A stretch of DNA of 64,000 nucleotides from a virus, in IMG/VR virus record IMGVR_UViG_3300042898_001429, positions 30,523 through 94,522 of that record, one strand, 5' to 3'. A model generated the notes under the pieces. It was not told the origin of the DNA and did not search any database. It saw nothing but the letters and a program-made list of their open reading frames with translations. The translations under genes were made by a program, and so were the position numbers. Below, one piece after another: positions 1-64,000 of this stretch; positions within the stretch are counted from its first letter, which is position 1; each line of letters starts with the position of its first letter.

Positions 1-571
1 CAGAAACAGTAGAAGTAATTGCACCTGTGTAACGAAGGTTAAAACGTTGCCCAGATGTTCCGTTGCTATAAGTGTTGCGAGTAACTGTTTGCACAGGAGA
101 TTCACTGTCTTCGTAAATACCTTCACCAACTTGTACAACAACTGAGGTAGCCGATGGACCCATGCTTGCTGATGCTGTAGTAGTGAAATAAACAACAGGC
201 AAGTTATCGGTTGCTGAAGCAATAAAACCCGTGTTGATGGGGATAATAATTGTGTCAGAATGCGTTGGGTTAGTTGCTGCAATAGTAACTGTACCCGTTG
301 ACGCTGTCTGAGATGCGGGTCGGTAATCAAAAAGGTTTGCTAAGGCTAAAATACTAGACTTATTATTAGCAGTGCCTATATAAGTTTCGGCTGCCGCACG
401 GTCCACGTAGTAGTGAAGGATATCTCCCATATACGCCCAAAGGTCTACAAAGACCATTCCGAAGTCAGATGAGTTTCTATTTGACCACTCTGGGAGTACA
501 GCAGATGCACGGTCTAAAAGGTCTTGGCGAATAGACAGGTAATCCCTGCTTGTGTAATCAAAACTAGGCAT
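1..571 (-). CDS. Baseplate J-like / gp6-like baseplate wedge protein (3' end cut by window edge)
   Basis: Reading leftwards from an ATG at 571 the frame stays open to base 1, so about 190 N-terminal residues are present and the C-terminus lies outside the window. The protein starts MPSFDYTSRDYLSIRQDLLD and continues with a W-rich segment (SDFGMVFVDLWAYMGDILHYY) typical of the N-terminal part of baseplate J/gp6 proteins, which build the wedge ring around the tail hub. It lies immediately downstream of the gp25-like gene, the usual gp25-gp6 order of contractile tails. The family call rests on this motif and the context. Confidence 0.8.
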   Translation of the reverse strand, partial: MPSFDYTSRDYLSIRQDLLDRASAVLPEWSNRNSSDFGMVFVDLWAYMGDILHYYVDRAAAETYIGTANNKSSILALANLFDYRPASQTASTGTVTIAATNPTHSDTIIIPINTGFIASATDNLPVVYFTTTASASMGPSATSVVVQVGEGIYEDSESPVQTVTRNTYSNGTSGQRFNLRYTGAITSTVS

Positions 572-572
572 T

Positions 573-980
573 TTAGAACCCTCCGTTAGTCGTGGTATTA
601 GATATATTAAAGGTTACTACTGAAGAGTTGTACGGGGGTACCACATATTTTACTGAAATAGAGACCGTTGTGTCATACGTATTTCCAGAAAGTAACTCAT
701 TTGGAACACCTATCTGGACGTCAGTAACTCTTCCAAAGGGAAGGTTGGCATTTAAATCGGCTATAGCATCCATACGGTATTCAGCAAATACCAGTGGGTC
801 AGGCTCTTCAAACAAAAGGTTTCTAATGTTTGCCCCGTACTTGGGTTCCATTACCCGTTCCCCAGGGCTAGTCGTCAAGATATCAATTATGTTTTGTTCC
901 ATGATGGCGTCCAGAGACGAGGTTGTAGATATAGCGCCCGTATCGGAAGTAAAAGAAAATGGGATTGAAATAGATTTCAT
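573..980 (-). CDS. gp25-like baseplate wedge protein
   Basis: A 135-residue protein of the GPW/gp25 family, the small wedge subunit that triggers sheath polymerisation in contractile tails. The family hallmark is visible around residues 25-60: a helix (MEQNIIDILTTSPGERVMEP) followed by KYGANIRNLLFEEPD. Its length fits the family (about 120-140 residues). It is followed after 1 bp by the J-like gene and preceded by the hub gene, a standard baseplate cluster. A long plus-strand frame over the same bases is only its antisense shadow. Confidence 0.9.
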   Translation of the reverse strand: MKSISIPFSFTSDTGAISTTSSLDAIMEQNIIDILTTSPGERVMEPKYGANIRNLLFEEPDPLVFAEYRMDAIADLNANLPFGRVTDVQIGVPNELLSGNTYDTTVSISVKYVVPPYNSSVVTFNISNTTTNGGF

Positions 981-990
981 TGGTTAGTCC

Positions 991-2163
991 TTACACATAA
1001 ACATCAGAATAGTCTTTAGATGACACCCATGCATTATTGATAAGTGCTGGGTCTGGAGGGGTTTTATGTGCCACAGATACTTGCTGGGCATCATCCGTAT
1101 TCCCCAAAGAATCACGAGCAAGTTCAAGGTACGTGACCATATACGATTGTGTTAATTCATGGCGTACTGACACCACATACCAAAACCCATCAAACTCAGA
1201 GTTATATTCATTAATGTTAACAATGCCCCCAGGGTGAATACTTGGGTCAGCAACAATTTGAAGATTGGCAGTCATTGGAAATTTCTTCCTAAGAGCGCCA
1301 GTAACTAAGGACTTACCCATGTCATATGAATCCACATTGGTATTTAAAACATTAGTAAACCTAGACTTAACAGCAGTTGCTAAACCAGAAGATTGAAACT
1401 CTGTACCATTCTCCACTGAAAGTAGTTTTCCTGTTTTATCTAGTAGGTGTAATGTGTCGGGTGTTCTAGCCCCATCAGGAGTAATTGCTCCAATACGTCC
1501 CTCAAAGTTAAGGATTTGACCAGGCTGAGGGCTGACATCCCCCTTACTACCTCGTATGGTGAGAAGCATAGAATATGAAATATTACGGTACAAAGAACTA
1601 AACGGGTCCCAGATTTGAAGATGAGTCCCATCCATAACAGTGGAGTACCCCAACTTTTTAGCGGTACTTACTAAAAATTCCCAATCAGATTGGCTGGACT
1701 GCACCAAGCGTGTAAACCTAAAAGGGTTGTTTGGCACAGAGAATGAAAAAGAATACTTGTCAGCGATAGAACTTGCTATCTCAGCAATTGTCTTAGATTC
1801 CCAAACACGAGAAGTCAATGACTTCATAATATAACTAGAACCAAAACAATGAACAGTTGTTATTTGAAATGGACTTCCATTTACAACTCCATCTTTTGCT
1901 CTAGCCATTGGCTCTAAGTAAACAATATAGCCATAAAAGTAAAAAGTAGAACGTTCTCTAAGTTCAATACTAAATTTTATAGGGACATCAATATACTGAT
2001 GTATTAATTGCGGGTCCATACCAATAAAGTTCAAAGAAGCAACAGTGTGCATTCCTTCTTTTTCTTCAACTGTAATTTCTTGCAGGGTTAAATAATTGAC
2101 AGGGACATTGTCAATTGCAACTTCTACACTAGGAGACAGTGGTGATGAACTTTTGAAAATCAT
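991..2163 (-). CDS. gpD/VgrG-like tail hub protein
   Basis: A 390-residue protein resembling late-control gene D products, the trimeric hub that closes the tail tube and carries the spike. The N-terminal 100 residues form a beta-rich segment (ITVEEKEGMHTVASLNFIG). A central region, SLTSRVWESKTIAEIASSIADKY followed by QSSQSDWEFLVSTAKKLGY, matches the typical gpD pattern in which a short helical domain is followed by 'D..FL...A...G'. The start overlaps the end of the LysM gene by 4 bp, as expected for a co-translated tail operon. Confidence 0.8.
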   Translation of the reverse strand: MIFKSSSPLSPSVEVAIDNVPVNYLTLQEITVEEKEGMHTVASLNFIGMDPQLIHQYIDVPIKFSIELRERSTFYFYGYIVYLEPMARAKDGVVNGSPFQITTVHCFGSSYIMKSLTSRVWESKTIAEIASSIADKYSFSFSVPNNPFRFTRLVQSSQSDWEFLVSTAKKLGYSTVMDGTHLQIWDPFSSLYRNISYSMLLTIRGSKGDVSPQPGQILNFEGRIGAITPDGARTPDTLHLLDKTGKLLSVENGTEFQSSGLATAVKSRFTNVLNTNVDSYDMGKSLVTGALRKKFPMTANLQIVADPSIHPGGIVNINEYNSEFDGFWYVVSVRHELTQSYMVTYLELARDSLGNTDDAQQVSVAHKTPPDPALINNAWVSSKDYSDVYV

Positions 2164-2417
2164 TTCAAAGGAATCCTAATTACACTGCCCATAGGGATTA
2201 CATCTGGGTAACCCAAGGACTTATTAACGTCTGCAAGTTTCCAGTACATAGATGGGTTGTTTAAATAGCGATTTGCTAAAGACTGAAAGGTTTCCCCTTG
2301 GTCTGAAATAACTGTGTAATATGATGAACTAGTAAATTCAGTACTAGTAGCAATTACGTTAGTAATTCCATTGCGTGTTTCTGTGCTTTCAGAATAGCGA
2401 GAACCTTTGATAATCAT
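2160..2417 (-). CDS. LysM-domain tail protein
   Basis: An 85-residue protein with one C-terminal LysM-like module (about residues 32-85): YYTVISDQGETFQSLANRYL, then NPSMYWKLADVNKS, ending in IPMGSVIRIPL. In contractile tails small LysM proteins (gp53 or gpX type) join tube and baseplate or touch peptidoglycan. It lies between the hub gene (4-bp overlap) and the 553-residue tail gene (1-bp overlap). The first 30 residues are Ser/Thr-rich without a recognised fold. Confidence 0.85.
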   Translation of the reverse strand: MIIKGSRYSESTETRNGITNVIATSTEFTSSSYYTVISDQGETFQSLANRYLNNPSMYWKLADVNKSLGYPDVIPMGSVIRIPLK

Positions 2418-4078
2418 TATCTATCCTTCCAATTAACAGTCGGTGCTGGGTTTTTTGGAAATTTAAAGATAGTTCCACGAGCATGGAACACTAACCACTG
2501 CGCAAAAGACGAGATAGTAACAGGTTCTGTAAATGTTCTTGTAACAACTTGTGTTCCTGAACTTGTAGTACAAGTTACATTAACAATATGTGTTATGGTT
2601 ACTTTTACAGGATTAATAGCATTTGTCATAGTTTTTGCAAAAGATTGCTGGTCAATATTAAAAGGAACAGCATAGTATTTATGTTTACGTGCAGAAGCCT
2701 TAGTAGTTGCTTTGTTAGTTTCAGTAGCCACTTCTGTGGTTGTCAATTGCTTGGATTTACTATCAGTAAGGTACGTTATATTTCCTTGCGCTAACACTTT
2801 TGTTTGTTGGTTTGGAAGCATTTCTTCCATTACAAACTTGCCACTAAAGTCCCATGTAATTTCACCGTCTGCTATCTTCTTAGCCGCTGCTGGGGAGACC
2901 CAAGATTTAATAGAACCTTCAAATTGTAAGTTTGCCCAGTCTGCACCAACTACAGCAGTGCCATCATTATAAAAATCAGCAAAAGTAGAATAGTTTGTAA
3001 TATTTCTTATTAGTTGACCAGTTATTTCTTTATACAGGCTTGGGCTAGAATACTCAAAGTTAATTCCATATTTAGCAATGTCATCAGCAGCAGCCGCAGT
3101 TGAACCATCAATGCGGGCTTGCGCTTCCATATCTTTAACAGCAGTCTTTAAAGAAGTTGTTAGGTATGCTTCTTCTTTGGCAAAGCCAATGTACAAAGCA
3201 CGGATTTGCAATGAAACTTTACAGATGGTTGGTACATAGTTTTTACTAAACTTTACAAATTGAACACTAGATGTTTCAACAAAACCTTCAACCATAAACA
3301 TGGAAGAGAATACTATGCGAATAGGTAGGGGGCTAAGGAACGCAGCATTTCCATAATTCTTTTCAATGTTTGTTTCAAAGCCTTTATCATTAAACCCAAC
3401 ACTTGCCCCAGTACCATTGGCTGCATAAGACTTTGACACATTAGATGCGTTTTTCCAATAAGTGCTAAGGAAGTCTTTCATGTCAGGCGTTATAGACTGC
3501 CCAATAATTGAATCTAAGATGTACATGTCTGCAAGCACACCAAGGCTTGCTACGTCACCCCAGTTGGTGTTTGACCCATAATTGTCAAGGGATTTTGTTA
3601 AGGGGTTGGCAGTATCTGTAGCAAAGCCGCCATTACTAATTTGGTCTGTTGCGTACATTGCAGAAACTACTTCAGCCTCACGGTTAAATAGCAACTCAAA
3701 TGAAAATGCCGCAGTTCCAGCAATAGGTTGATACAACTGTGCAGGGTCTTGAAGCAATGGGTTAGCAACCATAGAGTTCATAGAGACTGTTCGGTCAATT
3801 GTTTCAGGGTTAAATTGAAAGAATAACCTACGTTGTTTAACTTTAGAAGCAGATGTATTAGGTGTGTTACCCAAAACAGCAGGGTAGATACCACGGATAA
3901 AACCACGTTGAAAACGGGTATCTACTACTTGCTTACCCCTAATAGGGTTATAGATATCAGGCTGTACAGGTCTAGGCCAAATAAAGTTAGGGTTGTCATC
4001 GGGTTGTCTTTTAAGACTTTTGCCAATTTCATAACCTTTTCCAAAATTAAAAAACTGGTTAGATGCGTAACTTTCCAT
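2417..4078 (-). CDS. Tail protein, possible tube-initiator / CIS-tube-like
   Basis: A 553-residue protein between the LysM gene and the tape measure, overlapping both by one base. The segment RRLFFQFNPETIDRTVSMNS (about residues 84-103) recalls the 'FNPE' signature at the start of contractile-injection-system tube or LysM-linked initiator proteins. A later stretch (EEMLPNQQTKVLAQGNITYLT) looks beta-rich. There is no catalytic motif. By position it should sit at the tube-baseplate junction. The family assignment is an inference from one motif and the neighbours. Confidence 0.55.
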   Translation of the reverse strand: MESYASNQFFNFGKGYEIGKSLKRQPDDNPNFIWPRPVQPDIYNPIRGKQVVDTRFQRGFIRGIYPAVLGNTPNTSASKVKQRRLFFQFNPETIDRTVSMNSMVANPLLQDPAQLYQPIAGTAAFSFELLFNREAEVVSAMYATDQISNGGFATDTANPLTKSLDNYGSNTNWGDVASLGVLADMYILDSIIGQSITPDMKDFLSTYWKNASNVSKSYAANGTGASVGFNDKGFETNIEKNYGNAAFLSPLPIRIVFSSMFMVEGFVETSSVQFVKFSKNYVPTICKVSLQIRALYIGFAKEEAYLTTSLKTAVKDMEAQARIDGSTAAAADDIAKYGINFEYSSPSLYKEITGQLIRNITNYSTFADFYNDGTAVVGADWANLQFEGSIKSWVSPAAAKKIADGEITWDFSGKFVMEEMLPNQQTKVLAQGNITYLTDSKSKQLTTTEVATETNKATTKASARKHKYYAVPFNIDQQSFAKTMTNAINPVKVTITHIVNVTCTTSSGTQVVTRTFTEPVTISSFAQWLVFHARGTIFKFPKNPAPTVNWKDR

Positions 4079-6504
4079 TACACCGTCCTCATCATTGTCA
4101 TGCGTAATTCTCTTTCCAGAAGGTTTGCTACATCTTTAGCCATCTTTTGAATATCAAAAGAACCATTTCCAGAAGACTGAATATTAAAACTAGGAGACAC
4201 CGTAATGTTATAAGAGTTTGAGGATGCTGTAGACGACCCCATGCTTAAAGGACCTTTGGTAACAGGGTCTCCACCAGCAGAGGCTTTGGGGTAAGACGCT
4301 GAGGGGTTAGTTGCATTTTGAGTACCGCTGGATGCGTACACGCTTCCGCTTCCAATAACCTCTCCCATACTCATTCCTGAATACATAAAAGATTGGGAAG
4401 ATGTCAAAGATGCACTAGAGACAGAACCTCTAGCACCACTCTTAGATACAGATGAACTAGATATTTCACTAGAGGAACCACCAGTTCCTGGAACTGGGGA
4501 CACTCCAGACGTTACAGATGTACCAGTAGGTGACTCTGAAATACCTTGGCTTCCCGAGTATTCATTTCTACCAAAAGGTATACCAGCGGGTTGTACGTGG
4601 AATGGTTCGTCAGTCTGCGCTCCAGGTTGCGTAGCACCTGTTACCAGTCCAAAGTTAGCAGCGTTGGCACGAATCCATTCATTCTCGGACTGACTCAAGT
4701 CAGCCGCAAGACCAATCTCATGCATGGACTGCCCAGGGGGTGCCATTGGAGGACCGTTTTCCCCATGCTTGTCATATACCCAAACTTCACCATTCCAGAT
4801 GCGGTCAGCATCCTTTGTTTTCTGAGTAACTCCAGCAGGGGCTTTGCTATAACGTTTACGAAACGAGGAGTCCTGACGGGCGCTACTACGCTTTGCATCA
4901 CCAATCTCTAACTTAGGATTAGCAAGAAGCATCTTTTTAAGAGGTTCACGAAGTTTAGGGTCTAGTTGAGAAAGTTTAGATTTGTTATTAGCACTAAGTT
5001 TTGTTTCAGTTGTTTCGCCAGTCGTGGCGTCCCCACCCAGTTCATTGTTAGTACGAACACCCCATACACCACGGCGTTTACGAACAAGACCATCTGACGG
5101 GTCACCACCAGCCATCAAACCCGCTCCACCAAGAGCAAGAAGAGGGTTGCCAGTTGCCACCCCACCAACCACCATGGCTGCTCCACCAATTTTCTTACCT
5201 ATATTAAAAGCAGACCCAAAAACACCACGATGGGCTTTGGTAGAAATACCAGCGCCTGCAATACCAGACAGTTTTTCTTCAAACATCCCCAATGCTTTTG
5301 TTGCCGCTTGAGTCATCTTTTCAAATGTGGCAAAGTTATCCGCTTGGCGTTTGTAGAAGTTTTCTTCACGGTTGGCTTGAACCCTTGTAGTTTCTTCAGC
5401 CTGGTTAGCGTAGTTTCCTTCAACACCCATTAACTCACGTTGGGATTTTTTAGAAGGGTCATAAAACCCTTTTCCACCTTTTTTCTGGTACGCAATATTT
5501 TGTTGAGCGTACTGTAACAAAAGGTCTTGTTGGTCTTCAGCAAGACCAGACATGCTTAAACGAGAACGGGTCATAGAACCTTGTTGAAACGCTCCTGCAA
5601 GCATCTTTTCGTCGCCAAGACCAGTCCTCTTAATGATGTCTTGGTACACTTCTTGTTGGGTGCGTTGCTTTCCACCGATGCCATACATACCAGTACCAAG
5701 CATCATAAACATCTGGTTAGTGGATTGTGGACCAGCCAAAGACCTAGTCATTCCAGCAAGTTGGTCAGTATCATAGGCGTAGCCAGAAGCAGCCCTCATA
5801 GCCTCAATAGAACCTGCTTGCTTTTGAGCATTAAGACCAGTGCTTGCTTGCAACCCAAGCAAGGTATTGATTCCACCCATTCCCAATTTGTATTTTTGGA
5901 GTGGTTCCCGATATTGGTGGTAAACCTGATTTTGGCTAAGTCCAGTAGTCTGCTGGTACAGCATGTTCATGCGGTCAGCACTTAAACTATATGATGCTCC
6001 TCGTGCTGCACGTGCGTCCATTGACCCAAGCAAGTCCCCAGCAAGGCTTGCGGCAGCCATAAATGCATCTTTTTTTGTAGGGACTCTAGGTCCTCCACCA
6101 GCCGCTCCAGCCGCCGCAGATGGGGCTTCATAGTAGTTAACGGTTTGGCTGGACTGTACGACATTGCCAGAACCGACATTCGTGCCACCAGTGAGTGCAC
6201 CAGCCGCTGGAAGGTAGGAACCAGCAGTACCACCTTGGGCACTTCCAATTGCCTTCATGTTCTTGGCTACTTTGCCAAGTTCAGTTGCCCACTTCTTTGT
6301 GTCAGCAATAAGGGTAGGAAGGTCTTGTTTGAATTTAGTTACATGTCCACTAAGGGACTTAAACTCTTTATTTAATTCTTTGAAGGCAGAGGAATCAATA
6401 GCGGCTTGAGAGTTGACGCTGACCTTACCAACGGCTTTACCAGCCTCTGCGCCACCACCATCATCAAATGTGCTTCCCCCGATAGGGGACTCTATGTTTG
6501 CCAT
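4078..6504 (-). CDS. Tape-measure protein with embedded M15-type peptidase domain
   Basis: An 808-residue protein upstream of the baseplate genes and downstream of the chaperone, the canonical tape-measure slot. It has an N-terminal helical region (residues 40-90), long helical Ala/Gln-rich stretches, and a hydrophobic segment around residues 437-465 (GKKIGGAAMVVGGVATGNPL). Residues about 545-645 form a D,D-carboxypeptidase-like (M15/VanY) domain: SMHEIGLAADL supplies the SxHxxGxAxD zinc motif (H595, D602) and EPFHV the second His (H636). The domain probably cuts peptidoglycan during DNA entry. The C-terminal third is Ser/Gly-rich. Confidence 0.8.
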   Translation of the reverse strand: MANIESPIGGSTFDDGGGAEAGKAVGKVSVNSQAAIDSSAFKELNKEFKSLSGHVTKFKQDLPTLIADTKKWATELGKVAKNMKAIGSAQGGTAGSYLPAAGALTGGTNVGSGNVVQSSQTVNYYEAPSAAAGAAGGGPRVPTKKDAFMAAASLAGDLLGSMDARAARGASYSLSADRMNMLYQQTTGLSQNQVYHQYREPLQKYKLGMGGINTLLGLQASTGLNAQKQAGSIEAMRAASGYAYDTDQLAGMTRSLAGPQSTNQMFMMLGTGMYGIGGKQRTQQEVYQDIIKRTGLGDEKMLAGAFQQGSMTRSRLSMSGLAEDQQDLLLQYAQQNIAYQKKGGKGFYDPSKKSQRELMGVEGNYANQAEETTRVQANREENFYKRQADNFATFEKMTQAATKALGMFEEKLSGIAGAGISTKAHRGVFGSAFNIGKKIGGAAMVVGGVATGNPLLALGGAGLMAGGDPSDGLVRKRRGVWGVRTNNELGGDATTGETTETKLSANNKSKLSQLDPKLREPLKKMLLANPKLEIGDAKRSSARQDSSFRKRYSKAPAGVTQKTKDADRIWNGEVWVYDKHGENGPPMAPPGQSMHEIGLAADLSQSENEWIRANAANFGLVTGATQPGAQTDEPFHVQPAGIPFGRNEYSGSQGISESPTGTSVTSGVSPVPGTGGSSSEISSSSVSKSGARGSVSSASLTSSQSFMYSGMSMGEVIGSGSVYASSGTQNATNPSASYPKASAGGDPVTKGPLSMGSSTASSNSYNITVSPSFNIQSSGNGSFDIQKMAKDVANLLERELRMTMMRTV

Positions 6505-6506
6505 AC

Positions 6507-6650
6507 TTAGCCCTTAGAACTTCGCCAACGAGCCATTGAATACCAATATGCACGTTGACGTACTGTCATATATTTTAGGTCATTTAGACCGAACCCATGG
6601 TAGACAGTGGCTATTGACTCGTATTCCAAATAGGTGATTTGTAGGTTAAC
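6507..6650 (-). CDS. Frameshift extension of the tail assembly chaperone (no own good start)
   Basis: An open frame of 47 codons between the 262-residue chaperone-position gene and the tape measure, offset +1 from the upstream gene and beginning across its stop codon. It encodes VNLQITYLEYESIATVYHGF, then NDLKYMTVRQRAYWYSMARW, and ends 2 bp before the tape-measure ATG. There is no well-placed ATG with an SD; the first ATG is residue 28. A short out-of-frame C-terminal extension at this position is the classic G/GT arrangement produced by programmed frameshifting. The likely shift region is the CCCTTTTATTTGG stretch in the last codons of the upstream gene. Not proven. Confidence 0.5.
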   Translation of the reverse strand, partial: VNLQITYLEYESIATVYHGFGLNDLKYMTVRQRAYWYSMARWRSSKG

Positions 6651-7434
6651 CAAATAAAAGGGAGACCCAGTCCATGAGAAGGGTTAGTTCCTCATTGCAA
6701 ACGCCGCACTGAGTTTTCACCTCCCCCATTCTTGGACCTGGGGGGTCAGTGGTTAGCGACTTTACCAACTTACTTCTATCACCAAGATTCAGGGCTAATG
6801 CCCAGTCCTCTAAGTTCTCTGGCCTTGTTGCTCCGTCCCAGACGGTACAACGTGCCAACATCAACGTATTTTGCTCTGCGGTAGTCTTACCTTTTTTTGC
6901 AACATACAAACTATCTGAACCAGTCGGATAATTTAGTTTTACCTTTAACCCATTTTTAAGGGTAACTTCCATAGGAGTATGGAAGTCCTTATCGGCATTT
7001 TGGATTTGAAAATCCTCGTCTAGTTGGATAGTTATAAAGTTTGTACCTTCACAACTTCCACAAGTAACTTCTAGTTCTCGTGCCCGTCCATAGGTTGCTT
7101 TAATTGTTCCAAGAAACAGAAGGTCACGGTCACCAATCATTAACTGGTCTACCAGCAATGGGGTTTCCTGAATATCTATATCTCCAATTGAAAGCACAGA
7201 ACGGGACAAAAGAACCGACATATATTCAGCATATGACAGTTCCTTTTTGGAAGAAGCAGAAGCAATAAACTCCTCGTCTTCCCCATTTAGTTCACGAACA
7301 ACTGCTTTTGTTTGCCATTCCCCTGTTTCATAATTAAGCAAACCTCGCAAAAGGTCTACATGTACGTTAGGTACATCATTAATTTGTGGAACAGAGTCAG
7401 CAATTACAGCATTGGCTCCATTATCATTTGACAT
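6646..7434 (-). CDS. Tail assembly chaperone / T4 gp26-like baseplate protein
   Basis: A 262-residue acidic protein encoded between the tube gene and the tape measure. It carries two CxxC pairs, EVTCGSCEGTNF around residue 126 and VKTQCGVCNEELTL near residue 245, which could bind one zinc. Proteins with this knuckle layout occur in the T4 gp26-like family, and the genome position is that of the tape-measure chaperone. The stop codon is overlapped by a second open frame (6507-6650), suggesting a longer frameshifted product. Function is inferred mainly from position. Confidence 0.6.
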   Translation of the reverse strand: MSNDNGANAVIADSVPQINDVPNVHVDLLRGLLNYETGEWQTKAVVRELNGEDEEFIASASSKKELSYAEYMSVLLSRSVLSIGDIDIQETPLLVDQLMIGDRDLLFLGTIKATYGRARELEVTCGSCEGTNFITIQLDEDFQIQNADKDFHTPMEVTLKNGLKVKLNYPTGSDSLYVAKKGKTTAEQNTLMLARCTVWDGATRPENLEDWALALNLGDRSKLVKSLTTDPPGPRMGEVKTQCGVCNEELTLLMDWVSLLFG

Positions 7435-7460
7435 TTTATATTCCTTTTAAGTTGTTTTTT

Positions 7461-8081
7461 TTATTTTGCGCCAGGAAGTGCGGCAATGTCTGCTGGCGTC
7501 CAAGCCAGAATCCATCCTTCGTTATGAAGTACCATTTCCTGAATCATGATGTTGTTGTCACCAGCATTGAGACCGCCCATTGCAAAAGCACCAGGCCAGC
7601 AGTTGAACAACTTAATGCCCAACTTAGGGGTTCCAATAAAGGTGGTCTTTGTTCCTGTTTCAACGCTGTCATTGTATGACGCATTGGAGTGTGGGTGGTC
7701 ATAAACTTTAACCACAACGTCACAACGGTAATCAGAACCGCCTACAGAACCTGGAACACCAGACTGCCAGTTATGGATGAAGCGTTGCCACTTCCACAGT
7801 TGGTCTTGACCTTCAATCACACCACGTGAGAAAGTTACAGGGTCAAAGTCTGTCTGACCAACCATCTTGTGTGGGTGAGTGTTCATTCCACCTTCACGGT
7901 ATGGAATCATTTCATTACGAACCGACAATCCTGACATAGCAGCAAAGCCAATGTTTCCAATACCTGGGGCATACTGTCCCAAGTTAATTGTGTTTGGCGC
8001 ACCAGCGTTGTTCTGGTCCAGTGGGTAAAACTGAACTTCAAACTTAAAGTTACGGATTGGGTCTGTTCTAACGATAGGCAT
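7461..8081 (-). CDS. Tail tube protein (T4 gp19-like)
   Basis: A 206-residue protein with the gp19-type tube signature. It starts MPIVRTDPIRNFKFEVQF and continues with GFAAMSGLSVRNEMIPYREG, then HKMVGQTDFDPVTFSRG. These correspond to the conserved 'F.V.i.G....F..vsGl...iEyrEGg' pattern and the following 'v.L.RG'. Tube subunits stack as hexamers inside the sheath. It is downstream of the sheath gene with 10 bp between them, the usual sheath-tube pair. An insertion around GGSDYRCDVVVKVYDH makes it longer than T4 gp19. Confidence 0.92.
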   Translation of the reverse strand: MPIVRTDPIRNFKFEVQFYPLDQNNAGAPNTINLGQYAPGIGNIGFAAMSGLSVRNEMIPYREGGMNTHPHKMVGQTDFDPVTFSRGVIEGQDQLWKWQRFIHNWQSGVPGSVGGSDYRCDVVVKVYDHPHSNASYNDSVETGTKTTFIGTPKLGIKLFNCWPGAFAMGGLNAGDNNIMIQEMVLHNEGWILAWTPADIAALPGAK

Positions 8082-8091
8082 TAGTTACTCC

Positions 8092-9603
8092 TTAGAGGTT
8101 TTCTCGTACGTTGTTACCGCCAACGAATTGGCTGATATTGATTACAATGAATTCGGCAGGGGCTTGTAAAGACACTCCAATTTCAATGTGAACTTCACCT
8201 TGTTCAATTGTGCTATTTGTGTTGTTTGTAGCATCACAAACAATATAGTAAGCATCAGCCGCACTGCGTCCTTTAAGGCCACCCTGTGACCAGAAACTGG
8301 ACAAGAAGTTGGATATACGTGCACTAATTTCTGACCACAAGCGCTCACCGTTTGGCTCAAACACAGCAGATTGTGTAAGTGCATCAACGTTTGCTTTGAT
8401 GAAGTTAAGGCTACGACGGACTGGAACATACTTAGTGATGTCAGTCTTTTTAAGAGTACGAGCACCATTAACGATAACTCCAGCACCAGGAATTGCTTTC
8501 ATGGTGTTGACATTCAATGCATAAAGGTTTCCAATGTCGGATTCTGTAAAGGTTGTGGTAAGACCGAAGCAATTACGAACGTCATACCCATAACCAGCAG
8601 GGGCCTTAGAAACTCCACGCTCGGTATCAACACGGGTATACAATCCAGCAATTGCTCCACCAGGGTAGGTGGTGCGAAGTGCAGCGGTTCCCGAAGTTGC
8701 TGGGTTTGACATTTCCAACATTGGGTAATACACAGCAGCATATGATGAAATGCTATAAGCACTAATGGTGCTTGTAATGGTATTAACGGAAGTTGCAGTA
8801 CTGAGTGGGTCAATAATCAAGAATGAGTTTCCACGATTTTCAACGTAGTTAATTGCACTGTTAATAATTGTTGAGTTTGACTTACCTACAAGGTTAAACA
8901 ATAACTGACCATTAATAGTATTAAAACTGTTAAGGGTTGTAGACCATGCAAGTTGCGTGGCAGCCGAAGTGTCATCTGTAAGACTTTCACCATCGGCACC
9001 CGTTGAAGGGGTCAATGTAGCGTTAGTTACAATATAAGTTGCTCCAGTAAAGTTCTGAAGGTTGGATACTGAAAGGTATGAAGAGTAGTTATTTATAACA
9101 GTTGGGGCATACCGAGAGTCATCTGGGTTCAAACTTAGTTCTGACCAGCGCTCAACTTCTCCGCCGTTATAAACAGCAACAACATTAAAAGTTGGAGTAT
9201 TACCAGCAACTAAGCCAGCGGTAATTGTTACTGAAAGACTATTTCCCCATGTACCAACATTTTTAGCATTTAGTTTAAACAATGTTGTTCCAGCGGAACC
9301 ATTAAATGTTCCTGTAACGTTAACCGTAGCGGGAGTAGCACTAGCGCCTACAACACGAGCAACATAAGCGGTGCGACCACCATTTGCAAAGAAATGGTAA
9401 ACCGAATAGCCTAATTCGTAAGCACTTGAAACATCTCCAAATTGGGCTTTGAATGAGTTCCATGAATCAACAGCCACTGGACTAGTTGGTCCACGAAGTG
9501 CCGTGCCGAGAAAAGCGGCGGCAGTGGTAGTTGGTCCAGTGGCAACCGAGGTCGCAAAAGGACTCTCAGTTACGTAAACACCTGGACTGTTGTATTGGGC
9601 CAT
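8092..9603 (-). CDS. Tail sheath protein
   Basis: A 503-residue contractile sheath subunit. The N-terminus MAQYNSPGVYVTESPFATSV is the 'PGVYvtE' start of phage sheath proteins. The C-terminal domain shows DTERGVSKAPAGYG, the 'rG..kaPAn' signature, followed by VRRSLNFIKANVDAL and a C-terminal strand (HIEIGVSLQAPAEFIVINIS) that links neighbouring subunits. Length is normal for the family. The middle domain is Ser/Thr/Asn-rich and probably surface-exposed. Confidence 0.95.
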   Translation of the reverse strand: MAQYNSPGVYVTESPFATSVATGPTTTAAAFLGTALRGPTSPVAVDSWNSFKAQFGDVSSAYELGYSVYHFFANGGRTAYVARVVGASATPATVNVTGTFNGSAGTTLFKLNAKNVGTWGNSLSVTITAGLVAGNTPTFNVVAVYNGGEVERWSELSLNPDDSRYAPTVINNYSSYLSVSNLQNFTGATYIVTNATLTPSTGADGESLTDDTSAATQLAWSTTLNSFNTINGQLLFNLVGKSNSTIINSAINYVENRGNSFLIIDPLSTATSVNTITSTISAYSISSYAAVYYPMLEMSNPATSGTAALRTTYPGGAIAGLYTRVDTERGVSKAPAGYGYDVRNCFGLTTTFTESDIGNLYALNVNTMKAIPGAGVIVNGARTLKKTDITKYVPVRRSLNFIKANVDALTQSAVFEPNGERLWSEISARISNFLSSFWSQGGLKGRSAADAYYIVCDATNNTNSTIEQGEVHIEIGVSLQAPAEFIVINISQFVGGNNVRENL

Positions 9604-9648
9604 TATAAACTCCTATAGGAAAAGGTAGACGGGGGGAACATTTGGAAG

Positions 9649-10320
9649 TCAGTAATCAATAGTAGCCTTAACTGAAAGGACTTGCTGAGCACCGTACATA
9701 TCTGATGAGGTCAATTCTGCCCCCATCTGTAACGTGTATATTTTGCGGAAAATCCGCTTACGATAACCAGCCTCGGGGTCAAGGAGGTCGGCTGTCGTCC
9801 AGTCCAACAATTCCAAACGACGGTTGGTACCATCGGCTTCAATATTGATGGATGACTTTCGGAAGGGGAAAATCTTCCTAAGAATTGTTGAGGTCAATTG
9901 ACGGTCATGGAGAGCCGTACGACTAAACGTTGAAATCTGATAAACAAGGTCAACAGGTATAAACTCGTTAGTGTGCAACACTTTAAAGTTATTTTTATTA
10001 GTAAAGTTTGACAAATCAGAAGACTCACTGGGCCAGTACGTTACTGCATCAGGTCGTTTTTCCCAGCCCGCAGGGGCACTTGCCCCACCAGCAGTATTGA
10101 AGTAAACCAATTCAGTTTCTGAATGCTGGCGGTTACGGGCATGTACCAAGTCAATCATTTCAATAGTAATGAAAGGGTACGTACGTTCGGTTTCACCTTC
10201 TGGGTAACGAAAGAACACTTGAACTGGACGAGCCACGTCCCTGTCATCATATACATGCAGATTGTTTAAAGCCTTCTTGATGGCTTCATCTTCGGCAAGA
10301 AGGAACCCAGCCCGAGCCAT
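9649..10320 (-). CDS. Neck / tail-completion protein (unrecognised family)
   Basis: A 223-residue protein between the sheath gene and a gp10-like gene. It has DDRDVARPVQVFFRYPEGET near the start and PFITIEMIDLVHARNRQHSE following, and an aromatic C-terminal half. Position between neck and sheath suggests the tail terminator or completion protein that caps the tube and sheath. Its ATG shares one base with the stop of the upstream gene. No motif fixes the role. Confidence 0.6.
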   Translation of the reverse strand: MARAGFLLAEDEAIKKALNNLHVYDDRDVARPVQVFFRYPEGETERTYPFITIEMIDLVHARNRQHSETELVYFNTAGGASAPAGWEKRPDAVTYWPSESSDLSNFTNKNNFKVLHTNEFIPVDLVYQISTFSRTALHDRQLTSTILRKIFPFRKSSINIEADGTNRRLELLDWTTADLLDPEAGYRKRIFRKIYTLQMGAELTSSDMYGAQQVLSVKATIDY

Positions 10321-10739
10321 TAGAAGTTCTCCATAAGGGTACGGCGCAACCTAGAGTTAATTTCTTCAGTGTCTTTATCTTGCTGTTGAAGGATTGTGCC
10401 CCGTAAAAGAGGGGTAGGAGCAAGGTGCCCATTTCCGTATTCCAAGTTCATTGCTCTTTCCTGGGTGGCGTCATCCCCAGAGATTGAGTATGCAAATTGA
10501 CGGTTTTCATGTTCATAAGAAACTGAAATAGAATCGGCAATGTCAGCCCAACCAGTGCCAGATTTACGGGCATTTTCTTGCATTTCATTTTGGGTTTGTT
10601 TAGCCTTAGAGTGGAGTATCTCCATAAGGGTCTTGTCGTATATACGCAAAAGGTTGTCCACATAGTCCACAGCACTCAATGAGCCGTTGAAAATACCACC
10701 AGAACCCTTGGGCGTGTATGTTGAAGAAAAGCCACTCAT
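10320..10739 (-). CDS. HK97 gp10-like neck protein (putative)
   Basis: A 139-residue protein with a central helical run (LHSKAKQTQNEMQENARKSG), then TGWADIADSISVSYEHENRQ and NLEYGNGHLAPTPLLRGTIL. The pattern 'G.R....a..ps...e.G....aP.plr.a' is typical of HK97 gp10-like head-tail joining proteins, which help complete the neck. It follows an intergenic hairpin (10772-10792). Confidence 0.55.
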   Translation of the reverse strand: MSGFSSTYTPKGSGGIFNGSLSAVDYVDNLLRIYDKTLMEILHSKAKQTQNEMQENARKSGTGWADIADSISVSYEHENRQFAYSISGDDATQERAMNLEYGNGHLAPTPLLRGTILQQQDKDTEEINSRLRRTLMENF

Positions 10740-10771
10740 CGGCGGGACTCCAGGGTTCTAGGCGTTGGACC

Positions 10772-10792
10772 CCCTAATGAGCACCATTAGGG
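10772..10792 (-). other. Intergenic hairpin between neck genes
   Basis: CCCTAATG (10772-10779) and CATTAGGG (10785-10792) form an 8-bp stem with a 5-nt loop in the 67-bp gap between two neck genes. No U-tract follows in the direction of transcription, so an mRNA-stability or processing role is as likely as termination. Confidence 0.5.
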
Positions 10793-10806
10793 TTACAACT
10801 ATTTTA

Positions 10807-11343
10807 TCAGGTACCAGGCAACCTTGAAGGCCAAGGCAAATTTTGTGTTGCAAAGGGTGCTGGACCTGTGTCAAAAGGCATTTCTTGGTCAACATAAATT
10901 TCAAGACCTTCAACGACAATAAGGACATCGTCCTTAGCACGCCCTCTTACCTTGTAAGACATCACTGACATATAACGACCATCATATAAAAAGATGTCAT
11001 TTAGATGGTTCCTATACTCAAAAGGGTCACTAATACCTGCTTGACGAAAGTCTTCAATTGATGCCACAACGTTTACAATTTCAACGGGTTGGCGACCTTC
11101 AGGAATTGCACGCTTAGTATCTTCAGACTCTGTGACCATTAAAACAGGGACAACAACACCCGCTTTGTATTTACGACCACTGGCACCATACCCGCCTTCG
11201 TCGTAGACATCATCATATGTAGAGCCTGCACTAGCAGATGCGGCAAATGGTTGATACTCAAACCACATGATAGTTTCACCAACTTGTTGCTGGTACCCAC
11301 GATACTGCTTGCGAATGTGGGCTAGTTCTCTGCGTACATCCAT
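10807..11343 (-). CDS. Head-closure / neck protein (unrecognised)
   Basis: A 178-residue protein in the neck cluster. It begins MDVRRELAHIRKQYRGYQQQ and has a beta-rich middle (KAGVVVPVLMVTESEDTKRA) and a second strand-rich part around YMSVMSYKVRGRAKDDVLIV. These sizes and the order (connector, closure, gp10-like, terminator) fit a head-closure protein. Its ATG shares a base with the stop of the upstream connector gene. No catalytic residues are seen. Confidence 0.5.
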   Translation of the reverse strand: MDVRRELAHIRKQYRGYQQQVGETIMWFEYQPFAASASAGSTYDDVYDEGGYGASGRKYKAGVVVPVLMVTESEDTKRAIPEGRQPVEIVNVVASIEDFRQAGISDPFEYRNHLNDIFLYDGRYMSVMSYKVRGRAKDDVLIVVEGLEIYVDQEMPFDTGPAPFATQNLPWPSRLPGT

Positions 11344-12146
11344 TACAAGAACGTGTTGGTCGTGTAACCACTAGGTGGGTCCATATCAATAAAGATATCC
11401 TCACGCAACGGTTCATCTGGAGCAGTGATGAGGATGTGACCTTCTGTGTCATCAGCAAAGATGCGCTCAATGGGACCATAATCCCCAAGTTCTTTGGCTT
11501 TGAACAATGGTACGTAACGGTTAGTAGTGCGAGACACACGGCGAAGGCTGAACTGTTCAATACGCTCAGGACCAATATTGAGGTTATTGGCGTGCTTACG
11601 GTACTCAATTTCCCATGCTTGGCAGAGGTTCTGGAGCATACGAAAACGAGAACTAGCAGGGATGTGTACGGACTCTGAGGTCATTACATCAATGTCACGG
11701 GCATACTCAGTCATAAGAGCCTGTAGAGCCTCTACAAGCGCTCCCAGACCCACTACGTCCAACACAGCGGCTGATGCCTGCTCTAAAGGTACGGCAATGG
11801 TTGGGGTATGGAAGTTAATTGAACGTTCTGAGTAAAATTGAAGGTCTTCAGGAAGAATCCACTCATAGTAATATCCTTCCACCATAATCTTTGTCCCCGC
11901 TGTAGGGGTGGTTGCCATACGTAAAATACCGTTACGTGCATCCAGGCTGTACTGGCTAGTAGTTAATTCCGTTGCGCTGGCACCAGTAGTGCTAGCAATC
12001 CACAAAGTAGTACTATCAACATTAGTTTGTCCTAGTTCGTAAGTGCGTCCAATGGCATCAAAAGACACCTGAAAGAATTTAGGGAAGTCACGAAGGTAGT
12101 TTCGTGCCAATTGCATTGTGTGTTCAAGGGGAGTCAAAGTAGCCAT
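11343..12146 (-). CDS. Head-tail connector / adaptor protein (putative)
   Basis: A 267-residue protein starting MATLTPLEHTMQLARNYLRD. It combines a beta-rich N-terminal half (SQYSLDARNGILRMATTPTA, a 'sY.lD...G.i.f...P..g..v...Y.y' pattern common in neck proteins) with a helical C-terminal half (FRMLQNLCQAWEIEYRKHAN). The order relative to portal and tail genes supports a connector that sits below the portal. Exact family not recognised. Confidence 0.55.
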   Translation of the reverse strand: MATLTPLEHTMQLARNYLRDFPKFFQVSFDAIGRTYELGQTNVDSTTLWIASTTGASATELTTSQYSLDARNGILRMATTPTAGTKIMVEGYYYEWILPEDLQFYSERSINFHTPTIAVPLEQASAAVLDVVGLGALVEALQALMTEYARDIDVMTSESVHIPASSRFRMLQNLCQAWEIEYRKHANNLNIGPERIEQFSLRRVSRTTNRYVPLFKAKELGDYGPIERIFADDTEGHILITAPDEPLREDIFIDMDPPSGYTTNTFL

Positions 12147-12154
12147 AGTCTATT

Positions 12155-12316
12155 TTACTGGTCTCCAGAGCCTGCGCCTGGGATAGTGTCTTGGGCAGGT
12201 TGGTTTACCTGTGGCTGGGTTTCACGATAACGGCGTGCCATAACGCCACGGACACGTGTTATGTCACTTACAGTACCTGTAGGTCTAGATATGGGGCGTT
12301 CTAAATCAGTCACCAT
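12155..12316 (-). CDS. Small hypothetical protein (53 aa)
   Basis: A 53-residue frame that fills the gap between the connector gene and the small Zn protein, starting MVTDLERPISRPTGTVSDIT and ending in a Gly/Pro-rich tail. It overlaps the end of the upstream gene by 7 bp and stops 8 bp before the connector ATG, so coding potential is supported mainly by tight packing. No known fold; the tail looks disordered. Confidence 0.6.
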   Translation of the reverse strand: MVTDLERPISRPTGTVSDITRVRGVMARRYRETQPQVNQPAQDTIPGAGSGDQ

Positions 12317-12552
12317 AATTCCTTTGGACACGCAGAATGTAACAATTTAACTTTAGCAGGCATAAAGCAATGGCACAAAGAGCACTGCTTGGTAACCATG
12401 AGTTCGGGGCAGGATTCACATATAGATAAACGATTATCTGCTGTTTCAGTATCTACATACTCAGTCTCAGGGTTCAGAAAATCTAAAGGAGAGACGTTGC
12501 CTTGTTCTTGCTGTGCAAGGTTTTTAGCCTTCCACTCTTGCCATAGGCTCAT
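12310..12552 (-). CDS. Small Cys-rich (Zn-binding) protein
   Basis: An 80-residue protein starting MSLWQEWKAKNLAQQEQGNV; this ATG overlaps the upstream stop (ATGA) and is preferred to a longer frame. The C-terminal half carries CESCPEL, CSLCHCFMPAK and HSACPKE, enough Cys/His for one or two zinc sites. Similar short 'CesCp...C..CgC.m..K' proteins accompany neck genes of other myophages and may help assembly. Role unknown. Confidence 0.65.
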   Translation of the reverse strand: MSLWQEWKAKNLAQQEQGNVSPLDFLNPETEYVDTETADNRLSICESCPELMVTKQCSLCHCFMPAKVKLLHSACPKELW

Positions 12553-12755
12553 TGCTGTCCCCCATGGAGCCGTTCTACAACTTTTGTAAACTTTTCCCCG
12601 TCCCATTCAGACCCGTATGCCAAATCTTTATCATGTAAAACAAACGTAGGATTTGAAAAGTATGCAGACACCATCAAATCACGCATATTTCCTGTTTTTG
12701 GAATAGGGATGCTAAAAGCAATATCTCCCTCAACAATTACAACAATATAGTCCAT
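12549..12755 (-). CDS. Small hypothetical protein (68 aa)
   Basis: A 68-residue protein, MDYIVVIVEGDIAFSIPIPK at its start, with a strand-rich N-terminus and a short charged C-terminus (WDGEKFTKVVERLHGGQQ). It is coupled to the following Zn-protein gene by a 4-bp ATGA overlap and preceded by a 21-bp gap. Not recognised. Confidence 0.6.
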   Translation of the reverse strand: MDYIVVIVEGDIAFSIPIPKTGNMRDLMVSAYFSNPTFVLHDKDLAYGSEWDGEKFTKVVERLHGGQQ

Positions 12756-12776
12756 TTAATAATCCTTTAAAAGTTT

Positions 12777-13859
12777 TTAAGAAAAGTAAGGATATCCATC
12801 ACATTTTGAGTCTGTCCAATAGTAAGTACCTGTCAATGGGCATTGGATTACACGGTAGGACACACCGTAGGAACAATTACTACCACATGAGTAGCAAATG
12901 TTGTAGTCACCAAAAAATTTAAGATATGGGTTAAAAGCAACATTGTAAACGTAGACCCAACGGTTATCGGCACTTCCATAACCATACCGTTCCATCCATA
13001 AGTTCCAACCCTCATACAAACCAGATGCATCTTGAAGGCTAAAACGGTCAGTACAACTACCTGTGTTGGTCCAATCAGTGACAATATGTTCGGTACACCC
13101 TGATTTAGTAATATATTCTTGGTATTGGTCTTGACCGTTGCATCCGCCACCGCAACCGACAGTTCTATTACGTGTTTGAAGGGCAGACCAGCCATTAGTG
13201 CTAGCCGCTTTACACTCACATGCTCTTTCTGTACAAGTAGTCTCAGAAACTACGTTATATGGAGAGGTGGGTTCGCATCCACTTTTTGTGTAAGTTGTTG
13301 TAGTAACTGTTTTTCTTCCGCATGTTCCGCAGTCTGCATCAACACTTGAAGAAGACGAACCCCATCCTGTGCCACCATTGGCAACAGTACGACAATCTAA
13401 AGGCGTTGTAACGTTTCTAACCGTTGGGATATCACTAGTACCTGCGGAGTTTGTTGCTGATAAATAGTAATTATAAGTAGTGTTTTCCACTAACCCAGTA
13501 ATAGTGGATGTTACATCTTGAGATGTAGCACCTGTAAGGGCAGTAAGTTCTGTGCCTGCGGTATACGCACTATCCGCATTCTTTTTGTAATAGAAACGAG
13601 GAGTAGCGGAAAGGTTGTTAGGGTCAACTGCACCATTAGCAGTAATCCTGTCAAATGCAGATGATGAACCAGCGGCAGTGGTAACTACTGGTCTGTTGTT
13701 CCAAACCTCAACCCACCCTGAGCCATTGTGTGCAAAAACCTTTTTAGCGTAAGACCACACGCTTGGGGAGGTACAGTACCTGACGTCAGCCCAAGCAGTA
13801 AAAGCACTAGCGCCAGTTGCAAAACCTTTGGGAGGTTTATTTAGGTCTGTAGCAGGCAT
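12777..13859 (-). CDS. FN3 plus Cys-rich fibre- or decoration-like protein
   Basis: A 360-residue protein. Residues about 55-150 look like a fibronectin type III domain: RPVVTTAAGSSSAFDR, TSTITGLVENTTYNYYLSAT and NSAGTSDIPTVRNVT are the usual strand patterns. The second half contains about 18 cysteines, including DADCGTCGRK, TTCTERACECK, VGCGGGCNG and NICYSCGSNC, with a repeated TKSGC element. Disulfide-rich modules are unusual in phage structural proteins. It lies between neck and capsid genes, so head decoration or a neck whisker is plausible. Confidence 0.6.
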   Translation of the reverse strand: MPATDLNKPPKGFATGASAFTAWADVRYCTSPSVWSYAKKVFAHNGSGWVEVWNNRPVVTTAAGSSSAFDRITANGAVDPNNLSATPRFYYKKNADSAYTAGTELTALTGATSQDVTSTITGLVENTTYNYYLSATNSAGTSDIPTVRNVTTPLDCRTVANGGTGWGSSSSSVDADCGTCGRKTVTTTTYTKSGCEPTSPYNVVSETTCTERACECKAASTNGWSALQTRNRTVGCGGGCNGQDQYQEYITKSGCTEHIVTDWTNTGSCTDRFSLQDASGLYEGWNLWMERYGYGSADNRWVYVYNVAFNPYLKFFGDYNICYSCGSNCSYGVSYRVIQCPLTGTYYWTDSKCDGYPYFS

Positions 13860-13862
13860 CTG

Positions 13863-14660
13863 CTAAACCTGAATGTAGACGTCGCCAGCCGCTCCAGTAG
13901 GCGGAGTGGCAGAAGTTCCTACGGTAACGTTTCCAACAGTTGGCCTGCCTGTAATACCTGTCCATGGGGCAGCCGTGGCTGTACCAGTAAGGTTTGCTGT
14001 GATAGTTCCAGCAGAAAAGTTGCCACTTCCATCACGCTGAACAATATTATTAGCAGTATTAGTAGTGGATACTGCTACATACTCAGCAACGTTTTCCCAC
14101 ATACTTGAGGTGGTTTTAATGTATACCTGAGATTGCCCAGTACTAGAAGATACTGAAGTGTTGATGTAGATGTCACCAACAGTGCCAAGGCTAGAACCTG
14201 GGGCACCAACTCCAGTACGAATGTGATTACTTGGCGTAGTAATACGCTTATCAATAATACGTGCTTCAGTAATAATGTCAGTAGTTCCAGCAGCACGGTA
14301 TACCGAGGCAAGGAATACGTCACCAGCAGACAGTGGTGGGAATGTAGGGTTAGAACCACCATAGGCAGTACCATCACGCTTAGTTATGGTTCCAACGGAG
14401 TTTACTACTACAAGGTCAAAACGAGCCGACCCAGAACTACCCTGTCCTAGAGAAAGGGTAGTAGATGCAACAGTGAAGTAAGCGCCATTAGAAACGACTT
14501 CACCAGCAGCAATTGTTACTGTCTGGTCAGAGTTAGCAGATACAGCACAACCAGAAATGACACCAGTTCTGCGGTCACCTAGGGCTACGAAATCACCACT
14601 ATCAGGCTCAGATTGGTCTATTACCGAGGCGTCAGGAGCATTGGGGATTCTATAACCCAT
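13863..14660 (-). CDS. Head-fibre / decoration-like protein (putative)
   Basis: A 265-residue Ser/Thr/Gly-rich protein, MGYRIPNAPDASVIDQSEPD at its start, with a beta-rich core (SDQTVTIAAGEVVSNGAYFT and SARFDLVVVNSVGTITKRDG). This is a fold often found at the base of fibres and in receptor-binding adaptors. The C-terminus ends in VGTSATPPTGAAGDVYIQV, a repeat also seen in the middle of the protein (GVGAPGSSLGTVGDIYINTS). Gene order next to capsid genes suggests an outer head fibre. Confidence 0.5.
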   Translation of the reverse strand: MGYRIPNAPDASVIDQSEPDSGDFVALGDRRTGVISGCAVSANSDQTVTIAAGEVVSNGAYFTVASTTLSLGQGSSGSARFDLVVVNSVGTITKRDGTAYGGSNPTFPPLSAGDVFLASVYRAAGTTDIITEARIIDKRITTPSNHIRTGVGAPGSSLGTVGDIYINTSVSSSTGQSQVYIKTTSSMWENVAEYVAVSTTNTANNIVQRDGSGNFSAGTITANLTGTATAAPWTGITGRPTVGNVTVGTSATPPTGAAGDVYIQV

Positions 14661-14668
14661 TATTTACC

Positions 14669-14905
14669 TCAGAGAGTATCGTAGATGTTTCCGTGCGCCT
14701 TCAGGTGTGTGAAGAGGTCGGAAGGGATGTTGTAGGTTTTGCCTTCTTCAAAGTCATAAACCTTGCTGCCCCAATACATTGTCCAGGTGCCTTTAACACG
14801 GGCACGCTTTTGGTCGGACTCTGGTGCTGGTGCGGGGGTTGCAATAACTTCTTCCGTATCGGAAATAGGTTCTGCAAATACATTTGTTGTTCGGGTGGTA
14901 GCCAT
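14669..14905 (-). CDS. Small capsid-associated protein (putative)
   Basis: A 78-residue protein just downstream of the major capsid gene and its hairpin. The N-terminal half is Thr/Pro/Ala-rich and probably disordered. The C-terminal half, GTWTMYWGSKVYDFEEGKTY then NIPSDLFTHLKAHGNIYDTL, resembles the small folded domain often encoded next to capsid genes. An SD (AGGAG) precedes the ATG. Head-completion or decoration role inferred from position only. Confidence 0.6.
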   Translation of the reverse strand: MATTRTTNVFAEPISDTEEVIATPAPAPESDQKRARVKGTWTMYWGSKVYDFEEGKTYNIPSDLFTHLKAHGNIYDTL

Positions 14906-14943
14906 TTATAACTCCTAGTTATGTGTATGTGTGTGTTGGTGAA

Positions 14944-14971
14944 ATGGTGAGGGGCCGAAACCCCTCACCAT
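14944..14971 (-). terminator. Strong hairpin after the major capsid gene
   Basis: A perfect 11-bp stem: ATGGTGAGGGG (14944-14954) pairs with CCCCTCACCAT (14961-14971) around a 6-nt loop. Read on the minus strand the 3' arm is followed by TTTC. It lies 18 bp after the capsid stop codon, where a partial terminator would raise capsid mRNA relative to downstream genes. Confidence 0.75.
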
Positions 14972-14988
14972 CATATCTCACTCCTTTA

Positions 14989-16077
14989 TCAGGAGATTGA
15001 ACCACCGAGTGTGTTAATAAGTACACGGGATTCTGCGGTGATAACACCGAAGCCCCAAATTGCGTACCAAGCAAGTCCATGCTCACGACCAAAGTCAATG
15101 ACGCCACCGTCACGGAGTTCCACTGGCAATGCAATGGCTTGTCCGAAGGCGTTGTCACCAATCATGATGGCTGAGTATGAGTTTGCTGAAGGCTCTTGAG
15201 CACCAGCAAGTCCTGTGTTGATGTCAACAACGCCTGAACCAAGCGCTGAAGTCTTCAAAACCTGGGTGGTTTCAATGAATACTACGTCATAGAGACGACC
15301 AATTTCACCGAGCATAAAGTTACCTGGAGCGGCATACTTTGTTACTTCAATGAATTCAGGCCAGTCACGGATTGAACGGCTTTGTGATGGGTGAACGAAA
15401 CAAACGTAAGTGTCGCCAAGGCGAGGAATGTTTTGTCCAGCAAGCACTTCAACTGCGTCCTTGATGGAAGCAGGTGACATGTAGCCAGGTGATGCAGAAG
15501 CACCAAGGGTACCTGCATCATAAGGTGAGATAGCACCACGAGTGGTAGCCGCTGTACGACCAAACACTACGTTTGGTGCAACTGCTGCGCCTCCACCGAA
15601 AGGGATACCTGCGGAATAAAGGGTGTTACGAGCCTGAGCGTCCATTGACTGCGCCATGTGGCGACCAAGGAGACGAGAAGCAGACGCCATGACGTCATCA
15701 AATGATGCATTGAGCAACAATTCGGTGACAGCCGTAGCCTGACCCTGTTCCTTAACAGTGATTTGGATTTGGCTAGCGGAAAGAGCCACTGGCTCCATAC
15801 GCACACCTTCAGTTAGTTGTGCACCAACCTGCTCATCAACCGAAAGGTTGTTGTAACGCATGAAGTTAATAGTGAGACCTGGCATAACGCCCAGTTCCGT
15901 CTTCTTGACGGCAAACTGTTCAAAGCGAAGCACTGGCATCGCTTGGAAAAGGATTTCTTTTGACCAGATAGTCTGGATTGCTGGGCTGAGTGTTGCATCA
16001 CTTGAGTAGCCTGTGGTCGTAATTGACCCAAGACCTGCTCCTGTAATAGCACCACCGACGGGACCTGGAAGGGCCAT
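14989..16077 (-). CDS. Major capsid protein (HK97 fold, N4 gp56-like)
   Basis: A 362-residue protein located after the scaffold gene. MPVLRFEQFAVKKTELGVMP and GLTINFMRYNNLSVDEQVGA resemble the N-terminal arm and E-loop region of N4 gp56-family capsid proteins. HPSQSRSIRDWPEFIEVTKY followed by IGRLYDVVFIETTQVLK matches the conserved P-domain ('hp....l..d..f......g.ig...g..v.es'). A GGAGG SD precedes the ATG and an 11-bp hairpin follows the stop. HK97-fold subunits form the icosahedral shell. Confidence 0.88.
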   Translation of the reverse strand: MALPGPVGGAITGAGLGSITTTGYSSDATLSPAIQTIWSKEILFQAMPVLRFEQFAVKKTELGVMPGLTINFMRYNNLSVDEQVGAQLTEGVRMEPVALSASQIQITVKEQGQATAVTELLLNASFDDVMASASRLLGRHMAQSMDAQARNTLYSAGIPFGGGAAVAPNVVFGRTAATTRGAISPYDAGTLGASASPGYMSPASIKDAVEVLAGQNIPRLGDTYVCFVHPSQSRSIRDWPEFIEVTKYAAPGNFMLGEIGRLYDVVFIETTQVLKTSALGSGVVDINTGLAGAQEPSANSYSAIMIGDNAFGQAIALPVELRDGGVIDFGREHGLAWYAIWGFGVITAESRVLINTLGGSIS

Positions 16078-16111
16078 AGTGTTATCCTCCGTGGATAGGG
16101 GTTGTTATGTT

Positions 16112-16921
16112 TTAGTACCGACCCCTACGAGAGGGGGTGGCGTTCATGAGCCGTTCACGCATCTTTGCATACTGTTCCATTGGCATATTCCGAATATCTT
16201 CGGCTGTAAGCGTTTGGTATTCCGTTTGATTTTCCATAGGCCCAGTGGGGGGTGACGTTGGCGACACTCCCCTCAAACGACCCTGCTGTTGCTGAGTCGC
16301 TTGTTGGATTGATTCAATAATAGCATTACTTCTCTCACGAAGCACGGCGATTGAGTTTTCAATTTCTTCTTCGCTGTTTCCTGCGACCAAGTCAATGAGT
16401 TCAGGGATAATTGCTTCCTGCTCATCGTTCACTCGGCGTTGACGATATGAGGTCAGTGCCTGCAATGCACGCTCTTTTTCAAGGAGTGCTTCTTGCTGGG
16501 AACGCTGGCGCTCAATTTCATCAAAGCGGGTCTTATAATCTTGCTCAATCTGAGACAACTTTACGTTGAACTCATCTTCACGCTTGAGCAGAAGTTCTTT
16601 TGCACTGAGTTCAGATACTTCTCGTTCCCGAATAAGTTCTGATTCCTTGCTTGCACGCATTTCGGCTTCTTTTTGAGCAGCCTCACGCTCTTGAGCAATC
16701 AAGTTCATTTGCTCTTCCATCGCTTTTACACGTGTATCTGCGTCTTCAAGACGCTTGTACATCTTGTCTTTTTCCTGCTTGCGGATTGACTCAACGTCAT
16801 CCTCAGTAAAAGTCTTGGATGGATTCTTTTTCATTGCGTCCTCAACGAACTGCTCCACTTGTGGAGAGTCTACTGGAACGGAAATAATGTCCCCTTCGGG
16901 GACGTTGCTACGGTTTGCCAT
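16112..16921 (-). CDS. Capsid scaffolding protein
   Basis: A 269-residue, highly charged, Gln/Glu-rich protein between portal and capsid genes. Residues about 40-150 are a long predicted coiled coil (KRLEDADTRVKAMEEQMNLI and REREVSELSAKELLLKREDE). The C-terminal end (EQYAKMRERLMNATPSRRGRY) is basic, as in scaffolds that bind capsid through a basic helix. No protease domain is visible, and no separate prohead protease was recognised nearby. Confidence 0.85.
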   Translation of the reverse strand: MANRSNVPEGDIISVPVDSPQVEQFVEDAMKKNPSKTFTEDDVESIRKQEKDKMYKRLEDADTRVKAMEEQMNLIAQEREAAQKEAEMRASKESELIREREVSELSAKELLLKREDEFNVKLSQIEQDYKTRFDEIERQRSQQEALLEKERALQALTSYRQRRVNDEQEAIIPELIDLVAGNSEEEIENSIAVLRERSNAIIESIQQATQQQQGRLRGVSPTSPPTGPMENQTEYQTLTAEDIRNMPMEQYAKMRERLMNATPSRRGRY

Positions 16922-16969
16922 AGGATTTACCTCATTTGTTTGGCGGATTGGAACTTGTTTTGTTTACTT

Positions 16970-18658
16970 TTAGTTATCTTCGTCAGGATTACGACGCTGG
17001 GCGAACCTTGCACCGTAAGCCTTACTTACAATTTTATTTACGAGTTCCCCTTCAACGGCGCTTGCGGCACCGACTCCAGGAAGTGGCGAGGATGAATTCC
17101 CCGTCGTAGATACATTAGCACCTCCAGCAGAGGCTGGCTCAACACCACCACCGTCTGAAATCATGCCTGTAGCCAACATAATTGCTTGCTGAATTTGAGC
17201 ACGCATCATGTCCAAAGCGCCTTGGTCAATGGCATCGTCTTGAAGTTCTTCAAAGATTTCTGCCATCTTTTCATTGGGGAATTCTTCACCAAGAATACGC
17301 AAAGCGCCACGCTTAGATTCCAAACCAAGTTGCATCTTGGCTTGAACTTCGTTGAGTTTAATAAGTTGGTCAACGGGAAGAGGCTCAGGCCAATGAACCG
17401 TTGTTTGATAGGTTGTTGGGTCAAGAGGGTCCAATTGAGTCAATTGGTCAATCTCAGGCTGGGACGTCTTTGATGGGTCGTACACCAACATTTGTGGTTC
17501 AAAAACAGCCGCAGTACGAATGATGATTTCGTTAACACGCTCAAGACCCTTGGTAAAGTGAATCTTCTTCATGTTGAAACGGTTCATCATTGGCTGGTAC
17601 TGGATAGCCAATGCCACACCAGAGGTGTTAGAAATTGGTTGCATTTGACCAAGAGCAGTTTCAGGCACACCAGTAATCTCATGCATAGTGCGCTTAATTA
17701 CTTGGATGTATTCCAAGGCACCAGACATCTCACCACGAGATTCAAGGTTGAATACGTTGGCATCTTTTGGAAGTCCAGCCCAAACCTTCTTAGGTCCACG
17801 CTCTAATTGAGAAGCCTTAGCACCAGTAATGATTGTTACAGGAGCGGCGTGGTAGTTGATGATGTCAGAAACTTCAACCATCTTCTCATTGAGTTCACGG
17901 TTAAGAGGAATGATGTCCCAGATATCTGACTGACCCCATGGAGAAGAAGAGATAGTGACGTTAGGAATATGCACAACTGGAATTGTTCCCAAAGCATTGG
18001 GGTATTCGTCAATTAGTTCATCGTTGATGAACTGTTGTACAAGGTCATCAGAAAGGATTTCAGTAAAGGTATAAACCTGACGAGTTCCTTCAGGAGATGT
18101 ACCCCAGAAGCGATACTTTAACTTAAAGCGAAGAAGTCGGTCACGGTCATGTGGGTGATACTCAGGGAAACAATGTGCTGGGTTCAACGGGATAACACGG
18201 ATGCGACCAGTGTGGGGAATACCTACAGAGTCTGTGTACGGTTCTTCATAAGCAATCTTTACGAAGCAGTCGCCAGTAACAGATGCCAACTGACCCATTT
18301 CCCACATAACATAATGCTTACTGTTGTGGATATCCCACACTTCATGCAAAAGGCTTGGGATGATAGCGCCATTTTGTTCAGGGCAACGAAACTGGACACT
18401 CTTACCAAAACAAAAGTTGGTGATGTAATCCGACATCGTGCGGGTGTAGTTCATGTAGAACTGTGATTCACCCATTTCACGGCGATAAGACCAATGGTGA
18501 CCAAGGTACCAAGCCCACGCAGATGCGTAACGGTTTAAGCGAGGACCATGTACTTCAAACTCTTCGTCAGCAAGTTCCACCAAACCAAGTGGGGAAATCG
18601 CAACGGTGAGGTCGCTAGAAGACGCTCTATATGATGGGGACCAAAAATCAACTGCCAT
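16970..18658 (-). CDS. Portal protein (SPP1 gp6-like)
   Basis: A 562-residue protein upstream of scaffold and capsid genes. Family-like stretches are GESQFYMNYTRTMSDYITNF near residue 65, SVTGDCFVKIAYEEPY near 125, IPNVTISSSPWGQSDIWDII near 240, and IKRTMHEITGVPETALG near 325. The last corresponds to the 'i...sg.P...lG' portal signature. The C-terminal tail is Gly/Ser-rich. Portals form the dodecameric DNA channel and dock the terminase. Length is normal. Confidence 0.9.
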   Translation of the reverse strand: MAVDFWSPSYRASSSDLTVAISPLGLVELADEEFEVHGPRLNRYASAWAWYLGHHWSYRREMGESQFYMNYTRTMSDYITNFCFGKSVQFRCPEQNGAIIPSLLHEVWDIHNSKHYVMWEMGQLASVTGDCFVKIAYEEPYTDSVGIPHTGRIRVIPLNPAHCFPEYHPHDRDRLLRFKLKYRFWGTSPEGTRQVYTFTEILSDDLVQQFINDELIDEYPNALGTIPVVHIPNVTISSSPWGQSDIWDIIPLNRELNEKMVEVSDIINYHAAPVTIITGAKASQLERGPKKVWAGLPKDANVFNLESRGEMSGALEYIQVIKRTMHEITGVPETALGQMQPISNTSGVALAIQYQPMMNRFNMKKIHFTKGLERVNEIIIRTAAVFEPQMLVYDPSKTSQPEIDQLTQLDPLDPTTYQTTVHWPEPLPVDQLIKLNEVQAKMQLGLESKRGALRILGEEFPNEKMAEIFEELQDDAIDQGALDMMRAQIQQAIMLATGMISDGGGVEPASAGGANVSTTGNSSSPLPGVGAASAVEGELVNKIVSKAYGARFAQRRNPDEDN

Positions 18659-18702
18659 GTTGCATACACCTTACCATCAATACTGACAGTAACTAAAAGT
18701 GT

Positions 18703-18993
18703 TTAGGCTTTTGCTTTAGGAGCAGCCTTTTTAGCAGGCTGTTTCTTCTTCGCTACTTCAGCGGTTACTTCCTCAACAATTTTAGGAAGTTCTACAGATG
18801 CCTTAGTAAGGAAGTTAGCCGTTCCTTTGTCACCAACAAGGGTGCTTGCATACGCAAGACCTGTGATAACAAGTGGCATGATGGCGGCTTGTGCGCCTGG
18901 GTCAATGTTTGCCTTAGCAAGGAAATATGAAAGTGCGCCGACAGCGGCACCCTTTAGAGTCTGGTCTGCGACCTGTTGGTTCTTTGTAGCCAT
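18703..18993 (-). CDS. Small membrane protein with Lys/Ala-rich tail (holin candidate)
   Basis: A 96-residue protein with hydrophobic stretches LKGAAVGALSYFLAKANI and AIMPLVITGLAYASTLVG (residues about 13-55) that may form two transmembrane helices. A strongly basic tail, KKKQPAKKAAPKAKA, follows. Size, topology and charged C-terminus fit a holin, but other small phage membrane proteins look the same. It stands between the portal and metallophosphoesterase genes. Confidence 0.45.
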   Translation of the reverse strand: MATKNQQVADQTLKGAAVGALSYFLAKANIDPGAQAAIMPLVITGLAYASTLVGDKGTANFLTKASVELPKIVEEVTAEVAKKKQPAKKAAPKAKA

Positions 18994-19034
18994 GAGAATC
19001 TCCTGTATGGAATGTACCTAACAATGATACTACG

Positions 19035-19331
19035 TTATCGGTGAAGGTAGTTAATCTTTTTGACCATCCCCATTGGAATCATGATTCCGTTTCCTGCGTG
19101 GGTGTCATTAATAAGAGAAACTAACTTGACGCACTCGGCGTCTTTATGCATGAGATACCCAACAGACAGAGATTTGGCTGGCTTTGACTTTTGAATTTCT
19201 TCAAGGCCAAACCAACCATTCTCAATGTCTGATGCATCCAACCAAAGGACTTCTACAAGAGGTGGTTTTTTAGGATTTGCTTTTCCAAACACTGCATTAA
19301 CGAAGTCTTTGAAGTCTGGAAGAGAGGACAT
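19035..19331 (-). CDS. Conserved-looking hypothetical protein (98 aa)
   Basis: A 98-residue soluble protein. PLVEVLWLDASDIENGWFGL followed by LSVGYLMHKDAECVKLVSLI matches a pattern I associate with small phage proteins of unknown function ('eV.W.Da.....W......sVGyl...d....vkL....'). A short helix at the C-terminus reads MVKKINYLHR. It may be translated with the metallophosphoesterase gene, which ends 5 bp upstream of its start. Confidence 0.6.
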   Translation of the reverse strand: MSSLPDFKDFVNAVFGKANPKKPPLVEVLWLDASDIENGWFGLEEIQKSKPAKSLSVGYLMHKDAECVKLVSLINDTHAGNGIMIPMGMVKKINYLHR

Positions 19332-19336
19332 GACAC

Positions 19337-20485
19337 CTATTCTACACCTAGTAATTTGCCCTTATAAAACATGGTTCCATCATGGATTGGGAGCATTTCA
19401 GGATGAAACGCACCGTCTCCTTCTTGGTAGTAAATAATCCCAAGACCTTGTTGCCAATCCTCTACACAAGTGATTGGGCGACCATCCAAGTCCATACCAC
19501 CCTTGGTAGATGGCACCATACCGTCTACACGGGCTAGACAGCCAAAGGAGATAGCGGCAATGGTCTTAGGACCATCCCAGTCGCTCCGTGTGCGCTCTGC
19601 CCACTCACGGCGGTGGATATGCCCATAGACCACTGAGGACTTCTCTGTGCCTAGGTATTTGTGGGCTGTAGAGCCACCTGAAGCCACTTTGGTTCCGTGG
19701 ATAATCTTGATGCGGTTATTTAGCCAAAACTGGCTGGCAGGGTACCCAGCAAAGTACTCCACCCCAAAGTCGTCAAAACGGCACAGGAAGGGGATAGAGA
19801 GCACTGGGAAGGATGTAGGGGTATTACCCTGCTTCAAACCAAATGCGGCTTTAGCGTTGTCAATGATGTAGTTCGTAAGACGAATCTCATGGTTACCTTC
19901 CATCCAGATAATGCGAGCATAAGGAGCCGCATCTCTGATTTGGGCACACAACGTGGTTAGGTAATCAATTGTTGCTTGGGTAGTCAAAGAGAACGCAGGA
20001 CTCAACCGATACTTTGACATCTCTGGAAGGTCAGCATTATCCCCGTTTAGGGCTACGATGTCAGGTTTTTCTGCTTTAATAACTGCAAGTGCGTAGTCCA
20101 TTGCAACTGGGTCGTGAGTACTAATCAGTTCCCCGCTTGCATCACGGAAGAACCCAGCCTGAATGTCAGGAAGCACAACGCACTTCTTCCAAGTAGATAC
20201 CGATTGTTTTACAGTAACTTTAGGAAGTTTAATTGCAGGACCTTGGTTAACAGGATTCCACTCAGGACCTTCTGCCCACTTGGGGGAGAATTGGATAGCC
20301 GCAAGGTCATGAATCTGTGCTTCACCATCTTGGTCTTTTGTTAAAGATTGGTAGAGGCTGACACGTTTTACAGAACCAATTTCATTGATGTCAATGTTTT
20401 GTCGGTCAAGGATTTCAACTAACTTACCAAGTGCTTGCGCTTTGGACTCGGGTGGTGTGGACAACTTATCTGCTAATTCGCTCAC
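19337..20485 (-). CDS. Calcineurin-like metallophosphoesterase
   Basis: A 382-residue protein with the metallophosphoesterase motif series. CVVLPDIQAGFF is a DxH-like first motif in which Gln replaces His. VALNGDNADLPEM gives GDxxD, IIWMEGNHEIRL the GNHE motif, IIHGTKVA an HG motif and VVYGHIHRREWAE the GHxH motif. These residues bind a dinuclear metal centre that cleaves phosphoesters. The start is GTG, with GGAG 9 bp upstream, inside the end of the HTH gene. The substrate is unknown; it could act on DNA ends, nucleotides or RNA. Confidence 0.85.
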   Translation of the reverse strand: MSELADKLSTPPESKAQALGKLVEILDRQNIDINEIGSVKRVSLYQSLTKDQDGEAQIHDLAAIQFSPKWAEGPEWNPVNQGPAIKLPKVTVKQSVSTWKKCVVLPDIQAGFFRDASGELISTHDPVAMDYALAVIKAEKPDIVALNGDNADLPEMSKYRLSPAFSLTTQATIDYLTTLCAQIRDAAPYARIIWMEGNHEIRLTNYIIDNAKAAFGLKQGNTPTSFPVLSIPFLCRFDDFGVEYFAGYPASQFWLNNRIKIIHGTKVASGGSTAHKYLGTEKSSVVYGHIHRREWAERTRSDWDGPKTIAAISFGCLARVDGMVPSTKGGMDLDGRPITCVEDWQQGLGIIYYQEGDGAFHPEMLPIHDGTMFYKGKLLGVE

Positions 20486-20750
20486 AAGAGCACTCCTTGT
20501 TTACGTGACGTTGCACAGTGCTTACACTTACAAAATGACCAAAAGAATCTAGTACTTTAGATAGCCACGAAGCGCTGAACTTCTTTGATTTTCCCATTCC
20601 AGCATCTTGACGGATTCCATCAACTGCTCTATCTAGGGCTTCTTTTTCCTCATTACTGAGGATGTCACGTATTTGGGTGAACTTACACAGTAAGTTATCG
20701 CCCTGTACACGAGGAGTTGTTAACGCCTCTACAAGTGAATTGGGTTCCAC
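20466..20750 (-). CDS. HTH DNA-binding protein
   Basis: A 94-residue protein whose C-terminal half, KKFSASWLSKVLDSFGHFVS then VSTVQRHVNKECSCERISR, reads as a helix-turn-helix. The pattern 'sa.wLa..L...G..vs..tv.RH....CsC' is one I associate with small actinophage HTH proteins. It overlaps the metallophosphoesterase start by 20 bp. It could be a small terminase-type DNA binder or a regulator, and proximity to terminase and portal makes the former worth testing. Confidence 0.65.
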   Translation of the reverse strand: MEPNSLVEALTTPRVQGDNLLCKFTQIRDILSNEEKEALDRAVDGIRQDAGMGKSKKFSASWLSKVLDSFGHFVSVSTVQRHVNKECSCERISR

Positions 20751-20825
20751 TGCTAGTCCTTCTGTTAGTGTGGTTTATTCACAAACCACATCACCAACAT
20801 ACTACCATCCCAATCAGGTTGTCAA

Positions 20826-21026
20826 CTATTGTTTATCTACATGCCAATCAATATGGTCGTTAAGGCGGTCCCCAACTTTATCCACGCTATTTTGCACTTT
20901 ATCTAACCTCTGCATTACTTGACCGTGGTCAAGAGAGTTAGTCTTCTTCATTGCTTTAAACTCTTTAATTGAAAAACCAAAGGTTGTTATTACTGCAACA
21001 ATAATGGTGGCAAGTGCGGGGTCCAT
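20826..21026 (-). CDS. Membrane-anchored coiled-coil protein (lysis-module candidate)
   Basis: A 66-residue protein: one N-terminal transmembrane helix (ALATIIVAVITTFGFSI), a short basic linker, then a heptad-rich helix (VMQRLDKVQNSVDKVGDRLN). Actinophage DUF2746-like holin partners share this plan. It ends 3 bp before the start of neighbouring genes, in a packed operon. The role is inferred from topology alone. Confidence 0.5.
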   Translation of the reverse strand: MDPALATIIVAVITTFGFSIKEFKAMKKTNSLDHGQVMQRLDKVQNSVDKVGDRLNDHIDWHVDKQ

Positions 21027-21029
21027 GGG

Positions 21030-21779
21030 TCAACGACCCCTCCGACGAATATCTACAGCACGAGGGTTGCCACGACGTGGATGACCCATTTCTTTCCAAG
21101 AAAGCCATGTAGCGGCTTGTAGTTGGTTAGGAAGAAGCCCTGCTTTGTTTGCGGCGGCACGACCAGCATCAGCAAAAGTGTTGTAACGCCCCATAGCACC
21201 CAAACCTCTGTCTGCTGTCTGCCAAGGCATCTTTAAACCAGCACTTGAGTCTGCGTCATGTGTATCTGAAACATATGCCTCTTCATCAAGAGGATTTATA
21301 ATAGTTTTAGTAAAATTATAAGTTTTTAAGTCTTTTGGAAGAACATCACTCCAATGTTCTCCTTCAGCAATCCGTGTTGCGGCTTCAACTTGTGCACCCG
21401 TAGCCTTACCTAACGGCACACCCGTTTTAAAGAATTGGTCAGCACTACGTACATTTTGAGTCCATTCAGTACCACGACTACTAAGTGCGCCAATCACACC
21501 AGCAGCCTTTTCAACATCAGGGTGAATTGCCTGTGCGATACGGTGAGCGGTTGGGTACCAATTCATACCACGTTCTACTTGGTCAGAGGTTGCTATACGT
21601 AAAGCATTTCTCTTGTTGTGAACCATATTGCCAAACTGACCAGTTGACATACGCATGTCTTCAGGAACCGTCGTGTCAGAAGAGGCTTGACGAATGGGGA
21701 TTTTGTCTGTCCCAGGTTGGCGTTCAACAAAGCGAAAGCCTTTGTCTTTAAGGTACTGGGGGTACTCTACATCTCCCAT
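21030..21779 (-). CDS. DUF7178-like phage protein
   Basis: A 249-residue protein. VERGMNWYPTAHRIAQAIHP, then AAGVIGALSSRGTEWTQNVR and LPNQLQAATWLSWKEMGHPR follow the pattern of a widespread phage domain (DUF7178): 'G..WY......a......aagviAalSP...W..N' and a C-terminal 'qaatW'. The C-terminus (VDIRRRGR) is basic. The biochemical role is unknown. The segment STGQFGNMVHNKRN carries the 'QFG' tripeptide found in several accessory proteins of this genome. Confidence 0.6.
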   Translation of the reverse strand: MGDVEYPQYLKDKGFRFVERQPGTDKIPIRQASSDTTVPEDMRMSTGQFGNMVHNKRNALRIATSDQVERGMNWYPTAHRIAQAIHPDVEKAAGVIGALSSRGTEWTQNVRSADQFFKTGVPLGKATGAQVEAATRIAEGEHWSDVLPKDLKTYNFTKTIINPLDEEAYVSDTHDADSSAGLKMPWQTADRGLGAMGRYNTFADAGRAAANKAGLLPNQLQAATWLSWKEMGHPRRGNPRAVDIRRRGR

Positions 21780-21781
21780 AT

Positions 21782-22315
21782 TTACCCTTGAGAGTATCGG
21801 AGTTGGCGCTTAGCGGATGTCTCTGCATTTCCACGGTTGTCTTGGCGATAAGCCTCTTTACCAGCACCACGGAACTTGCCAGCGCTTTCACGACGCTTGT
21901 GCTCATCCGCACCATTACCTATGTCGGTAGACCGACGTGCTTCTTTAAAGGTTTGTGGCTTAAAATCATCCATAGGGTCAGTGAATACTTCACCAGTACC
22001 CTCCATGGTCTTTTGTTTGAATGTCTGTGCCTGTGAACCACGGCGTTGTGGGACGTATTTATTACGCATGCCGCTATCTTCATAACTTGGTGTAGCACGT
22101 GCCGCATGGAAAGAAGACCTACGAGAACGACCAACGTCAAATTTATAAGTACCTAATGCACCTGCGTACACAGGAGAAATAGGTAGACCAGAGACGGTTG
22201 AAGTAATAGAAGGTAAACCTACCTTCTGTACGTCTTGTTCTCCGCTATCTCCAGTGGTAGGGGCACCACTATCTCCCGTGACAGGGGCACCACTTGATGG
22301 AGCGCCCGCTTCCAC
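21782..22315 (-). CDS. Hypothetical disordered, basic protein
   Basis: A 177-residue protein beginning at GTG (MEAGAPSSGAPVTGDSGAPT). The first 40 residues are a Gly/Ala/Ser/Thr repeat and the rest is Arg/Lys-rich with few hydrophobics (RSRRSSFHAARATPSYEDSG, KYVPQRRGSQAQTFKQKTME). Low complexity and charge suggest a DNA- or capsid-associated virion protein. No fold recognised. Confidence 0.6.
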   Translation of the reverse strand: MEAGAPSSGAPVTGDSGAPTTGDSGEQDVQKVGLPSITSTVSGLPISPVYAGALGTYKFDVGRSRRSSFHAARATPSYEDSGMRNKYVPQRRGSQAQTFKQKTMEGTGEVFTDPMDDFKPQTFKEARRSTDIGNGADEHKRRESAGKFRGAGKEAYRQDNRGNAETSAKRQLRYSQG

Positions 22316-22318
22316 TAT

Positions 22319-22717
22319 TTAGTCGTTTACGACAGTTGGGTTTGGACGGTTCATGTGAGCGCCTGTATTGAAGGCATACTCAAACTGTGGCATCGCATCG
22401 CCACTCATGGCACCCTGTACGAAGTCTGACAATACTGTCGGTGCTTCAATCCAAGATGCTGAACCAACGTGAGCACGCTCACGCATGGTGTCCATTGCAT
22501 GCTTGTACTGTGATTCAGGGTTGGTATGGGATGAACGACCAAGTGGTTGGGTGTCCATGTACGCTCCCTGAGCGAAGTCATGAGGGACATCGGTGTCGGT
22601 TGCGACACCCTCTTCAAAACGAAGAGGTCCCTTATTGCCAGGGATGCTAGGGGCAAAGTTACGCTCAAAGACGTTTACGCCTTTTTCTGGGAACATTGGG
22701 TTAGGTGCTACGGTCAC
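22319..22717 (-). CDS. Hypothetical virion-associated protein
   Basis: A 132-residue protein. The GTG at 22717 is chosen because GGAGG lies 6 bp upstream, in preference to a TTG four codons earlier. It is rich in Pro, Asn, Met and His (TVAPNPMFPEKGVNVFERNF and HTNPESQYKHAMDTMRERAH) without a recognisable domain. It sits between the large terminase and a disordered protein gene. Confidence 0.55.
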   Translation of the reverse strand: MTVAPNPMFPEKGVNVFERNFAPSIPGNKGPLRFEEGVATDTDVPHDFAQGAYMDTQPLGRSSHTNPESQYKHAMDTMRERAHVGSASWIEAPTVLSDFVQGAMSGDAMPQFEYAFNTGAHMNRPNPTVVND

Positions 22718-22775
22718 GTAATCCTCCAAATAGGAATGTTGGTATCTTTACAACTTTACACTATTTTAAAGGTTC

Positions 22776-24338
22776 TCACCTAAAGAATGGGTTTTCAGCC
22801 ACCATAATTTGGGGCATCGTATCTTGGATAGTCATATGGCAAGCGATAGCCAAAGAGTCAGGGTAGTCGTCAAACGCACCCTTCTCATTTGGCGCAGCGG
22901 CTAATAGATACGGGCCTTTATAGACTTTTTCAAGGTCAGCCATCTGTTGATTAAAACGCTTCCAAGTACGGGTACGGCGTGCCTTACTGTGTCCAGGAAT
23001 GATTAATTGTTCACGCTGAATAAGTTCAGTTAAATGCACCCAGCGCTCGTTTTGAGCCTTTGAATCAGAAGATATAGACAAGACTTCAATATCAGGAAGT
23101 AGAACCTGTAGGCGCTCTGCTACAGCCCCTCCTACGCCTTGGGCGTCCACCCCAATACGCAGACAATCATAATTTCTAATAAAATCAATAATTTCAAAAT
23201 ATTGAGACTCCCACTCTTCGTTGTTAATCTCAAGCCAGTTAAGAATACGGTGCTCATAGAACCCGAATGGGTCTGGGTGGTCCCAGTCAACCCAGAGCAC
23301 GGTGACCACAGTGGAGTCGTTGGCACGTGCCACGTCAATCCCGACTACAACAGGAGTACGCCACCACTGTTTAACCAAGCCCATGGATGTGTCGTAGAGG
23401 CGCTCCATGCGCTCTTCTGTAACAAACATACCCTTTTCCAAAATCCACTTATTGCAGTAGGACATCTGGAATTCATCAGAGTCTTCACCAATACGTAGTT
23501 TTTCTTTAGCAATAAACTTTTCGTAGTTAGTGTTGTACTTAGCGGCTGTGCGCCAGTCATATTCAAAGTGGGCACGGCGAATCTTTCTACCGCTAATCTC
23601 ACGCCTCTTGTTGAACTGAATGGCTTTATAGAAATAGCACTTGTTACGGGTTGCAGTACCCGTTAAACAAATAGAACCGTTGTTGAACGCCAACATGGGT
23701 TTAATTGACTTGTTAATCATGAACTCGTCGGCTTCCTGAGCCTCGTCAATAAGGACGAAGTGGTAGGTCTTAGACTCAATCTTTGCCTTGGGGTTACAAG
23801 TTTGCATACGGCAGATTGACCCAGAGTGCTTGAGGGTGATAATACGTCCTCTACCACGAGTACCACCTGATGTGGCTTTGTCATCAATCTCGGGGTCTAA
23901 CAAGAAGTTAAGGGCGTGGTCACTAGACAGTTTGCTGACAATACGCCCAAAGACGGTTTCAGCCTGCTCTTCAACGGGTGCAAATACTCCAACCCAAAAG
24001 CCTTTATCAAACTTGCTCAACCATGTTGGGTAGATAGGAGCCAACTTAGGAAGAATGACCATCATGCCTGCAAGGACATTAGAAAGGACCTCGGACTTAC
24101 CCGACTGGCGGGTAGCCACCACAGTGATTTCCTCACCGTCTCCTAAGACAATTGACTCAATAATCCTGTAGGCAATAGGGACTTGGTAGGGAAAGAGGGT
24201 TACGTCACAAAACTCTTCTACAAATAGAATAAGTTTCTTTACAAGAGTGTCTAGAAACTCTGAGGAGGTTTCGTCAAGTTCCTCTACGTATTCTTCTGGT
24301 AGTTCTAGTTGCTCTATTTGTTCTTCGTCTGTTATCAC
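22776..24338 (-). CDS. Terminase large subunit
   Basis: A 520-residue packaging motor. The ATPase domain has Walker A ATRQSGKS (residues 75-82) and Walker B VLIDEAQ (195-201). SICLTGTATRN is the coupling motif III. The nuclease domain has VVGIDVARANDSTVVTV (D335 of the first acidic motif), LRIGVDAQGVGGAVAER and a late acidic patch, FDDYPDSLAIACHM. The start is GTG. Length and motif order are normal. No small terminase was recognised with certainty; the HTH gene at 20466-20750 is the nearest candidate. Confidence 0.95.
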   Translation of the reverse strand: MITDEEQIEQLELPEEYVEELDETSSEFLDTLVKKLILFVEEFCDVTLFPYQVPIAYRIIESIVLGDGEEITVVATRQSGKSEVLSNVLAGMMVILPKLAPIYPTWLSKFDKGFWVGVFAPVEEQAETVFGRIVSKLSSDHALNFLLDPEIDDKATSGGTRGRGRIITLKHSGSICRMQTCNPKAKIESKTYHFVLIDEAQEADEFMINKSIKPMLAFNNGSICLTGTATRNKCYFYKAIQFNKRREISGRKIRRAHFEYDWRTAAKYNTNYEKFIAKEKLRIGEDSDEFQMSYCNKWILEKGMFVTEERMERLYDTSMGLVKQWWRTPVVVGIDVARANDSTVVTVLWVDWDHPDPFGFYEHRILNWLEINNEEWESQYFEIIDFIRNYDCLRIGVDAQGVGGAVAERLQVLLPDIEVLSISSDSKAQNERWVHLTELIQREQLIIPGHSKARRTRTWKRFNQQMADLEKVYKGPYLLAAAPNEKGAFDDYPDSLAIACHMTIQDTMPQIMVAENPFFR

Positions 24339-24353
24339 AATATTAATTCTAGA

Positions 24354-24566
24354 CTAACTGCGTCGGTCTAACTCTTCCCAAATAGAATTGAGGATAGTGA
24401 GGGACTCAGAAACAAGGTCACTGCTTCCTTTGCGAAAACGCCACTCATCAAATTGGCTACAGAAGTTCATCAACGATGAGTCCATCCACCCAACAAGGGC
24501 ATCAGTCTCCATCTTGGTTACACGGCTAGTTGCTTTTTCTTTAAGTTCTTTATTCCAGAAGCGCAT
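24354..24566 (-). CDS. Small hypothetical protein (70 aa)
   Basis: A 70-residue, mostly helical protein starting MRFWNKELKEKATSRVTKME. Its ATG shares one base with the stop of the upstream gene and it ends 15 bp before the terminase. It is likely translated in the terminase operon. Not recognised. Confidence 0.6.
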   Translation of the reverse strand: MRFWNKELKEKATSRVTKMETDALVGWMDSSLMNFCSQFDEWRFRKGSSDLVSESLTILNSIWEELDRRS

Positions 24567-24979
24567 TACCAGTTTCCAATATCTGTGGGTCGTGTGTCCA
24601 TAAACCTAGCACCAAGAACTCCGAGTTCAGCATCTTGCTCAGTCTTATATTTGACTTTTTTACAGATGCCTATTTGAAATGATTTTTTAAATAAAGATAG
24701 TTGGATACCTTTCCCTGTGCGCCACGGGGAGTCAGTTTCTAACATAAAGCCAGAACCTACATAGAGCCTTTGAGTCTTTTCGTAGTCTCTGGTAATCCAA
24801 TAGACAGGTCCAACACCTTGGACGCTGTTTGCGGTGTCTTTAAATATAAAGTATCCGAATAGGGCTATTCCAAGAAAACCTGGGATAAAAGAAAAGATAG
24901 TGAGGGCTATAGATAGAATAAAACAAACTAAAGACCAGTATGAGGCTACTTTTTTAAAGTGAGAAAACAGACGGGTCAT
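24566..24979 (-). CDS. Membrane protein with soluble C-terminal domain
   Basis: A 137-residue protein starting at the ATG of MTRLFSHFKKVASYWSLVCF. An upstream TTG would add 13 residues but has less support. Residues about 10-45 hold two hydrophobic segments (WSLVCFILSIALTIFSFIP and FLGIALFGYFIF). The remainder is a mixed soluble domain (LYVGSGFMLETDSPWRTGKG). It overlaps the end of the KTSC-like gene by 26 bp. Function unknown; membrane attachment could relate to lysis or superinfection exclusion. Confidence 0.55.
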   Translation of the reverse strand: MTRLFSHFKKVASYWSLVCFILSIALTIFSFIPGFLGIALFGYFIFKDTANSVQGVGPVYWITRDYEKTQRLYVGSGFMLETDSPWRTGKGIQLSLFKKSFQIGICKKVKYKTEQDAELGVLGARFMDTRPTDIGNW

Positions 24980-25442
24980 TAATCTTTTTGTAGTTGTAAT
25001 CACGAGTCCATGCCTCAATGGTTTGCCCTTTTGAATTTGTATTCAGAAAATCTAGATATACCGATGGGGGCATATCAGTGTATTCATAAATTTCTTGTGT
25101 TTTCTTTTTACCATTTTTGCGAGTTCCGCCAAATTGTACATACGCCGTACCAGTTAAGCCCGTCATTCTGTTAGGCACAAAACGATGTTTAATAACACGA
25201 GTACTTAGTTCTGGACCTTGGTAGTAGTCAGGCTCTGGGATTGAGATAACTGTTTTAGTATCAAACAAAGAAGTATATTCTTGGTTAGATTCTTCAATCT
25301 GCTCTTGAAATTGCTTACCTTTATCAGAAAAGCCACCACCTGTCAGCCATGACGGGGTAGGGCTATCTGTTTCAATGTCATTCCAATTCTTACGAAGACG
25401 TTCACGTCCTGCTGGTTGGATTCCTGCTGGTTTACGAGGCAT
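24954..25442 (-). CDS. KTSC-like domain protein
   Basis: A 162-residue protein. The C-terminal part, YEYTDMPPSVYLDFLNTNSK followed by GQTIEAWTRDYNYKKI, matches the KTSC-type signature ('Y..vP..vy..fl.a.S.G.y.n..Ir..Y'), a small domain found in lysine-tRNA synthetase fusions and phage proteins. The N-terminal half is charged and Pro-rich (MPRKPAGIQPAGRERLRKNW). No catalytic residues known. Confidence 0.55.
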   Translation of the reverse strand: MPRKPAGIQPAGRERLRKNWNDIETDSPTPSWLTGGGFSDKGKQFQEQIEESNQEYTSLFDTKTVISIPEPDYYQGPELSTRVIKHRFVPNRMTGLTGTAYVQFGGTRKNGKKKTQEIYEYTDMPPSVYLDFLNTNSKGQTIEAWTRDYNYKKINDPSVFSL

Positions 25443-25459
25443 CTGTTTAGCCTACCGTA

Positions 25460-25987
25460 TTATGCAGGCTTAGGAATTGCTCGCCATGCTGCTTCAAACT
25501 TTGCAGCATCTTTAGCCATCTCTGGAGAAAGTTCTACATGCAACCACTTGCCCCCAAAACTTCCAGCATTATCGTCCTTGGTAAATAATTTTACCCCTTT
25601 AGAATTTTCTCCTCTTGAGCACCTGAAGCCTCTTCCATAGCCAGGTTTCCCATCTTTGGCATCTTTGTCAAATGCGTAGTCGTGGATTTCTTCAATGCCA
25701 AGTTCTAACGTGTGTGCCAACAAGAAGTCCCACATAGCAACGCCAACCTTGCGGTCAGTGTAACCAAGGTCTATAGCGGCTCCAGTGGCATGAACAGACA
25801 TCCACTTTTCCATTCCTGGGTCACCAATCTTCTTACCTTCGGTATGAGAATTTCGCATCAATCGGGCAACATAGATTCCCATATTGGTGGCTTTGTATCT
25901 CTTGGCACAAAGTTCGGCTAATTTTAAGGTTCCAGGCTGTGCCTTTTTTCCGTCAAAACTGGGGTAATAAGAGTATTTTCTGGTCAT
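25460..25987 (-). CDS. M15-type peptidase, endolysin candidate
   Basis: A 175-residue protein. MSVHATGAAIDLGYTDRK gives the SxHxxGxAxD zinc motif, and GGKWLHVELSPEM the second zinc His, as in VanY/D-Ala-D-Ala carboxypeptidases and L-alanyl-D-glutamate endolysins. No signal peptide is visible, so export would need a holin. It lies just right of the fibre locus, near small membrane-protein genes. Together with the tape-measure domain and the Rpf-like gene, this gives the phage three wall-active candidates. Confidence 0.75.
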   Translation of the reverse strand: MTRKYSYYPSFDGKKAQPGTLKLAELCAKRYKATNMGIYVARLMRNSHTEGKKIGDPGMEKWMSVHATGAAIDLGYTDRKVGVAMWDFLLAHTLELGIEEIHDYAFDKDAKDGKPGYGRGFRCSRGENSKGVKLFTKDDNAGSFGGKWLHVELSPEMAKDAAKFEAAWRAIPKPA

Positions 25988-26005
25988 GGTTATATTTTAC
26001 CTTAA

Positions 26006-26293
26006 TTATTCCGTTGGTTTTGGGTATCTGTCTTTTACTTCTTTGATAACGGCTTTCCAAGCATCAAACCCTTGATGATAGAGGATGTCCCATTGGTCAT
26101 TTGTAGACGGATAGGCAAGTTGGCGTTGTTCTATATACTCAGTTTTTTGTAACTCAAAAGAAGAAGAAGCCCATTCAATTAGCAAAGCGTCTTTTTCTTC
26201 TTCTGTGTGCTCAAATATTTCACCATTAGTGATGTATGTCATACCTGAAATTTGTTGTTTTAATTCTTCTAAGATTTGTTCTTTACTTTTCAT
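26006..26293 (-). CDS. Fibre-assembly-like small protein (95 aa)
   Basis: A 95-residue protein. RQLAYPSTNDQWDILYHQGF then DAWKAVIKEVKDRYPKP follows a pattern common in small proteins next to phage fibre genes ('R..aYP...dQlD.lyh....W...i..vk..yPKP'). The N-terminus is helical and acidic. It overlaps the fibre gene at 26290-27222 by 4 bp. A chaperone or fibre-attachment role is inferred from that pattern and position. Confidence 0.55.
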   Translation of the reverse strand: MKSKEQILEELKQQISGMTYITNGEIFEHTEEEKDALLIEWASSSFELQKTEYIEQRQLAYPSTNDQWDILYHQGFDAWKAVIKEVKDRYPKPTE

Positions 26294-27222
26294 TTGTTGT
26301 ACCCGTAAATAGTTATAGTTCCAGACATTGTTCCATTAGGAAAAGCGTTGGAAATACCCGAATAAAACCTAATACCATCAAATGACGCTTCACTATCAAT
26401 ACGACCACTTACTTGCCTTACATTAAACCCGTCTGTGTTACCTGCATTAAACCTATTTTGTCTAAAACCGAGGAAAGAAGTTGGAAATCCAGAGACTTGA
26501 GGTCTATAAATATCCATGTAGGCATCAGCGCCCTGAAAAACATCGGACCAAATAACCCAACCTTCTTGTACCTGTCCTGCCGCCGATACTGTTACTGCAC
26601 TACCGTTTGCGTAAGACCCTGACCATGCTAAAATTCCTTGTGCATAACTAAGAGAAGAGTTTGTTGTGCCACCAGACCTTAATGATGCACAAACTACACG
26701 ACCAGCAAGACCCCCACTGGTTGTTTCAATAGAAACTCTATAGTTAGTAAACTGGCTTGTAAAAACATTGTCAAAGTTAACTGCTGTAACACCAACAAAT
26801 TCAACCCTCTGTAATTTTGTTAGACCAGTATTAGTAGCCGAACCAGCAGTGGTGGCATAACCAGCAGTGGTTGCAGTAGTAGCCGAACCAGCGGTAGTGG
26901 CATTAGTGGCATTAGTGGCATTAGTGGCGCTACCAGCAGTGGTAGCGTACGTAGCAGTCCCAGCACTGCCAGCACTACCAGCAGTAGTGGCATAAGCATT
27001 ATCAGTCTGTACCCAAAAGACATTAGTCAGATTAGTGTCATCTGACGTTACTACTATCTGGTCACCAATAGTGGGGACTATCCAAGGCGCTTTGCGCCCA
27101 ATATAAGATAGGGCTACTTCTGAATCAATTCCTAAAATAGTAGGAATCTTGACACGGACTTCTCCTGTAGTGGCATTTGAGAAGGTAACAAGCGCCCTAT
27201 GTATTGGGTGTGCGCTATGCAT
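26290..27222 (-). CDS. Tail fibre / receptor-binding-type protein with Ala/Thr repeats
   Basis: A 310-residue protein. The N-terminal 75 residues form a small beta domain (SNATTGEVRVKIPTILGIDS). Residues about 78-130 are a low-complexity repeat built from Ala, Thr, Gly, Ser and Asn (NATNATNATTAGSATTATTA), typical of fibre shafts. The C-terminal 170 residues are beta-rich (VSIETTSGGLAGRVVCASLR and GTITIYGYNK at the end) and likely bind the host surface. The C-terminus resembles jelly-roll tips of other fibres. Confidence 0.65.
   Translation of the reverse strand: MHSAHPIHRALVTFSNATTGEVRVKIPTILGIDSEVALSYIGRKAPWIVPTIGDQIVVTSDDTNLTNVFWVQTDNAYATTAGSAGSAGTATYATTAGSATNATNATNATTAGSATTATTAGYATTAGSATNTGLTKLQRVEFVGVTAVNFDNVFTSQFTNYRVSIETTSGGLAGRVVCASLRSGGTTNSSLSYAQGILAWSGSYANGSAVTVSAAGQVQEGWVIWSDVFQGADAYMDIYRPQVSGFPTSFLGFRQNRFNAGNTDGFNVRQVSGRIDSEASFDGIRFYSGISNAFPNGTMSGTITIYGYNK
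26822..26996 (-). repeat. Low-complexity Ala/Thr/Asn repeat DNA in fibre gene
   Basis: The DNA holds degenerate tandem units of 9-12 bp (accaGCAGTGGTGGC and GCATTAGTG variants), encoding the Ala-Thr-Gly-Ser-Asn shaft of the fibre gene. Units such as GCATTAGTG recur three times in succession. Such tracts change length easily by slippage. Confidence 0.7.
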
Positions 27223-27356
27223 TATTCTTCTGAGATAGGGCTATCTGATGCATTTGACATCTTTTGCAATGCGGCTTTATAAGCAATATTTTCAAGGGTA
27301 AGGCGCTTTACTTCTTCAAGTAGGCCATTGATAAGGTCATCAGTTTGTAGTTCCAT
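27222..27356 (-). CDS. Small coiled-coil-like protein (44 aa)
   Basis: A 44-residue frame, MELQTDDLINGLLEEVKRLT at its start, with a helical heptad-like stretch and an acidic tail. Its stop overlaps the fibre ATG by one base (TAATG), the coupling used throughout this region. Possibly a small chaperone or trimerisation partner for the downstream fibre; not recognised. Confidence 0.55.
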   Translation of the reverse strand: MELQTDDLINGLLEEVKRLTLENIAYKAALQKMSNASDSPISEE

Positions 27357-27393
27357 TTAAGGCTCCTTTGTTATGTGGTGAGTGTAGCAGGTG

Positions 27394-27528
27394 TTATTCG
27401 GCTGGTCGTACCAGTGGTGCAGGTGGTTCTTCTTCGTGTTCCCACAGGATTAGTTCATCGCCAGCGACAGCCCACCCATCCTCAAAACCAGCATCTTTTA
27501 GTAATTGGCAAACTTCTTCGTGGCTCAT
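27394..27528 (-). CDS. Small hypothetical protein (44 aa)
   Basis: A 44-residue acidic protein, MSHEEVCQLLKDAGFEDGWA at its start and Pro-rich at its end. It is coupled to the upstream fibre gene by a 4-bp ATGA overlap. The first helix followed by WAVAGDELILW looks like a small alpha/beta unit. Not recognised. Confidence 0.55.
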   Translation of the reverse strand: MSHEEVCQLLKDAGFEDGWAVAGDELILWEHEEEPPAPLVRPAE

Positions 27529-28109
27529 CCCGCAATCTCCATTAATGTAATTTGAGAAAGAATATTTGACTGCTGAACAACAACTCCTGCTCCGCCTGCG
27601 TTATTTGCAAATACGGTTTTGTATGTTAAAGCAGAGGTGCTGGATGGGGAATCAAGATAGTTAGAAGAAATAGAAAAATACATCTGCATTGCGGTATTTG
27701 TAAAACCAACATAAAGAATATTTTGTAAAATGTTTACACCATTTCTATGTATTTGCATCAAGATGCCGTTACCTGCACTATCTGCGCTTTTCCAACTATT
27801 GGGATGACTTATCAAAATTAGAATTTTACTTGATGTTGATTTGGGGGTAATTGTTGCTGACAACCCTGTGTCTACATAAGTGCTTGAGTTGTTGGTTGTT
27901 GTAGTTGAATTTGTCCCAACTACGGTTTGCAACACAGTGCCGTTGGTTGGAGTGGTAGCCGAAATATACCGCCATGCTGTGCCATTCCAAACACCAAGCA
28001 TGTCTGTGTCGGTTTCGTAAATCATTTGACCCTCATACGGGGCTGTAGGGCGACTTGAAGATAGACATACGCCAGGGCGTAACCCAGTTGAATTATTACT
28101 AATAGACAT
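27525..28109 (-). CDS. Fibre-module protein, paralogue of the next gene
   Basis: A 194-residue protein. Its N-terminal element, RPTAPYEGQMIYETDTDMLG then VWNGTAWRYIS, is a fibre base motif also found in the upstream gene (RPASPFEGQMLYEKDTDRVL), so the two are paralogues sharing the attachment domain. The C-terminal domain (SATITPKSTSSKILILISHP) is beta-rich and similar to tips of tail fibres that end in a small jelly roll. Confidence 0.65.
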   Translation of the reverse strand: MSISNNSTGLRPGVCLSSSRPTAPYEGQMIYETDTDMLGVWNGTAWRYISATTPTNGTVLQTVVGTNSTTTTNNSSTYVDTGLSATITPKSTSSKILILISHPNSWKSADSAGNGILMQIHRNGVNILQNILYVGFTNTAMQMYFSISSNYLDSPSSTSALTYKTVFANNAGGAGVVVQQSNILSQITLMEIAG

Positions 28110-28111
28110 TA

Positions 28112-28819
28112 TTAACCAATCCTCACTGGTGTTATATATAAACGCCTATTCCAAAAATACGCTGTGGTTCCAGCATTAGAAACTGCGTATTGAAGTTTGA
28201 TTGTTGAACCAGAAGCAAGAGAAGTTCTACGGATAGTGGCTACATGGTTCCCATTTATTTGCCCACCTCCATAAACTTGTGAATCTCCCAAATCCCAACC
28301 AAGCGATGTTGAATCTCCAGTCACCCAAATACGAGCATTGGTAGAAGTATTTGTTGTCTCGGCAATAAAATTATATGTGCAGTCCCAATCCCCTGCAAAC
28401 GGAGTTACAAAAGACGGACCAACAGTTGAAAGGTCCGCAAAGGTTAATGATGTCGTAGTTTGGCGTGTACCAAAATAATTATTAGGACCAACATAAGAGA
28501 AGTTTGGTGGACCACCAATAAATTCCCATTTGTATGCAGACGTAGAAGCAGAACGATAACGGAAACGCCACACTACACCATTCGTTGAGTCAGCAACATA
28601 ATCAATAATCTGACCATCAACAGGGCTAGAAGGAAGAGACGTTACGAGTGTTGATGTTCCTGGCATTACCCATGCTGAACCGTTGTAGACAAGAACACGG
28701 TCAGTGTCTTTTTCGTACAACATTTGACCTTCAAAAGGTGATGCAGGTCGTGTAGCAGCCGAATCAACCACCCCTGGTTTGATTAGCGATGAACTACCGA
28801 TTTGACTTGTGATAGGCAT
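28112..28819 (-). CDS. Fibre-module protein with 'EGQM' attachment domain
   Basis: A 235-residue protein starting MPITSQIGSSSLIKPGVVDS. It has the same attachment element as its neighbour (ASPFEGQMLYEKDTDRVLVY), then a middle motif, SPVDGQIIDYVADSTNGVVW, common in phage fibre proteins, and a beta-rich C-terminus. The start ATG shares a base with the stop of the small EGNT-type gene. It is one of several interchangeable receptor-binding pieces here. Confidence 0.65.
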   Translation of the reverse strand: MPITSQIGSSSLIKPGVVDSAATRPASPFEGQMLYEKDTDRVLVYNGSAWVMPGTSTLVTSLPSSPVDGQIIDYVADSTNGVVWRFRYRSASTSAYKWEFIGGPPNFSYVGPNNYFGTRQTTTSLTFADLSTVGPSFVTPFAGDWDCTYNFIAETTNTSTNARIWVTGDSTSLGWDLGDSQVYGGGQINGNHVATIRRTSLASGSTIKLQYAVSNAGTTAYFWNRRLYITPVRIG

Positions 28820-28977
28820 TAGTTCCCCTCCCGTTCTTCTGCCGTGTTACCTTCAGCAACCCATATGAGATACGCCTGATAGTCCGTGTTGGCAGGGTCG
28901 TTCGGAATCATCGCAGAATCAGAAATTCTAAAAATTGATTTATTTTTGCTATATGGGTTTGAAATAAGTTTATACAT
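28819..28977 (-). CDS. Small EGNT-motif protein, fibre chaperone-like (copy 1)
   Basis: A 52-residue protein too small for routine calling. MIPNDPANTDYQAYLIWVAE then GNTAEE is the core motif shared with 30930-31148 and 34380-34562. Similar short proteins with a 'D..N.DY..YL.W..eGN' pattern accompany tail fibre genes in other phages and may help fibre folding. It is coupled to genes on both sides by one-base TAATG overlaps. Confidence 0.75.
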   Translation of the reverse strand: MYKLISNPYSKNKSIFRISDSAMIPNDPANTDYQAYLIWVAEGNTAEEREGN

Positions 28978-30092
28978 TACAATTCCGCCGATGCAGCCCA
29001 GTGTCCCCTAATACTGACCGCCACATAATTAGCCCCAACTCCGAAAAACATCATTCCTCCACTTGCACCAGCCCAATCGCCAGTCCAGTTGTAAGAAGAG
29101 TTTGTATCTCCTACGCCACTTCTGTTGTAGGTAAAATTATTAGCAACACCAGCAGTTGACCAAACATTTAAAGTGGGAGTTACTCTTTTGAGCACTTTAA
29201 ACTGTATGTGAACAAGTGCATTGCCATACAAGTCGCTAACGGTTCCGACAAAAAGACTTCCAGGATTAGACGAAGCCCCAGGAGCAACATCGTAATTATA
29301 AGATTTTTCGTAGTACCGTTGGCACAGGGCTAGTTCTACACCGATAGGGCGTTGTTCAAACGGGGTTGGCTGGTAGTTCTGTTCCAACTGCACACCAGTC
29401 AAATAAAAAGTTGAGTTTGCAATGGTAGCCAAGTTGACCGAATCGCTAGTTGCGTAATGGTAAGAACTCAATGCCCCCCATGAATCCAAGTTAGTATTTC
29501 CAATACGGTCAGCGTGAGAACCAAGCGAGAAGGACATACTTAACCCAGCACCTGTTGCTTTTTCCCAAACACCACTGGACACAGCCGTTGCCATATCTAT
29601 CGTTATGGTTTTGTATTCCCAAGTGTTTGCCGAGTTGATTGTGTATGTTTTTAATAGGCTTCTAGTAGAAGCACCATTGGTAAACCAGATACTATATTTT
29701 CCTGCTGTTGACGACCTAACCCAAAAAGACAAAGAACATGTTTTCCCATAAAGGGCAGAAGCATTATATCCTTCTATAGTTTGATTAACGAATTGGTTTC
29801 CACCAGAAGAAAATGTTAAAGGCGTGGCACCGTTAGCCCATTTGTAAGCATTGGTAAATCCAGTTGGGACAACCGTTGTTTCATTGCTGACAGTTGGATT
29901 TGTACCTGCTGACCATGTGTAGTCTTGGGTTCTCCACCTATCTGCACCGTAATAGTATGTACCACCACCAGTACCAAAAGAAAACGAAGTACCCCGTTGT
30001 GCAACTTTCATATCTCCATTGGTGATTACATTACGAAATCCCAACCCCGCTGGGAGTAGCGCAGAAGAACCGAGAGCAGAAGAAATAGGCAT
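28977..30092 (-). CDS. Tail fibre with lectin-like receptor-binding domain (paralogue 1)
   Basis: A 371-residue protein; the start at MPISSALGSSALLPAGLGFR is chosen because its ATG overlaps the upstream stop (TAATG). The body (residues 20-280) is a carbohydrate-binding-like domain shared with two other genes: RNVITNGDMKVAQRGTSF, GKTCSLSFWVRSSTAGKYSI, TINSANTWEYKTITIDM and YLTGVQLEQNYQPTPFEQRP. The C-terminal 90 residues (ending SAEL) are variable. It probably contacts host surface glycans. Confidence 0.75.
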   Translation of the reverse strand: MPISSALGSSALLPAGLGFRNVITNGDMKVAQRGTSFSFGTGGGTYYYGADRWRTQDYTWSAGTNPTVSNETTVVPTGFTNAYKWANGATPLTFSSGGNQFVNQTIEGYNASALYGKTCSLSFWVRSSTAGKYSIWFTNGASTRSLLKTYTINSANTWEYKTITIDMATAVSSGVWEKATGAGLSMSFSLGSHADRIGNTNLDSWGALSSYHYATSDSVNLATIANSTFYLTGVQLEQNYQPTPFEQRPIGVELALCQRYYEKSYNYDVAPGASSNPGSLFVGTVSDLYGNALVHIQFKVLKRVTPTLNVWSTAGVANNFTYNRSGVGDTNSSYNWTGDWAGASGGMMFFGVGANYVAVSIRGHWAASAEL

Positions 30093-30442
30093 TAGGCTGT
30101 TTGTTTCGTCCATCCAACGACAGTCACATTGACCTTTGCGCCAGTATCTGATAATCCCTGAATAGTCTCTCCAGCATTCAGGACAATACCCGTATCCAAG
30201 ATGATTGTGTCAAATCCAGCAATAGGAAGAAGAGAGACAAAACGATTAGCAAGAGTAGCGGCTGAACCAATCGCCAGAGAAAGAACACGGTCTTGGGTGT
30301 CTGTATTGCACATGATTACTTGCTTGACAATATACTGGTATCCAGAGGGAACTGTGGCAACAACAGTTGTAGTGGTTCCCAATTGAGTACTCGCCACACC
30401 TGAGTCATTTAGTCTTGCTTCGTTGCGGTCACCGACAGCCAT
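30092..30442 (-). CDS. Fibre adapter-domain protein (copy A)
   Basis: A 116-residue beta-rich protein: VVATVPSGYQYIVKQVIMCN then ILDTGIVLNAGETIQGLSDT. The 'vp.g....vk.i...N.....-.v.l......l.....l.lnage...l' plan is shared with 30442-30930 and the first 110 residues of 32244-33329. Such domains often form the adapter to which interchangeable fibre tips attach. One-base overlap with both neighbours. Confidence 0.65.
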   Translation of the reverse strand: MAVGDRNEARLNDSGVASTQLGTTTTVVATVPSGYQYIVKQVIMCNTDTQDRVLSLAIGSAATLANRFVSLLPIAGFDTIILDTGIVLNAGETIQGLSDTGAKVNVTVVGWTKQTA

Positions 30443-30930
30443 TACATCATCTCCATTAACATTATTGCACCTGCTTGGTTATTAGACAAAAAGGCGTTAG
30501 GTCCTAGTTTTGCGGCGGTTATATTACTATCTGCAATTTTAGCAGTAGTTACAGCGGAATCCGCTAACCCTGAAACTACCATACCGCCAGCGTTCTCTAC
30601 GCCTGAGATGGTTACGTTAATAGTAGAACTAGCGCTAGACTTGGCTGAGATAAAATCACCCGAAGTCATTACCTGTGATACATCCAATAATACTGTTTCA
30701 TTAGCCGCTAATGACAAAGAGTTAAATAAACGGTTGGCTGTGCCAGCAGTTTGTGTAACGGGTACCAAAGAGATGCTAATAGTGGCAGTTGCAGAAGCGC
30801 TTGTGTTGGTTACTACAAACTGTTTAATCATTGTTGTAGTGGTTTGGGCGGTAGGGCACGTATACAGGTTTGTCTCAGTGTTAGCCGTAAGGACGGCTGG
30901 TCCTGATAGTCGTTTTTCTGTAAAAGCCAT
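30442..30930 (-). CDS. Fibre adapter-domain protein (copy B)
   Basis: A 162-residue protein. The N-terminal 110 residues are the same adapter domain (TTTMIKQFVVTNTSASATAT, then VLLDVSQVMTSGDFISAKSS). A short C-terminal repeat, DSAVTTAKIADSNITAAKLG, follows; this 'ITaaKi.d..I...kl' helix-strand repeat is typical of fibre stems. Overlaps the EGNT-type gene upstream by one base. Confidence 0.7.
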   Translation of the reverse strand: MAFTEKRLSGPAVLTANTETNLYTCPTAQTTTTMIKQFVVTNTSASATATISISLVPVTQTAGTANRLFNSLSLAANETVLLDVSQVMTSGDFISAKSSASSTINVTISGVENAGGMVVSGLADSAVTTAKIADSNITAAKLGPNAFLSNNQAGAIMLMEMM

Positions 30931-31148
30931 TACTGTTCCTCGCTCGCAAATCGTTCTTCATATGGTTCAGGCGTGTTGCCTTCTGCAAGCCACAACTCAT
31001 ACTCAACAAAATCAGCATTTGCAGGGTCGGGTGGAATAGAAGAAACTGTACCGTCATCGTTTATTCGTTCAATGTAACGAGCAAGTGCTGGGATATTAGG
31101 TGGACACCACGGATACTGTGTCAAATCGCCTTCAATATATGTAGCCAT
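30930..31148 (-). CDS. Small EGNT-motif protein (copy 2)
   Basis: A 72-residue protein with an extended N-terminus (MATYIEGDLTQYPWCPPNIP). Its core, PPDPANADFVEYELWLAEGN then TPEPYEE, matches the other two copies at 28819-28977 and 34380-34562. Each copy follows the 3' side of a lectin-like fibre gene in transcription order, suggesting a dedicated partner for the fibre. Confidence 0.72.
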   Translation of the reverse strand: MATYIEGDLTQYPWCPPNIPALARYIERINDDGTVSSIPPDPANADFVEYELWLAEGNTPEPYEERFASEEQ

Positions 31149-31149
31149 T

Positions 31150-32244
31150 TTATAACTCCGCCGTTTGTGTTGAACTGATAAAGAAACTTAAAGCATGGTA
31201 CCCACCACTAGCAGCAGCAAACGCAAAATAAGCACCATCGTTGTGGGCAACATAATAAGCAGAAGACCCCGCAGACAAGTTGGCTGTTCCTGGAGTTCTC
31301 CACTGAACGCTAGATAAAGTTACAGTGGGGGCTGCTCTAAATGGCACACGCATGTTTTGTGCGCCGTAGTAATAGTTTGCTGGTGCATAACCAATAGCAA
31401 CTGGCATTTCTTGGTACTGTCCGTAAGGGTAGTTCTGGTAGTACCTCATACATAAGTGTAGTTCTATGCCAATAGGTCGTTGTTCAAATGGTGTCACTTG
31501 TGAACCTGCCTCAATTTGCACACCTGTAATATCCACATAGTCATTAGTGCTGGCAGTACCAGTTGGACTAACAGTAAAAAACAAACCAGCCTGTGTAGTA
31601 CCAGCAGGAACGGTTACATACAAAACAAAACGCTGCCAATTAGTTGTGGGAGTTACCTGTTGGGATAAAGGTTCAGTGTAACTAGTCCAACCACCTGACC
31701 AAATAACATCTCGTTCTGTACCTGTACCTACTCCCATACGGGCAAGAATAGTTGAACCAGTAAAGTTGCTACCAACCCTAGCGTAAAAAGAAACCACAAC
31801 AGGCAAACCAGCAACTTTGCTGATGGCACTTGTTTCAAAAGATTGACTTAAATAAATAGGATTTGTTGCTGTGTTACCTGAGTTGCGTTGAAGCCTAATA
31901 GCATTTTGAAAACCACTCAATCCAGAAGCAATTTGTGATTGTGTAGAACCAGCAACAGCACGGTATGTAGCCCAACGGTCAGCCTGGTATGCAGCACTAC
32001 TAGATGCGCTTTGTATTGCGACTGATGTTCCTCTTTGCCAAATATCAAATCCACCGTTTATTACTATATTACGGAACCCGCTTAATGGGATATCTGTACT
32101 TAGTTTTGCTTGAGTAACTGCATTAGCGGCGATATCGGCAGTGCCAACTGCTCCATCAGCAATATCTACAGTCTGAATAGAGCCATCAACATAAGTTGAT
32201 TCTCCAGTAGTACCTAATTGAGAGACTCTACGAATACCAGTCAT
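31150..32244 (-). CDS. Tail fibre with lectin-like receptor-binding domain (paralogue 2)
   Basis: A 364-residue protein. The first 50 residues are a stem (VDIADGAVGTADIAANAVTQ). The shared receptor-binding body follows: RNIVINGGFDIWQRGTSVAI near residue 60, a central SLSQSFETSAISKVAGLPVV-like strand region, and ITGVQIEAGSQVTPFEQRPI near 255. The C-terminal 100 residues are variable and end in TAEL. It is a paralogue of 28977-30092 and of the last third of 34559-38257. Confidence 0.75.
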   Translation of the reverse strand: MTGIRRVSQLGTTGESTYVDGSIQTVDIADGAVGTADIAANAVTQAKLSTDIPLSGFRNIVINGGFDIWQRGTSVAIQSASSSAAYQADRWATYRAVAGSTQSQIASGLSGFQNAIRLQRNSGNTATNPIYLSQSFETSAISKVAGLPVVVSFYARVGSNFTGSTILARMGVGTGTERDVIWSGGWTSYTEPLSQQVTPTTNWQRFVLYVTVPAGTTQAGLFFTVSPTGTASTNDYVDITGVQIEAGSQVTPFEQRPIGIELHLCMRYYQNYPYGQYQEMPVAIGYAPANYYYGAQNMRVPFRAAPTVTLSSVQWRTPGTANLSAGSSAYYVAHNDGAYFAFAAASGGYHALSFFISSTQTAEL

Positions 32245-33329
32245 TATGCGACCCTTGCTCCAGAAAAGTTATTGTATGTTAAGCCTGCGCTGTAAGTCCC
32301 CGTAGCAGGAACAGAAAACAAACATTTAACTGTATCCCCAACTGCCAATTTTGTAATTAAAGACACTTCAACATAATGGTCAATACCGCCACTTGCAGGA
32401 TGAACACTACCAAAATATGTATTGGCATAAGAACCTGTCGTCACGATACAACCCCTCATAATTCCTGATGTTCCGATGCTGTAAGCGTTTGTGTGTGCAG
32501 TAAAACTATAAGTGCCTGCTTGACCCGCTGGAACAGTAAAAACACCACTTACTACATTGTTTGTATCGTCATATATCTCGGCGTTGTATGCAATTGTTGC
32601 CCCATTTGTTGCGGTACCGTTTCCCCCAGAAAGATAAACAAGAAAGTTAGGAACAGCACCAGTACTAATGTTTGATACTGCTGTAGTGACAAATGCTGTC
32701 GTAGCGATTTGGGTATTGTTTGTAGTGGAGTTAGCAGTAGGTGCTAGTGGAACACCAGTCAGTGATACATTGCTTTTAATTGCCGTGACGCCAGTATCAG
32801 AGATTGTTACATCTCCCGTTTCGGCAACAGCAGTAGGAACTCCCGATGAGTTGTAGACAATAACATTTCCAGCAGTACTTGTCGCAAGTTTTGACAACTC
32901 AATCGCAGCCGATGCGTTGATGTCTGCATTGACAATTGCTCCATCAGCAATCTTGGCTGAAGTAATAGCATTGTCAGCAATGTAGGTAGCCGTAGATGCA
33001 AGAGGACCATCGTTAAGGACGCCTGAGACTGTCAGGTTGAGCGCCGAGCCTGTAGAAGCCAGCGCCCTGAGAATTTCACCAGTTGTAACTACCTGAGACA
33101 AGTTAATAATCACCGTGTCGTTAGCCGCTACTGACGTACCACTAAATAGGGCATTCCCAGCAGAAGCCGCACCGATGTAGAAGGTAAAGGTAGCCGCAGT
33201 TCCTGTAATGTTCGTTACGACTAATTGTTTAATAATTGCCGAGTACCCAGTTGGAACTGTGTACAGCGCACTAGCCGCTGATGTTGTCAGCGTTGTAGGG
33301 GAAATGAAGCGTGTCTCTACGAATGGCAT
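32244..33329 (-). CDS. Fibre protein: adapter domain plus stem and C1q-like tip
   Basis: A 361-residue protein. Residues 1-110 are the adapter domain (SAIIKQLVVTNITGTAATFT, VIINLSQVVTTGEILRALAS). Residues 115-215 form a stem (ADNAITSAKIADGAIVNADI, PLAPTANSTTNNTQIATTAF, the latter a frequent phage fibre repeat). Residues 225-361 are a beta sandwich (AGTYSFTAHTNAYSIGTSGI) resembling C1q/TNF-like tips of fibres. One-base overlap with the collar gene upstream. Confidence 0.68.
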   Translation of the reverse strand: MPFVETRFISPTTLTTSAASALYTVPTGYSAIIKQLVVTNITGTAATFTFYIGAASAGNALFSGTSVAANDTVIINLSQVVTTGEILRALASTGSALNLTVSGVLNDGPLASTATYIADNAITSAKIADGAIVNADINASAAIELSKLATSTAGNVIVYNSSGVPTAVAETGDVTISDTGVTAIKSNVSLTGVPLAPTANSTTNNTQIATTAFVTTAVSNISTGAVPNFLVYLSGGNGTATNGATIAYNAEIYDDTNNVVSGVFTVPAGQAGTYSFTAHTNAYSIGTSGIMRGCIVTTGSYANTYFGSVHPASGGIDHYVEVSLITKLAVGDTVKCLFSVPATGTYSAGLTYNNFSGARVA

Positions 33330-34216
33330 TAGTACCTCACTATATAGTTTAGAACCATTGTTGGCTGCATTACGCTATGAGATTCAGCAGCAGATGCAGC
33401 CGTGTTGGGTTGGTTGCTCATCGTTACAGAACCTGAAATTGAACCAGCAGGGGTAAAAGAGTGTGCATGACGAGCAGAAGCACCACCCGTACTGAAGTTG
33501 TGTTGGTGGTTCGGGTAAGAACCTGTATGGTCAGCATACGAACCTCCTCCACGACCTACTGCATGGTTATTTTCCATTGTTGTACCAGCAACACCTACAA
33601 CTCTCAAGAAGTCTGTGTAAGCGTTCATTGAAGTAGTGCCAGAGTGTGAGTGGTCTGGAGAATCATTTCCCGTTGTGCTACCAGTACCCGTAAAAGAACC
33701 ACTGAATGAAGCGGTGTTGGCGTGAGCGTGAGCAGGAACTCCTGATTGTGCAGAAGTCAAAGTTACATACTGTGACCCAATAACTGTTCCAGAACTATTG
33801 GCAATATCAAGGCGAAGAGCGTCTGTGCCGCCCATATTGTCAATACCAGCAACCGTACGACCACGAAGGTCAGGAAGACAGAAGTCAGTTTCTGCTACGA
33901 CACCAGTATTGTAAGTAGTTGAAAGAACTGCGAACAAAGCGGCGTAGGTGGTTCTTGATACTGCTTGTCCATAGCAAAGCAACCACCCTGTAGGTGCAGT
34001 AGAACCAGCAAACGGGGTAATCATACCCACGGGTAGACCTACACCAGCAGCAAAGGTAGCCGTAGTTGCGCCAGAACTATCAATAGCCATTACAGATGCG
34101 CCAGAATGGTTCTTAACCTCAAAGATGTTAGAAGTTGACCCTACTACCTGCTGGATTAATACTGAATCAGCGCCAACGTTAAATTGTGGTGCTGTGTCTA
34201 CACGCCTACGAGCCAT
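33329..34216 (-). CDS. Tail-collar-domain fibre protein
   Basis: A 295-residue protein with a phage tail collar domain around residues 75-145: GMITPFAGSTAPTGWLLCYG, then YAALFAVLSTTYNTG and FCLPDLRGRTVAGIDNM. This 'G.i..faG...P.GwllcdG......y..L......G......F.lPDlrGR' pattern is diagnostic. The C-terminal part is His/Ser/Gly-rich (DSPDHSHSGTTSMN, HTGSYPNHQHNFSTGG), as in fibre tips whose His rows hold metal ions. Confidence 0.88.
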   Translation of the reverse strand: MARRRVDTAPQFNVGADSVLIQQVVGSTSNIFEVKNHSGASVMAIDSSGATTATFAAGVGLPVGMITPFAGSTAPTGWLLCYGQAVSRTTYAALFAVLSTTYNTGVVAETDFCLPDLRGRTVAGIDNMGGTDALRLDIANSSGTVIGSQYVTLTSAQSGVPAHAHANTASFSGSFTGTGSTTGNDSPDHSHSGTTSMNAYTDFLRVVGVAGTTMENNHAVGRGGGSYADHTGSYPNHQHNFSTGGASARHAHSFTPAGSISGSVTMSNQPNTAASAAESHSVMQPTMVLNYIVRY

Positions 34217-34380
34217 TAGTTAGTCTCCATACGCAATAATACAGTAACATCATAAATCTGGTTAGAGGCGTTGTTTACTTTGTCTACAACAACCCACTTT
34301 TCACCATCATATGTCCATGTTTTTCCACCGACTGTATGGGTCTGATTTGTTGCAGGGGAGTTTGGAAAGTCAATAGCCAT
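34216..34380 (-). CDS. Small fibre-stem protein (54 aa)
   Basis: A 54-residue protein: MAIDFPNSPATNQTHTVGGK then TWTYDGEKWVVV. The 'FP.sP..nq.....g..W.ydG..W' pattern is a recurring short unit at the start of phage fibre proteins, here as a free-standing gene. It shares one base with genes on both sides. Confidence 0.7.
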   Translation of the reverse strand: MAIDFPNSPATNQTHTVGGKTWTYDGEKWVVVDKVNNASNQIYDVTVLLRMETN

Positions 34381-34562
34381 TATTCTAGGTTCCATTCTTC
34401 AGCGGTGTTACCTTCAGTAACCCACGCAAGATACGCCTGATAATCCGAGTTGGCAGGGTCAGCCGCAAAAGACATTACACCACCATCTTCTTTGTAACGG
34501 AAAATAATAGTTCCAGTTTCACCAGTAAACCGATGTGTTTCTTCAAGTGTGTAATACATCAC
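34380..34562 (-). CDS. Small EGNT-motif protein (copy 3)
   Basis: A 60-residue protein: MMYYTLEETHRFTGETGTII at the start, then FAADPANSDYQAYLAWVTEG and NTAEEWN. The DNA of the last 60 bp is clearly similar to copy 1 (shared GATACGCCTGAT and GTTGGCAGGGTC on the plus strand), so these copies duplicated recently. It follows the large fibre gene with a 4-bp overlap. Confidence 0.75.
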   Translation of the reverse strand: MMYYTLEETHRFTGETGTIIFRYKEDGGVMSFAADPANSDYQAYLAWVTEGNTAEEWNLE

Positions 34563-37500
34563 AACTCCGCACTAACTTCAATATAACCTGCAGAAGTATT
34601 CGCTATCAAAGCAAAAGTTAATTGAGTTGACCATGCTGTGCCACCACTTCTGTCTACAATCATAACTGCATGAGTCGTGCTATTGGCTGCGCTGACAGCG
34701 GCTCTAGGAATACCGACATAGTTACCAAGTAAAACATTGTAAGCATAAACACTGCTAGAACCAAAAGTTACGGCATGGGTTCTCATTGGAACTGGGTGCT
34801 GAATTACGCCTTCTATTGCTGTTCCTGTATATGAAACAAAGTTCTGTGTAGATAAATATGCTGCACTTACAGATGTGTTGCCAAGGCGGTAGTAATACCG
34901 TTGGCAAAGGGCTAGTTCTGTGCCATATGGTCGGTGTTCAAACGGGGTTGCCACGGTATTTGCTTCAAGTTGTACACCCGTAATGGCAAAGATGTTTCCG
35001 ACAGTTGCAAAAGCGTTTGCATGCCCAGTAACGCCAGCGGGAGTTGATGATGAACTCCACGCACCAGCAGCCCCAGTAGATGATGCCTCAACACGGGGGG
35101 TAAAGGAAAGAAAAACACCTGAACCATTAGTAGTCAACCATGTTCCCGAAGTCTCACCAGCAATAGTTATTGTTTTCTTTTCCCAAGTGTTGGCTGCAGA
35201 AATAGTATAAGAAGCAATATAGTTACGAGTTGCGCCAAAATTGTTCAACTTAATGGAATATGTGCCAGTAACTGCTGAGCGAACCCAAAAAGAAACTGTT
35301 ATGGTTTTTGCCCCAGCAGTACCCCATGCTAGTTGTGCCGAGTTTAATCCTTCTATTGCTTGATTTATTTCAATATAGTCATAAGCGTATACAGTTCCAA
35401 CCGTGGTTACAGTCATTCGTAATGAATGTGTAAAACCTTGCCCGCTCGGAACATCAGAGTTCTGCGAAGTTGTTACTTGTAGGTTTCCTGTGTAGTTTCC
35501 AACTCGCCAACGGTCAACTGTGTACCCAGTATTAGTTCCAGTAAGGGCAGTTGCTCGTTGGTTAACCTGCATCCCACCGTTAATGATTAGGTTGCGAGAA
35601 CCATTTGCTTGAGTAGACCACGCCAAGCCATTGGTTGCAGTAGAGTCAGCAACAAGTACTTGATTATCAACACCGACTGGCAACTTGGCTACAACATCTG
35701 CTGTAGCACCTACGAGTAGGTCGCCTTTAGCGTCAATGACTGTATTGGTGCTGTCAGAAGCCCATGAGACCCCCGTAGTGGTACTTGAGTTAGCAATAAG
35801 CCTTTGGCTGTTAGTTCCTACAGTTAAACGGTCTACGGTCTGTGAGGCAGTTCCAAGGATTAAATCACCTTTAGCCTGAACAATTCTTGTAATGGGGTCG
35901 TAAGAAGCGCCTGCGCCAATTTCAATCCACTGAGAATCATAGTAAATAAAGGTAAGACCACTATCAGATTCAAACCAAAGCGCTCCAGCAGTAGGGGAAA
36001 CTGGTGGTGTATCAGAGACAGTGATACTTGCTCCACCACCAGCAGAAGCGTTAGTCCACAAACTTGTAGCAGTATTGTACTTTAATACTTGACCATCAGT
36101 AGGGCTAGTAATAACAACGTCACTGAGACTATCAATAGGTATATTTGAAGGCACATAAGACGATGAACCAGTATTGAAAGCAAGTACTTGCCCGTTAGTT
36201 GCACCAATCGGTTGTATTTTTGTTTGGTTACCGTTGCTCCAGTCAGTCCATTTAAGTTCTTGAGGAAGTAGTTCTGCCTGATAAACGAGGTCGTTGATGA
36301 CTACTTCATTGTAAGAGAAGCGAGCAAGCCCCGCACTTGGATGTAGGTGCAATGATTGAGGGTTTAAGTCCAACCAGTCATTAACACCCGCTTCACCTAA
36401 GCGAAGGTACTGGTTAAATGACCCAGATTGCCAGTTAGTACCATCCCAAATTAATGGTTGATATGTAATTGGTGAAGCAGCAGATACATCAGTTAAATCA
36501 TTTAAAGTAGAAACGCCACCAGCAGAAGCGTTAGTCCATAAACTTGTAGAAGAGTTATATTTTAATATTTCACCATTTGCAGGTGATGTAATGGCAACAT
36601 CTGAAAGGTCATCAATAACAACGCTTGCCATGGCTGTACTGTGGTCTAAAGCATTATGGCGAGTATCAGTTAAGTACTGAGTGTGGTCATCATCTGCAAG
36701 GCCAGTCATTGACCCGTGGTCGGAAACAGGTGTAGTACCTACACCTTGGTCTGAGGAAATAACACTTCTTAGGTCAAGGACATCAGTAATTATTGCGCTT
36801 GGCGTATTTGTATATGAGGTTTTGCACTCATAAATAATCTTATAAAGAGGGCGAAACTCAACGATTGGAAAACCATCCAAATTAAGTGAAGCATAAAACT
36901 CTGCTTGCGCTGCACCATTGGCTGAATATGAATCTTGACCAATAATGGCAATAATTGGTTCATTTAGATTATTAGTAGCAATAATCCAAGACACACCAAA
37001 GTGGTTATTCGTTACATCTGGTGTTGACCATGTTCCAGCAGTATTTAGGTTGTATCTTGGTCTGTCTGTTCCCTGCTTCAACGGGAATTCCGTTGCGGTA
37101 TCTTTTACCCAGTGATTATTAAGTCTGTAGAAGGCTGGAATTTTAGCGTTACCTTGAAGAACTTGTTGCCAAGTATTTGGTGTTGGTGTTGCAGAATGTA
37201 CAATATCAACTTGCAAATCTTCATCAAAAAATGTTCCATTAGCAATATCTAGTTTTGCGTGAGAATCTAATGAACCATCGCCATCAAGAATATAGTTAGT
37301 TGCACCAAAACCATTTGCAATTGCTGCACCACGGGTTCTGTGTAGATACTCATGGGTTGCCCAGTCAAGTGTTATGCCATGGCGCTCATCAGCAAAGAAG
37401 TATGCTTTGTTATCTACTTCATTCCAGTAGATGTAAGCAGTTGGTGCGTCTGTATCCCAAACAAAGTAACTGGTCCGATAACTTAAAACACCTGAAGAGT

Positions 37501-38257
37501 CAAAGTAAATGTAGTAAAGACCTGATGTATCTGGAATAGTGACCGTTGATGTGGTTGTCTTTACAAACCGTTTACCTGCACACCACACTGTGTATGATGT
37601 AGATGCTGGTGCAATAGAAAATGTGCGTGTACCTTCGTTAAATGAAATAACGCTGTCTGCTTTATTCTCATGACCCATCGGCTCATTGGATGGGCTAACC
37701 TTATTAACCCAGTTTGTACCATCAAACTCAAGAAATTGACCATTGGCTGGTGTACTGATAACAACGTCTGTGAGGGTGTCAAGGGCTAATGCAGTGTTAT
37801 TACCTGTTACAGCGGCATAGATAGCCACACGAACACTGTTAGTAGTTGGTACAACGCTGAAGTCAATAGTTACTGTGCCAGTTGTAGTAGCCGCCCAATA
37901 AGCGTCAATAACTTCATAAGGTGAAGCCGCATTACGGATAGTAACAAAGACATCACGAGTGTTAAGACCATGCGATAAAACAAAAACATCATTGGTACCA
38001 TCACCAATAGTTGCGGTGTATGTACTCCCAGCAACTCCTGAAGCACCGTTTACCCAGTCGGTGCCGTTATATACAAGGGCTTGACCATTAGAAGGTGTGG
38101 TGACAATAACGTCTGAAAGGTCATCAATAGAGCCGACAGTAGAGGCAGTACCAGGAACAAACTTAGTTCCGTTGTATTTAAGTACTTGGTCGCTGGCAGC
38201 GCCAGCAGGGTCAATCTCAACGCCCTTGACAAATAGTGATTTGAGAAAGTTAGCCAT
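34559..38257 (-). CDS. Large tail fibre (1232 aa) with repeat shaft and lectin-like tip
   Basis: The largest protein in the window. At least four copies of a roughly 30-residue shaft repeat occur: DDLSDVIVTTPSNGQALVYN, DTLTDVVISTPANGQFLEFD, DDLSDVAITSPANGEILKYN and DSLSDVVITSPTDGQVLKYN, each ending in W-N. The region around residues 220-500 is a folded domain (YYIYFDSSGVLSYRTSYFVW). Residues about 880-1232 are the receptor-binding module shared with 28977 and 31150: RNLIINGGMQVNQRATALTG to GVQLEANTVATPFEHRPYGT. It probably forms the main trimeric long fibre. Confidence 0.85.
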   Translation of the reverse strand: MANFLKSLFVKGVEIDPAGAASDQVLKYNGTKFVPGTASTVGSIDDLSDVIVTTPSNGQALVYNGTDWVNGASGVAGSTYTATIGDGTNDVFVLSHGLNTRDVFVTIRNAASPYEVIDAYWAATTTGTVTIDFSVVPTTNSVRVAIYAAVTGNNTALALDTLTDVVISTPANGQFLEFDGTNWVNKVSPSNEPMGHENKADSVISFNEGTRTFSIAPASTSYTVWCAGKRFVKTTTSTVTIPDTSGLYYIYFDSSGVLSYRTSYFVWDTDAPTAYIYWNEVDNKAYFFADERHGITLDWATHEYLHRTRGAAIANGFGATNYILDGDGSLDSHAKLDIANGTFFDEDLQVDIVHSATPTPNTWQQVLQGNAKIPAFYRLNNHWVKDTATEFPLKQGTDRPRYNLNTAGTWSTPDVTNNHFGVSWIIATNNLNEPIIAIIGQDSYSANGAAQAEFYASLNLDGFPIVEFRPLYKIIYECKTSYTNTPSAIITDVLDLRSVISSDQGVGTTPVSDHGSMTGLADDDHTQYLTDTRHNALDHSTAMASVVIDDLSDVAITSPANGEILKYNSSTSLWTNASAGGVSTLNDLTDVSAASPITYQPLIWDGTNWQSGSFNQYLRLGEAGVNDWLDLNPQSLHLHPSAGLARFSYNEVVINDLVYQAELLPQELKWTDWSNGNQTKIQPIGATNGQVLAFNTGSSSYVPSNIPIDSLSDVVITSPTDGQVLKYNTATSLWTNASAGGGASITVSDTPPVSPTAGALWFESDSGLTFIYYDSQWIEIGAGASYDPITRIVQAKGDLILGTASQTVDRLTVGTNSQRLIANSSTTTGVSWASDSTNTVIDAKGDLLVGATADVVAKLPVGVDNQVLVADSTATNGLAWSTQANGSRNLIINGGMQVNQRATALTGTNTGYTVDRWRVGNYTGNLQVTTSQNSDVPSGQGFTHSLRMTVTTVGTVYAYDYIEINQAIEGLNSAQLAWGTAGAKTITVSFWVRSAVTGTYSIKLNNFGATRNYIASYTISAANTWEKKTITIAGETSGTWLTTNGSGVFLSFTPRVEASSTGAAGAWSSSSTPAGVTGHANAFATVGNIFAITGVQLEANTVATPFEHRPYGTELALCQRYYYRLGNTSVSAAYLSTQNFVSYTGTAIEGVIQHPVPMRTHAVTFGSSSVYAYNVLLGNYVGIPRAAVSAANSTTHAVMIVDRSGGTAWSTQLTFALIANTSAGYIEVSAEL

Positions 38258-38270
38258 AATAGTCCTCTAC

Positions 38271-38293
38271 TAGGGTAGCACGAGGCTACCCTA
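38271..38293 (-). terminator. Intergenic hairpin between fibre genes
   Basis: TAGGGTAGC (38271-38279) pairs perfectly with GCTACCCTA (38285-38293) around a 5-nt loop. The 9-bp stem overlaps the stop codon of the 411-residue fibre gene. There is no clear U-run on the minus strand, so it may attenuate or protect the mRNA rather than terminate it. Confidence 0.55.
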
Positions 38294-39526
38294 AGCCAAG
38301 ATTACTACTCGGTATTGGTTAGCAGTTGGTGCTACCGCAAAGTATAGGGTGGTTGTGCTACTGGTATTGACAATATCAGCGTATACAACTTCGCCCGATG
38401 AAACTTCATATACGTTTACTACTAGGTCTGCGGTTGCAAGACCATGGGTAATGGCATATGACGTAGCAGATGTAGAAAGAGTTTCAGCATGCTTCTTCTT
38501 TGTCCATACGGGAGCAGATGCGCCCGCAACAAGGACATGTCCAGATGTACCAAGGCCAAGAGTGGTGGTTGTGGCAGAACCTGTTTGGTAAACAAGTGAA
38601 CCAGCGGCTCCACCAGTAACGTTGGTTGCTGTCGTAGTGGTTGCAGAGTTACCTGTGTACTCAGTTGCTGACAGTACTTGTGTACCAGCAATCTTGATAA
38701 CTTTAGTTGCCGCAAGGTCAATATGTTCAGAAGACGTCCATGCCGCTGTACTGGATATCCAGTTCCATGTCTTATCAGTGGCACCTTTAAGGGTAATACC
38801 ACCGCCATTGGCTGTAGAGTCAGATGGGGAAGCAACATCACCCAAAATAAAGTTAATATCATCAACGGTGATGACTGTTGAGTTAATAGTAGTTGTTGTA
38901 CCATTAACGGTCAGGTTACCTGCAACTGTTACAGTTCCCGAAGCGTTACCAATGTTGACGTTTGTAGCCGCACCAGCAAAGTTGACCGTGGTAGCCGTTG
39001 TGTTAACAAGGTCAAATGAGGTGCTTGCTGTAGTAAGCGATGTTGTAATTGCAGGGCTAGTGCCAAATACAAGGACACCAGAGCCAGTTTCATCAGAGAT
39101 GACTCCAGCCAGTTCAGCAGATGTAGTAGCCGCAAAAACGCTTAACTTGTCAGTTGTCTTAGCAACATTGGTGATAGCACCAGAAACACCATTGACTGTT
39201 GTAACGCCCGTGGTAGCCGTTAGGTACGTTGTGGTGTCAACTGTCCAGTTACTTGCACCATCAGTTTTAAGGAATCCAGAGGTACCCGTGAGAGCGGCAA
39301 TCGCTGTAAGGTCAGCGTCAAGAGGTTGCCATGTGCCAGCACCACCTGAAGATAACTCAACCCATGCCGTACCGTTGTAATACTTGAGTTTATTTAAACC
39401 ACCGTTGGTATCAAAGTAAATACCACCAGCCTTGGCATTGGTTGTAGGTGCAGTACCAGCGTTATGAATAACGGCATTGAGGAGTTCATTGCCATTTAGA
39501 TTGACATTATTTAGAAACTTTGACAT
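38291..39526 (-). CDS. Tail fibre stem protein (411 aa)
   Basis: A Thr/Ala/Ser-rich beta protein beginning MSKFLNNVNLNGNELLNAVI, a conserved fibre start. It has a stem pattern TTASTSFDLVNTTATTVNFA then NVNIGNASGTVTVAGNLTVN and TVITVDDINFILGDVASPSD, very common in long tail fibres of phages of environmental bacteria. The C-terminus, TSATSYAITHGLATADLVVN then VVYADIVNTSSTTTLYF, is an immunoglobulin-like end domain. Confidence 0.75.
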   Translation of the reverse strand: MSKFLNNVNLNGNELLNAVIHNAGTAPTTNAKAGGIYFDTNGGLNKLKYYNGTAWVELSSGGAGTWQPLDADLTAIAALTGTSGFLKTDGASNWTVDTTTYLTATTGVTTVNGVSGAITNVAKTTDKLSVFAATTSAELAGVISDETGSGVLVFGTSPAITTSLTTASTSFDLVNTTATTVNFAGAATNVNIGNASGTVTVAGNLTVNGTTTTINSTVITVDDINFILGDVASPSDSTANGGGITLKGATDKTWNWISSTAAWTSSEHIDLAATKVIKIAGTQVLSATEYTGNSATTTTATNVTGGAAGSLVYQTGSATTTTLGLGTSGHVLVAGASAPVWTKKKHAETLSTSATSYAITHGLATADLVVNVYEVSSGEVVYADIVNTSSTTTLYFAVAPTANQYRVVILA

Positions 39527-39533
39527 TTAATCC

Positions 39534-39959
39534 TCACGAAAAGTATGCTTTCCCACCGAAACTGGCGGAAAATGAGATAGAAACTTGATTCTCTGTTATA
39601 TATAATACATCACCTATGACCATGTTCCCGCCGTTATCAACCACGCTCACCGATGGGAAGAACCCCAAATTGTGAGTAATGGTCCACGTGGACGCTGAAA
39701 CACTCTGGGTATATACAAATGAGCCACCAACTGGTAAAACAAAGTTAAGAGTTTGAGACGGGGCTACACCAGTAATAGATACAGATGCTGGCACTCCAGC
39801 CGTTACAGTACCAATAGCAAGGACGTTGGCGGGTCCAGCCACACCTGGGTCGTGTACCTCTAATACTTGTTCAGTAGGCTCAGTTACAACAGAAACATTC
39901 TTTTTCTGGGTAACTGTTACATACTTATTAGGTGTTTTTGTAACTTCTACGGTGCTCAT
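39534..39959 (-). CDS. Fibre / baseplate-linked beta protein (141 aa)
   Basis: A 141-residue protein: MSTVEVTKTPNKYVTVTQKK, a Gly/Pro collagen-like short linker (GVAGPANVLAIGTVTAGVPA), then SASTWTITHNLGFFPSVSVV and ITENQVSISFSASFGGKAYF. The last two stretches are a frequent fibre tip pattern ('w...HnLg..P.v.v.d..g') also present in the 411-residue neighbour. Overlaps the upstream gene by 4 bp. Confidence 0.68.
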   Translation of the reverse strand: MSTVEVTKTPNKYVTVTQKKNVSVVTEPTEQVLEVHDPGVAGPANVLAIGTVTAGVPASVSITGVAPSQTLNFVLPVGGSFVYTQSVSASTWTITHNLGFFPSVSVVDNGGNMVIGDVLYITENQVSISFSASFGGKAYFS

Positions 39960-40675
39960 ACAGGTGGTGCTGAAACCGCTGCTTCAACTACTAGGGTTCC
40001 CGATGATAGGCAATCCCAATCACCTGCGGAATCTTGTACAAAAAGGTCAAATGGGTATGAACCAGCGGCAACGTCGTTGGTATTAGAAATATGTACTTCC
40101 AAGGTTGCGCCAGTTGCTGGAGCCAAGTAACCACGCTTGTTGGCTGGAGTTAGTGCAATAACAGTATTTTCTGCTGGTGTGGTAGCGTACCAACGCAAGT
40201 CCACAACGGTGGTGCCAGTAGACGTTTTAGCCTGCATGAAGGCACTTTGGACAGTAATAACAACGCCAGTAGAGTCTTTCCATGTAAAGGTACGGCGATA
40301 GTCCGTGTATTGCTTATAACGGATTTCCATAGCCTGTGTGTCCTCCAGAGGGGTAATAGTATCTAAAGCAGATACAGTAATTGTACCCCCAGATACTGGG
40401 CGCTGAACGCCTTTAATAGTAGCCATTACATCGTATTGCAGGTCTCCAAGTGGTAAATCTTGGGTTTCTTCAGCCGTTAATGAAAGTTCAATTCCATTTT
40501 CTTTAGTAATACTTGTAGTTATTTCAACTTTTGACAGGGTTCCTGTCTTGATAAAAGCACGAGCCTCTGAAGGGTAAAGCAAAGCATGGCTGTACTTGTT
40601 TTTGATGATAATAAGGCGTTCCCACGGGAGACCTCTGTCAAGTCTGTAATTGACTGTTTGCGGAATGTTAGCCAT
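39956..40675 (-). CDS. Beta-sandwich fibre-base protein with two similar halves
   Basis: A 239-residue protein in which two halves seem to repeat one plan: LPLGDLQYDVMATIKGVQRP followed by SGGTITV, and AAGSYPFDLFVQDSAGDWDC followed by SGTLVVE. The pattern 'l..g.Y.yDl.......v..l..Gt..V' is seen in upper-baseplate (BppU-like) and fibre-attachment proteins. As the first gene of the fibre operon, it may anchor fibres to the baseplate. Confidence 0.6.
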   Translation of the reverse strand: MANIPQTVNYRLDRGLPWERLIIIKNKYSHALLYPSEARAFIKTGTLSKVEITTSITKENGIELSLTAEETQDLPLGDLQYDVMATIKGVQRPVSGGTITVSALDTITPLEDTQAMEIRYKQYTDYRRTFTWKDSTGVVITVQSAFMQAKTSTGTTVVDLRWYATTPAENTVIALTPANKRGYLAPATGATLEVHISNTNDVAAGSYPFDLFVQDSAGDWDCLSSGTLVVEAAVSAPPV

Positions 40676-40700
40676 AGAACTAGTTTACTCTAGACTGAGG

Positions 40701-40862
40701 CTACTCATCGTCTTGAAAAAACGCTCCTAAAAGATGAATAATCAGGGTAGCCCCTGCAATCCAAAGGGCCATAACTTTAACGGCACCTGACAGGGTGATA
40801 AGGACAAGGGCAGTTCCTGCGAGGGTCCACAGCAATGCGTATATTTCTTTAAATAATTTCAT
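40701..40862 (-). CDS. Small two-helix membrane protein (holin candidate)
   Basis: A 53-residue frame starting MKLFKEIYALLWTLAGTALV, with two hydrophobic helices (YALLWTLAGTALVLITLSG and VMALWIAGATLIIHLLGAFF) and an acidic tail. Size and topology fit a small holin or antiholin. It sits between the secreted Thr-rich protein gene (2-bp gap) and the fibre operon. No sequence signature fixes the role. Confidence 0.5.
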   Translation of the reverse strand: MKLFKEIYALLWTLAGTALVLITLSGAVKVMALWIAGATLIIHLLGAFFQDDE

Positions 40863-40864
40863 TA

Positions 40865-42394
40865 TTACTTTCTACGAGAGTCAGATGACGAAGAACTACT
40901 GGTAGATGAAGAAACAGAAACTGCTGGTGCCATAAATAATACCCCAGATGCAGCAATTAAAACTCTACGCTGGCCCACGTTGATACTTGAGCCAACAGGC
41001 ACATACGTATTAAACTTGCCACCGAACACGTTAATCTGTTCCTCAAAGGCTGCCCGAACTTCTTCTGGTGCATCTTGCACGGCTTCAATCAGTTGTTCTG
41101 CCTGTGCATCAGACAGGTCAGAGACTTCAACGGCATCAAAGATTTCAGTTGCTTGCTCAGATGTTACTGATTGCAAAACCTCTGGGTTAGTGGCGAGTGC
41201 GGTTGCTTCTTCAGCACTGACACCTTGTTCAATAATATTATCCACAGCCGCTGCAATTTCAGATTGGGGCAATATACTGATAGCGCCAAGCAATGCTGTT
41301 ACCTCTGGGTCAACTTGTACAAGTTCTTGTACAGGTTCAGTTGTAGTGGTTGTATTAGGCACTGTAGTGGTCGTAGAGGTACTTGTACTCGTTGTTGTGG
41401 ACACAGGGGCCAAAGTGGTACTAGTTGTAGAGGTACTTGTGGTACCCGTCACAGGTGCTATCGTGGTAGTTGTCTCAGGAACCGTTGTGGAGGTTGTGGA
41501 TGTTGTACTTGTCGGTAGTTCTGTTGTTGTCGGCGGCTCTGTTGTCGTTGTCGTTATCAAAATGGTGGTGGTGGTAGTAGATGACGTGGTTGTGGTTGGT
41601 GCCAGTGTCGTTGTGGTTGTGGATGTTGTGGAAGTCGTGGTAGACGACGTAGTGGTCGTAGTTGCAGTAACACCAGTAATCTGAGTGGAATACGCAGAAT
41701 AAACACGAACTGTGTCATTATCTGCCCGAACCCTGATTTGACAGGTTGTATTAGAGGGTAAGTCCTCAATAATGGCGCTAGTGGTCTGCGAAATAGCACC
41801 TAAGTGTGGTTGTGAACCATCGTCACAATCTACAAGAACTATGTATTGTTCTATTTCAGTATTTGAAGACTCTGGTTCATCCCAACTAATGTAAATCTTA
41901 GTTGAGTTTACAGATGTGACCCGCACGTTTGTTGGGGCATTTAAATATGGGGCAAGGGTAGTAGTTGTCGTACTAGTACTGGTAGTGCTGGTTGTAGTCG
42001 TTGGGGGTGCATTTGTGGGGGCAGAACTAGTATCTACCACATATGAAGTTCCATACCAACTATCAGGGTTTCCACAGCAAACGCTTGTGCGTAGGCGGTA
42101 AGTACCTGTATTTTGAACAGCATAAGAAATATATGAATCTAGACCAAAGTAGTCGTCATTTACGCCAACAACTGTGCCCTCGTTGTTATATAGCCACAGT
42201 TGGCTGTCAATACCATATTGTTGGGCGTACGTCCGTACCGTAAAGGTTGTACCAGCGTCTAAGGTAAAGTAATAGTCATCAGGACCTGTAGTGGTAAAGA
42301 TGTCGGCTTTGGCGGAGGGAGACGGATAAAACCCCAGGAATGTGAGCATTACCCACAGGAAACAACTTGTAATCCGCAAACGGGATTTAAGCAT
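40865..42394 (-). CDS. Secreted surface protein: PPC-like, FN3, Thr-rich linkers, C-terminal anchor
   Basis: A 509-residue protein with an N-terminal signal-like helix (SRLRITSCFLWVMLTFLGFY, then SAKA). A PPC-like domain follows (DDYYFTLDAGTTFTVRTYAQ, DSYISYAVQNTGTYRLRTS), then an FN3 domain (NAPTNVRVTSVNSTKIYISW to NTTCQIRVRADN). About 120 residues of Thr/Ser/Pro repeats and an acidic helical domain (QEL..AISILPQSEIAAAVDN) come next. The C-terminal hydrophobic helix (RRVLIAASGVLFMAPAVSVS) is followed by a Ser/basic tail. This is a cell-envelope protein plan. It may modify the infected cell surface or be a virion fibre; I favour the former. Confidence 0.6.
   Translation of the reverse strand: MLKSRLRITSCFLWVMLTFLGFYPSPSAKADIFTTTGPDDYYFTLDAGTTFTVRTYAQQYGIDSQLWLYNNEGTVVGVNDDYFGLDSYISYAVQNTGTYRLRTSVCCGNPDSWYGTSYVVDTSSAPTNAPPTTTTSTTSTSTTTTTLAPYLNAPTNVRVTSVNSTKIYISWDEPESSNTEIEQYIVLVDCDDGSQPHLGAISQTTSAIIEDLPSNTTCQIRVRADNDTVRVYSAYSTQITGVTATTTTTSSTTTSTTSTTTTTLAPTTTTSSTTTTTILITTTTTEPPTTTELPTSTTSTTSTTVPETTTTIAPVTGTTSTSTTSTTLAPVSTTTSTSTSTTTTVPNTTTTTEPVQELVQVDPEVTALLGAISILPQSEIAAAVDNIIEQGVSAEEATALATNPEVLQSVTSEQATEIFDAVEVSDLSDAQAEQLIEAVQDAPEEVRAAFEEQINVFGGKFNTYVPVGSSINVGQRRVLIAASGVLFMAPAVSVSSSTSSSSSSDSRRK
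41338..41665 (-). repeat. Thr-rich linker repeat DNA
   Basis: GTNGTNGTN-type tandem variation on the plus strand (GTTGTGGTAGTN units) encodes runs such as TTTTSSTTTTSTTSTTTTT in the surface protein. It also creates a long antisense Val-rich open frame that is not a gene. Slippage-prone. Confidence 0.7.
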
Positions 42395-42427
42395 TAAACA
42401 AGTTTATCAGTGTTAGAGTAATAGCAT
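42395..42427. promoter_or_regulatory. Divergent promoter region between surface-protein and methyltransferase genes
   Basis: The 33 bp between two divergent genes hold TAAACT 6 bp before the ATG of the minus gene and TAGAGT 8 bp before the ATG of the plus gene. Both are TAnnnT-type -10 boxes placed for leaderless or nearly leaderless transcripts. The GGCT element of the 50-61 kb array is absent. Confidence 0.45.
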
Positions 42428-42991
42428 ATGAACCGATTAAACGTAGGTTGTGGACCATTTTATGCAGATGGATGGGTTAACACAGATGTATTCCAAAGTG
42501 AGAACATAACACCCGATGTCTTAGTAAAAGGTGGAGAACCTTATCCATTTGATGATTCATCTTTTGATGCTATATACCTTGGTCATATTCTTGAACATAT
42601 TTCTTGGAATGATGTGCCGTCATTTTTAAATGAAATCTCACGTATTGCTACACCAGATGCTCAAATTATGGTAGTTGGTCCTGATGTCTTTAAAGTTCTT
42701 AATATGTGGAAAAACGATGAATTAAGTATTACTGATGTAATGATTACGTTAGAACACCAAGACAAAAACTTTCAATATGAAGAAGACGGAATTATGTGGG
42801 ATGGCGCTCCCCACTATTGGAATTGCCATGAAGACCGAATTATTGACTTATTAAACAATATGGGATTTAGAGATGTCTGCAATCAATATGATTCTTTAAT
42901 CCTTACAAATGACGATGTTTGTGGGGTTAAATGGCCTGTAACTTCACGAGTTAAATGGCAAATGGCTGTTTCTTTTAAAAACAACAAGTAG
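42428..42991 (+). CDS. Class I SAM-dependent methyltransferase-like protein
   Basis: A 187-residue protein, the only plus-strand gene in the left 59 kb. MNRLNVGCGPFYADGWVNTD is the glycine-rich SAM-binding motif I followed by the acidic residue. FDAIYLGHILEHISWNDVPS is motif IV/post-IV with 'lEHi', as in methyltransferases of polysaccharide clusters. NEISRIATPDAQIMVVGPD follows. Its low-GC codon use and opposite orientation mark it as a late acquisition. Two glycosyltransferase genes lie nearby, so glycan modification is plausible; DNA or protein targets remain possible. Confidence 0.78.
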   Translation: MNRLNVGCGPFYADGWVNTDVFQSENITPDVLVKGGEPYPFDDSSFDAIYLGHILEHISWNDVPSFLNEISRIATPDAQIMVVGPDVFKVLNMWKNDELSITDVMITLEHQDKNFQYEEDGIMWDGAPHYWNCHEDRIIDLLNNMGFRDVCNQYDSLILTNDDVCGVKWPVTSRVKWQMAVSFKNNK

Positions 42992-42997
42992 ACACGA

Positions 42998-43025
42998 AGA
43001 CGGACCGCTCGCAAGCAATCCGTCT
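42998..43025. terminator. Hairpin between convergent genes
   Basis: AGACGGA (42998-43004) and TCCGTCT (43019-43025) give a 7-bp stem just after the methyltransferase stop, with an inner GC/GC pair. It lies between convergent genes and may end both transcripts. No long U-run. The remaining bases to 43077 are AT-rich and contain a short direct repeat (GAGAATTA twice). Confidence 0.5.
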
Positions 43026-43077
43026 CGGTGGGTAAAACCTCACTATTAATTATACACTAAATGAGAATTAGTGAGAA

Positions 43078-43659
43078 TTACCAACGATTTGGTAGACCTG
43101 CTGTGTTTGCATTATGGTGATGCCAATTCCATGTGATATCTGGAATTGCTAAAAACTTACCACCTGCGTCATGAATGCTTTTCCAAAATGGGAAATCTTG
43201 GAATTCCCATGCACCTATTTTGTTGTTATCTGGCATAAAAGTGGCATTTGAATCTAAAATTAAAGAACGACGAACTAAACAAGTTATAGGGAAACAGAGG
43301 GGAGATTCAATATCAAACTGTTTCCCTTTGTTCATTGGAAAAGGGTCTGAACCATTAATAACATCAAACCAGCCCCATACAACATCTGCTTGTTGGTCAT
43401 GTGCTGCATTAAGTAATGTTCCAACATGGTGAGGTTGAAACTCGTCATCGTCATCTAGAAAAGCAATCCACTCGCTATTTGCCATTTTTATAGCATTATT
43501 GCGGTTTTCCCATGCACCTTCTTTTTTAAGGTCAAGTGAGATAGCAATTTCAGATACAGGGTGTGTTTGCGTAAAAACACTTGGAAGTGCACGAGATGTA
43601 AGCAGATGAGAGCGTGTAGGGATGGAAGGTATACAAACGCTAACTGTGTCCGTGCTCAT
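43078..43659 (-). CDS. Family 2-type glycosyltransferase
   Basis: A 193-residue GT-A enzyme. TVSVCIPSIPTRSHLLTSRA is the N-terminal strand, GAWENRNNAIKMANSEWIAF the mid motif, and LDDDDEFQPHHVGTLLNAAH the DxD nucleotide-sugar/metal site. The ATG at 43659 is chosen because it overlaps the preceding stop (TGATG); a TTG one codon earlier is less likely. It is shorter than most GT2 enzymes (about 250 residues) but keeps the donor-binding half. It may decorate virion or cell-surface proteins. Confidence 0.85.
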   Translation of the reverse strand: MSTDTVSVCIPSIPTRSHLLTSRALPSVFTQTHPVSEIAISLDLKKEGAWENRNNAIKMANSEWIAFLDDDDEFQPHHVGTLLNAAHDQQADVVWGWFDVINGSDPFPMNKGKQFDIESPLCFPITCLVRRSLILDSNATFMPDNNKIGAWEFQDFPFWKSIHDAGGKFLAIPDITWNWHHHNANTAGLPNRW

Positions 43660-43790
43660 CAATAAATTCCCTCACAACAAGAGTCCCTAGAGCCACAAGA
43701 TTCGCACCGATAATGAGCGTGTTCAGGGCGCATTTGACCGCCACACCACACACATTGCTCAGACAGGTCACAGACTTTCTCATCTGACAT
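43659..43790 (-). CDS. Zinc-ribbon microprotein (43 aa)
   Basis: A 43-residue frame: MSDEKVCDLSEQCVWCGGQM then YRCESCGSRDSCCEGIY. Two CxxC pairs (CVWC, CESC) make a zinc ribbon. Its start overlaps the stop of the gene upstream (TAATG) and its stop overlaps the glycosyltransferase ATG (TGATG). Likely a small regulator or RNA/DNA binder; no partner is known. Confidence 0.72.
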   Translation of the reverse strand: MSDEKVCDLSEQCVWCGGQMRPEHAHYRCESCGSRDSCCEGIY

Positions 43791-44263
43791 TAGTCGTAAT
43801 CTGTTCCAGATTCCTGGACAAAGTTGTTGAGGTCAGTGTGCAAGACAGTTGGGTCAGGCCAATCTTCTGCTGTAGCAGGACTTCCCAATCCGTGGCGGTT
43901 GTAATCATTGTAATCAATGAGGTCTACTGCCCCACGCTTAGGGTGATGTAATTCCATCATCATTCCCATATGTACACCCTTCCAACCTGATGGATGCTTG
44001 ATTTCATAAACAGTAGTGTCATAGTCAGAGTTAAACCGCACATTTCCCAATCGTCCATGCGCTGGGTTGTTTACCTCATACTTTTGGCGAAACTGCTCAT
44101 TTTCACGATTTTGCTTTGAAAGTACATGGTGTTCATAGTCTTGAAAACCGTCGGCTTGTGCCATACCATCAAGAAGGTGTTGACCAAAGGCAGCGCCTGC
44201 AATCTCGTTCTCTTCACGCTTGGACATGCCAAACTGTTCACTAAAGTGTTCTTTTCCAGGCAT
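43790..44263 (-). CDS. Hypothetical accessory protein (157 aa)
   Basis: A 157-residue His/Asn-rich protein starting MPGKEHFSEQFGMSKREENE, with the EH and QFG features shared by several proteins in this accessory region. YDTTVYEIKHPSGWKGVHMG and MMMELHHPKRGAVDLIDYND suggest an alpha/beta fold with several conserved-looking His. No known family; could be a small effector packaged in the head. Confidence 0.55.
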   Translation of the reverse strand: MPGKEHFSEQFGMSKREENEIAGAAFGQHLLDGMAQADGFQDYEHHVLSKQNRENEQFRQKYEVNNPAHGRLGNVRFNSDYDTTVYEIKHPSGWKGVHMGMMMELHHPKRGAVDLIDYNDYNRHGLGSPATAEDWPDPTVLHTDLNNFVQESGTDYD

Positions 44264-44269
44264 CTTGTC

Positions 44270-44428
44270 CTACTTCTGTACGTCTAGAGTAATAATCCAC
44301 TCAGTTTCAGCAAGACGCTGAACACCCATGGTGATAGAACGCTTAAAACCATTGCTAGTTGCCATGTTCTGAGCAATAGAGATGGCTTCACTTTGCGAAA
44401 CAGTATGAACTGGGTACTTTACGACCAT
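44270..44428 (-). CDS. Small hypothetical protein (52 aa)
   Basis: A 52-residue frame: MVVKYPVHTVSQSEAISIAQ then ITMGVQRLAETEWIITLDVQ. The helix-strand-strand order looks like a compact alpha/beta fold. It overlaps the upstream gene end by 10 bp and ends 6 bp before the next start. Not recognised. Confidence 0.55.
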   Translation of the reverse strand: MVVKYPVHTVSQSEAISIAQNMATSNGFKRSITMGVQRLAETEWIITLDVQK

Positions 44429-44634
44429 GCTTTATTCCAACTCTTTAAAGAGTCCCTAGTGCCATCAAGGGTATCGTCCAACACGCAACTTGGTTCTTCA
44501 CAAATCAAAATCTTGTGGGCTTGTTCAATAACATCCAATGATTCTATTTGAAGATTTCTCATCAACTTTGATAAAGCCCAATTAGCAAGGATAATACCTT
44601 GCAATAAAAGAACTACTTTAACTCGCTTTGTCAT
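44419..44634 (-). CDS. Small membrane-associated protein (71 aa)
   Basis: A 71-residue protein; MTKRVKVVLLLQGIILANWA is chosen as the start because its ATG overlaps the upstream stop (ATGA). One hydrophobic helix at residues 6-20 is followed by a soluble part with two Cys (ILICEEPSCVLDD). Possibly membrane-tethered. Not recognised. Confidence 0.55.
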   Translation of the reverse strand: MTKRVKVVLLLQGIILANWALSKLMRNLQIESLDVIEQAHKILICEEPSCVLDDTLDGTRDSLKSWNKAWS

Positions 44635-45581
44635 GCTTCCCAAGGGAGTTTGTAGTTAACTTCATCTGGGTGGTGTTGGTGCTCTAAATAATCGTCAGGT
44701 CCAAAAATGTCACGTTGCCCACCTTTACCAGTGCCTTGAACTTTAAATTGCTGAGACAATGCAACCCAGTCAGGATTCTTCTTATCTGCTGGCTCATATT
44801 CAGGAACTTTCATGGTGTTTTTGTAGTCAAACGCAAAATCACCCATATCAGTAGATTGACCAGTTCCAAATGAACCTTTACGTTGCCCTTCAGGAACATT
44901 GACACTTTCAGGTCGTAGTACTGCTTGAGGGATTGGTTTATCTTTACGTATGCTAGGAATTACTGGAGAAGCACCTAGTGCAGTTCCTGGGTCACTTGCA
45001 AACTTTCGGTCAGAACCAATGGAGCGTCCTAAGAGTTCAACACCTTTAGCACGGTATGCTTGGCAGTTAGGGTGATTACAAGATGGTCCTGCAATTTTCA
45101 AGAACAGCAGTCCTTGCTGACGGGCATTGGCCTCATCAGTAGTACGGGGAGTGTTGCGGTCAAAAGATGACGCACGAGGTCCTGCTGCAATATCCATTCC
45201 ACCAAAGCCAGAGGCACGGTATGAACCATGGGTATCAGCAGCATCAAAGTCGCTACTTCCACCAGTGTTTTTTCCGCCATCAACCATTGCTGAACCTACA
45301 AAGTGTTCACTTTCAGCGACAGCGGCGGCACTCTTGTCAGCCGCTCTAGTGATACCAAATTGTGTTGCTCCTGACCCACGTGTTCTTTCACGAGAAGCAC
45401 GGAGTGCGCTGTAGTTAGCGTCAATATTGGAAAAACCCTTACGCATGTCTTCAATGCGCTCTGGCGTGTAGTAACTGTCTTCTCCACCTTGTTCAATCTC
45501 AATGAGTTCTGAATCAGACGGGCCAGTCATACCCCCAAACTGGCTAGTAGACAATTTACTGTTATCAGGATTATTTGACAT
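44631..45581 (-). CDS. Large disordered accessory protein (316 aa), possibly virion-packaged
   Basis: A 316-residue protein rich in Gly, Ser, Asp, Ala and Arg. It carries STSQFGGMTGPSDSELIEI at the start and GSGATQFGITRAADKSAAAV near residue 70, so the QFG tripeptide occurs twice. A Cys/His knuckle, GPSCNHPNCQAYRAKG, is near residue 175. Otherwise it looks disordered. The composition suits a capsid-internal or scaffold-like protein; no known family. Confidence 0.55.
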   Translation of the reverse strand: MSNNPDNSKLSTSQFGGMTGPSDSELIEIEQGGEDSYYTPERIEDMRKGFSNIDANYSALRASRERTRGSGATQFGITRAADKSAAAVAESEHFVGSAMVDGGKNTGGSSDFDAADTHGSYRASGFGGMDIAAGPRASSFDRNTPRTTDEANARQQGLLFLKIAGPSCNHPNCQAYRAKGVELLGRSIGSDRKFASDPGTALGASPVIPSIRKDKPIPQAVLRPESVNVPEGQRKGSFGTGQSTDMGDFAFDYKNTMKVPEYEPADKKNPDWVALSQQFKVQGTGKGGQRDIFGPDDYLEHQHHPDEVNYKLPWEA

Positions 45582-45585
45582 ACAA

Positions 45586-45921
45586 CTATTCTACATCATC
45601 AAATAATGTGGGTTTGTGCCCAGTATCAAAGTGCTTACGGCGATAACGGGGCTTTTTAAATGTTTCCCCAGGTAACCCATTATTAATCGCATTTAGAACT
45701 GTACTATCCTCGTCTTTAGTAACGGGTACGTTCTTTACTACTTTTCCTTCGGGCTTATCTTCAGCCGCTGATGCTCGTGCTGCTTCAGCCTTTCCTTGTT
45801 CTGCAAGGTTTGCTGCGTTCTCTGCTTCTTTCTTTTTACGCCATTCCGCCATCTTGCGGTCTTTGTTAGGCGTAAAGTCTGGGCCAGAGAACCTGTCGTA
45901 GTCTTTACCTGATAGTCCCAT
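45586..45921 (-). CDS. Small charged protein (111 aa)
   Basis: A 111-residue protein starting MGLSGKDYDRFSGPDFTPNK, with a helical, Lys/Glu/Ala-rich middle (KMAEWRKKKEAENAANLAEQ) and a basic end (KPRYRRKHFDTGHKPTLFDD). Probably a disordered or helical nucleic-acid or capsid binder. It overlaps the next gene by one base. Not recognised. Confidence 0.55.
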   Translation of the reverse strand: MGLSGKDYDRFSGPDFTPNKDRKMAEWRKKKEAENAANLAEQGKAEAARASAAEDKPEGKVVKNVPVTKDEDSTVLNAINNGLPGETFKKPRYRRKHFDTGHKPTLFDDVE

Positions 45922-46076
45922 TAGTTGGACTCATCATAATGATACATCTGCTGGTACTCTACATCACTTGTTTTAAACTTACGTAGTTTCCCAGTTCTGT
46001 CGTAATACAAGGTGTTACCCTCATCATCCGTGTACTCATTCTCTTCTGGGTCACTCCAGCGCTTAGATGTTGGCAT
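45921..46076 (-). CDS. Small hypothetical protein (51 aa)
   Basis: A 51-residue acidic protein, MPTSKRWSDPEENEYTDDEG then NTLYYDRTGKLRKFKTSDVE, with a Trp/Tyr hairpin-like pattern. It ends exactly at the start of the next gene (TAATG) and begins 9 bp after the holin-like gene. Not recognised. Confidence 0.55.
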   Translation of the reverse strand: MPTSKRWSDPEENEYTDDEGNTLYYDRTGKLRKFKTSDVEYQQMYHYDESN

Positions 46077-46085
46077 ATAGATAGT

Positions 46086-46319
46086 CTACTTCTTTGCGCC
46101 TTTGTCAACCTTGTTGAAGACATCATTTATTTCGTCGGCGTCAATCTTGCCGTCATCCATGTAGGCACGGGCTAAACCTTCAATAACAGTGGCAACGCCA
46201 CCAACACCAGCCATTAGGACTGCCTTCCAGAGGTCAACACCAGCAATAGCACCCGCACCCACCACAGATAAGCCAGATGCGGCAAAAACGGCAAGGATAC
46301 GAAGGATAATCTGTTTCAC
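46086..46319 (-). CDS. Small membrane protein with EF-hand-like tail (holin candidate)
   Basis: A 77-residue protein: two hydrophobic segments, ILRILAVFAASGLSVVGAGA and LWKAVLMAGVGGVATVIEGL, then YMDDGKIDADEINDVFNKVD. The last part resembles a Ca-binding EF-hand loop (D-x-G-x-I-D-x-x-E). Membrane helices followed by such a loop are found in actinophage holins. ATG shares a base with the glycosyltransferase stop. Confidence 0.55.
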   Translation of the reverse strand: MKQIILRILAVFAASGLSVVGAGAIAGVDLWKAVLMAGVGGVATVIEGLARAYMDDGKIDADEINDVFNKVDKGAKK

Positions 46320-47023
46320 TAATCCATTTTAGCAAAAAATTCAAGTATTTTATTCCTACTAGCGGCATGCAAGCCATCATGACTGTTGCCACGTATTGTT
46401 GATTGGCTTTCTGCTAGTTCTACAAACATTGGGTAGACATAGGTAACACAATCATTAAATAGTACGTTCTCTGCTATCCCCATATTGACAATAGTTTTTA
46501 TCAATCCATCTTTAATATGCTTAGATACCAAGGTTTGGGCGTACTCTCGGTGTATAAGGTATACCCCACTGCTCCAGTCCTCCCCTTTGTCCCGTTCCCG
46601 TAGTCTCATATGGCTGTCCTGCCATTCAATACGTATAGAAGACATCTGAAAAACAACACATTCTTCTGGAAGTTGCTCAAACAAGTCTTTCCATGAGATT
46701 TTCCAATTTTTCACTAATTCAAAAGACATATCATCTTCAAAGAAAATAGCGTATGGTGAGTCACTTGTGTTTAACCAATGTTCTATTGCCAAAAAGTGGG
46801 ATGCAGCACAAGCGTGCTCAGTAGGCATCATGACGGGATTTTGCTCTATAACAACACCCTGTGCTTCTAAATCCTTAGCAGCATCTATAGCGGTTACAAA
46901 TGAAAAGTCAGTAATACCATGCTCTTCAAATTGAGCAATCATATTTTCTTTTCGTTCAGGGCTTCGTTCCAAATTAATAACATAAATAGGGCCAAAGCCC
47001 TCAAAATTGTGTGGGGTATTCAT
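46319..47023 (-). CDS. Family 25-type glycosyltransferase
   Basis: A 234-residue protein. GPIYVINLERSPERKENMIA is the GT25 N-terminal signature ('vyvInL.r...R...m'), and SFVTAIDA then ACAASHFLAIEHWLN and AIFFEDDMSF provide the ED-D motif of this LPS-type galactosyl/glucosyltransferase family. It probably transfers sugar to a glycan or protein at the membrane or in the cytosol. Together with the GT2-like gene and the methyltransferase, this suggests a small glycosylation set. Confidence 0.85.
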   Translation of the reverse strand: MNTPHNFEGFGPIYVINLERSPERKENMIAQFEEHGITDFSFVTAIDAAKDLEAQGVVIEQNPVMMPTEHACAASHFLAIEHWLNTSDSPYAIFFEDDMSFELVKNWKISWKDLFEQLPEECVVFQMSSIRIEWQDSHMRLRERDKGEDWSSGVYLIHREYAQTLVSKHIKDGLIKTIVNMGIAENVLFNDCVTYVYPMFVELAESQSTIRGNSHDGLHAASRNKILEFFAKMD

Positions 47024-47049
47024 GACCGATAGTTTACTTGTTTTGCTTA

Positions 47050-47205
47050 TTAAGCGTCAGAAAAGTCTTTTTCTTCTTCTTTTTTAGGCTTGTAAGAAGG
47101 GTGATTCCTCTTAGTAGCCTCAATGCGGTCAAACTGTGCGCTTAACTTGCGCTGACGGTACTGGTCTAGATACACCACGTTGGTTTGGTCTTCAGCCATT
47201 GCCAT
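47050..47205 (-). CDS. Small charged protein (51 aa)
   Basis: A 51-residue protein, MAMAEDQTNVVYLDQYRQRK then LSAQFDRIEATKRNHPSYKP, mostly helical and Lys/Glu-rich. It starts 3 bp after the neighbouring gene stop. Not recognised. Confidence 0.55.
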   Translation of the reverse strand: MAMAEDQTNVVYLDQYRQRKLSAQFDRIEATKRNHPSYKPKKEEEKDFSDA

Positions 47206-47207
47206 TA

Positions 47208-47381
47208 TTATTCGTTTCGGCTATCTGGACGATTTTTACCGAGAGCCTCATCCAAGTCAGGTAAAAATCTTTCAGGGTTCTTCTCGTACATGTTAGGGAA
47301 CTTGCGAGTTGCAGACGCTGCAAGGTATTCTTCCCACGTTGGTTTAGCAGGACGGGAGAACTGTTCAGGGTTAAGAACCAT
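47208..47381 (-). CDS. Small hypothetical protein (57 aa)
   Basis: A 57-residue protein; start MVLNPEQFSRPAKPTWEEYL chosen over a longer TTG-initiated frame, which would run into the Zn-ribbon gene. KFPNMYEKNPERFLPDLDEA looks helical with Pro breaks. Role unknown. Confidence 0.55.
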   Translation of the reverse strand: MVLNPEQFSRPAKPTWEEYLAASATRKFPNMYEKNPERFLPDLDEALGKNRPDSRNE

Positions 47382-47403
47382 AACTACCAGTTTACTTCTT
47401 AAA

Positions 47404-47577
47404 TTATCCGCCGTTGCGGTAAAAACCACGCCCAATAAGGTTAATAACAGGCGCAGAGAAGATTCTTTTCAACTCGCCAGCACATACAGGACAGTTTTCT
47501 TGTAACTGTGGCTTATGAACAGACCGTTCCTCTTCATAATAGTGCTCATTGGTGCATTTGTACTGATAAATTGCCAT
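47404..47577 (-). CDS. FmdB-type zinc-ribbon protein (57 aa)
   Basis: A 57-residue protein: MAIYQYKCTNEHYYEEERSV, then ENCPVCAGELKRIFSAPV and LIGRGFYRNGG. The 'Y.Y.C..gh......s.......CP.C.....r.fs.p.....G.GFY' pattern is that of FmdB-like putative regulatory proteins, with a CxxC zinc knuckle (residues about 29-32) and a second ligand near residue 8. FmdB-type proteins occur in many actinobacteria; in phages the role is unknown. Confidence 0.75.
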   Translation of the reverse strand: MAIYQYKCTNEHYYEEERSVHKPQLQENCPVCAGELKRIFSAPVINLIGRGFYRNGG

Positions 47578-47639
47578 TTTGTGTCCTACTCAACCCGAAA
47601 AATTTTGTATTTCTGGGGATAACTCTCTAATAATCTACT

Positions 47640-48071
47640 TTAAAACTTCTCTTTAGCAGCATGTGGGTAACTTTTTGCATAATCATCCATCTCATTACCG
47701 CTGTAGTTGAAGTCACTATCATACACAACGGGTACATAGACGGTTTTACCCTCTTTAGCGAGGTCACTAGCGGCTTGTACACGATGGTGACCTTGTCCCA
47801 TGGTGAAAGTACCATCTTGTTCAGGGACAATCGTGACATGACGCCGTACACCCTCTTTAGCAATGGTGTCTTTCAACCCTTTACTCTTCTTGTCTTCCCA
47901 TAACTCGTCCATGGTCTGCTCAGGTGCTACCAAAATTTTACCTGTTTCTGGGTCCACATCCTGAACATATTCACCCTGACGGTCAACCGAATCGGACACG
48001 AGACCCTTGATTTCATCACCAGTCATGAATAACTTGTACTGGTAGGGGCTTAGATGGTTACGTGCAGACAT
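47640..48071 (-). CDS. ParB/sulfiredoxin-like nuclease-domain protein (copy 1)
   Basis: A 143-residue protein. GTFTMGQGHHRVQAASDLAK is the 'GhHR..Aa..L' motif of ParB/sulfiredoxin-like domains, and TVYVPVVYDSDFNYSGN the following strand. The N-terminus MSARNHLSPYQYKLFMTGDE has the MSxxxH start shared in this cluster. A full ParB with HTH and dimer domain is absent, so it is more likely an enzyme of the ParB/Srx fold than a partition protein. Confidence 0.7.
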   Translation of the reverse strand: MSARNHLSPYQYKLFMTGDEIKGLVSDSVDRQGEYVQDVDPETGKILVAPEQTMDELWEDKKSKGLKDTIAKEGVRRHVTIVPEQDGTFTMGQGHHRVQAASDLAKEGKTVYVPVVYDSDFNYSGNEMDDYAKSYPHAAKEKF

Positions 48072-48073
48072 TC

Positions 48074-48511
48074 TTACTTATTATACTCTTCCACGTCAGA
48101 GGGGCCACGGCGCTTATGTTCAGGACTTCCAGGAATAGGGTCTTGGTCTGGACGTGCAGTACCACGAGATACTGACCCAAAGCGAGTTGCAAGACGCTTT
48201 TCATATCGGTGGCGAGGCTCTACTAGTGGAACAGGTGCTGTAGAGTCAAATTGGTTACTCGTGAAGTCTACGATGTATGGTCCACGGCTTGTGGGTACAT
48301 TCACAGCAGCATGACCGAAGTCGTCTCCAGCGTCATACGGCTGTAGGTGAGAACCAGATACACCACCATGTTCAATAAAATGGTCTGAGTATTCGTAGCA
48401 CATACCCTTTTGACGCTTGTCTGTATCAGAGAAGTCTTTGAAGTACCGCTCACCATGCGCTTGTGCAATTGTGCGTAGGTGGTCAGGGTTGATATGGTCA
48501 GATGCTGACAT
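48074..48511 (-). CDS. Cys-His-Asp hydrolase-like accessory protein (papain-like fold?)
   Basis: A 145-residue protein starting MSASDHINPDHLRTIAQAHG. KRQKGMCYEYSDHFIEHGGV contains C38 at the head of a helix. FGHAAVNVPTS supplies H67 in a strand and PYIVDFTSNQFD supplies D82. The order C-helix, H-strand, D-strand is that of papain/transglutaminase-like enzymes. It may be a protease, deamidase or similar effector. The assignment is from this triad alone. Confidence 0.5.
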   Translation of the reverse strand: MSASDHINPDHLRTIAQAHGERYFKDFSDTDKRQKGMCYEYSDHFIEHGGVSGSHLQPYDAGDDFGHAAVNVPTSRGPYIVDFTSNQFDSTAPVPLVEPRHRYEKRLATRFGSVSRGTARPDQDPIPGSPEHKRRGPSDVEEYNK

Positions 48512-48825
48512 TAGTAACCGTACTGTACTGGGATAAAGGAGTCAGGGTTCAAGTCGTGTGCGATAGCGGTGCGGTGGTGACCATCCATAATGGTAGGTGC
48601 ACCCTTGCGGTCATTCAACCGAACTGGTGTTTGTACACCATTTTTCTTAATATCTTCTCGTAAACCAGAATAGGTAAGGGAAGGACCCTTACTTTGATAT
48701 ACATGCTCTTGATATAGGTTTGAATCTTTAAGACTTGATGCACTTGGGTCGTCGTTAGCACCAAAATTAACTAGTTCACCTGCTGTAAAGAACAAACGAC
48801 GCTGTAGGTGTTCAGATGCTGACAT
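48511..48825 (-). CDS. ParB/sulfiredoxin-like nuclease-domain protein (copy 2)
   Basis: A 104-residue protein starting MSASEHLQRRLFFTAGELVN. KNGVQTPVRLNDRKGAPTIM then DGHHRTAIAHDLNPDSFIPV is the compact ParB/Srx core ('dG.HR...a..l'), with no HTH. Shorter than copy 1, with the same N-terminal start motif. One-base overlaps join it to genes on both sides. Confidence 0.72.
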   Translation of the reverse strand: MSASEHLQRRLFFTAGELVNFGANDDPSASSLKDSNLYQEHVYQSKGPSLTYSGLREDIKKNGVQTPVRLNDRKGAPTIMDGHHRTAIAHDLNPDSFIPVQYGY

Positions 48826-49553
48826 TACCAGTTCTTACGTTCTCTATTTTGGATGGTGATGTTACTCTCAGGCATTACCCCTGTGTAGTCCATCGGAAGT
48901 GTTGGTTGTTCTAACGTCTGCTTCTCACCGAACTGAGCCATGTTCAGGCTAGGGGAAGGGACCATGTAAGAGGTTGTATGGTACCGAATAGACTCATTAT
49001 CCATCATGTCGTAGTCTAAATCTGGTGTTTCAGTATTATTCTGGTACGGTACAACTTTATTTTGACGTAATGCGTTAAGTGCTGACTTGACCAGTGGGTG
49101 GTCTACGCCATGGTTACTGCGTGACAAGTTAATTGATGTAGGGACGTTATGACCCTTTTCCTGCAAGAAGTGTGCGTGTGCCTCGTTAGCAATGTCATCT
49201 GGGACAGTTACTGGATGAATCTTGGCGTGGGGAGAGATAGCAAGCCTTTGTACGTTAGGAACGTCCTCTGGTCCATCATATAGAGGTTCGTCGTCGTCAT
49301 TGGTCTTGTATGACCAGTGTGGGTTAATACGCTGTGCTGCTTGGTCTGCTGAGCCAACATGAATAACTGGTGCCTTCATGAACTCTGGACGTAGGTCGGC
49401 GTGGGTACCGTGATACACCTCAATGCCTTCGGGATTTTTTCTAAAATCAGGAGAAGGGTTCTGCATCTGTTGCATCAAAGCAAACCGTGGGTTAAAGTCC
49501 TTCGGTGCTTCAGATGTAACTGGAATCTTACCAAAGAGGTCTTTGTTGAGCAT
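48825..49553 (-). CDS. ADP-ribosyltransferase-like effector (putative, long form)
   Basis: A 242-residue protein. EGIEVYHGTHADLRPEFMKA then VIHVGSADQAAQRINP is similar to the first strand and NAD-binding 'hGt' of ADP-ribosyltransferase-like phage proteins, with an R/H pattern typical of 'polyvalent' ARTs. KVVPYQNNTETPD and TTSYMVPSPSLNMAQFGEKQ supply later strands and a QFG tripeptide. A catalytic Glu is not clearly placed. It may modify host proteins at infection onset. Confidence 0.5.
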   Translation of the reverse strand: MLNKDLFGKIPVTSEAPKDFNPRFALMQQMQNPSPDFRKNPEGIEVYHGTHADLRPEFMKAPVIHVGSADQAAQRINPHWSYKTNDDDEPLYDGPEDVPNVQRLAISPHAKIHPVTVPDDIANEAHAHFLQEKGHNVPTSINLSRSNHGVDHPLVKSALNALRQNKVVPYQNNTETPDLDYDMMDNESIRYHTTSYMVPSPSLNMAQFGEKQTLEQPTLPMDYTGVMPESNITIQNRERKNW

Positions 49554-49864
49554 TATTCAACCTGCTTCAGCGCAAGTGGGGAGATGGAGTGTTTGAGTAC
49601 TTCACCGTTCTCTGCCCAGTCCCAAGGTGCAGAATTAGGTAATTCAACAGAAAACACTGCATCACCGTACTCACGAGCGTTATTAATGTTTTCAGAGAGG
49701 TATACACCTTCAGGATGCCCTGCCTCGTGGGTTTCACCCTCTTCTAGACCTTCATAGCCTTCGGCAGGGTTGTGTGCTACTAATCCATGCTTCTTGATGG
49801 ATTCAACGTTTTTGCTATTCGTACCATGATAGAAGGTATGGAACTGGTGGCGATTAAGAGTCAC
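49553..49864 (-). CDS. ADP-ribosyltransferase / 2'-phosphotransferase-fold protein (putative, short form)
   Basis: A 103-residue protein. HTFYHGTNSKNVESIKKHGL is the 'yHgt....i...Gl' start of the ART fold, and GHPEGVYLSENINNAREYGD the 'G.ylt......a..yg' turn with a helix. FSVELP closes the sheet. It could use NAD to modify a protein, nucleic acid or small molecule. Next to the longer ART-like gene, it suggests a two-enzyme set or a recent duplication. Confidence 0.65.
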   Translation of the reverse strand: MTLNRHQFHTFYHGTNSKNVESIKKHGLVAHNPAEGYEGLEEGETHEAGHPEGVYLSENINNAREYGDAVFSVELPNSAPWDWAENGEVLKHSISPLALKQVE

Positions 49865-50100
49865 TTATAGTCCCAAGAGCCGATGCTTGTAGAGCATGAT
49901 GGACAAGTAAAACCATCTGGGTAGGAAGATTGAGGACCTTTACCAACATGAGACAAGCGTATTGCGTTTGTGTTCTTACGGTCAACTAGAGCGTATTCGG
50001 GGTCATTCTTTGCACAATCTGTACATATGGCTTCTTCACCAGTATCATACCCAACAATAGGGTTACCAGCACTTTCGTGAAAATGTTCGTTACGACTCAT
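49861..50100 (-). CDS. Zinc-finger protein (79 aa)
   Basis: A 79-residue protein with two CxxC-like pairs (EAICTDCAKND and FTCPSCSTSIG), likely a single zinc ribbon. It starts MSRNEHFHESAGNPIVGYDT, similar to the starts of other proteins in this cluster. parS copy 1 lies 15 bp upstream of its ATG. It overlaps the next gene by 4 bp. Confidence 0.68.
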   Translation of the reverse strand: MSRNEHFHESAGNPIVGYDTGEEAICTDCAKNDPEYALVDRKNTNAIRLSHVGKGPQSSYPDGFTCPSCSTSIGSWDYK

Positions 50101-50115
50101 CTACTAAGTTTACAA

Positions 50116-50131
50116 TGTTTCACGTGAAACA
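50116..50131. promoter_or_regulatory. parS site 1 (ParB-binding palindrome)
   Basis: TGTTTCACGTGAAACA, a perfect 16-bp palindrome identical to the actinobacterial/Bacillus-type parS consensus recognised by chromosomal ParB. It lies 15 bp upstream of the 49861-50100 start codon, within the leader of promoter 1. Confidence 0.85.
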
Positions 50132-50248
50132 ATTTGGAATAGGGCTATGAAATCCCAGTTTTTCCGTTATCGCATTTTCCATTATGGGGCTATATGGGGT
50201 GTTGCTGGTCTTTGGGGGGTGGACCCTGCCCCCATACCCCGTGAAAAT

Positions 50249-50269
50249 ACCCCCCTAACCATGGGGGGT
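50249..50269 (-). other. 5' hairpin at predicted transcript start of promoter 1
   Basis: ACCCCCC pairs with GGGGGGT around the loop ATGGTTA on the minus strand. The first stem base is exactly the predicted +1 of promoter 1. The rest of the 169-nt leader is G/C-rich near its start; only very short frames (at most 31 codons) occur in it. Confidence 0.55.
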
Positions 50270-50275
50270 ACTCTC

Positions 50276-50314
50276 ATCTTAGCACGGCTGAGGGGAAGCC
50301 GAGGGGGGGGGGGG
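50276..50314 (-). promoter_or_regulatory. Array promoter P1
   Basis: Minus-strand C12 tract and TCGGCT, 15 bp, -10 TAAGAT. The predicted +1 is 50269, 169 nt upstream of the 49861-50100 gene, so this is a leadered copy. It begins right at the end of the 50315-51040 gene. Confidence 0.75.
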
Positions 50315-50581
50315 TCAGTCTACTGAGACCGAGAACGTCATTTCTCCGAGGGCTTCACGCACTTTGTCTGTGAGGTCAAGGTTGTCCACCGCATTCTCTA
50401 CCGCCTGAGCGAATGAGTAGGACTCTGTGACATCATCCACGATGTCCTTGTCGTCAAATGCGCTCTCTACTGCGCTCTCAATCTCCACGGATACTTCCGC
50501 CATGACTTGCTTGACAATAAGGCTAATGAGTTGGGCGACTAGGTCGCTGGCTGTTGTTACTGGGCTTGTGTATGTTTCCAT
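50315..50581 (-). CDS. Nested in-frame product: C-terminal 88 aa from an internal leaderless start
   Basis: An 88-residue frame starting METYTSPVTTASDLVAQLIS, in the same frame as the 241-residue protein. Promoter P2 lies inside the larger gene and its -10 (TACGAT) ends 6 bp before this ATG, exactly as in the sixteen leaderless modules. Residues 12-88 are helical and acidic (VSVEIESAVESAFDDKDIVD). Alternatively it is only a remnant of a once-separate gene. Confidence 0.5.
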   Translation of the reverse strand: METYTSPVTTASDLVAQLISLIVKQVMAEVSVEIESAVESAFDDKDIVDDVTESYSFAQAVENAVDNLDLTDKVREALGEMTFSVSVD

Positions 50582-51040
50582 AACTCCATCGTAGGCGCTG
50601 GGCGCTGGAGCCGAGGGAGGGGGGGTCAGCGCCGCATTTACTTGCATAGTGCAACTAGATGTTTCACGTGAAACATTTTGAGGGCTATATGTTTCACGTG
50701 AAACATCGGAGGGGGATAAGGGCAGGCTTTCACCACGTACACGTGCATTCAGTATTGCTACACGCTCACAGGGCACCCACGCATCCAGCGTATCTATGTT
50801 CACGCCCACCATGTCCTCGCCCACCTCTACGAAGGCTCCAGCCTTGAGAGCATTCGCCCATGTATAAGCCTCTTCAGCCTGACGGAGGAATTGCCCAGCA
50901 AACTCCATAGTTCCAGCATCAGCCAGTTTCCCAGCCATATCTAGATAGTACTCACCAGCCACCCATATATGGTGCCCAAGTGAATAGCCTCCCATGTAGT
51001 AGTGGCGTGTCGTGTTGTGTGTTGTCGTGTCGTTGTTCAT
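50315..51040 (-). CDS. Hypothetical protein with linker carrying two parS sites; contains an internal gene start
   Basis: A 241-residue protein with three parts. The N-terminal helical part (EYYLDMAGKLADAGTMEFAG, AEEAYTWANALKAGAFVEVG) spans residues 1-100. The linker around residues 110-155 contains DVSRET and NVSRET, encoded by the two parS copies, and a Pro/Ala-rich stretch. The C-terminal helical part begins at METYTSPVTTASDLVAQLIS. An intact array promoter lies inside the linker, followed at the standard distance by this internal Met. It looks like a fusion of two formerly separate small genes. Function unknown. Promoter P3 drives it as a leaderless mRNA. Confidence 0.7.
   Translation of the reverse strand: MNNDTTTHNTTRHYYMGGYSLGHHIWVAGEYYLDMAGKLADAGTMEFAGQFLRQAEEAYTWANALKAGAFVEVGEDMVGVNIDTLDAWVPCERVAILNARVRGESLPLSPSDVSRETYSPQNVSRETSSCTMQVNAALTPPPSAPAPSAYDGVMETYTSPVTTASDLVAQLISLIVKQVMAEVSVEIESAVESAFDDKDIVDDVTESYSFAQAVENAVDNLDLTDKVREALGEMTFSVSVD
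50588..50626 (-). promoter_or_regulatory. Array promoter P2 (inside a gene)
   Basis: C-rich tract CCCCCCCTCCCTCGGCT, 15-bp spacer, -10 TACGAT, 6 bp, ATG at 50581. The spacing is intact despite lying within the 50315-51040 coding region. Confidence 0.7.
50660..50675. promoter_or_regulatory. parS site 2
   Basis: A perfect 16-bp TGTTTCACGTGAAACA palindrome within the linker of the 50315-51040 gene, encoding NVSRET. It is 30 bp from parS 3 and about 545 bp from parS 1. Confidence 0.85.
50690..50705. promoter_or_regulatory. parS site 3
   Basis: Another perfect copy, encoding DVSRET; with site 2 it flanks a 14-bp spacer. Three full matches in under 600 bp are very unlikely by chance. Confidence 0.85.
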
Positions 51041-51046
51041 GTCTTC

Positions 51047-51084
51047 ACCTTAGTCGTGTCGTGTTGTATCCGTGGGGGAGGGGG
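51047..51084 (-). promoter_or_regulatory. Array promoter P3
   Basis: CCCCCTCCCCCACGGAT (degenerate GGCT), 15 bp, TAAGGT, 6 bp, ATG at 51040: leaderless. Confidence 0.75.
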
Positions 51085-51105
51085 TGGTAGGTCGCTTGGC
51101 GCCGC

Positions 51106-51378
51106 CTAATCCAGCATCCCCATGTACTCTAGGTCTTCCATCGTGGAGGCGTATCCATCTAGGTCGTCTCCCAGTAGGTCAGCGATAATTCCACGTGCCT
51201 CTGCTCGGCTGTCTGCTCTGCATCCGCTCGTCTCGTAGTCGGAGCCGTTGAAGGCTTCGCACCCTTTGGCGCTGAAGTCTTTGGCGACTTTGGAGTAGGT
51301 CGTGCCCATCTCCTGTGCCACCTCGTGGAGCGTTTCGTTCTCCCAAGGTTCTCCGCAATTCCTGCAATATATGTCCAT
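51106..51378 (-). CDS. Cys-containing hypothetical protein (90 aa)
   Basis: A 90-residue protein; the ATG of MDIYCRNCGEPWENETLHEV is chosen because an SD (AAAGGG) lies 8 bp upstream, over an upstream GTG. The N-terminus has CRNCGEPW, and further Cys at KGCEAFNG and SGCRADSR suggest a zinc site. The C-terminus is helical and acidic. Leadered copy of the array module (P4). Confidence 0.65.
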   Translation of the reverse strand: MDIYCRNCGEPWENETLHEVAQEMGTTYSKVAKDFSAKGCEAFNGSDYETSGCRADSRAEARGIIADLLGDDLDGYASTMEDLEYMGMLD

Positions 51379-51415
51379 GTCGTTGCCCTTTCTAGTGGCG
51401 CTGGTTGATATCTCC

Positions 51416-51452
51416 ACCTTAGCCCACCCTCCTGTGAGCCAGTAGGGGGGGG
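51416..51452 (-). promoter_or_regulatory. Array promoter P4
   Basis: CCCCCCCCTACTGGCT, 15 bp, TAAGGT; predicted +1 at 51409, 31 nt upstream of the ATG. ATC stands where leaderless copies have ATG. Confidence 0.7.
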
Positions 51453-51474
51453 TGTCGTGTGGCGTGTCGTGTCG

Positions 51475-51867
51475 CTATCCGTACGTCACTTCTCCCAGCA
51501 TGGCGTACTGGAGGATGGCGTCTCCGTCTCCAGCGTCTAGGTCATCCCAGCGTGTCCACGGGCATTGTGCGATGATGGCATTGACTCCTCGTGCGATGTC
51601 ATTGACAGATAGCGCCTTCACGATTACCTTCGCAGGCTCGTCTGTCTCGTAGGTGTCAGGGTTAGCGATAGCCAACTTGAAGTAGATGGCGTCAGGGTCA
51701 GATGGAATGATATCCCAATCATATTCCTGAGCATATATGGGGGTTGTGCGCCACCAGTCGTAGCCTGCCTCGTCCCAGCCTGAACCCATTACGCCACTAA
51801 TTAGTTCCTTCGTGGGTACTGGCATGGTTATCTGTGTGTGTTGTGTGGTGTGTTGTGTCGTTGTCAT
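51475..51867 (-). CDS. Hypothetical protein (130 aa)
   Basis: A 130-residue acidic protein starting MTTTQHTTQHTQITMPVPTK. WDEAGYDWWRTTPIYAQEYD then WDIIPSDPDAIYFKLAIANP suggest an alpha/beta fold with many aromatics. Leaderless expression from P5. Not recognised. Confidence 0.65.
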   Translation of the reverse strand: MTTTQHTTQHTQITMPVPTKELISGVMGSGWDEAGYDWWRTTPIYAQEYDWDIIPSDPDAIYFKLAIANPDTYETDEPAKVIVKALSVNDIARGVNAIIAQCPWTRWDDLDAGDGDAILQYAMLGEVTYG

Positions 51868-51873
51868 GGTTTC

Positions 51874-51909
51874 ATCTTAGGGTGTGGTGTGGATAGCCGA
51901 GGGAGGGGG
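51874..51909 (-). promoter_or_regulatory. Array promoter P5
   Basis: CCCCCTCCCTCGGCT, 15 bp, TAAGAT, 6 bp, ATG at 51867: leaderless. Confidence 0.8.
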
Positions 51910-52233
51910 TCAGATGCTGAAGAACACGTGCCCATTGGTCTCCCAATAGTCGTGGCGTAGTTCACGTGCCCATGCCTTGTAGTCAATGAAGCCCACAAGG
52001 TGGTCGGGCACTTCTACCGTTTCGTCAAATAACTGCTCGGCAAAGTCTGCAAAGTCGTTATACTCACCACGGTATGAGTCAATGAAGCCAGCCACCTCTG
52101 ACTCGTAGTCGCTGTCAATGTGGTGGTTATCGCAATAGACCGCAAAGGCTTCGTGGTCAATGCCATGGTCTTGGCACAGCACCTGCACTTCTTCGTTATC
52201 GGCAATGTGTGTATATGTTTGGGTCGTTGTCAT
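51910..52233 (-). CDS. ArdA-like antirestriction protein
   Basis: A 107-residue protein. VAGFIDSYRGEYNDFADFAE then QLFDE matches the ArdA core ('f.daY.Geyds..dFA..l.de'), and GFIDYKAWARELRHDYWETN then GHVF the C-terminal part ('yiDye..arel..dy....G.vF'). ArdA mimics DNA and inhibits type I restriction enzymes. Shorter than full ArdA (about 165 residues), it keeps the middle and C-terminal modules. An antirestriction role fits an early leaderless gene (P6). Confidence 0.78.
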   Translation of the reverse strand: MTTTQTYTHIADNEEVQVLCQDHGIDHEAFAVYCDNHHIDSDYESEVAGFIDSYRGEYNDFADFAEQLFDETVEVPDHLVGFIDYKAWARELRHDYWETNGHVFFSI

Positions 52234-52601
52234 ACACTCACCTTAGCCTGTGGCGTGTCTAGCCGAGGGAGGGGGTGTGCTTCGCACCATTGGCACAGCC
52301 AGCGCACAGCATCGTCAGGTGTGTCGTTACACTCGTAGCCGTCAATGGGGTCGCCGTTGTCGTATCGTGCCCTGTCGCCGTCTAGTTCCCAGCGTGTTGA
52401 GTAGGTACTGGTGGTGTCGTCATAGAACTCATCGGCGTCTGCTACTTCGCCCACTACCCACACCTCTCCAGCGATAGTGCCCTCATAGGCACGTCCCATA
52501 GACCAGTTGTACCCAGCATTCTTATTGAGTGTGAATGTCACACGTTCACCATTACAGTAATCGTAGATAATCTTGGGTGTTTGCGTTTTGTTCGTTGTCA
52601 T
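52230..52601 (-). CDS. Hypothetical protein (123 aa)
   Basis: A 123-residue protein: NGERVTFTLNKNAGYNWSMG, then GTIAGEVWVVGEVADADEFY and RARYDNGDPIDGYECNDTPD. It looks like a small beta fold with a C-terminal helix carrying WLCQWCEAHPLPRL. Its last 15 codons run through promoter P6 and stop at the next ATG (ATGA). Leaderless start from P7. Not recognised. Confidence 0.65.
   Translation of the reverse strand: MTTNKTQTPKIIYDYCNGERVTFTLNKNAGYNWSMGRAYEGTIAGEVWVVGEVADADEFYDDTTSTYSTRWELDGDRARYDNGDPIDGYECNDTPDDAVRWLCQWCEAHPLPRLDTPQAKVSV
52240..52275 (-). promoter_or_regulatory. Array promoter P6
   Basis: CCCCCTCCCTCGGCT, 15 bp, TAAGGT, 6 bp, ATG at 52233: leaderless. It lies inside the end of the 52230-52601 gene. 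Confidence 0.8.
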
Positions 52602-52607
52602 ATCTGT

Positions 52608-52643
52608 ACCTTAGTCGTTGTCCGTGTTAGCGGAGGTAGGGGG
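52608..52643 (-). promoter_or_regulatory. Array promoter P7
   Basis: CCCCCTACCTCCGCT, 15 bp, TAAGGT, 6 bp, ATG at 52601: leaderless. The TAA of the -10 is the stop codon of the 52611-52772 gene. Confidence 0.8.
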
Positions 52644-52772
52644 TGTGTCGTTGATGCCCGCAAGTTCTAGTGCCTCTGCGTGCTCCATGTCCATGTTGAG
52701 TATTCGTGCGATGCCGTAGGCTAGTGCCCGTGTCATTGCATTGGTGAAGTCGTTGTCTGTGTCGTTGCTCAT
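52611..52772 (-). CDS. Small leaderless gene (53 aa)
   Basis: A 53-residue frame: MSNDTDNDFTNAMTRALAYG then IARILNMDMEHAEALELAGI, a short helical domain. The C-terminal TPPTSANTDND is encoded by the promoter P7 element, and the stop TAA is part of that promoter's -10. Leaderless start from P8. Function unknown. Confidence 0.7.
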   Translation of the reverse strand: MSNDTDNDFTNAMTRALAYGIARILNMDMEHAEALELAGINDTPPTSANTDND

Positions 52773-52778
52773 GTTCAT

Positions 52779-52816
52779 ACTTTACTTGTTGGTGTTGGTA
52801 GCCAAAGGGGAGGGGG
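52779..52816 (-). promoter_or_regulatory. Array promoter P8
   Basis: CCCCCTCCCCTTTGGCT, 15 bp, TAAAGT, 6 bp, ATG at 52772: leaderless. The -10 TAA is the stop of the 52782-52997 gene. Confidence 0.8.
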
Positions 52817-52997
52817 TGAGTAGAGTCTCAAATAATTCTTTGGTCTTATTGAAACTGTCATCTTCATAGACAATGGTGTTATCTACGTTGTCCCACACGT
52901 GATACCACGTGCCTCCGTCGTAGTCGTGGTTAGTGTCCACACATTTGCTTAGTTCATAACGTCCATCTTGGGACTTCATGCGTGTTGTCGTTGTCAT
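52782..52997 (-). CDS. Small leaderless gene (71 aa)
   Basis: A 71-residue protein: MTTTTRMKSQDGRYELSKCV, then YDGGTWYHVWDNVDNTIVYE, a WW-like or small beta fold. Tail TPSPLATNTNK comes from promoter P8. Leaderless start from P9. Not recognised. Confidence 0.65.
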   Translation of the reverse strand: MTTTTRMKSQDGRYELSKCVDTNHDYDGGTWYHVWDNVDNTIVYEDDSFNKTKELFETLLTPSPLATNTNK

Positions 52998-53003
52998 ATT
53001 CTC

Positions 53004-53041
53004 ATCTTAGTTGTTGCTCGTGGTAGCGAGGGGGGAGGGGG
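53004..53041 (-). promoter_or_regulatory. Array promoter P9
   Basis: CCCCCTCCCCCCTCGCT, 15 bp, TAAGAT, 6 bp, ATG at 52997: leaderless. The -10 TAA is the stop of the 53007-53318 gene. Confidence 0.8.
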
Positions 53042-53318
53042 TCAGGAGTTTCTTCATTCCGATAGGGTAGCGCTTGACCGTTCCGTCAGGCTCAATGCGG
53101 AATGAGCCACACGTTGTTGCCAGCCATTGGTGTTCACCGTTTGGCGTTAGGCGAGATACGGAGCCTGTCATGGCACCGTCACGCTGTTCACGTCCTAGTT
53201 CAATCACGTACTCCACGCCATTGACAACATACACGTTGCTCTTTCCTGTGGCGTCTACACATAGTTGAACCCATTGGCGGTATGTGTCATCTGCATCTTG
53301 TCGGCATGAGTAGCCCAT
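53007..53318 (-). CDS. Hypothetical protein (103 aa)
   Basis: A 103-residue protein starting MGYSCRQDADDTYRQWVQLC, then VNGVEYVIELGREQRDGAMT and GSFRIEPDGTVKRYPIGMKK, a beta-rich fold. An SD (AAAGGA) lies about 10 bp before the ATG in a 26-nt leader from P10. The tail TPSPLATTSNN is promoter-encoded. Not recognised. Confidence 0.65.
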   Translation of the reverse strand: MGYSCRQDADDTYRQWVQLCVDATGKSNVYVVNGVEYVIELGREQRDGAMTGSVSRLTPNGEHQWLATTCGSFRIEPDGTVKRYPIGMKKLLTPSPLATTSNN

Positions 53319-53350
53319 TATCGTTGTCCTTTGTTCGTTGCGATGTCTTC

Positions 53351-53386
53351 ATCTTAGTTTGTCGTTGTTATAACCAGTAGGGGGGG
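53351..53386 (-). promoter_or_regulatory. Array promoter P10
   Basis: CCCCCCCTACTGGTT, 15 bp, TAAGAT; predicted +1 at 53344 reads ATC where other copies have ATG; leadered, ATG at 53318. Confidence 0.75.
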
Positions 53387-53526
53387 TAGTCGTATGTTTC
53401 ACACTTCGTCTGCGTGACCATTGGTGGCTCTACCTGCCACCCTCGTATTATCTGACCATACTTGTCAGACTGACACTTTATCTCCCTGCCAGCAAATGGG
53501 ATGTTTAGGTGAATATCTCTCGTCAC
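53368..53526 (-). CDS. Possible small protein from GTG (52 aa)
   Basis: A 52-codon frame from GTG to a stop within promoter P10: VTRDIHLNIPFAGREIKCQS, then QIIRGWQVEPPMVTQTKCET and a YDYPPYWL tail encoded by the C-rich tract. Ending inside the promoter, as neighbouring genes do, supports it. No clear SD or array promoter precedes it. The rest of the gap to 53629 holds two hairpins. Confidence 0.4.
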   Translation of the reverse strand: MTRDIHLNIPFAGREIKCQSDKYGQIIRGWQVEPPMVTQTKCETYDYPPYWL

Positions 53527-53579
53527 GCCCTAACGTATGACTTACTCAGGCGATATCCTGCCTGTACCTAGTTTCCATA

Positions 53580-53634
53580 CCTCCCACACCCCCTAGGTTG
53601 GATGTGGGAGGTCTTAGGGGTTTGTTGCCCTAAG
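53580..53634 (-). terminator. Tandem hairpins after the 53630-53860 gene
   Basis: CTTAGGG/CCCTAAG (53613-53619 with 53628-53634, 8-nt loop) is followed by CCTCCCACA/TGTGGGAGG (53580-53588 with 53603-53611, 14-nt loop). On the minus strand they come in that order right at the stop codon. A transcription break or mRNA stabiliser is likely; no U-run. Confidence 0.55.
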
Positions 53635-53860
53635 AACTTTGTAATTCTTTACACGGATGCGTGGTATATGTACCGAGTTCACCCATGATGGCGTGTGCCT
53701 CCTGAAGGCTTGAAGCAAACAATGAAATGTCTGCTTTACCTACGTGGATAGCGACGATAGCAAAGTTGCCAAAGTCAGTTACCCTTGCGGAAATGTGTGA
53801 TGCCTCCACGTGATGGAAAGATATCCCTGTCAGTATTGGTTGTGTTGTTTCGTTGCTCAT
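53630..53860 (-). CDS. Small leaderless gene (76 aa)
   Basis: A 76-residue protein: MSNETTQPILTGISFHHVEA then ARVTDFGNFAIVAIHVGKAD, a small beta-alpha fold (SLFASSLQEAHAIMGELGTY). Leaderless start from P11. Followed by tandem hairpins. Not recognised. Confidence 0.65.
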   Translation of the reverse strand: MSNETTQPILTGISFHHVEASHISARVTDFGNFAIVAIHVGKADISLFASSLQEAHAIMGELGTYTTHPCKELQSS

Positions 53861-53866
53861 GTCTTC

Positions 53867-53903
53867 ATCTTACTTTCTTGTTGTTGTAGCCGAGGGGGAG
53901 GGG
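53867..53903 (-). promoter_or_regulatory. Array promoter P11
   Basis: CCCCTCCCCCTCGGCT, 15 bp, TAAGAT, 6 bp, ATG at 53860: leaderless. Confidence 0.8.
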
Positions 53904-54236
53904 TTAGGAATACTGGACGTCACCGAAGAAACCGTATTGCCACACATAGTCACGCTCGTGTGAGTCTGTCTCCATGCGTATGAGTTCCTGAGTTTCTTCT
54001 TGTGAGTGTGCTAGTGCATACAACCTGAGTCCACGTAGTAGTGTCTCGGTGTCATACGTCAGTATTACGTTGTCTTCGTACGTGAACCATAGTTCACCGC
54101 TTGGGTATTCTTCCGTTTCGTAATAACCAGCCCAATGGCGAGTGCCATCGTTGCTCTTCATAAAGTCCACCCATTCGTCTGTGACGATTAGTGAATACTC
54201 TACTTTTACTTCGTATCGTGTTTGTGTCGTTGTCAT
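53904..54236 (-). CDS. Hypothetical protein (110 aa)
   Basis: A 110-residue protein: MTTTQTRYEVKVEYSLIVTD, then HWAGYYETEEYPSGELWFTY and LRLYALAHSQEETQELIRME. An antiparallel sheet followed by helices, no motif known. Leaderless from P12. Confidence 0.65.
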   Translation of the reverse strand: MTTTQTRYEVKVEYSLIVTDEWVDFMKSNDGTRHWAGYYETEEYPSGELWFTYEDNVILTYDTETLLRGLRLYALAHSQEETQELIRMETDSHERDYVWQYGFFGDVQYS

Positions 54237-54242
54237 GTTCTT

Positions 54243-54278
54243 ATCTTACTTTCCTGTGATGTTAGCCAAGGGGGAGGG
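54243..54278 (-). promoter_or_regulatory. Array promoter P12
   Basis: CCCTCCCCCTTGGCT, 15 bp, TAAGAT, 6 bp, ATG at 54236: leaderless. Confidence 0.8.
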
Positions 54279-54665
54279 TCACCACGTACGTTGCCAGTTA
54301 TCGCCCATTTGTTCTGTGAGCATCTTCATCTCACGCTTGGTTACGCTTGCTACGTCTTTCCAGTTGCTGAATGCACGTGTCAAGCCCATTGCCAACCTAC
54401 ACGCCAGTTCTGCCCAGTCTTCTAGTGTTGGGTCTTCGTGGTTCTCATTAGCCTGTGCAGTCTCAATAAGCACGATGTCTGCTAGGCATTGTGGGCAGTA
54501 TTGCCCTCTTACACGCTCTCCCTCTTCGTACGCCCATCCAGTACCGTGGTCGTAGTGAGTCCATGTGCGCTTTGTCAATGGGTGTTTTTCCTCATTGTCA
54601 AAATCGTTACAACCATCGCACTTGTCGTTGGTCTTTCCAGTTTCTGTAATTTGTGTCGTTGTCAT
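54279..54665 (-). CDS. Zinc-binding hypothetical protein (128 aa)
   Basis: A 128-residue protein. TNDKCDGCNDFDNEEKHPLT and RGQYCPQCLADIVLIETAQA supply two CxxC pairs for a zinc site. The C-terminal half is helical (LACRLAMGLTRAFSNWKDVA). Might bind nucleic acid. Leaderless from P13. Confidence 0.68.
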   Translation of the reverse strand: MTTTQITETGKTNDKCDGCNDFDNEEKHPLTKRTWTHYDHGTGWAYEEGERVRGQYCPQCLADIVLIETAQANENHEDPTLEDWAELACRLAMGLTRAFSNWKDVASVTKREMKMLTEQMGDNWQRTW

Positions 54666-54671
54666 GTTCGT

Positions 54672-54707
54672 ATCTTAGGTCGTGGTATTACAAGCCGAGG
54701 GGGAGGG
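54672..54707 (-). promoter_or_regulatory. Array promoter P13
   Basis: CCCTCCCCCTCGGCT, 15 bp, TAAGAT, 6 bp, ATG at 54665: leaderless. The upstream 58-residue gene stops inside its spacer. Confidence 0.8.
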
Positions 54708-54864
54708 TCAGGTCACGGTCACACTTGATACAAATGCACCCTGACTCACCTGTCAATGCAGAGTCACAGTCGTAGGGCAAGCGTTCATATATCACTAAGA
54801 TGTCCAGCGTAGAAGGCTCTCCGCAATGGTCACAGAATGTAATGTGGTCGTTGCGATTACTCAT
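54688..54864 (-). CDS. Zinc-finger microprotein (58 aa)
   Basis: A 58-residue protein with FCDHCGEPSTLDILVIYERL and GCICIKCDRDLTLPLGL: two CxxC pairs of a zinc ribbon. The tail TLPLGL comes from promoter P13. Start overlaps the upstream stop by one base (TAATG), so it is co-translated with the 54864-55106 gene. Confidence 0.72.
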   Translation of the reverse strand: MSNRNDHITFCDHCGEPSTLDILVIYERLPYDCDSALTGESGCICIKCDRDLTLPLGL

Positions 54865-55106
54865 TAGAGATTGTCTCCGTGTTGGTCGGTGTAGAGGAGG
54901 TCTTTGGTGCCATTGCTCCTGAAGTCATCCTCTACCAACATTTCCACGTACTCCATGACATCATCATAGGTGACTTCTATGTCGGCATCACCTCTGTTGT
55001 CTTGATGTATCGTGCGCACTATCTCTTCCACGTCATACGTGAATACACGCATTACGTTGATGTGTGTGATGGTGTCTTGTGAGTCGGGGTTGATTATCGT
55101 TGTCAT
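54864..55106 (-). CDS. Small leaderless gene (80 aa)
   Basis: An 80-residue acidic protein: MTTIINPDSQDTITHINVMR, then YDVEEIVRTIHQDNRGDADI and VTYDDVMEYVEMLVEDDFRS. Alpha/beta, acidic, possibly DNA-mimicking. Leaderless from P14. Not recognised. Confidence 0.65.
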   Translation of the reverse strand: MTTIINPDSQDTITHINVMRVFTYDVEEIVRTIHQDNRGDADIEVTYDDVMEYVEMLVEDDFRSNGTKDLLYTDQHGDNL

Positions 55107-55112
55107 GTCTTT

Positions 55113-55148
55113 ATCTTACGGGATGAGTACGTCAGCCAAGGTAGGGGG
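55113..55148 (-). promoter_or_regulatory. Array promoter P14
   Basis: CCCCCTACCTTGGCT, 15 bp, TAAGAT, 6 bp, ATG at 55106: leaderless. The -10 TAA is the stop of the 55116-55574 gene. Confidence 0.8.
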
Positions 55149-55574
55149 TGTCTGACCATCGTCATACAGTCTTCCTTGCTTCGTGTAGTCCACGTTGCCT
55201 AGGTTGCTCACCATGACACTAAGGTCGTACTGGTGATAGGTCGTACCGTCATATGTGAGATGTTGCTTCGGTGCTACAAACGCTGGTGAGCATGGGCATT
55301 GGCAGTATGCGTATTGGTTCCATTGCATTCTAGAGCCATCAAAATCTAGTCCTGCCTCAGCAAGGATGCGTAGTGCGTGTTTCTTGTACTCAGCGTGTGG
55401 ACGTCGTGTGCGATTGTTGAGGTTGTCTAAGACAGTCTCAGTATCTGAGTCTCCCCATACCGACACTCGTGGTCGTACGTTCATGCGGAATGCTGTCATG
55501 TTCCTAGTCCACGTGCGTGGTTGGATGTAGATAGTTCCACTTGGTGTTGTGATTGTTATGTCGTTGTTGCTCAT
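55116..55574 (-). CDS. Hypothetical protein (152 aa)
   Basis: A 152-residue protein starting MSNNDITITTPSGTIYIQPR. It has a conserved-looking basic/Arg-rich part (TVLDNLNNRTRRPHAEYKKH), a Cys cluster (YAYCQCPCSPAF) that may bind metal, and a C-terminus ending TPPTLADVLIP, encoded by promoter P14. Leaderless from P15. Not recognised. Confidence 0.65.
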   Translation of the reverse strand: MSNNDITITTPSGTIYIQPRTWTRNMTAFRMNVRPRVSVWGDSDTETVLDNLNNRTRRPHAEYKKHALRILAEAGLDFDGSRMQWNQYAYCQCPCSPAFVAPKQHLTYDGTTYHQYDLSVMVSNLGNVDYTKQGRLYDDGQTPPTLADVLIP

Positions 55575-55810
55575 GACTTCACCTTAGTCCACCAACGCTT
55601 TAGCCGAGGGGGAGGGGTTGAATACTTAGTGATGGGTGTACCCTTCAGAGCGCCTAACTCAACAATGGTTACATCACTTCCATTCTCGTACCATTCTTCC
55701 AATAGAAACTTCTCGTACTCGTCTAGTGTGTCTGTGTCTACTACGACCACCTGTGGGTCATAATTGAGGACTGTGCCTGTCACCATGTCAATAAGAATAA
55801 TGTTGCTCAT
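55571..55810 (-). CDS. Small hypothetical protein (79 aa)
   Basis: A 79-residue protein: MSNIILIDMVTGTVLNYDPQ, then VVDTDTLDEYEKFLLEEWYE. A beta start and an acidic helix, with the tail TPPPRLKRWWTKVKS running through promoter P15 to an ATGA stop. Translationally coupled to the gene upstream. Not recognised. Confidence 0.65.
   Translation of the reverse strand: MSNIILIDMVTGTVLNYDPQVVVVDTDTLDEYEKFLLEEWYENGSDVTIVELGALKGTPITKYSTPPPRLKRWWTKVKS
55581..55617 (-). promoter_or_regulatory. Array promoter P15
   Basis: CCCCTCCCCCTCGGCT, 15 bp, TAAGGT, 6 bp, ATG at 55574: leaderless. It lies in the end of the 55571-55810 gene. Confidence 0.8.
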
Positions 55811-56052
55811 TCGTATTCCTCCACGATTAGGTGTCCAGCGTCATTGCCTTCTTGGTCTGAACTTACGATTGCATATGTGCTGTCGGTGAACTCAATAACG
55901 ATGGTATTGACATACACGTTGTTATGCTCTCGCTGATACCATCCCATGCCCTTTACTTCTTCGTCAATCATGTGGCGAACTCGCTTGATTGTCTTACCAG
56001 CAAGTCCCCTGATGGCAGGGTCAAAATGCTCTGTGTGCTTTAGTGTTTTCAT
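55807..56052 (-). CDS. Small leaderless gene (81 aa)
   Basis: An 81-residue protein: MKTLKHTEHFDPAIRGLAGK then NNVYVNTIVIEFTDSTYAIV, a small beta fold with an acidic tail. Leaderless from P16 and overlapping the next gene by 4 bp. Not recognised. Confidence 0.65.
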   Translation of the reverse strand: MKTLKHTEHFDPAIRGLAGKTIKRVRHMIDEEVKGMGWYQREHNNVYVNTIVIEFTDSTYAIVSSDQEGNDAGHLIVEEYE

Positions 56053-56058
56053 ATCTTT

Positions 56059-56094
56059 ACTTTAGTTGTCGTTGTGTGTAGCCAAGGGAGAGGG
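56059..56094 (-). promoter_or_regulatory. Array promoter P16
   Basis: CCCTCTCCCTTGGCT, 15 bp, TAAAGT, 6 bp, ATG at 56052: leaderless. Confidence 0.8.
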
Positions 56095-56589
56095 TCACCA
56101 TGATGACTGGTAGGAGAACTCCCAACCCCATCCACTAGTGTCTGACAGCGTGGGGTCATTCAGCAGTTGTTCAAGGGTAAGCGCCGTGTATAAGACGTCA
56201 TTGTAGTATTGCTCATTCACGTCAGTATCTCCAAAGAAGAACCCCGACGAAGTTGGCAGTACCTCTTCTGAGAAGGCATTGTCACGCTTTGCGTACACTT
56301 GCCTGCAAAGGTCTAACAATGTTTCTAAGTTCTCTTTGCTAACGTAATACGAACGGCAGTCGTCCTCGCCACCCTGTACGTTGTTCACGAACCAGTTGTG
56401 GATTTGGTTTGCTTTGCGCCATTGCCCTACCTTGATAGTGACTTCAGCAGATGGCATATTGTCAGTAATAAATAAATGTGAAACTTTCAATGCCTTTGCT
56501 ATTTCAGCAAAAGTGTTCTTGTCTGTGTCGTTGCTGTGGTCTGCGCCTGAAACGTATTTCTTAGCGGAGAGGTATTGGTCTAATCCCAT
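56095..56589 (-). CDS. Conserved-looking phage protein (164 aa), function unknown
   Basis: A 164-residue protein of a type I associate with many phages: MGLDQYLSAKKYV start, QWRKANQIHNWFVNNVQGGE ('WRK.n.IH.WFv.n...G.D'), and LPTSSGFFFGDTDVNEQYYN ('LP...GfFfG...yde.Y'). The strong pattern suggests a conserved function not yet known. Leadered module: P17, 34-nt leader with AAGGA before the ATG. Confidence 0.72.
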   Translation of the reverse strand: MGLDQYLSAKKYVSGADHSNDTDKNTFAEIAKALKVSHLFITDNMPSAEVTIKVGQWRKANQIHNWFVNNVQGGEDDCRSYYVSKENLETLLDLCRQVYAKRDNAFSEEVLPTSSGFFFGDTDVNEQYYNDVLYTALTLEQLLNDPTLSDTSGWGWEFSYQSSW

Positions 56590-56629
56590 GTCGTTGTCCT
56601 TTTTGTTGTTTGTTGTTTGGTTTAGTTGT

Positions 56630-56665
56630 ATTTTATCTCAGCACGTTTGTAGCCGAGGGAGGGGG
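56630..56665 (-). promoter_or_regulatory. Array promoter P17
   Basis: CCCCCTCCCTCGGCT, 15 bp, TAAAAT; predicted +1 at 56623, leader of 34 nt with an AAGGA SD before ATG at 56589. Confidence 0.75.
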
Positions 56666-56668
56666 TTG

Positions 56669-57088
56669 TTAGTCATTACCATTTACTGTGTCAATAACTA
56701 TTTGGCATACTGTGTCTAGGACATCAGCAGGCATACCTTCTAGGTACGCAAGAAGGTTATCTTGTAGTCTTTGCTTTAATTCTTTTACTTCTTCACCCTC
56801 ATACGAAATGTAAGTATCTATTGCAACTTCTACGTAGTCAGTCCACGGCTCGCTGGTCACGAAGTAACCAATGCGATTTACAAACGCTTTTCCAGCGACA
56901 ATAAGTGTTCCTTCATCACCGTCTACCCATGTCCACACATTGTTTTCGGGTTGTTCGTGTACGAAGTCAAACTCGGTGTCGTAGGTCTCAAACATAGTGC
57001 CATTCCATGATGCGTCAGTATCTAGGTGGTTGGTAATAGGCTTGTATTGTTTTTCCCATTGGTCTTCAGTAATTTGTGTGTCGTTCAT
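56669..57088 (-). CDS. Hypothetical protein (139 aa)
   Basis: A 139-residue acidic protein; ATG of MNDTQITEDQWEKQYKPITN overlaps the stop of the upstream gene (TAATG). GTMFETYDTEFDFVHEQPEN and VWTWVDGDEGTLIVAGKAFV read as a beta fold, followed by a helical end (EVKELKQRLQDNLLAYLEGM). Not recognised. Confidence 0.65.
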   Translation of the reverse strand: MNDTQITEDQWEKQYKPITNHLDTDASWNGTMFETYDTEFDFVHEQPENNVWTWVDGDEGTLIVAGKAFVNRIGYFVTSEPWTDYVEVAIDTYISYEGEEVKELKQRLQDNLLAYLEGMPADVLDTVCQIVIDTVNGND

Positions 57089-57321
57089 TAGATGACCCAC
57101 ACTTCTACGTCATCTAGGTCTGTGTCATCAAGTGATAATTGGTTGATAATAAAACCCTTGCCGTTTTCTGCTGGGTCACTAGGTTCACTTACCGTAACGT
57201 TGGTAATCCACTCTTCTGCAAAAGTATCAGCGTTCCAATCACTTGGGATTTCTGCTTCTACTGTGACAGACAATTTGATTGTTTGCGTAAAACGTATTTT
57301 GTTCATTTGTTGGTTGTTCAT
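57088..57321 (-). CDS. Small leaderless gene (77 aa)
   Basis: A 77-residue protein: MNNQQMNKIRFTQTIKLSVT, then IPSDWNADTFAEEWITNVTV, a beta-alpha-beta fold with an acidic end. Leaderless from P18. Not recognised. Confidence 0.65.
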   Translation of the reverse strand: MNNQQMNKIRFTQTIKLSVTVEAEIPSDWNADTFAEEWITNVTVSEPSDPAENGKGFIINQLSLDDTDLDDVEVWVI

Positions 57322-57327
57322 GTTCTT

Positions 57328-57363
57328 ATCTTATCTTTTGTTGTGCATAGCCAAGGGGGAGGG
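57328..57363 (-). promoter_or_regulatory. Array promoter P18
   Basis: CCCTCCCCCTTGGCT, 15 bp, TAAGAT, 6 bp, ATG at 57321: leaderless. It starts directly next to the long hairpin. Confidence 0.8.
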
Positions 57364-57442
57364 TAAGCCCTGTGAGGAGTGTTCCGCTTCTATCGTAGGG
57401 CAACGACGAACTACGAGAGCGAAACACCCCTCACAAGGCTTA
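57364..57442 (-). ncRNA. 79-nt imperfect inverted repeat, likely structured RNA (about 30 bp)
   Basis: Left arm 57364-57398 and right arm 57411-57442 pair over 25 positions, then a small bulge (5 against 2 nt) and 5 more pairs around a 12-nt loop. The three positions that are not Watson-Crick pairs are C-A or A-C on the plus strand but G-U wobbles on the minus strand, so only the transcript sense forms the full helix. It sits between the stop of the 57440-57625 gene and promoter P18. Confidence 0.65.
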
Positions 57443-57625
57443 CCACTCGTGATAGCGAATGGTGCTGATTATAATAGCGCCAACAAAGCACATCATGATG
57501 CCTAAAAAACCCCACCACAATGATGCGCTTTCAATAGTGAACCCTAGCATCATGCCCGTGGCGTAGAGAACTACGATGGCTCTCTTCTTGGCTCTAGTCC
57601 ATTTGACCCAGTTAGTGACGTGCAT
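57440..57625 (-). CDS. Small membrane protein (61 aa)
   Basis: A 61-residue protein with two hydrophobic helices (KRAIVVLYATGMMLGFTIES and WWGFLGIMMCFVGAIIISTI), a basic N-terminus (MHVTNWVKWTRAKK) and a short tail. Could be a superinfection-exclusion or membrane-modifying protein. Overlaps the upstream gene by one base and its stop lies in the long hairpin. Confidence 0.65.
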   Translation of the reverse strand: MHVTNWVKWTRAKKRAIVVLYATGMMLGFTIESASLWWGFLGIMMCFVGAIIISTIRYHEW

Positions 57626-57897
57626 TAGAAATCACGCTCTACTAACTCATAGCCCATGACTAAGTCAATGTACCAAGAGTCATCTACTTGAAACTCTGCT
57701 TCATGCTGTGCAATGGCTTTTAGCAAACGTTGTTGCTCGTGGTCAGTAAAGTAGTAGAACACTTCGTCATCAGGTATTCCATATGAGTCATGCTTCATGT
57801 CTGTCTCATAATCATATGTGCCGAATGATACGTAAAAGTATTCAGGGTCTTCGTTGAGCCACACTACGTGGCACTTTATTCCAATAATTGTTGTCAT
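57625..57897 (-). CDS. Small hypothetical protein (90 aa)
   Basis: A 90-residue protein: MTTIIGIKCHVVWLNEDPEY then FYVSFGTYDYETDMKHDSYG, and an acidic helical end (LLKAIAQHEAEFQVDDSWYI). Leadered module from P19 with a 12-nt leader (AGAGG). Not recognised. Confidence 0.65.
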   Translation of the reverse strand: MTTIIGIKCHVVWLNEDPEYFYVSFGTYDYETDMKHDSYGIPDDEVFYYFTDHEQQRLLKAIAQHEAEFQVDDSWYIDLVMGYELVERDF

Positions 57898-58163
57898 CGT
57901 GTTACCTCTACCTTTACTTTACTGTGGAGTGTATTGAGCCGAGGGAGGGGGGCACGAGATAAGCGCACAGGAGGAGACACATGGAATGCCTTACCCCATT
58001 GCATATCATCTTCTGCCACAACGTCCTCGTACTCAACTACTTTGCCTTGCTCGTGGTCAATGAAGAGCAGTAGATTGCCTGCGTGGTCAATGTGTATCCC
58101 GACATACCAATCGTCCATGTGTAGGTACGATGTGCCGTCTCGCTGAACGATATTGTTATTCAT
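57894..58163 (-). CDS. Small hypothetical protein (89 aa)
   Basis: An 89-residue protein; the ATG of MNNNIVQRDGTSYLHMDDWY is chosen, overlapping the upstream stop by 8 bp. VGIHIDHAGNLLLFIDHEQG then EYEDVVAEDDMQWGKAFHVS is an antiparallel sheet. Tail APLPRLNTLHSKVKVEVTR runs through promoter P19 to ATGA. Not recognised. Confidence 0.65.
   Translation of the reverse strand: MNNNIVQRDGTSYLHMDDWYVGIHIDHAGNLLLFIDHEQGKVVEYEDVVAEDDMQWGKAFHVSPPVRLSRAPLPRLNTLHSKVKVEVTR
57916..57952 (-). promoter_or_regulatory. Array promoter P19
   Basis: CCCCCCTCCCTCGGCT, 15 bp, TAAAGT; predicted +1 at 57909, 12-nt leader, ATG at 57897. It lies in the end of the 57894-58163 gene. Confidence 0.75.
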
Positions 58164-58344
58164 CGTATTCCACAATTTCCCATGGTCTGTCCCAGCCCAC
58201 AGAGCCATCTGAGTCTTCTGACTTTAGTTGGTCATCATCATAAGAGTTGTAGATGTTCTCTGCCTCTTCTGCCGACTCTGCCTCAATCACGTACATATGA
58301 CTGACGTTTTCAGTTACATAAACTGCGTATTGTTTCTTGCTCAT
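58156..58344 (-). CDS. Small hypothetical protein (62 aa)
   Basis: A 62-residue protein; the start MSKKQYAVYVTENVSHMYVI is preferred to a longer frame because its ATG overlaps the upstream stop (ATGA) and AAAGG lies 8 bp upstream. EAESAEEAENIYNSYDDDQL is a helix with acidic residues, a pattern similar to small DNA-mimic proteins. Not recognised. Confidence 0.65.
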   Translation of the reverse strand: MSKKQYAVYVTENVSHMYVIEAESAEEAENIYNSYDDDQLKSEDSDGSVGWDRPWEIVEYDE

Positions 58345-58514
58345 CTCTGAGACCTTTCTATTTGTTTGGTTTCGGTTGCTATTACTTCTTGTGTGGTGTC
58401 TACACACACGGACTCGTTCCATCCGAACTTGAGTGTTGCCTCATATGCGCTGTCTGCTTCTACTTCATGTACGTGACGAGTGATTATTTCATATGTCATG
58501 GTGTATAAAGGCAT
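58341..58514 (-). CDS. Small hypothetical protein (57 aa)
   Basis: A 57-residue frame: MPLYTMTYEIITRHVHEVEA then YEATLKFGWNESVCVDTTQE. Its fold pattern (strand, 'VeAdSayEA', strand) resembles that of the neighbouring 62-residue protein ('IeAeSaeEA'), so the two may be paralogues. TAATG and ATGA overlaps on its two sides. Confidence 0.68.
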   Translation of the reverse strand: MPLYTMTYEIITRHVHEVEADSAYEATLKFGWNESVCVDTTQEVIATETKQIERSQR

Positions 58515-58837
58515 TACTTATTCCAATCTGTTGGGAAAGGAATGGGGATTTCGTATTCCTCATCGTAGTTGGGTACACCATTGACTACTGGGTAAGCAAG
58601 GCAGACAATGTCTGTCAAGTTACGGCTGACGTAGTTGAGGTCTACCCTGTCGCCAAAGGCAAACCAGTAGTCCATCTCTTCAATGTCATATCCGCTTGGC
58701 TCATCCAGTTGTTTGCGATAATCGGTGAGCATATCATCTAGTTTTTCCTTGATGGCGTGCTCAACTGCAAAAGCAGTAATCTGCTCAAGGTTGCGCTGGA
58801 TGTAGTGGAATGTATCGTCATATTCTTGTGGGGTCAT
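58514..58837 (-). CDS. Leaderless gene (107 aa)
   Basis: A 107-residue protein: MTPQEYDDTFHYIQRNLEQI, then AIKEKLDDMLTDYRKQLDEP and YWFAFGDRVDLNYVSRNLTD. Helical first half, acidic, Tyr-rich. First gene of a four-gene coupled set from P20. Not recognised. Confidence 0.65.
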   Translation of the reverse strand: MTPQEYDDTFHYIQRNLEQITAFAVEHAIKEKLDDMLTDYRKQLDEPSGYDIEEMDYWFAFGDRVDLNYVSRNLTDIVCLAYPVVNGVPNYDEEYEIPIPFPTDWNK

Positions 58838-58843
58838 GTCATT

Positions 58844-58881
58844 ACCTTAGTTGTTAGTGGGTTGAGCCGAGGGGGAGGGGG
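58844..58881 (-). promoter_or_regulatory. Array promoter P20
   Basis: CCCCCTCCCCCTCGGCT, 15 bp, TAAGGT, 6 bp, ATG at 58837: leaderless. The -10 TAA is the stop of the 58847-59008 gene. Confidence 0.8.
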
Positions 58882-59008
58882 TCACGGGTTTGGCTAACCA
58901 TGTCCGTAACGATTTGCATTCTTTACAGAATTGGTCGCCCATGGCATTTCTTATTACTGCCTTAGTTTCTAAGCAGTAGTCACATGTATCTGTTCGTGTT
59001 GTTTCCAT
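58847..59008 (-). CDS. Zinc-finger microprotein (53 aa)
   Basis: A 53-residue frame with METTRTDTCDYCLETKAVIR and DQFCKECKSLRTWLAKP: two CxxC pairs of a zinc knuckle. The C-terminal TPSPSAQPTNN is encoded by promoter P20 and the stop lies in its -10. Leaderless start from P21, divergent to the helicase. Confidence 0.74.
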   Translation of the reverse strand: METTRTDTCDYCLETKAVIRNAMGDQFCKECKSLRTWLAKPVTPSPSAQPTNN

Positions 59009-59014
59009 AACCCC

Positions 59015-59055
59015 ACTTTAGTTTGTAGGGTTGGTAGCCAATGGGGAGGGGGGGG
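59015..59055 (-). promoter_or_regulatory. Array promoter P21
   Basis: CCCCCCCCTCCCCATTGGCT, 15 bp, TAAAGT, 6 bp, ATG at 59008: leaderless. Back to back with P22. Confidence 0.78.
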
Positions 59056-59088
59056 TCTCCCTCGGCTCGGTAATGAGTGTGCCAAGAT
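59056..59088 (+). promoter_or_regulatory. Array promoter P22 (plus strand)
   Basis: TCTCCCTCGGCT, 15 bp, CAAGAT (weak first base); predicted +1 at 59095 and a 14-nt leader with GGAG before the helicase ATG at 59109. Divergent to P21. Confidence 0.7.
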
Positions 59089-59108
59089 GGGCACAAGCAA
59101 GGAGACAC

Positions 59109-60992
59109 ATGAACGGCATTACACCAAGACAGCAACGTGACATACATGATGCACTAGAACAACGCATGACCCCACTAGAAATGGTTGGGTGCATTGACGA
59201 ATGGATTAGTTCCATGGAGTTAGACAAACTGACGTTCAAGTCAGCATCCACATTGCTGGATTACTTAGCGTATCTTCCCGTAGAAAGAACGCCTGCGCTG
59301 GCTCACATCCCTGAAGAAGCCACACGCATAATTGTAAATACCGCTAAGGGCAAGTGCCACCTATGCAATGAGATAATCACTGCTGGTCAAGGGCACAAAG
59401 CCTTCATAAATGGTGCGTGGTGGATTTTTCATGCCGTTGATAAGTGCCCTGCCGTAAGTGTCGTAAATGACATCGTGTATTCCTCACAGTTACGACCAGC
59501 ACTTGATGAGTTTGTACAAACTTTAGACAAGGTAGAGGCACAGATTATCCCTGATGAGGCTTTGTTCAAGTTGTCAAGTTCTAAGGATTTTGACCTAGAT
59601 TTTGACCTAGAACTACCACTCCTTGGTTACCAAAGGTCGGCTGTTGAATACGTACGCCGTACCCATCGCACGTTGGTATGTCAGGACATGGGGCTTGGTA
59701 AGACACCGATTGGTATTGCTGTAGCGCATATGGCAGTAACCGAGGGTTACAAGGTAATGATTTCAGTACCTCCAAACCTTCTGTACCAATGGGGTGCTGA
59801 GATAAAGAGGTTCGCCCCTTGGCTCAAGGTGGCATCTATCAAGGGTCGTAAGACATACAAGTTGCCAAAGTGTGACGTGTTGTTAGTGCCTGACTCCATC
59901 ATTGACTCATGGCAGAACAAACTTGTCGGTAAGTTCACCAGTCTCATTGTTGATGAGGCACACCGCTTCAAGAGTGAGACAAGCAACCGCACTAGAGGCT
60001 TGTCTCTTATCGCCTCACAGGTTCCCAAAGATGGTTACTGTGTCCTGCTATCGGGAACTATTATTCCTAATCGCCCCTCAGAGTTTATTTCACCGTTGAA
60101 GATTATCGGGAGGCTTGACCCCATCTTTGGTACTAAGAGGCAGTTCCTCATTCGCTATTGCGATTACCAAATAGTCAACGGGTTTCCGTACACAAAGGGA
60201 GCCACCAACACCACGGAACTCAATGAGATACTCAGGAGCACCGTCTACTCACGTACTCGTAAAATTGACGTGTTAGAAGACCTACCCCCTAAGCGCAGAG
60301 CACAACTAGACATAGAATTATCCGATAGTTCTATGAACAAGTACCGCAATGCTGAGGCAGACTTCCTTGCTTGGGTCATGGAGAACTACGGGGCGGATGC
60401 GCACAAAGCGGCGAGCAAGGCTCCAGTCATCACAGAGATAAATAAACTTAGGCAGTTGCTTGGTGAGGCAAAGGTGGAGCCAGCGTGCGCTCACATCCGC
60501 TCACTGCTGGAGGCAGGAGAACAGGTCATTGCATTCGCATACCATTCCAGCGTCATCAACGCTCTCAAGGAACACTTCAAGAATGATGGAGTTGTCGTTG
60601 TTGCTGGTGGCATGACTGCCGAAGCCAAGAACAATGCCGTTACTAAGTTCACCAATGGTGAGGCTCGTTTGTTCATTGGACAGTACGAAGCAGCGAGTGT
60701 CGGTCTCAACCTTCAAGTTGCCAGCCACGTGGTCATGGTTGAAATACCATGGTCACCAAGTGTTGGTGCACAAGCAGAGGACAGGGCATGGCGCTATGGC
60801 GTCAAGAACGCCGTAGTTGCTTGGTGGCTGACAGCCATTGACCCCAATGCACCAACCATTGACGCTCGTATGTGGCGTATATGTAATGCCAAGCAAGAGA
60901 GCATCTCAGCATGTCTTGATGGTTGGGCTGAGGACATGAACGCCGAGGCAGGTAGTGTGACAGCCCTTCTCCTTGAAGAGATGATGTCATGA
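59109..60992 (+). CDS. SNF2-type DEAD/H helicase/ATPase
   Basis: A 627-residue protein from the ATG at 59109, which has GGAG 5 bp upstream. A frame starting further left would begin inside promoter P21/P22 and is rejected. An N-terminal region holds KGKCHLCNEIITAGQGHKAF and a later Cys (C113), a likely zinc site. The SNF2-like motor has Walker A QDMGLGKTPIG (193-199), VDEAH (282-285), LLSGTIIPNRPSE and the C-terminal VEIPWSPSVGAQAEDRAWRY (motif VI). It may remodel DNA or displace bound proteins. Its stop codon overlaps the next promoter. Confidence 0.85.
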   Translation: MNGITPRQQRDIHDALEQRMTPLEMVGCIDEWISSMELDKLTFKSASTLLDYLAYLPVERTPALAHIPEEATRIIVNTAKGKCHLCNEIITAGQGHKAFINGAWWIFHAVDKCPAVSVVNDIVYSSQLRPALDEFVQTLDKVEAQIIPDEALFKLSSSKDFDLDFDLELPLLGYQRSAVEYVRRTHRTLVCQDMGLGKTPIGIAVAHMAVTEGYKVMISVPPNLLYQWGAEIKRFAPWLKVASIKGRKTYKLPKCDVLLVPDSIIDSWQNKLVGKFTSLIVDEAHRFKSETSNRTRGLSLIASQVPKDGYCVLLSGTIIPNRPSEFISPLKIIGRLDPIFGTKRQFLIRYCDYQIVNGFPYTKGATNTTELNEILRSTVYSRTRKIDVLEDLPPKRRAQLDIELSDSSMNKYRNAEADFLAWVMENYGADAHKAASKAPVITEINKLRQLLGEAKVEPACAHIRSLLEAGEQVIAFAYHSSVINALKEHFKNDGVVVVAGGMTAEAKNNAVTKFTNGEARLFIGQYEAASVGLNLQVASHVVMVEIPWSPSVGAQAEDRAWRYGVKNAVVAWWLTAIDPNAPTIDARMWRICNAKQESISACLDGWAEDMNAEAGSVTALLLEEMMS

Positions 60993-61030
60993 CCCCCTCC
61001 CCCTTGGCTTTAAGACCGAACAGATAATAT
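60993..61030 (+). promoter_or_regulatory. Array promoter P23 (plus strand)
   Basis: CCCCCTCCCCCTTGGCT, 15 bp, TAATAT (best -10 of the set); predicted +1 at 61037. The 40-nt leader contains GGGAC-AAC-GTCCC (61041-61053) and AAGGA before the ATG at 61077. Confidence 0.8.
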
Positions 61031-61076
61031 AAGACCAACAGGGACAACGTCCCAACAAACATAAGGAAATAATACA

Positions 61077-62108
61077 ATGAGCAGAGAAACTAGCAAGACG
61101 CTAAATACCATGACGCTAATCGGTAACGTCGCCAAGCGTGGTTCTAACGCATGGCATTATCGTGCAGAGTCCCAAGGTGGAGAGCCAAACCATTACGACG
61201 GAGCAATCCCCATTGAAGACGTTGAGCGCCGTCTCTTCTTCTGGAACGCTGTTGAAGCACCAGTATTCGTAGGCGTCCGTGACGAGCGTGGAGACATCAT
61301 CCGTTACATTGAACAGCCTGACCGCAAAGCAATCATGCGTGATGACAACAACCACGTGATGGGTATGTTCAAGGAAGATTACGCTATCCATCAGTATCGC
61401 CACACACTTCTTGACAACGTCAGCAACATCATTGACAACAACCAACTGGTTGTGGACTCTGCTGGATGCTTGCGTGAAGGTGCCATCGCTTGGGTAGCAG
61501 TATCCATGCCCGACAACATTGAAACCTCAGCGGGTTTCCCTGTACGCCCAATCTTGTTGGCAACCACCAGCCACAACGGAACTATCGCAACCACCTACAA
61601 GCAGGTGTATAACGCCCCTGTATGTGACAACACGTTGTTCGCAGGTTTAGGTACTGATGGAGCACAATTCAAGGCTCGCCATAGCAAGCACAGTGATATG
61701 AAAATCCAATCAATTCGTGAAGCACTGGACATCGTGTTCAGCATGAGCGAAGACATCATTGCTGAGATTGAAAGACTGTCCAACATTACAGTCACTGCTA
61801 ATGAGTGGGACGCCATTGTCAATCGCCTCATCCCTGTGGGAGAAGCAGAAACTACTCATCAAGTGTCCATTACACGTATGCAGAACAAGCAAGAAATAAT
61901 GCGTAACCTGTACCGTACCGACCCAATGGTTGCGCCATGGCATGGCACCGCATTGGGAGTTCTTCAGGCTTTCAATACCTTCCAGCACCACGTTGCTGGT
62001 GACAACAAGACACGTTCAGAGCGCAATGCAATGAACTCACTCAACGGAAAGATACAGCAGTCAGACGCCAACGTAATCTCAGTCATCAACGACTTGGTAC
62101 TGGCGTGA
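61077..62108 (+). CDS. DUF932-type phage/plasmid protein
   Basis: A 343-residue protein of the DUF932 / phage-plasmid-like family. Matches in pattern are NTMTLIGNVAKRGSNAWHYR, then YDGAIPIEDVERRLFFWNAV near the start, NHVMGMFKEDYAIHQYRHTL, KQVYNAPVCDNTLFAGLGTD and FKARHSKHSDMKIQSIREAL. The length fits. The family's role is unknown, though it is common on conjugative and phage DNA. It has the best -10 of the array and a 40-nt leader, so it may be highly expressed. Confidence 0.82.
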   Translation: MSRETSKTLNTMTLIGNVAKRGSNAWHYRAESQGGEPNHYDGAIPIEDVERRLFFWNAVEAPVFVGVRDERGDIIRYIEQPDRKAIMRDDNNHVMGMFKEDYAIHQYRHTLLDNVSNIIDNNQLVVDSAGCLREGAIAWVAVSMPDNIETSAGFPVRPILLATTSHNGTIATTYKQVYNAPVCDNTLFAGLGTDGAQFKARHSKHSDMKIQSIREALDIVFSMSEDIIAEIERLSNITVTANEWDAIVNRLIPVGEAETTHQVSITRMQNKQEIMRNLYRTDPMVAPWHGTALGVLQAFNTFQHHVAGDNKTRSERNAMNSLNGKIQQSDANVISVINDLVLA

Positions 62109-62446
62109 CATTGGTGGTGGGGGGAGAGGTGGTGTCAAACGCCATCTCTTTCCCTAGCCTCCGCCATGTAATGAACACAGGGTGGCGTGAAAACGCCAGT
62201 TGTGCAGACCTCCCAAAGGCTGTCTTCTTTGATTACCAATCAGGAACTACAGAACACAAAAAACAAACTGTTGCGTTAGCAATGGCGACTTGTAAGGGAT
62301 GTAAAGTGCGTTCTCAGTGTTATGAGTTCTCTGTGATGAACAATGAGCCATTCGGTATTTGGGCTGGGACGTACCCACACCACAGAAAGAGGCTGTTCAG
62401 ACAGTTCAAGGTTACAGGGATTCTAGAACCTCAAGAAGTCGTTTAG
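62105..62446 (+). CDS. WhiB-family transcriptional regulator
   Basis: A WhiB-like iron-sulfur protein of up to 113 residues. NASCADLPKAVFFDYQ gives the first Cys; CKGCKVRSQCYEF gives CxxC-x5-C; FGIWAGT is the conserved GI/VWAG turn. These four Cys bind a 4Fe-4S cluster, and the protein works by binding the principal sigma factor. The GTG at 62105 overlaps the upstream stop (GTGA), but GTG codons at 62129/62132 follow a GGGGGGAG SD and may be the true start. WhiB proteins are confined to Actinobacteria and their phages, which identifies the host group. It could regulate the promoter array. Confidence 0.9.
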   Translation: MTLVVGGEVVSNAISFPSLRHVMNTGWRENASCADLPKAVFFDYQSGTTEHKKQTVALAMATCKGCKVRSQCYEFSVMNNEPFGIWAGTYPHHRKRLFRQFKVTGILEPQEVV

Positions 62447-63485
62447 AACCAACCCCGATATCTCGTTTCCAAACGGCTTCACGTAACAGTGCGCCTTCTT
62501 TGGAACGGATGTCGGGGTTTTTTAATGCCTCAATATGTGCTATCCATTGTTTTGGTTTTTTAGCAACGCTCCCAAGACCCCACGCATCATGTAACTTACG
62601 ATACGACGGAAGGTCAGAGCCAACCCATGGTATTCCTGATGCTGAATACTCTAATAGTTTTATGTCAGACTTAGCGTGGTTGAATGGTAAGTCATTCAAT
62701 GGAGCAAGACCAATGTCCATCTTTAACAGTGATGGGTATTGCTCAGGGTCACATGCAGGGGTTTTATCAACTGCTTCTTCAGGTAGCCCCCACTTGCTAG
62801 CGACTGATGGTGCACCGATGTGATATCCACCATGCATTACAAGTATCTCGTTACGCTCGTACATGGGCTTGATAATTCCTGAAAGTATCTCTAAGTCATT
62901 ACTTCTATGGTTGGTTGAGCCGACCCATCCGACTGTTGGCAGTCCATCTGTGTGCACCACGGGAGTGAACCTAGCCACGTCTACTGTGTTCTCTAAAACC
63001 AAGATAGGACAGTGCACGAACGCAGAAATCCTGTCAGCCAAGTAGTCGGTAGACACAGTAACTAAGTCACTGGCATTGAGAACGCTCTTGTAGTGGTTTG
63101 TGTTCTCATCAGGGCTTATCTTTGGGTGTGACGACTCAAAAGCAGAGTTGCTTGGTCGCAGTCCCCAATACCAGTCATCAAGGTCGTTGATAATGATTTG
63201 CCCATACGCTTGAGCATCTTTTATGTGTGCTGTCAGTGTTCCATGCATAAGACGCTGCATGTAAACAATATCAACATCATGTAGTTCTTTTGAGCCATCT
63301 TGAATGTCAATAGAGAAGTGGGTCTTGTTCCAAACTAGGAGACCCTCAAAAATCTCAACACCGTCACGAGACAGTGTAGACATGTATTGACCTAGGCGTA
63401 CCCAGCCAGCGCCACCCCAGTGTGATTTGCCGTCATAGGCTCTCTCCGCTGGAATCTTGTCCCCGCTTGCTATTCCTAATCTCAT
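62412..63485 (-). CDS. Glycosyltransferase (GT4-like)
   Basis: A 357-residue protein: MRLGIASGDKIPAERAYDGK then WGGAGWVRLGQYMSTLSRDG is a start I associate with a class of phage glycosyltransferases. VTVSTDYLADRISAFVHCPI, then NTVDVARFTPVVHTDGLPTV and GWVGSTNHRSNDLEILSGII correspond to the GT-B C-terminal donor domain. DIKLLEYSASGIPWVGSDLP is the EX7E-like end ('K..ey.a.g.P.v.s..'). Its 3' end overlaps whiB by 35 bp on the opposite strand. Confidence 0.82.
   Translation of the reverse strand: MRLGIASGDKIPAERAYDGKSHWGGAGWVRLGQYMSTLSRDGVEIFEGLLVWNKTHFSIDIQDGSKELHDVDIVYMQRLMHGTLTAHIKDAQAYGQIIINDLDDWYWGLRPSNSAFESSHPKISPDENTNHYKSVLNASDLVTVSTDYLADRISAFVHCPILVLENTVDVARFTPVVHTDGLPTVGWVGSTNHRSNDLEILSGIIKPMYERNEILVMHGGYHIGAPSVASKWGLPEEAVDKTPACDPEQYPSLLKMDIGLAPLNDLPFNHAKSDIKLLEYSASGIPWVGSDLPSYRKLHDAWGLGSVAKKPKQWIAHIEALKNPDIRSKEGALLREAVWKRDIGVGSKRLLEVLESL
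62451..62523 (+). terminator. Nested hairpin terminator for the whiB operon
   Basis: AACCCCGATATC (62451-62462) pairs with GATGTCGGGGTT (62508-62519), one U-G wobble. Inside, TTCCAAA (62467-62473) pairs with TTTGGAA (62499-62505). A T-run (62518-62523) follows on the plus strand. It lies within the end of the convergent glycosyltransferase gene. Confidence 0.72.
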
Positions 63486-63615
63486 CTTGTGGTTCCAATT
63501 CTATAATTCTGTTGGCTCGTTTTTGGCACTTGTGTGCAGGACGTGTTGATAAAGGTATGCCAGTGGACATACTAACACCACACGCATTGCATATATACTT
63601 TACTTCTTGTGTCAT
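63433..63615 (-). CDS. Small zinc-binding protein (60 aa)
   Basis: A 60-residue protein: MTQEVKYICNACGVSMSTGI then HKCQKRANRIIELEPQDEIR. CNAC plus H-x-C suggests one zinc site. It overlaps the glycosyltransferase start by 53 bp, more than other genes here, which weakens the call. Its own start codon ATGACACAAG resembles the CA-rich starts of the array genes. The 44 bp from its start to 63660 show nothing else. Confidence 0.5.
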   Translation of the reverse strand: MTQEVKYICNACGVSMSTGIPLSTRPAHKCQKRANRIIELEPQDEIRNSKRGQDSSGESL

Positions 63616-63659
63616 GTTTTTATGTTAGCGGGTTAAAGATGTCTTTGTATAGGACGCAT

Positions 63660-64000
63660 TCATGACTTAGGTCGTGTCTTCATCCACTCAAACATCCCAG
63701 CCTCTGTATAGCGGTCTCGTAATGGCTTGCGTGTTTTCCAGTTGACACAATCTCTTCCCCAGTTACTGGAGTCACGCCATCCGATAGCAGGTCTAAAGAA
63801 TGGTCGGTTGTTCAATTTGTCGTCAAGTGTTCTAAATACATTCTTGGTTTGATATCCAAAGAATGCCAAGCGATTAGCAACAACGATTTGCTCTTCTTTT
63901 GTTGCTCCCTTAGGTGAGTGTGAAAACTCTCTGCCTCCAAAGCCTTGCCATGCTGATTGAGCCATACCAAGACCACCTGCGTAGTAACCACCGTCATTCC
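63660..64000 (-). CDS. Rpf / transglycosylase-like cell-wall enzyme (5' end beyond window)
   Basis: The frame continues past the right edge, so the N-terminus is missing. NDGGYYAGGLGMAQSAWQGF followed by GGREFSHSPKGATKEEQIVV is the resuscitation-promoting-factor/transglycosylase fold ('YyGGLqfsqstW.a.GG......p..At..eQi.vA'). The C-terminal part (KPLRDRYTEAGMFEWMKTRP) is not typical. The catalytic Glu would be upstream of the window. Domain use in actinobacterial phages supports a lysin or virion-entry role. Confidence 0.75.
   Translation of the reverse strand, partial: NDGGYYAGGLGMAQSAWQGFGGREFSHSPKGATKEEQIVVANRLAFFGYQTKNVFRTLDDKLNNRPFFRPAIGWRDSSNWGRDCVNWKTRKPLRDRYTEAGMFEWMKTRPKS

What the first reader, a model, noticed from the sequence alone, without database searches (positions are those of the whole stretch)
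50276..61030. Array of 23 near-identical promoter modules with fixed spacing
From 50.3 to 61.0 kb the element C(3-12)T/A C(2-5) (C/T)GGCT - 15 bp - TAnnnT recurs 23 times (21 minus, 2 plus) and always points at the next gene in its own direction. In 16 modules the gap from the GGCT element to the first base of ATG is exactly 27 bp (15+6+6), without exception. The -10 reads mostly TAAGAT, TAAGGT or TAAAGT; TAnnnT is the established actinobacterial -10. A short 15-bp spacer from GGCT suggests an activated or unusual -35. This looks like a phage-wide early regulon of single-gene promoters. It recalls start-associated sequences of cluster K mycobacteriophages but differs in sequence and position.
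Basis: partly seen in the sequence, partly recalled or inferred. Interest (0 to 1): 0.93.

Follow-up and report, generated by a model that had tools for sequence, protein, structure and literature searches.

The report
Phage promoter array with switchable boxes
A bacterial virus drives about twenty small genes each from its own copy of one promoter with no untranslated leader, and close relatives keep the same genes and start signals but have swapped the upstream recognition word at every gene together, as expected if a fast-changing viral protein reads that word.

Summary
23 modules lie at 50,276-61,030 (21 minus, 2 plus), all with exactly 15 bp from the (C/T)GGCT box to the -10; 16 have the ATG exactly 6 nt after the -10 (27 bp from the box). 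The full pattern occurs 13 times against 0.01 expected. The modules are confined to this region of a 94.5-kb actinophage record. The best reading is mostly leaderless, single-gene promoters for host sigma-A RNA polymerase whose -35 zone (-45 to -28) holds a phage-specific box. New here: relatives have the same genes, -10 (TAAGRT) and 6-nt gap, but a different box at each equivalent gene: ACGCA/TAGCA, AGCAC, AGGATTTGGACA, AGGATTTGGATG, AGGATTCGTCAC, AGGATTCGTCCA, AGGATTCGTGAC. Across orthologues the box's 3' half is 25-33% identical, the spacer 58%, the -10 90-94%. A TTGACA/TAGACT leaderless promoter in the same phages is unchanged, so the host sigma factor has probably not changed. The phage has no detectable sigma factor, integrase or cI-type repressor, but two WhiB-like proteins, one inside the regulon. 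I infer a phage activator working with sigma-A, like WhiB7 or T4 MotA; its identity is not shown (covariation test negative). 'Phage-wide' is wrong; 'early' is untested.

The parts
50276..50315 (-). module 1: C12-CTCGGCT-N15-TAAGAT, followed at once by hairpin 50242-50276; no ORF follows
50588..50626 (-). module 2: CCCTCGGCT-N15-TACGAT, leaderless start 50581 (88 aa), inside and in frame with ORF 51040-50315
   Evidence: kept with another box in L113
51047..51090 (-). module 3: CCCACGGAT-N15-TAAGGT, leaderless start 51040
51416..51455 (-). module 4: CTACTGGCT-N15-TAAGGT, leadered, start 51378 after GAAAGGG
51874..51910 (-). module 5: CCCTCGGCT-N15-TAAGAT, leaderless start 51867
52240..52279 (-). 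module 6: CCCTCGGCT-N15-TAAGGT, leaderless start 52233
52608..52648 (-). module 7: ACCTCCGCT-N15-TAAGGT, leaderless start 52601
52779..52822 (-). module 8: CCTTTGGCT-N15-TAAAGT, leaderless start 52772
53004..53042 (-). module 9: CCCTCGCT-N15-TAAGAT, leaderless start 52997
53351..53390 (-). module 10: CTACTGGTT-N15-TAAGAT; ATC stands where ATG is expected; start 53318 after AAAGGA
53867..53910 (-). module 11: CCCTCGGCT-N15-TAAGAT, leaderless start 53860
54243..54279 (-). module 12: CCCTTGGCT-N15-TAAGAT, leaderless start 54236
54672..54708 (-). module 13: CCCTCGGCT-N15-TAAGAT, leaderless start 54665
55113..55151 (-). module 14: ACCTTGGCT-N15-TAAGAT, leaderless start 55106
55581..55624 (-). module 15: CCCTCGGCT-N15-TAAGGT, leaderless start 55574
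56059..56095 (-). module 16: CCCTTGGCT-N15-TAAAGT, leaderless start 56052
56630..56673 (-). module 17: CCCTCGGCT-N15-TAAAAT, leadered, start 56589 after AAAAGGA
57328..57367 (-). module 18: CCCTTGGCT-N15-TAAGAT, leaderless start 57321
57916..57952 (-). module 19: CCCTCGGCT-N15-TAAAGT, leadered (18 nt), start 57897 after AGAGG
58844..58882 (-). module 20: CCCTCGGCT-N15-TAAGGT, leaderless start 58837
59015..59056 (-). module 21: CCATTGGCT-N15-TAAAGT, leaderless start 59008; back to back with module 22
59060..59088 (+). module 22: CCTCGGCT-N15-CAAGAT, leadered with AAGGAG before SNF2 start 59109
61002..61030 (+). module 23: CCTTGGCT-N15-TAATAT, leadered with AAGGAA before DUF932 start 61077
59109..60992 (+). 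SNF2-type helicase gene, first gene behind module 22
61077..62108 (+). DUF932 gene behind module 23
62105..62446 (+). Wbl1, WhiB-like protein in the module-23 operon; candidate reader of the box

Best explanation
The array is a regulon of mostly single-gene promoters used by the host's sigma-A RNA polymerase. Sigma-A reads the -10 (TAAGAT/TAAGGT), and transcription starts at or near the A of ATG, so most mRNAs are leaderless. In place of a normal -35 element each promoter carries a box at -45 to -28, read by a phage-encoded activator that touches sigma region 4 and DNA together. The likeliest candidate is the phage WhiB-like protein Wbl1, which lies in an operon behind one of these promoters and would activate its own gene. 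Each phage lineage has changed activator specificity and box together. Shown by sequence: box, -10, spacing, start distance and concerted replacement. Inferred: the transcription start, the need for an activator, and Wbl1's role.
For: Number, spacing and start distance are far beyond chance. Seven box types in the window phage and relatives each have one dominant box-to--10 distance and one dominant distance to ATG. Orthologue by orthologue, -10 identity is 0.90-0.94 and ATG 1.0, while the box 3' half is 0.25-0.33, below the spacer's 0.58-0.59. Bases most conserved within a phage are thus least conserved between phages. A close relative (L210/L091/L263; proteins compared 95-100% identical) has already changed GGCT to CGCT at most sites seen. 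The TTGACA-N17/18-TAGACT(or TAAACT)-N6-ATG promoter of the epimerase gene is kept in six box groups, so host sigma preference has probably not changed. No Sigma70_r2 or r4 in G000, G001 or G002. Two Wbl proteins; Wbl1 aligns with Streptomyces WhiB (8dy7, E=4e-12). Wbl1 sits behind DUF932 and its module in every box-array relative where it could be read, and relatives without these boxes have Wbls with other C-termini. Published WhiB7 binds SigA region 4 and DNA just upstream of the -35 and activates its own gene (PMC3905903).
Against: No transcription start is mapped. Wbl1 distance does not track box distance once DUF932 distance is removed (partial r=-0.09, permutation p=0.74, n=11), so covariation gives Wbl1 no support beyond phylogeny. 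The box is long and base-specific, more than known Wbl-DNA contacts would suggest, so a separate DNA-binding partner (as WhiA for WhiB) is possible. The Wbl1 model is poor (mean pLDDT 53). Several box types rest on few modules.
Confidence: 0.6

Rival explanations
1. Operator array: the box is bound by a phage repressor that blocks all these promoters at once, as with cluster A stoperators; box divergence is immunity-type divergence.
For: Many sites in one region, mostly one orientation and with lineage-specific consensus, as described for stoperators (PMC6550527). A box over the -35 zone would suit a repressor.
Against: Every box is locked at one distance from a -10, which a repressor does not need; most stoperators are not promoter-associated (PMC6550527). 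No integrase or HTH_3 repressor found in G000, G001 or G002. The box replaces rather than overlaps a recognisable TTGACA, so without an activator the promoters look weak.
Confidence: 0.15
2. Host sigma-A alone uses these promoters; the box is an unusual but sufficient -35/UP region, and its change between phages reflects different hosts.
For: The -10 is a good actinobacterial TAnnnT; the box covers the -35 position; box D (TTTGGACA) resembles TTGACA.
Against: Boxes differ completely between phages whose proteins are 74-75% identical, while the TTGACA promoter of the same phages is unchanged. No TTGACA-type excess in the array.
Confidence: 0.15
3. A host alternative sigma factor, or a phage sigma factor not recognised here, reads both box and -10.
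For: Two fixed elements with fixed spacing would suit a dedicated sigma factor; cultured 'Ca. Planktophila' phages carry one (PMC10202952).
Against: No Sigma70_r2 or r4 match in G000, G001 or G002 (G001 and G002 may be fragments). The -10 stays sigma-A-like and unchanged while the box changes; one sigma factor changing only its -35 half this fast would be unusual.
Confidence: 0.08
4. The repeats are homogenised by gene conversion or spread as a gene-cassette boundary, without a trans-acting reader.
For: Small genes come and go between relatives together with their modules.
Against: Within a phage the 15-bp spacers between box and -10 differ from gene to gene, and they stay 58-59% identical between orthologues while the adjacent 6 bp turn over. 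Conversion tracts would have carried the spacer along.
Confidence: 0.05
5. The C-tract acts in RNA, as a Rho-type or 3'-end signal of the upstream gene.
For: In the window phage the tract often begins at the upstream stop codon (TGACCCC).
Against: Many of the relatives have AGGATT boxes with no C-tract at the same place; the element is locked to the downstream -10.
Confidence: 0.03

Closest known systems
WhiB7-type Wbl activation of sigma-A promoters (PMC3905903)
   Same: Wbl protein present; element next to and upstream of the -35 in promoters with a sigma-A -10; activator gene inside its own regulon
   Different: The box is C-rich or AGGATT plus a specific 3' half, not AT-rich; Wbl1's tail has no AT-hook (RGRP); the box replaces the -35; binding not tested
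T4 middle promoters (MotA box, sigma appropriation; PMC2988021)
   Same: Phage word in the -35/-30 zone with a sigma-70-type -10 and near-fixed spacing; many promoters
   Different: MotA box is centred at -30, 12+/-1 bp from the -10; box here is at -45 to -28; no MotA or AsiA match seen in the family searches made; leaderless
Cluster K ESAS (PMC3203893, PMC11373665)
   Same: Repeated promoter-like element upstream of many small actinophage genes, consensus differs by subcluster
   Different: ESAS is an imperfect inverted repeat around SigA-like -10 and -35; here asymmetric, no inverted repeat, no TTGACA, usually leaderless
Cluster A stoperators (PMC6550527)
   Same: Many asymmetric sites in one orientation; lineage-specific consensus shifting in concert
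   Different: Stoperators are repressor sites mostly outside promoters; here each is locked to a -10
Leaderless actinobacterial promoters
   Same: TAnnnT with ATG 6 nt downstream
   Different: Upstream box and array organisation

Membership tests
Leaderless actinobacterial promoters | TAnnnT -10 with ATG 6-7 nt downstream | tested here: met
   16 of 23 modules; relatives the same
Leaderless actinobacterial promoters | Mapped transcript 5' end at the start codon | not testable with these tools
   needs RNA from infected cells
Wbl (WhiB7-type) regulon | Wbl protein encoded, with four cysteines | tested here: met
Wbl (WhiB7-type) regulon | AT-rich site upstream of a SigA -35 hexamer | tested here: not met
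   Box is C-rich or AGGATT; no TTGACA-like excess
Wbl (WhiB7-type) regulon | AT-hook (RGRP) in the Wbl C-terminus | tested here: not met
   Wbl1 ends ...GIWAGTYPHHRKRLFRQFKVTGILEPQEVV
Wbl (WhiB7-type) regulon | Wbl binds sigma region 4 and the site | not testable with these tools
   host sigma not in hand; box covariation gave no support
T4 sigma appropriation | MotA box 12+/-1 bp upstream of the -10 | tested here: not met
   GGCT ends 15 bp upstream; sequence unrelated
T4 sigma appropriation | MotA and AsiA homologues | tested here: inconclusive
   none among the hits printed in family scans of part of the proteome; hit lists were cut at 25
Cluster K ESAS | 17-bp imperfect inverted repeats with a 4-13 bp spacer | tested here: not met
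   module register shows no paired repeat; box asymmetric
Cluster A stoperator/repressor system | repressor and temperate genes | tested here: not met
   no integrase or HTH_3 match in G000, G001, G002; other repressor types not excluded
Phage sigma-factor promoters | phage-encoded sigma factor | tested here: not met
   no Sigma70_r2 or r4

The most novel reading that the evidence does not exclude
A phage WhiB-like protein (or an unknown partner) gives host sigma-A a new, phage-private -35 word, and this word is rewritten across a 20-promoter regulon within short evolutionary times, possibly so that each phage's genes answer only to its own activator.
Probability: 0.3. Interest if true: 0.8.

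Novelty: new variant of a known kind. Interest (0 to 1): 0.62.

Why it matters
Many actinophages carry WhiB-like genes whose targets are mostly unknown. Here a candidate regulon of about 20 promoters can be read directly, with at least seven natural box variants that keep the rest of the promoter constant. That makes a ready set for testing how an activator and its sites change together, and how a Wbl protein may choose DNA. It is also a natural library of leaderless single-gene expression modules.

Tried and rejected
Wbl1-box covariation: no signal beyond phylogeny. MerR-like protein (L010:3872-4324) as reader: present in 11 of 12 records including those without these boxes. HTH_36 protein (L010:9852-10472): not limited to box-array phages. 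Phage sigma factor, integrase, HTH_3: none. Cultured relatives by terminase (Streptomyces phage LuckySocke, 47%): its small-gene regions have leadered genes and no such array. Exact search for the GGCT module in IMG/VR: 10 contigs with one hit each, taken as chance or unrelated, so the box is private to this lineage (very near records may be left out). Rfam: nothing. AlphaFold of Wbl1: too poor to use. Host search by terminase in GTDB genomes: one Chloroflexi MAG contig, uninformative.
Full report
WHAT IS THERE. The window is bases 30,523-94,522 of a 94,522-base virus record. The phage has a contractile-tail sheath, portal and terminase, DNA polymerase, RecA, helicase and primase and two WhiB-like proteins, which points to an actinobacterial host. 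The nearest cultured phages by terminase are mostly Streptomyces myophages at 45-47%. GC is about 44%, as in phages of 'Ca. Nanopelagicales' (PMC10202952); that host is a guess.

THE ARRAY. There are 23 modules, 21 minus and 2 plus, all with 15 bp between the last base of the GGCT box and the -10; in 16 the ATG follows after exactly 6 nt. The pattern with ATG occurs 13 times against 0.01 in shuffles. No module lies in the other 83 kb. The six modules with a distant start have Shine-Dalgarno-like sequence before it. In the 16 leaderless genes CAACGA lies within the first 24 coding bases in 11, against 1 of 92 other minus-strand ORFs (p=1.4e-10), so the module seems to extend past the start codon; whether this helps translation is unknown.

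RELATIVES. Searches with terminase, DUF932, SNF2 and an array protein brought in related contigs. Their own arrays were found by looking for a -10 six bases before an ATG, not by looking for the box. In register, with the -10 at -12 to -7, the boxes are: window, C-tract then (C/T)GGCT; L210/L091/L263, mostly (C/T)CGCT; L093, L096, L113 and L114, CCCCTACCCC(A)(C/T)GCA or TAGCA; L098 and L115, C-tract then AGCA(C); L099 and L101, AGGATTTGGACA; L194-L196, AGGATTTGGATG; L197, AGGATTCG(T/C)(T/C)ACT; L193, AGGATTCGTCCA; G001 (L220), AGGATTCGTGAC. In the seven sets measured, the box-to--10 distance has a single dominant value. Two pattern scans of 2.9 million viral contigs gave hits on about 8 contigs each, nearly all already known as relatives here (the few new ones carry box types already seen).

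CONCERTED SWITCHING. For 12 orthologous genes of the window and L113 (mean 74% protein identity), mean column identity is 0.94 in the -10, 1.0 at ATG, 0.59 in the spacer and 0.33 in the box 3' half. For 8 genes shared with L115 the figures are 0.90, 1.0, 0.58 and 0.25. Gene conversion would have carried the spacer with the box, so a changed reader is the simpler cause. The leaderless promoter of the epimerase gene in the same phages keeps TTGACA-N17/18-TAGACT (TAAACT in L101) across six box groups, so the host sigma factor is unlikely to have changed.

MECHANISM. The -10 and start distance fit sigma-A. The array has no excess of TTGACA-type promoters, so an activator is likely. No sigma-70 region 2 or 4, integrase or HTH_3 domain was found in the three records tested. 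Wbl1 (62,105-62,446) lies behind DUF932 and module 23, so it would be in its own regulon; it aligns best with Streptomyces WhiB chains 8dy7 and 8dy9 (from memory, these are transcription-complex structures). Published WhiB7 works by binding sigma-A region 4 and DNA next to the -35, and activates its own gene (PMC3905903); in WhiB1 arginines of helix 4 are needed for DNA binding (PMC6282962). In Wbl1 the matching stretch differs between box groups (PHHRKRLFRQFK, PNHRKRLFRQYK, PSDRRKLFAEFK, PEDRRKLFASFK, PEQRRPIVRRFK). But a partial Mantel test finds no link between Wbl1 and box beyond general divergence (r=-0.09, p=0.74), and Wbl1 varies quickly everywhere. Wbl1 is therefore the leading candidate and no more; I put it at about 0.4. 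I put promoter identity and leaderless starts at about 0.9, and a phage-encoded reader at about 0.7.

OTHER RELATIVES. Records with terminases 80-84% identical but without these boxes (G005, G007, G003) seem to have leaderless promoters of other kinds (TATACT after ...AAATAGCCC; TACACT or TACGAT after CCTATCCTG). Leaderless small-gene promoters may thus be general in the group, with the -35-zone box a feature of one branch.

COMPARISON WITH KNOWN SYSTEMS. It works like an activator-dependent phage promoter class (T4 MotA box; WhiB7 regulon; cluster K ESAS), but defining features of each were tested and not met (see membership test), so I file it under none of them. The concerted lineage-specific drift of many sites is known for cluster A stoperators, which are repressor sites mostly outside promoters.

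LIMITS. All evidence is from sequence. Some box types rest on few modules or fragments. Habitat and host are not shown. ArdA was matched in a set scan that does not name the member; assigning it to 51,910-52,233 is my reading of the sequence.

Noticed in passing
window 50116-50131, 50660-50675, 50690-50705: Three copies of TGTTTCACGTGAAACA, which I recognise as the bacterial parS consensus, at the distal end of the array. L113 has two; L220 (G001) has three TGTTCCACGTGGAACA at the matching end. No ParB_N match in G000 or G002 and only a sub-threshold one in G001.
   Followed up: partly
window 50315-51040 (-), internal start 50581: A 241-aa gene holds an in-frame internal module that would make its last 88 residues as a separate leaderless product. 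Both starts, with a changed box, are kept in L113.
   Followed up: partly
window 50242-50315 (-): Module 1 is followed at once by a 14-bp hairpin (-23.9 kcal/mol, z -4.4) and a short T run: a promoter running straight into a likely terminator, perhaps a very short RNA or a decoy.
   Followed up: partly
window 57362-57444 (-): Very stable long hairpin (about 83 nt, -58 kcal/mol, z -7.5) just upstream of module 18; no Rfam match.
   Followed up: partly
first 24 nt of leaderless genes: CAACGA occurs in 11 of 16 leaderless genes against 1 of 92 other ORFs; related CAAC(A/G)A in 13 of 23 in L220.
   Followed up: partly
window 53339-53390 (-): Module 10 has ATC where the leaderless ATG would be; the gene starts 32 nt after the -10 at 53318 behind AAAGGA, as if a lost leaderless start was replaced.
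   Followed up: no
window 53560-53633 (-): Two adjacent stable hairpins in a region without a clear gene (z -3.4).
   Followed up: no
L245, L246, L247: Relatives without these boxes show leaderless starts with other motifs: AAATAGCCC before TATACT, and CCTATCCTG before TACACT or TACGAT.
   Followed up: partly
L009:583-1014 (-): Second WhiB-like protein with an added conserved HGSWIRYRQGCRCSDC segment, kept in many relatives.
   Followed up: no
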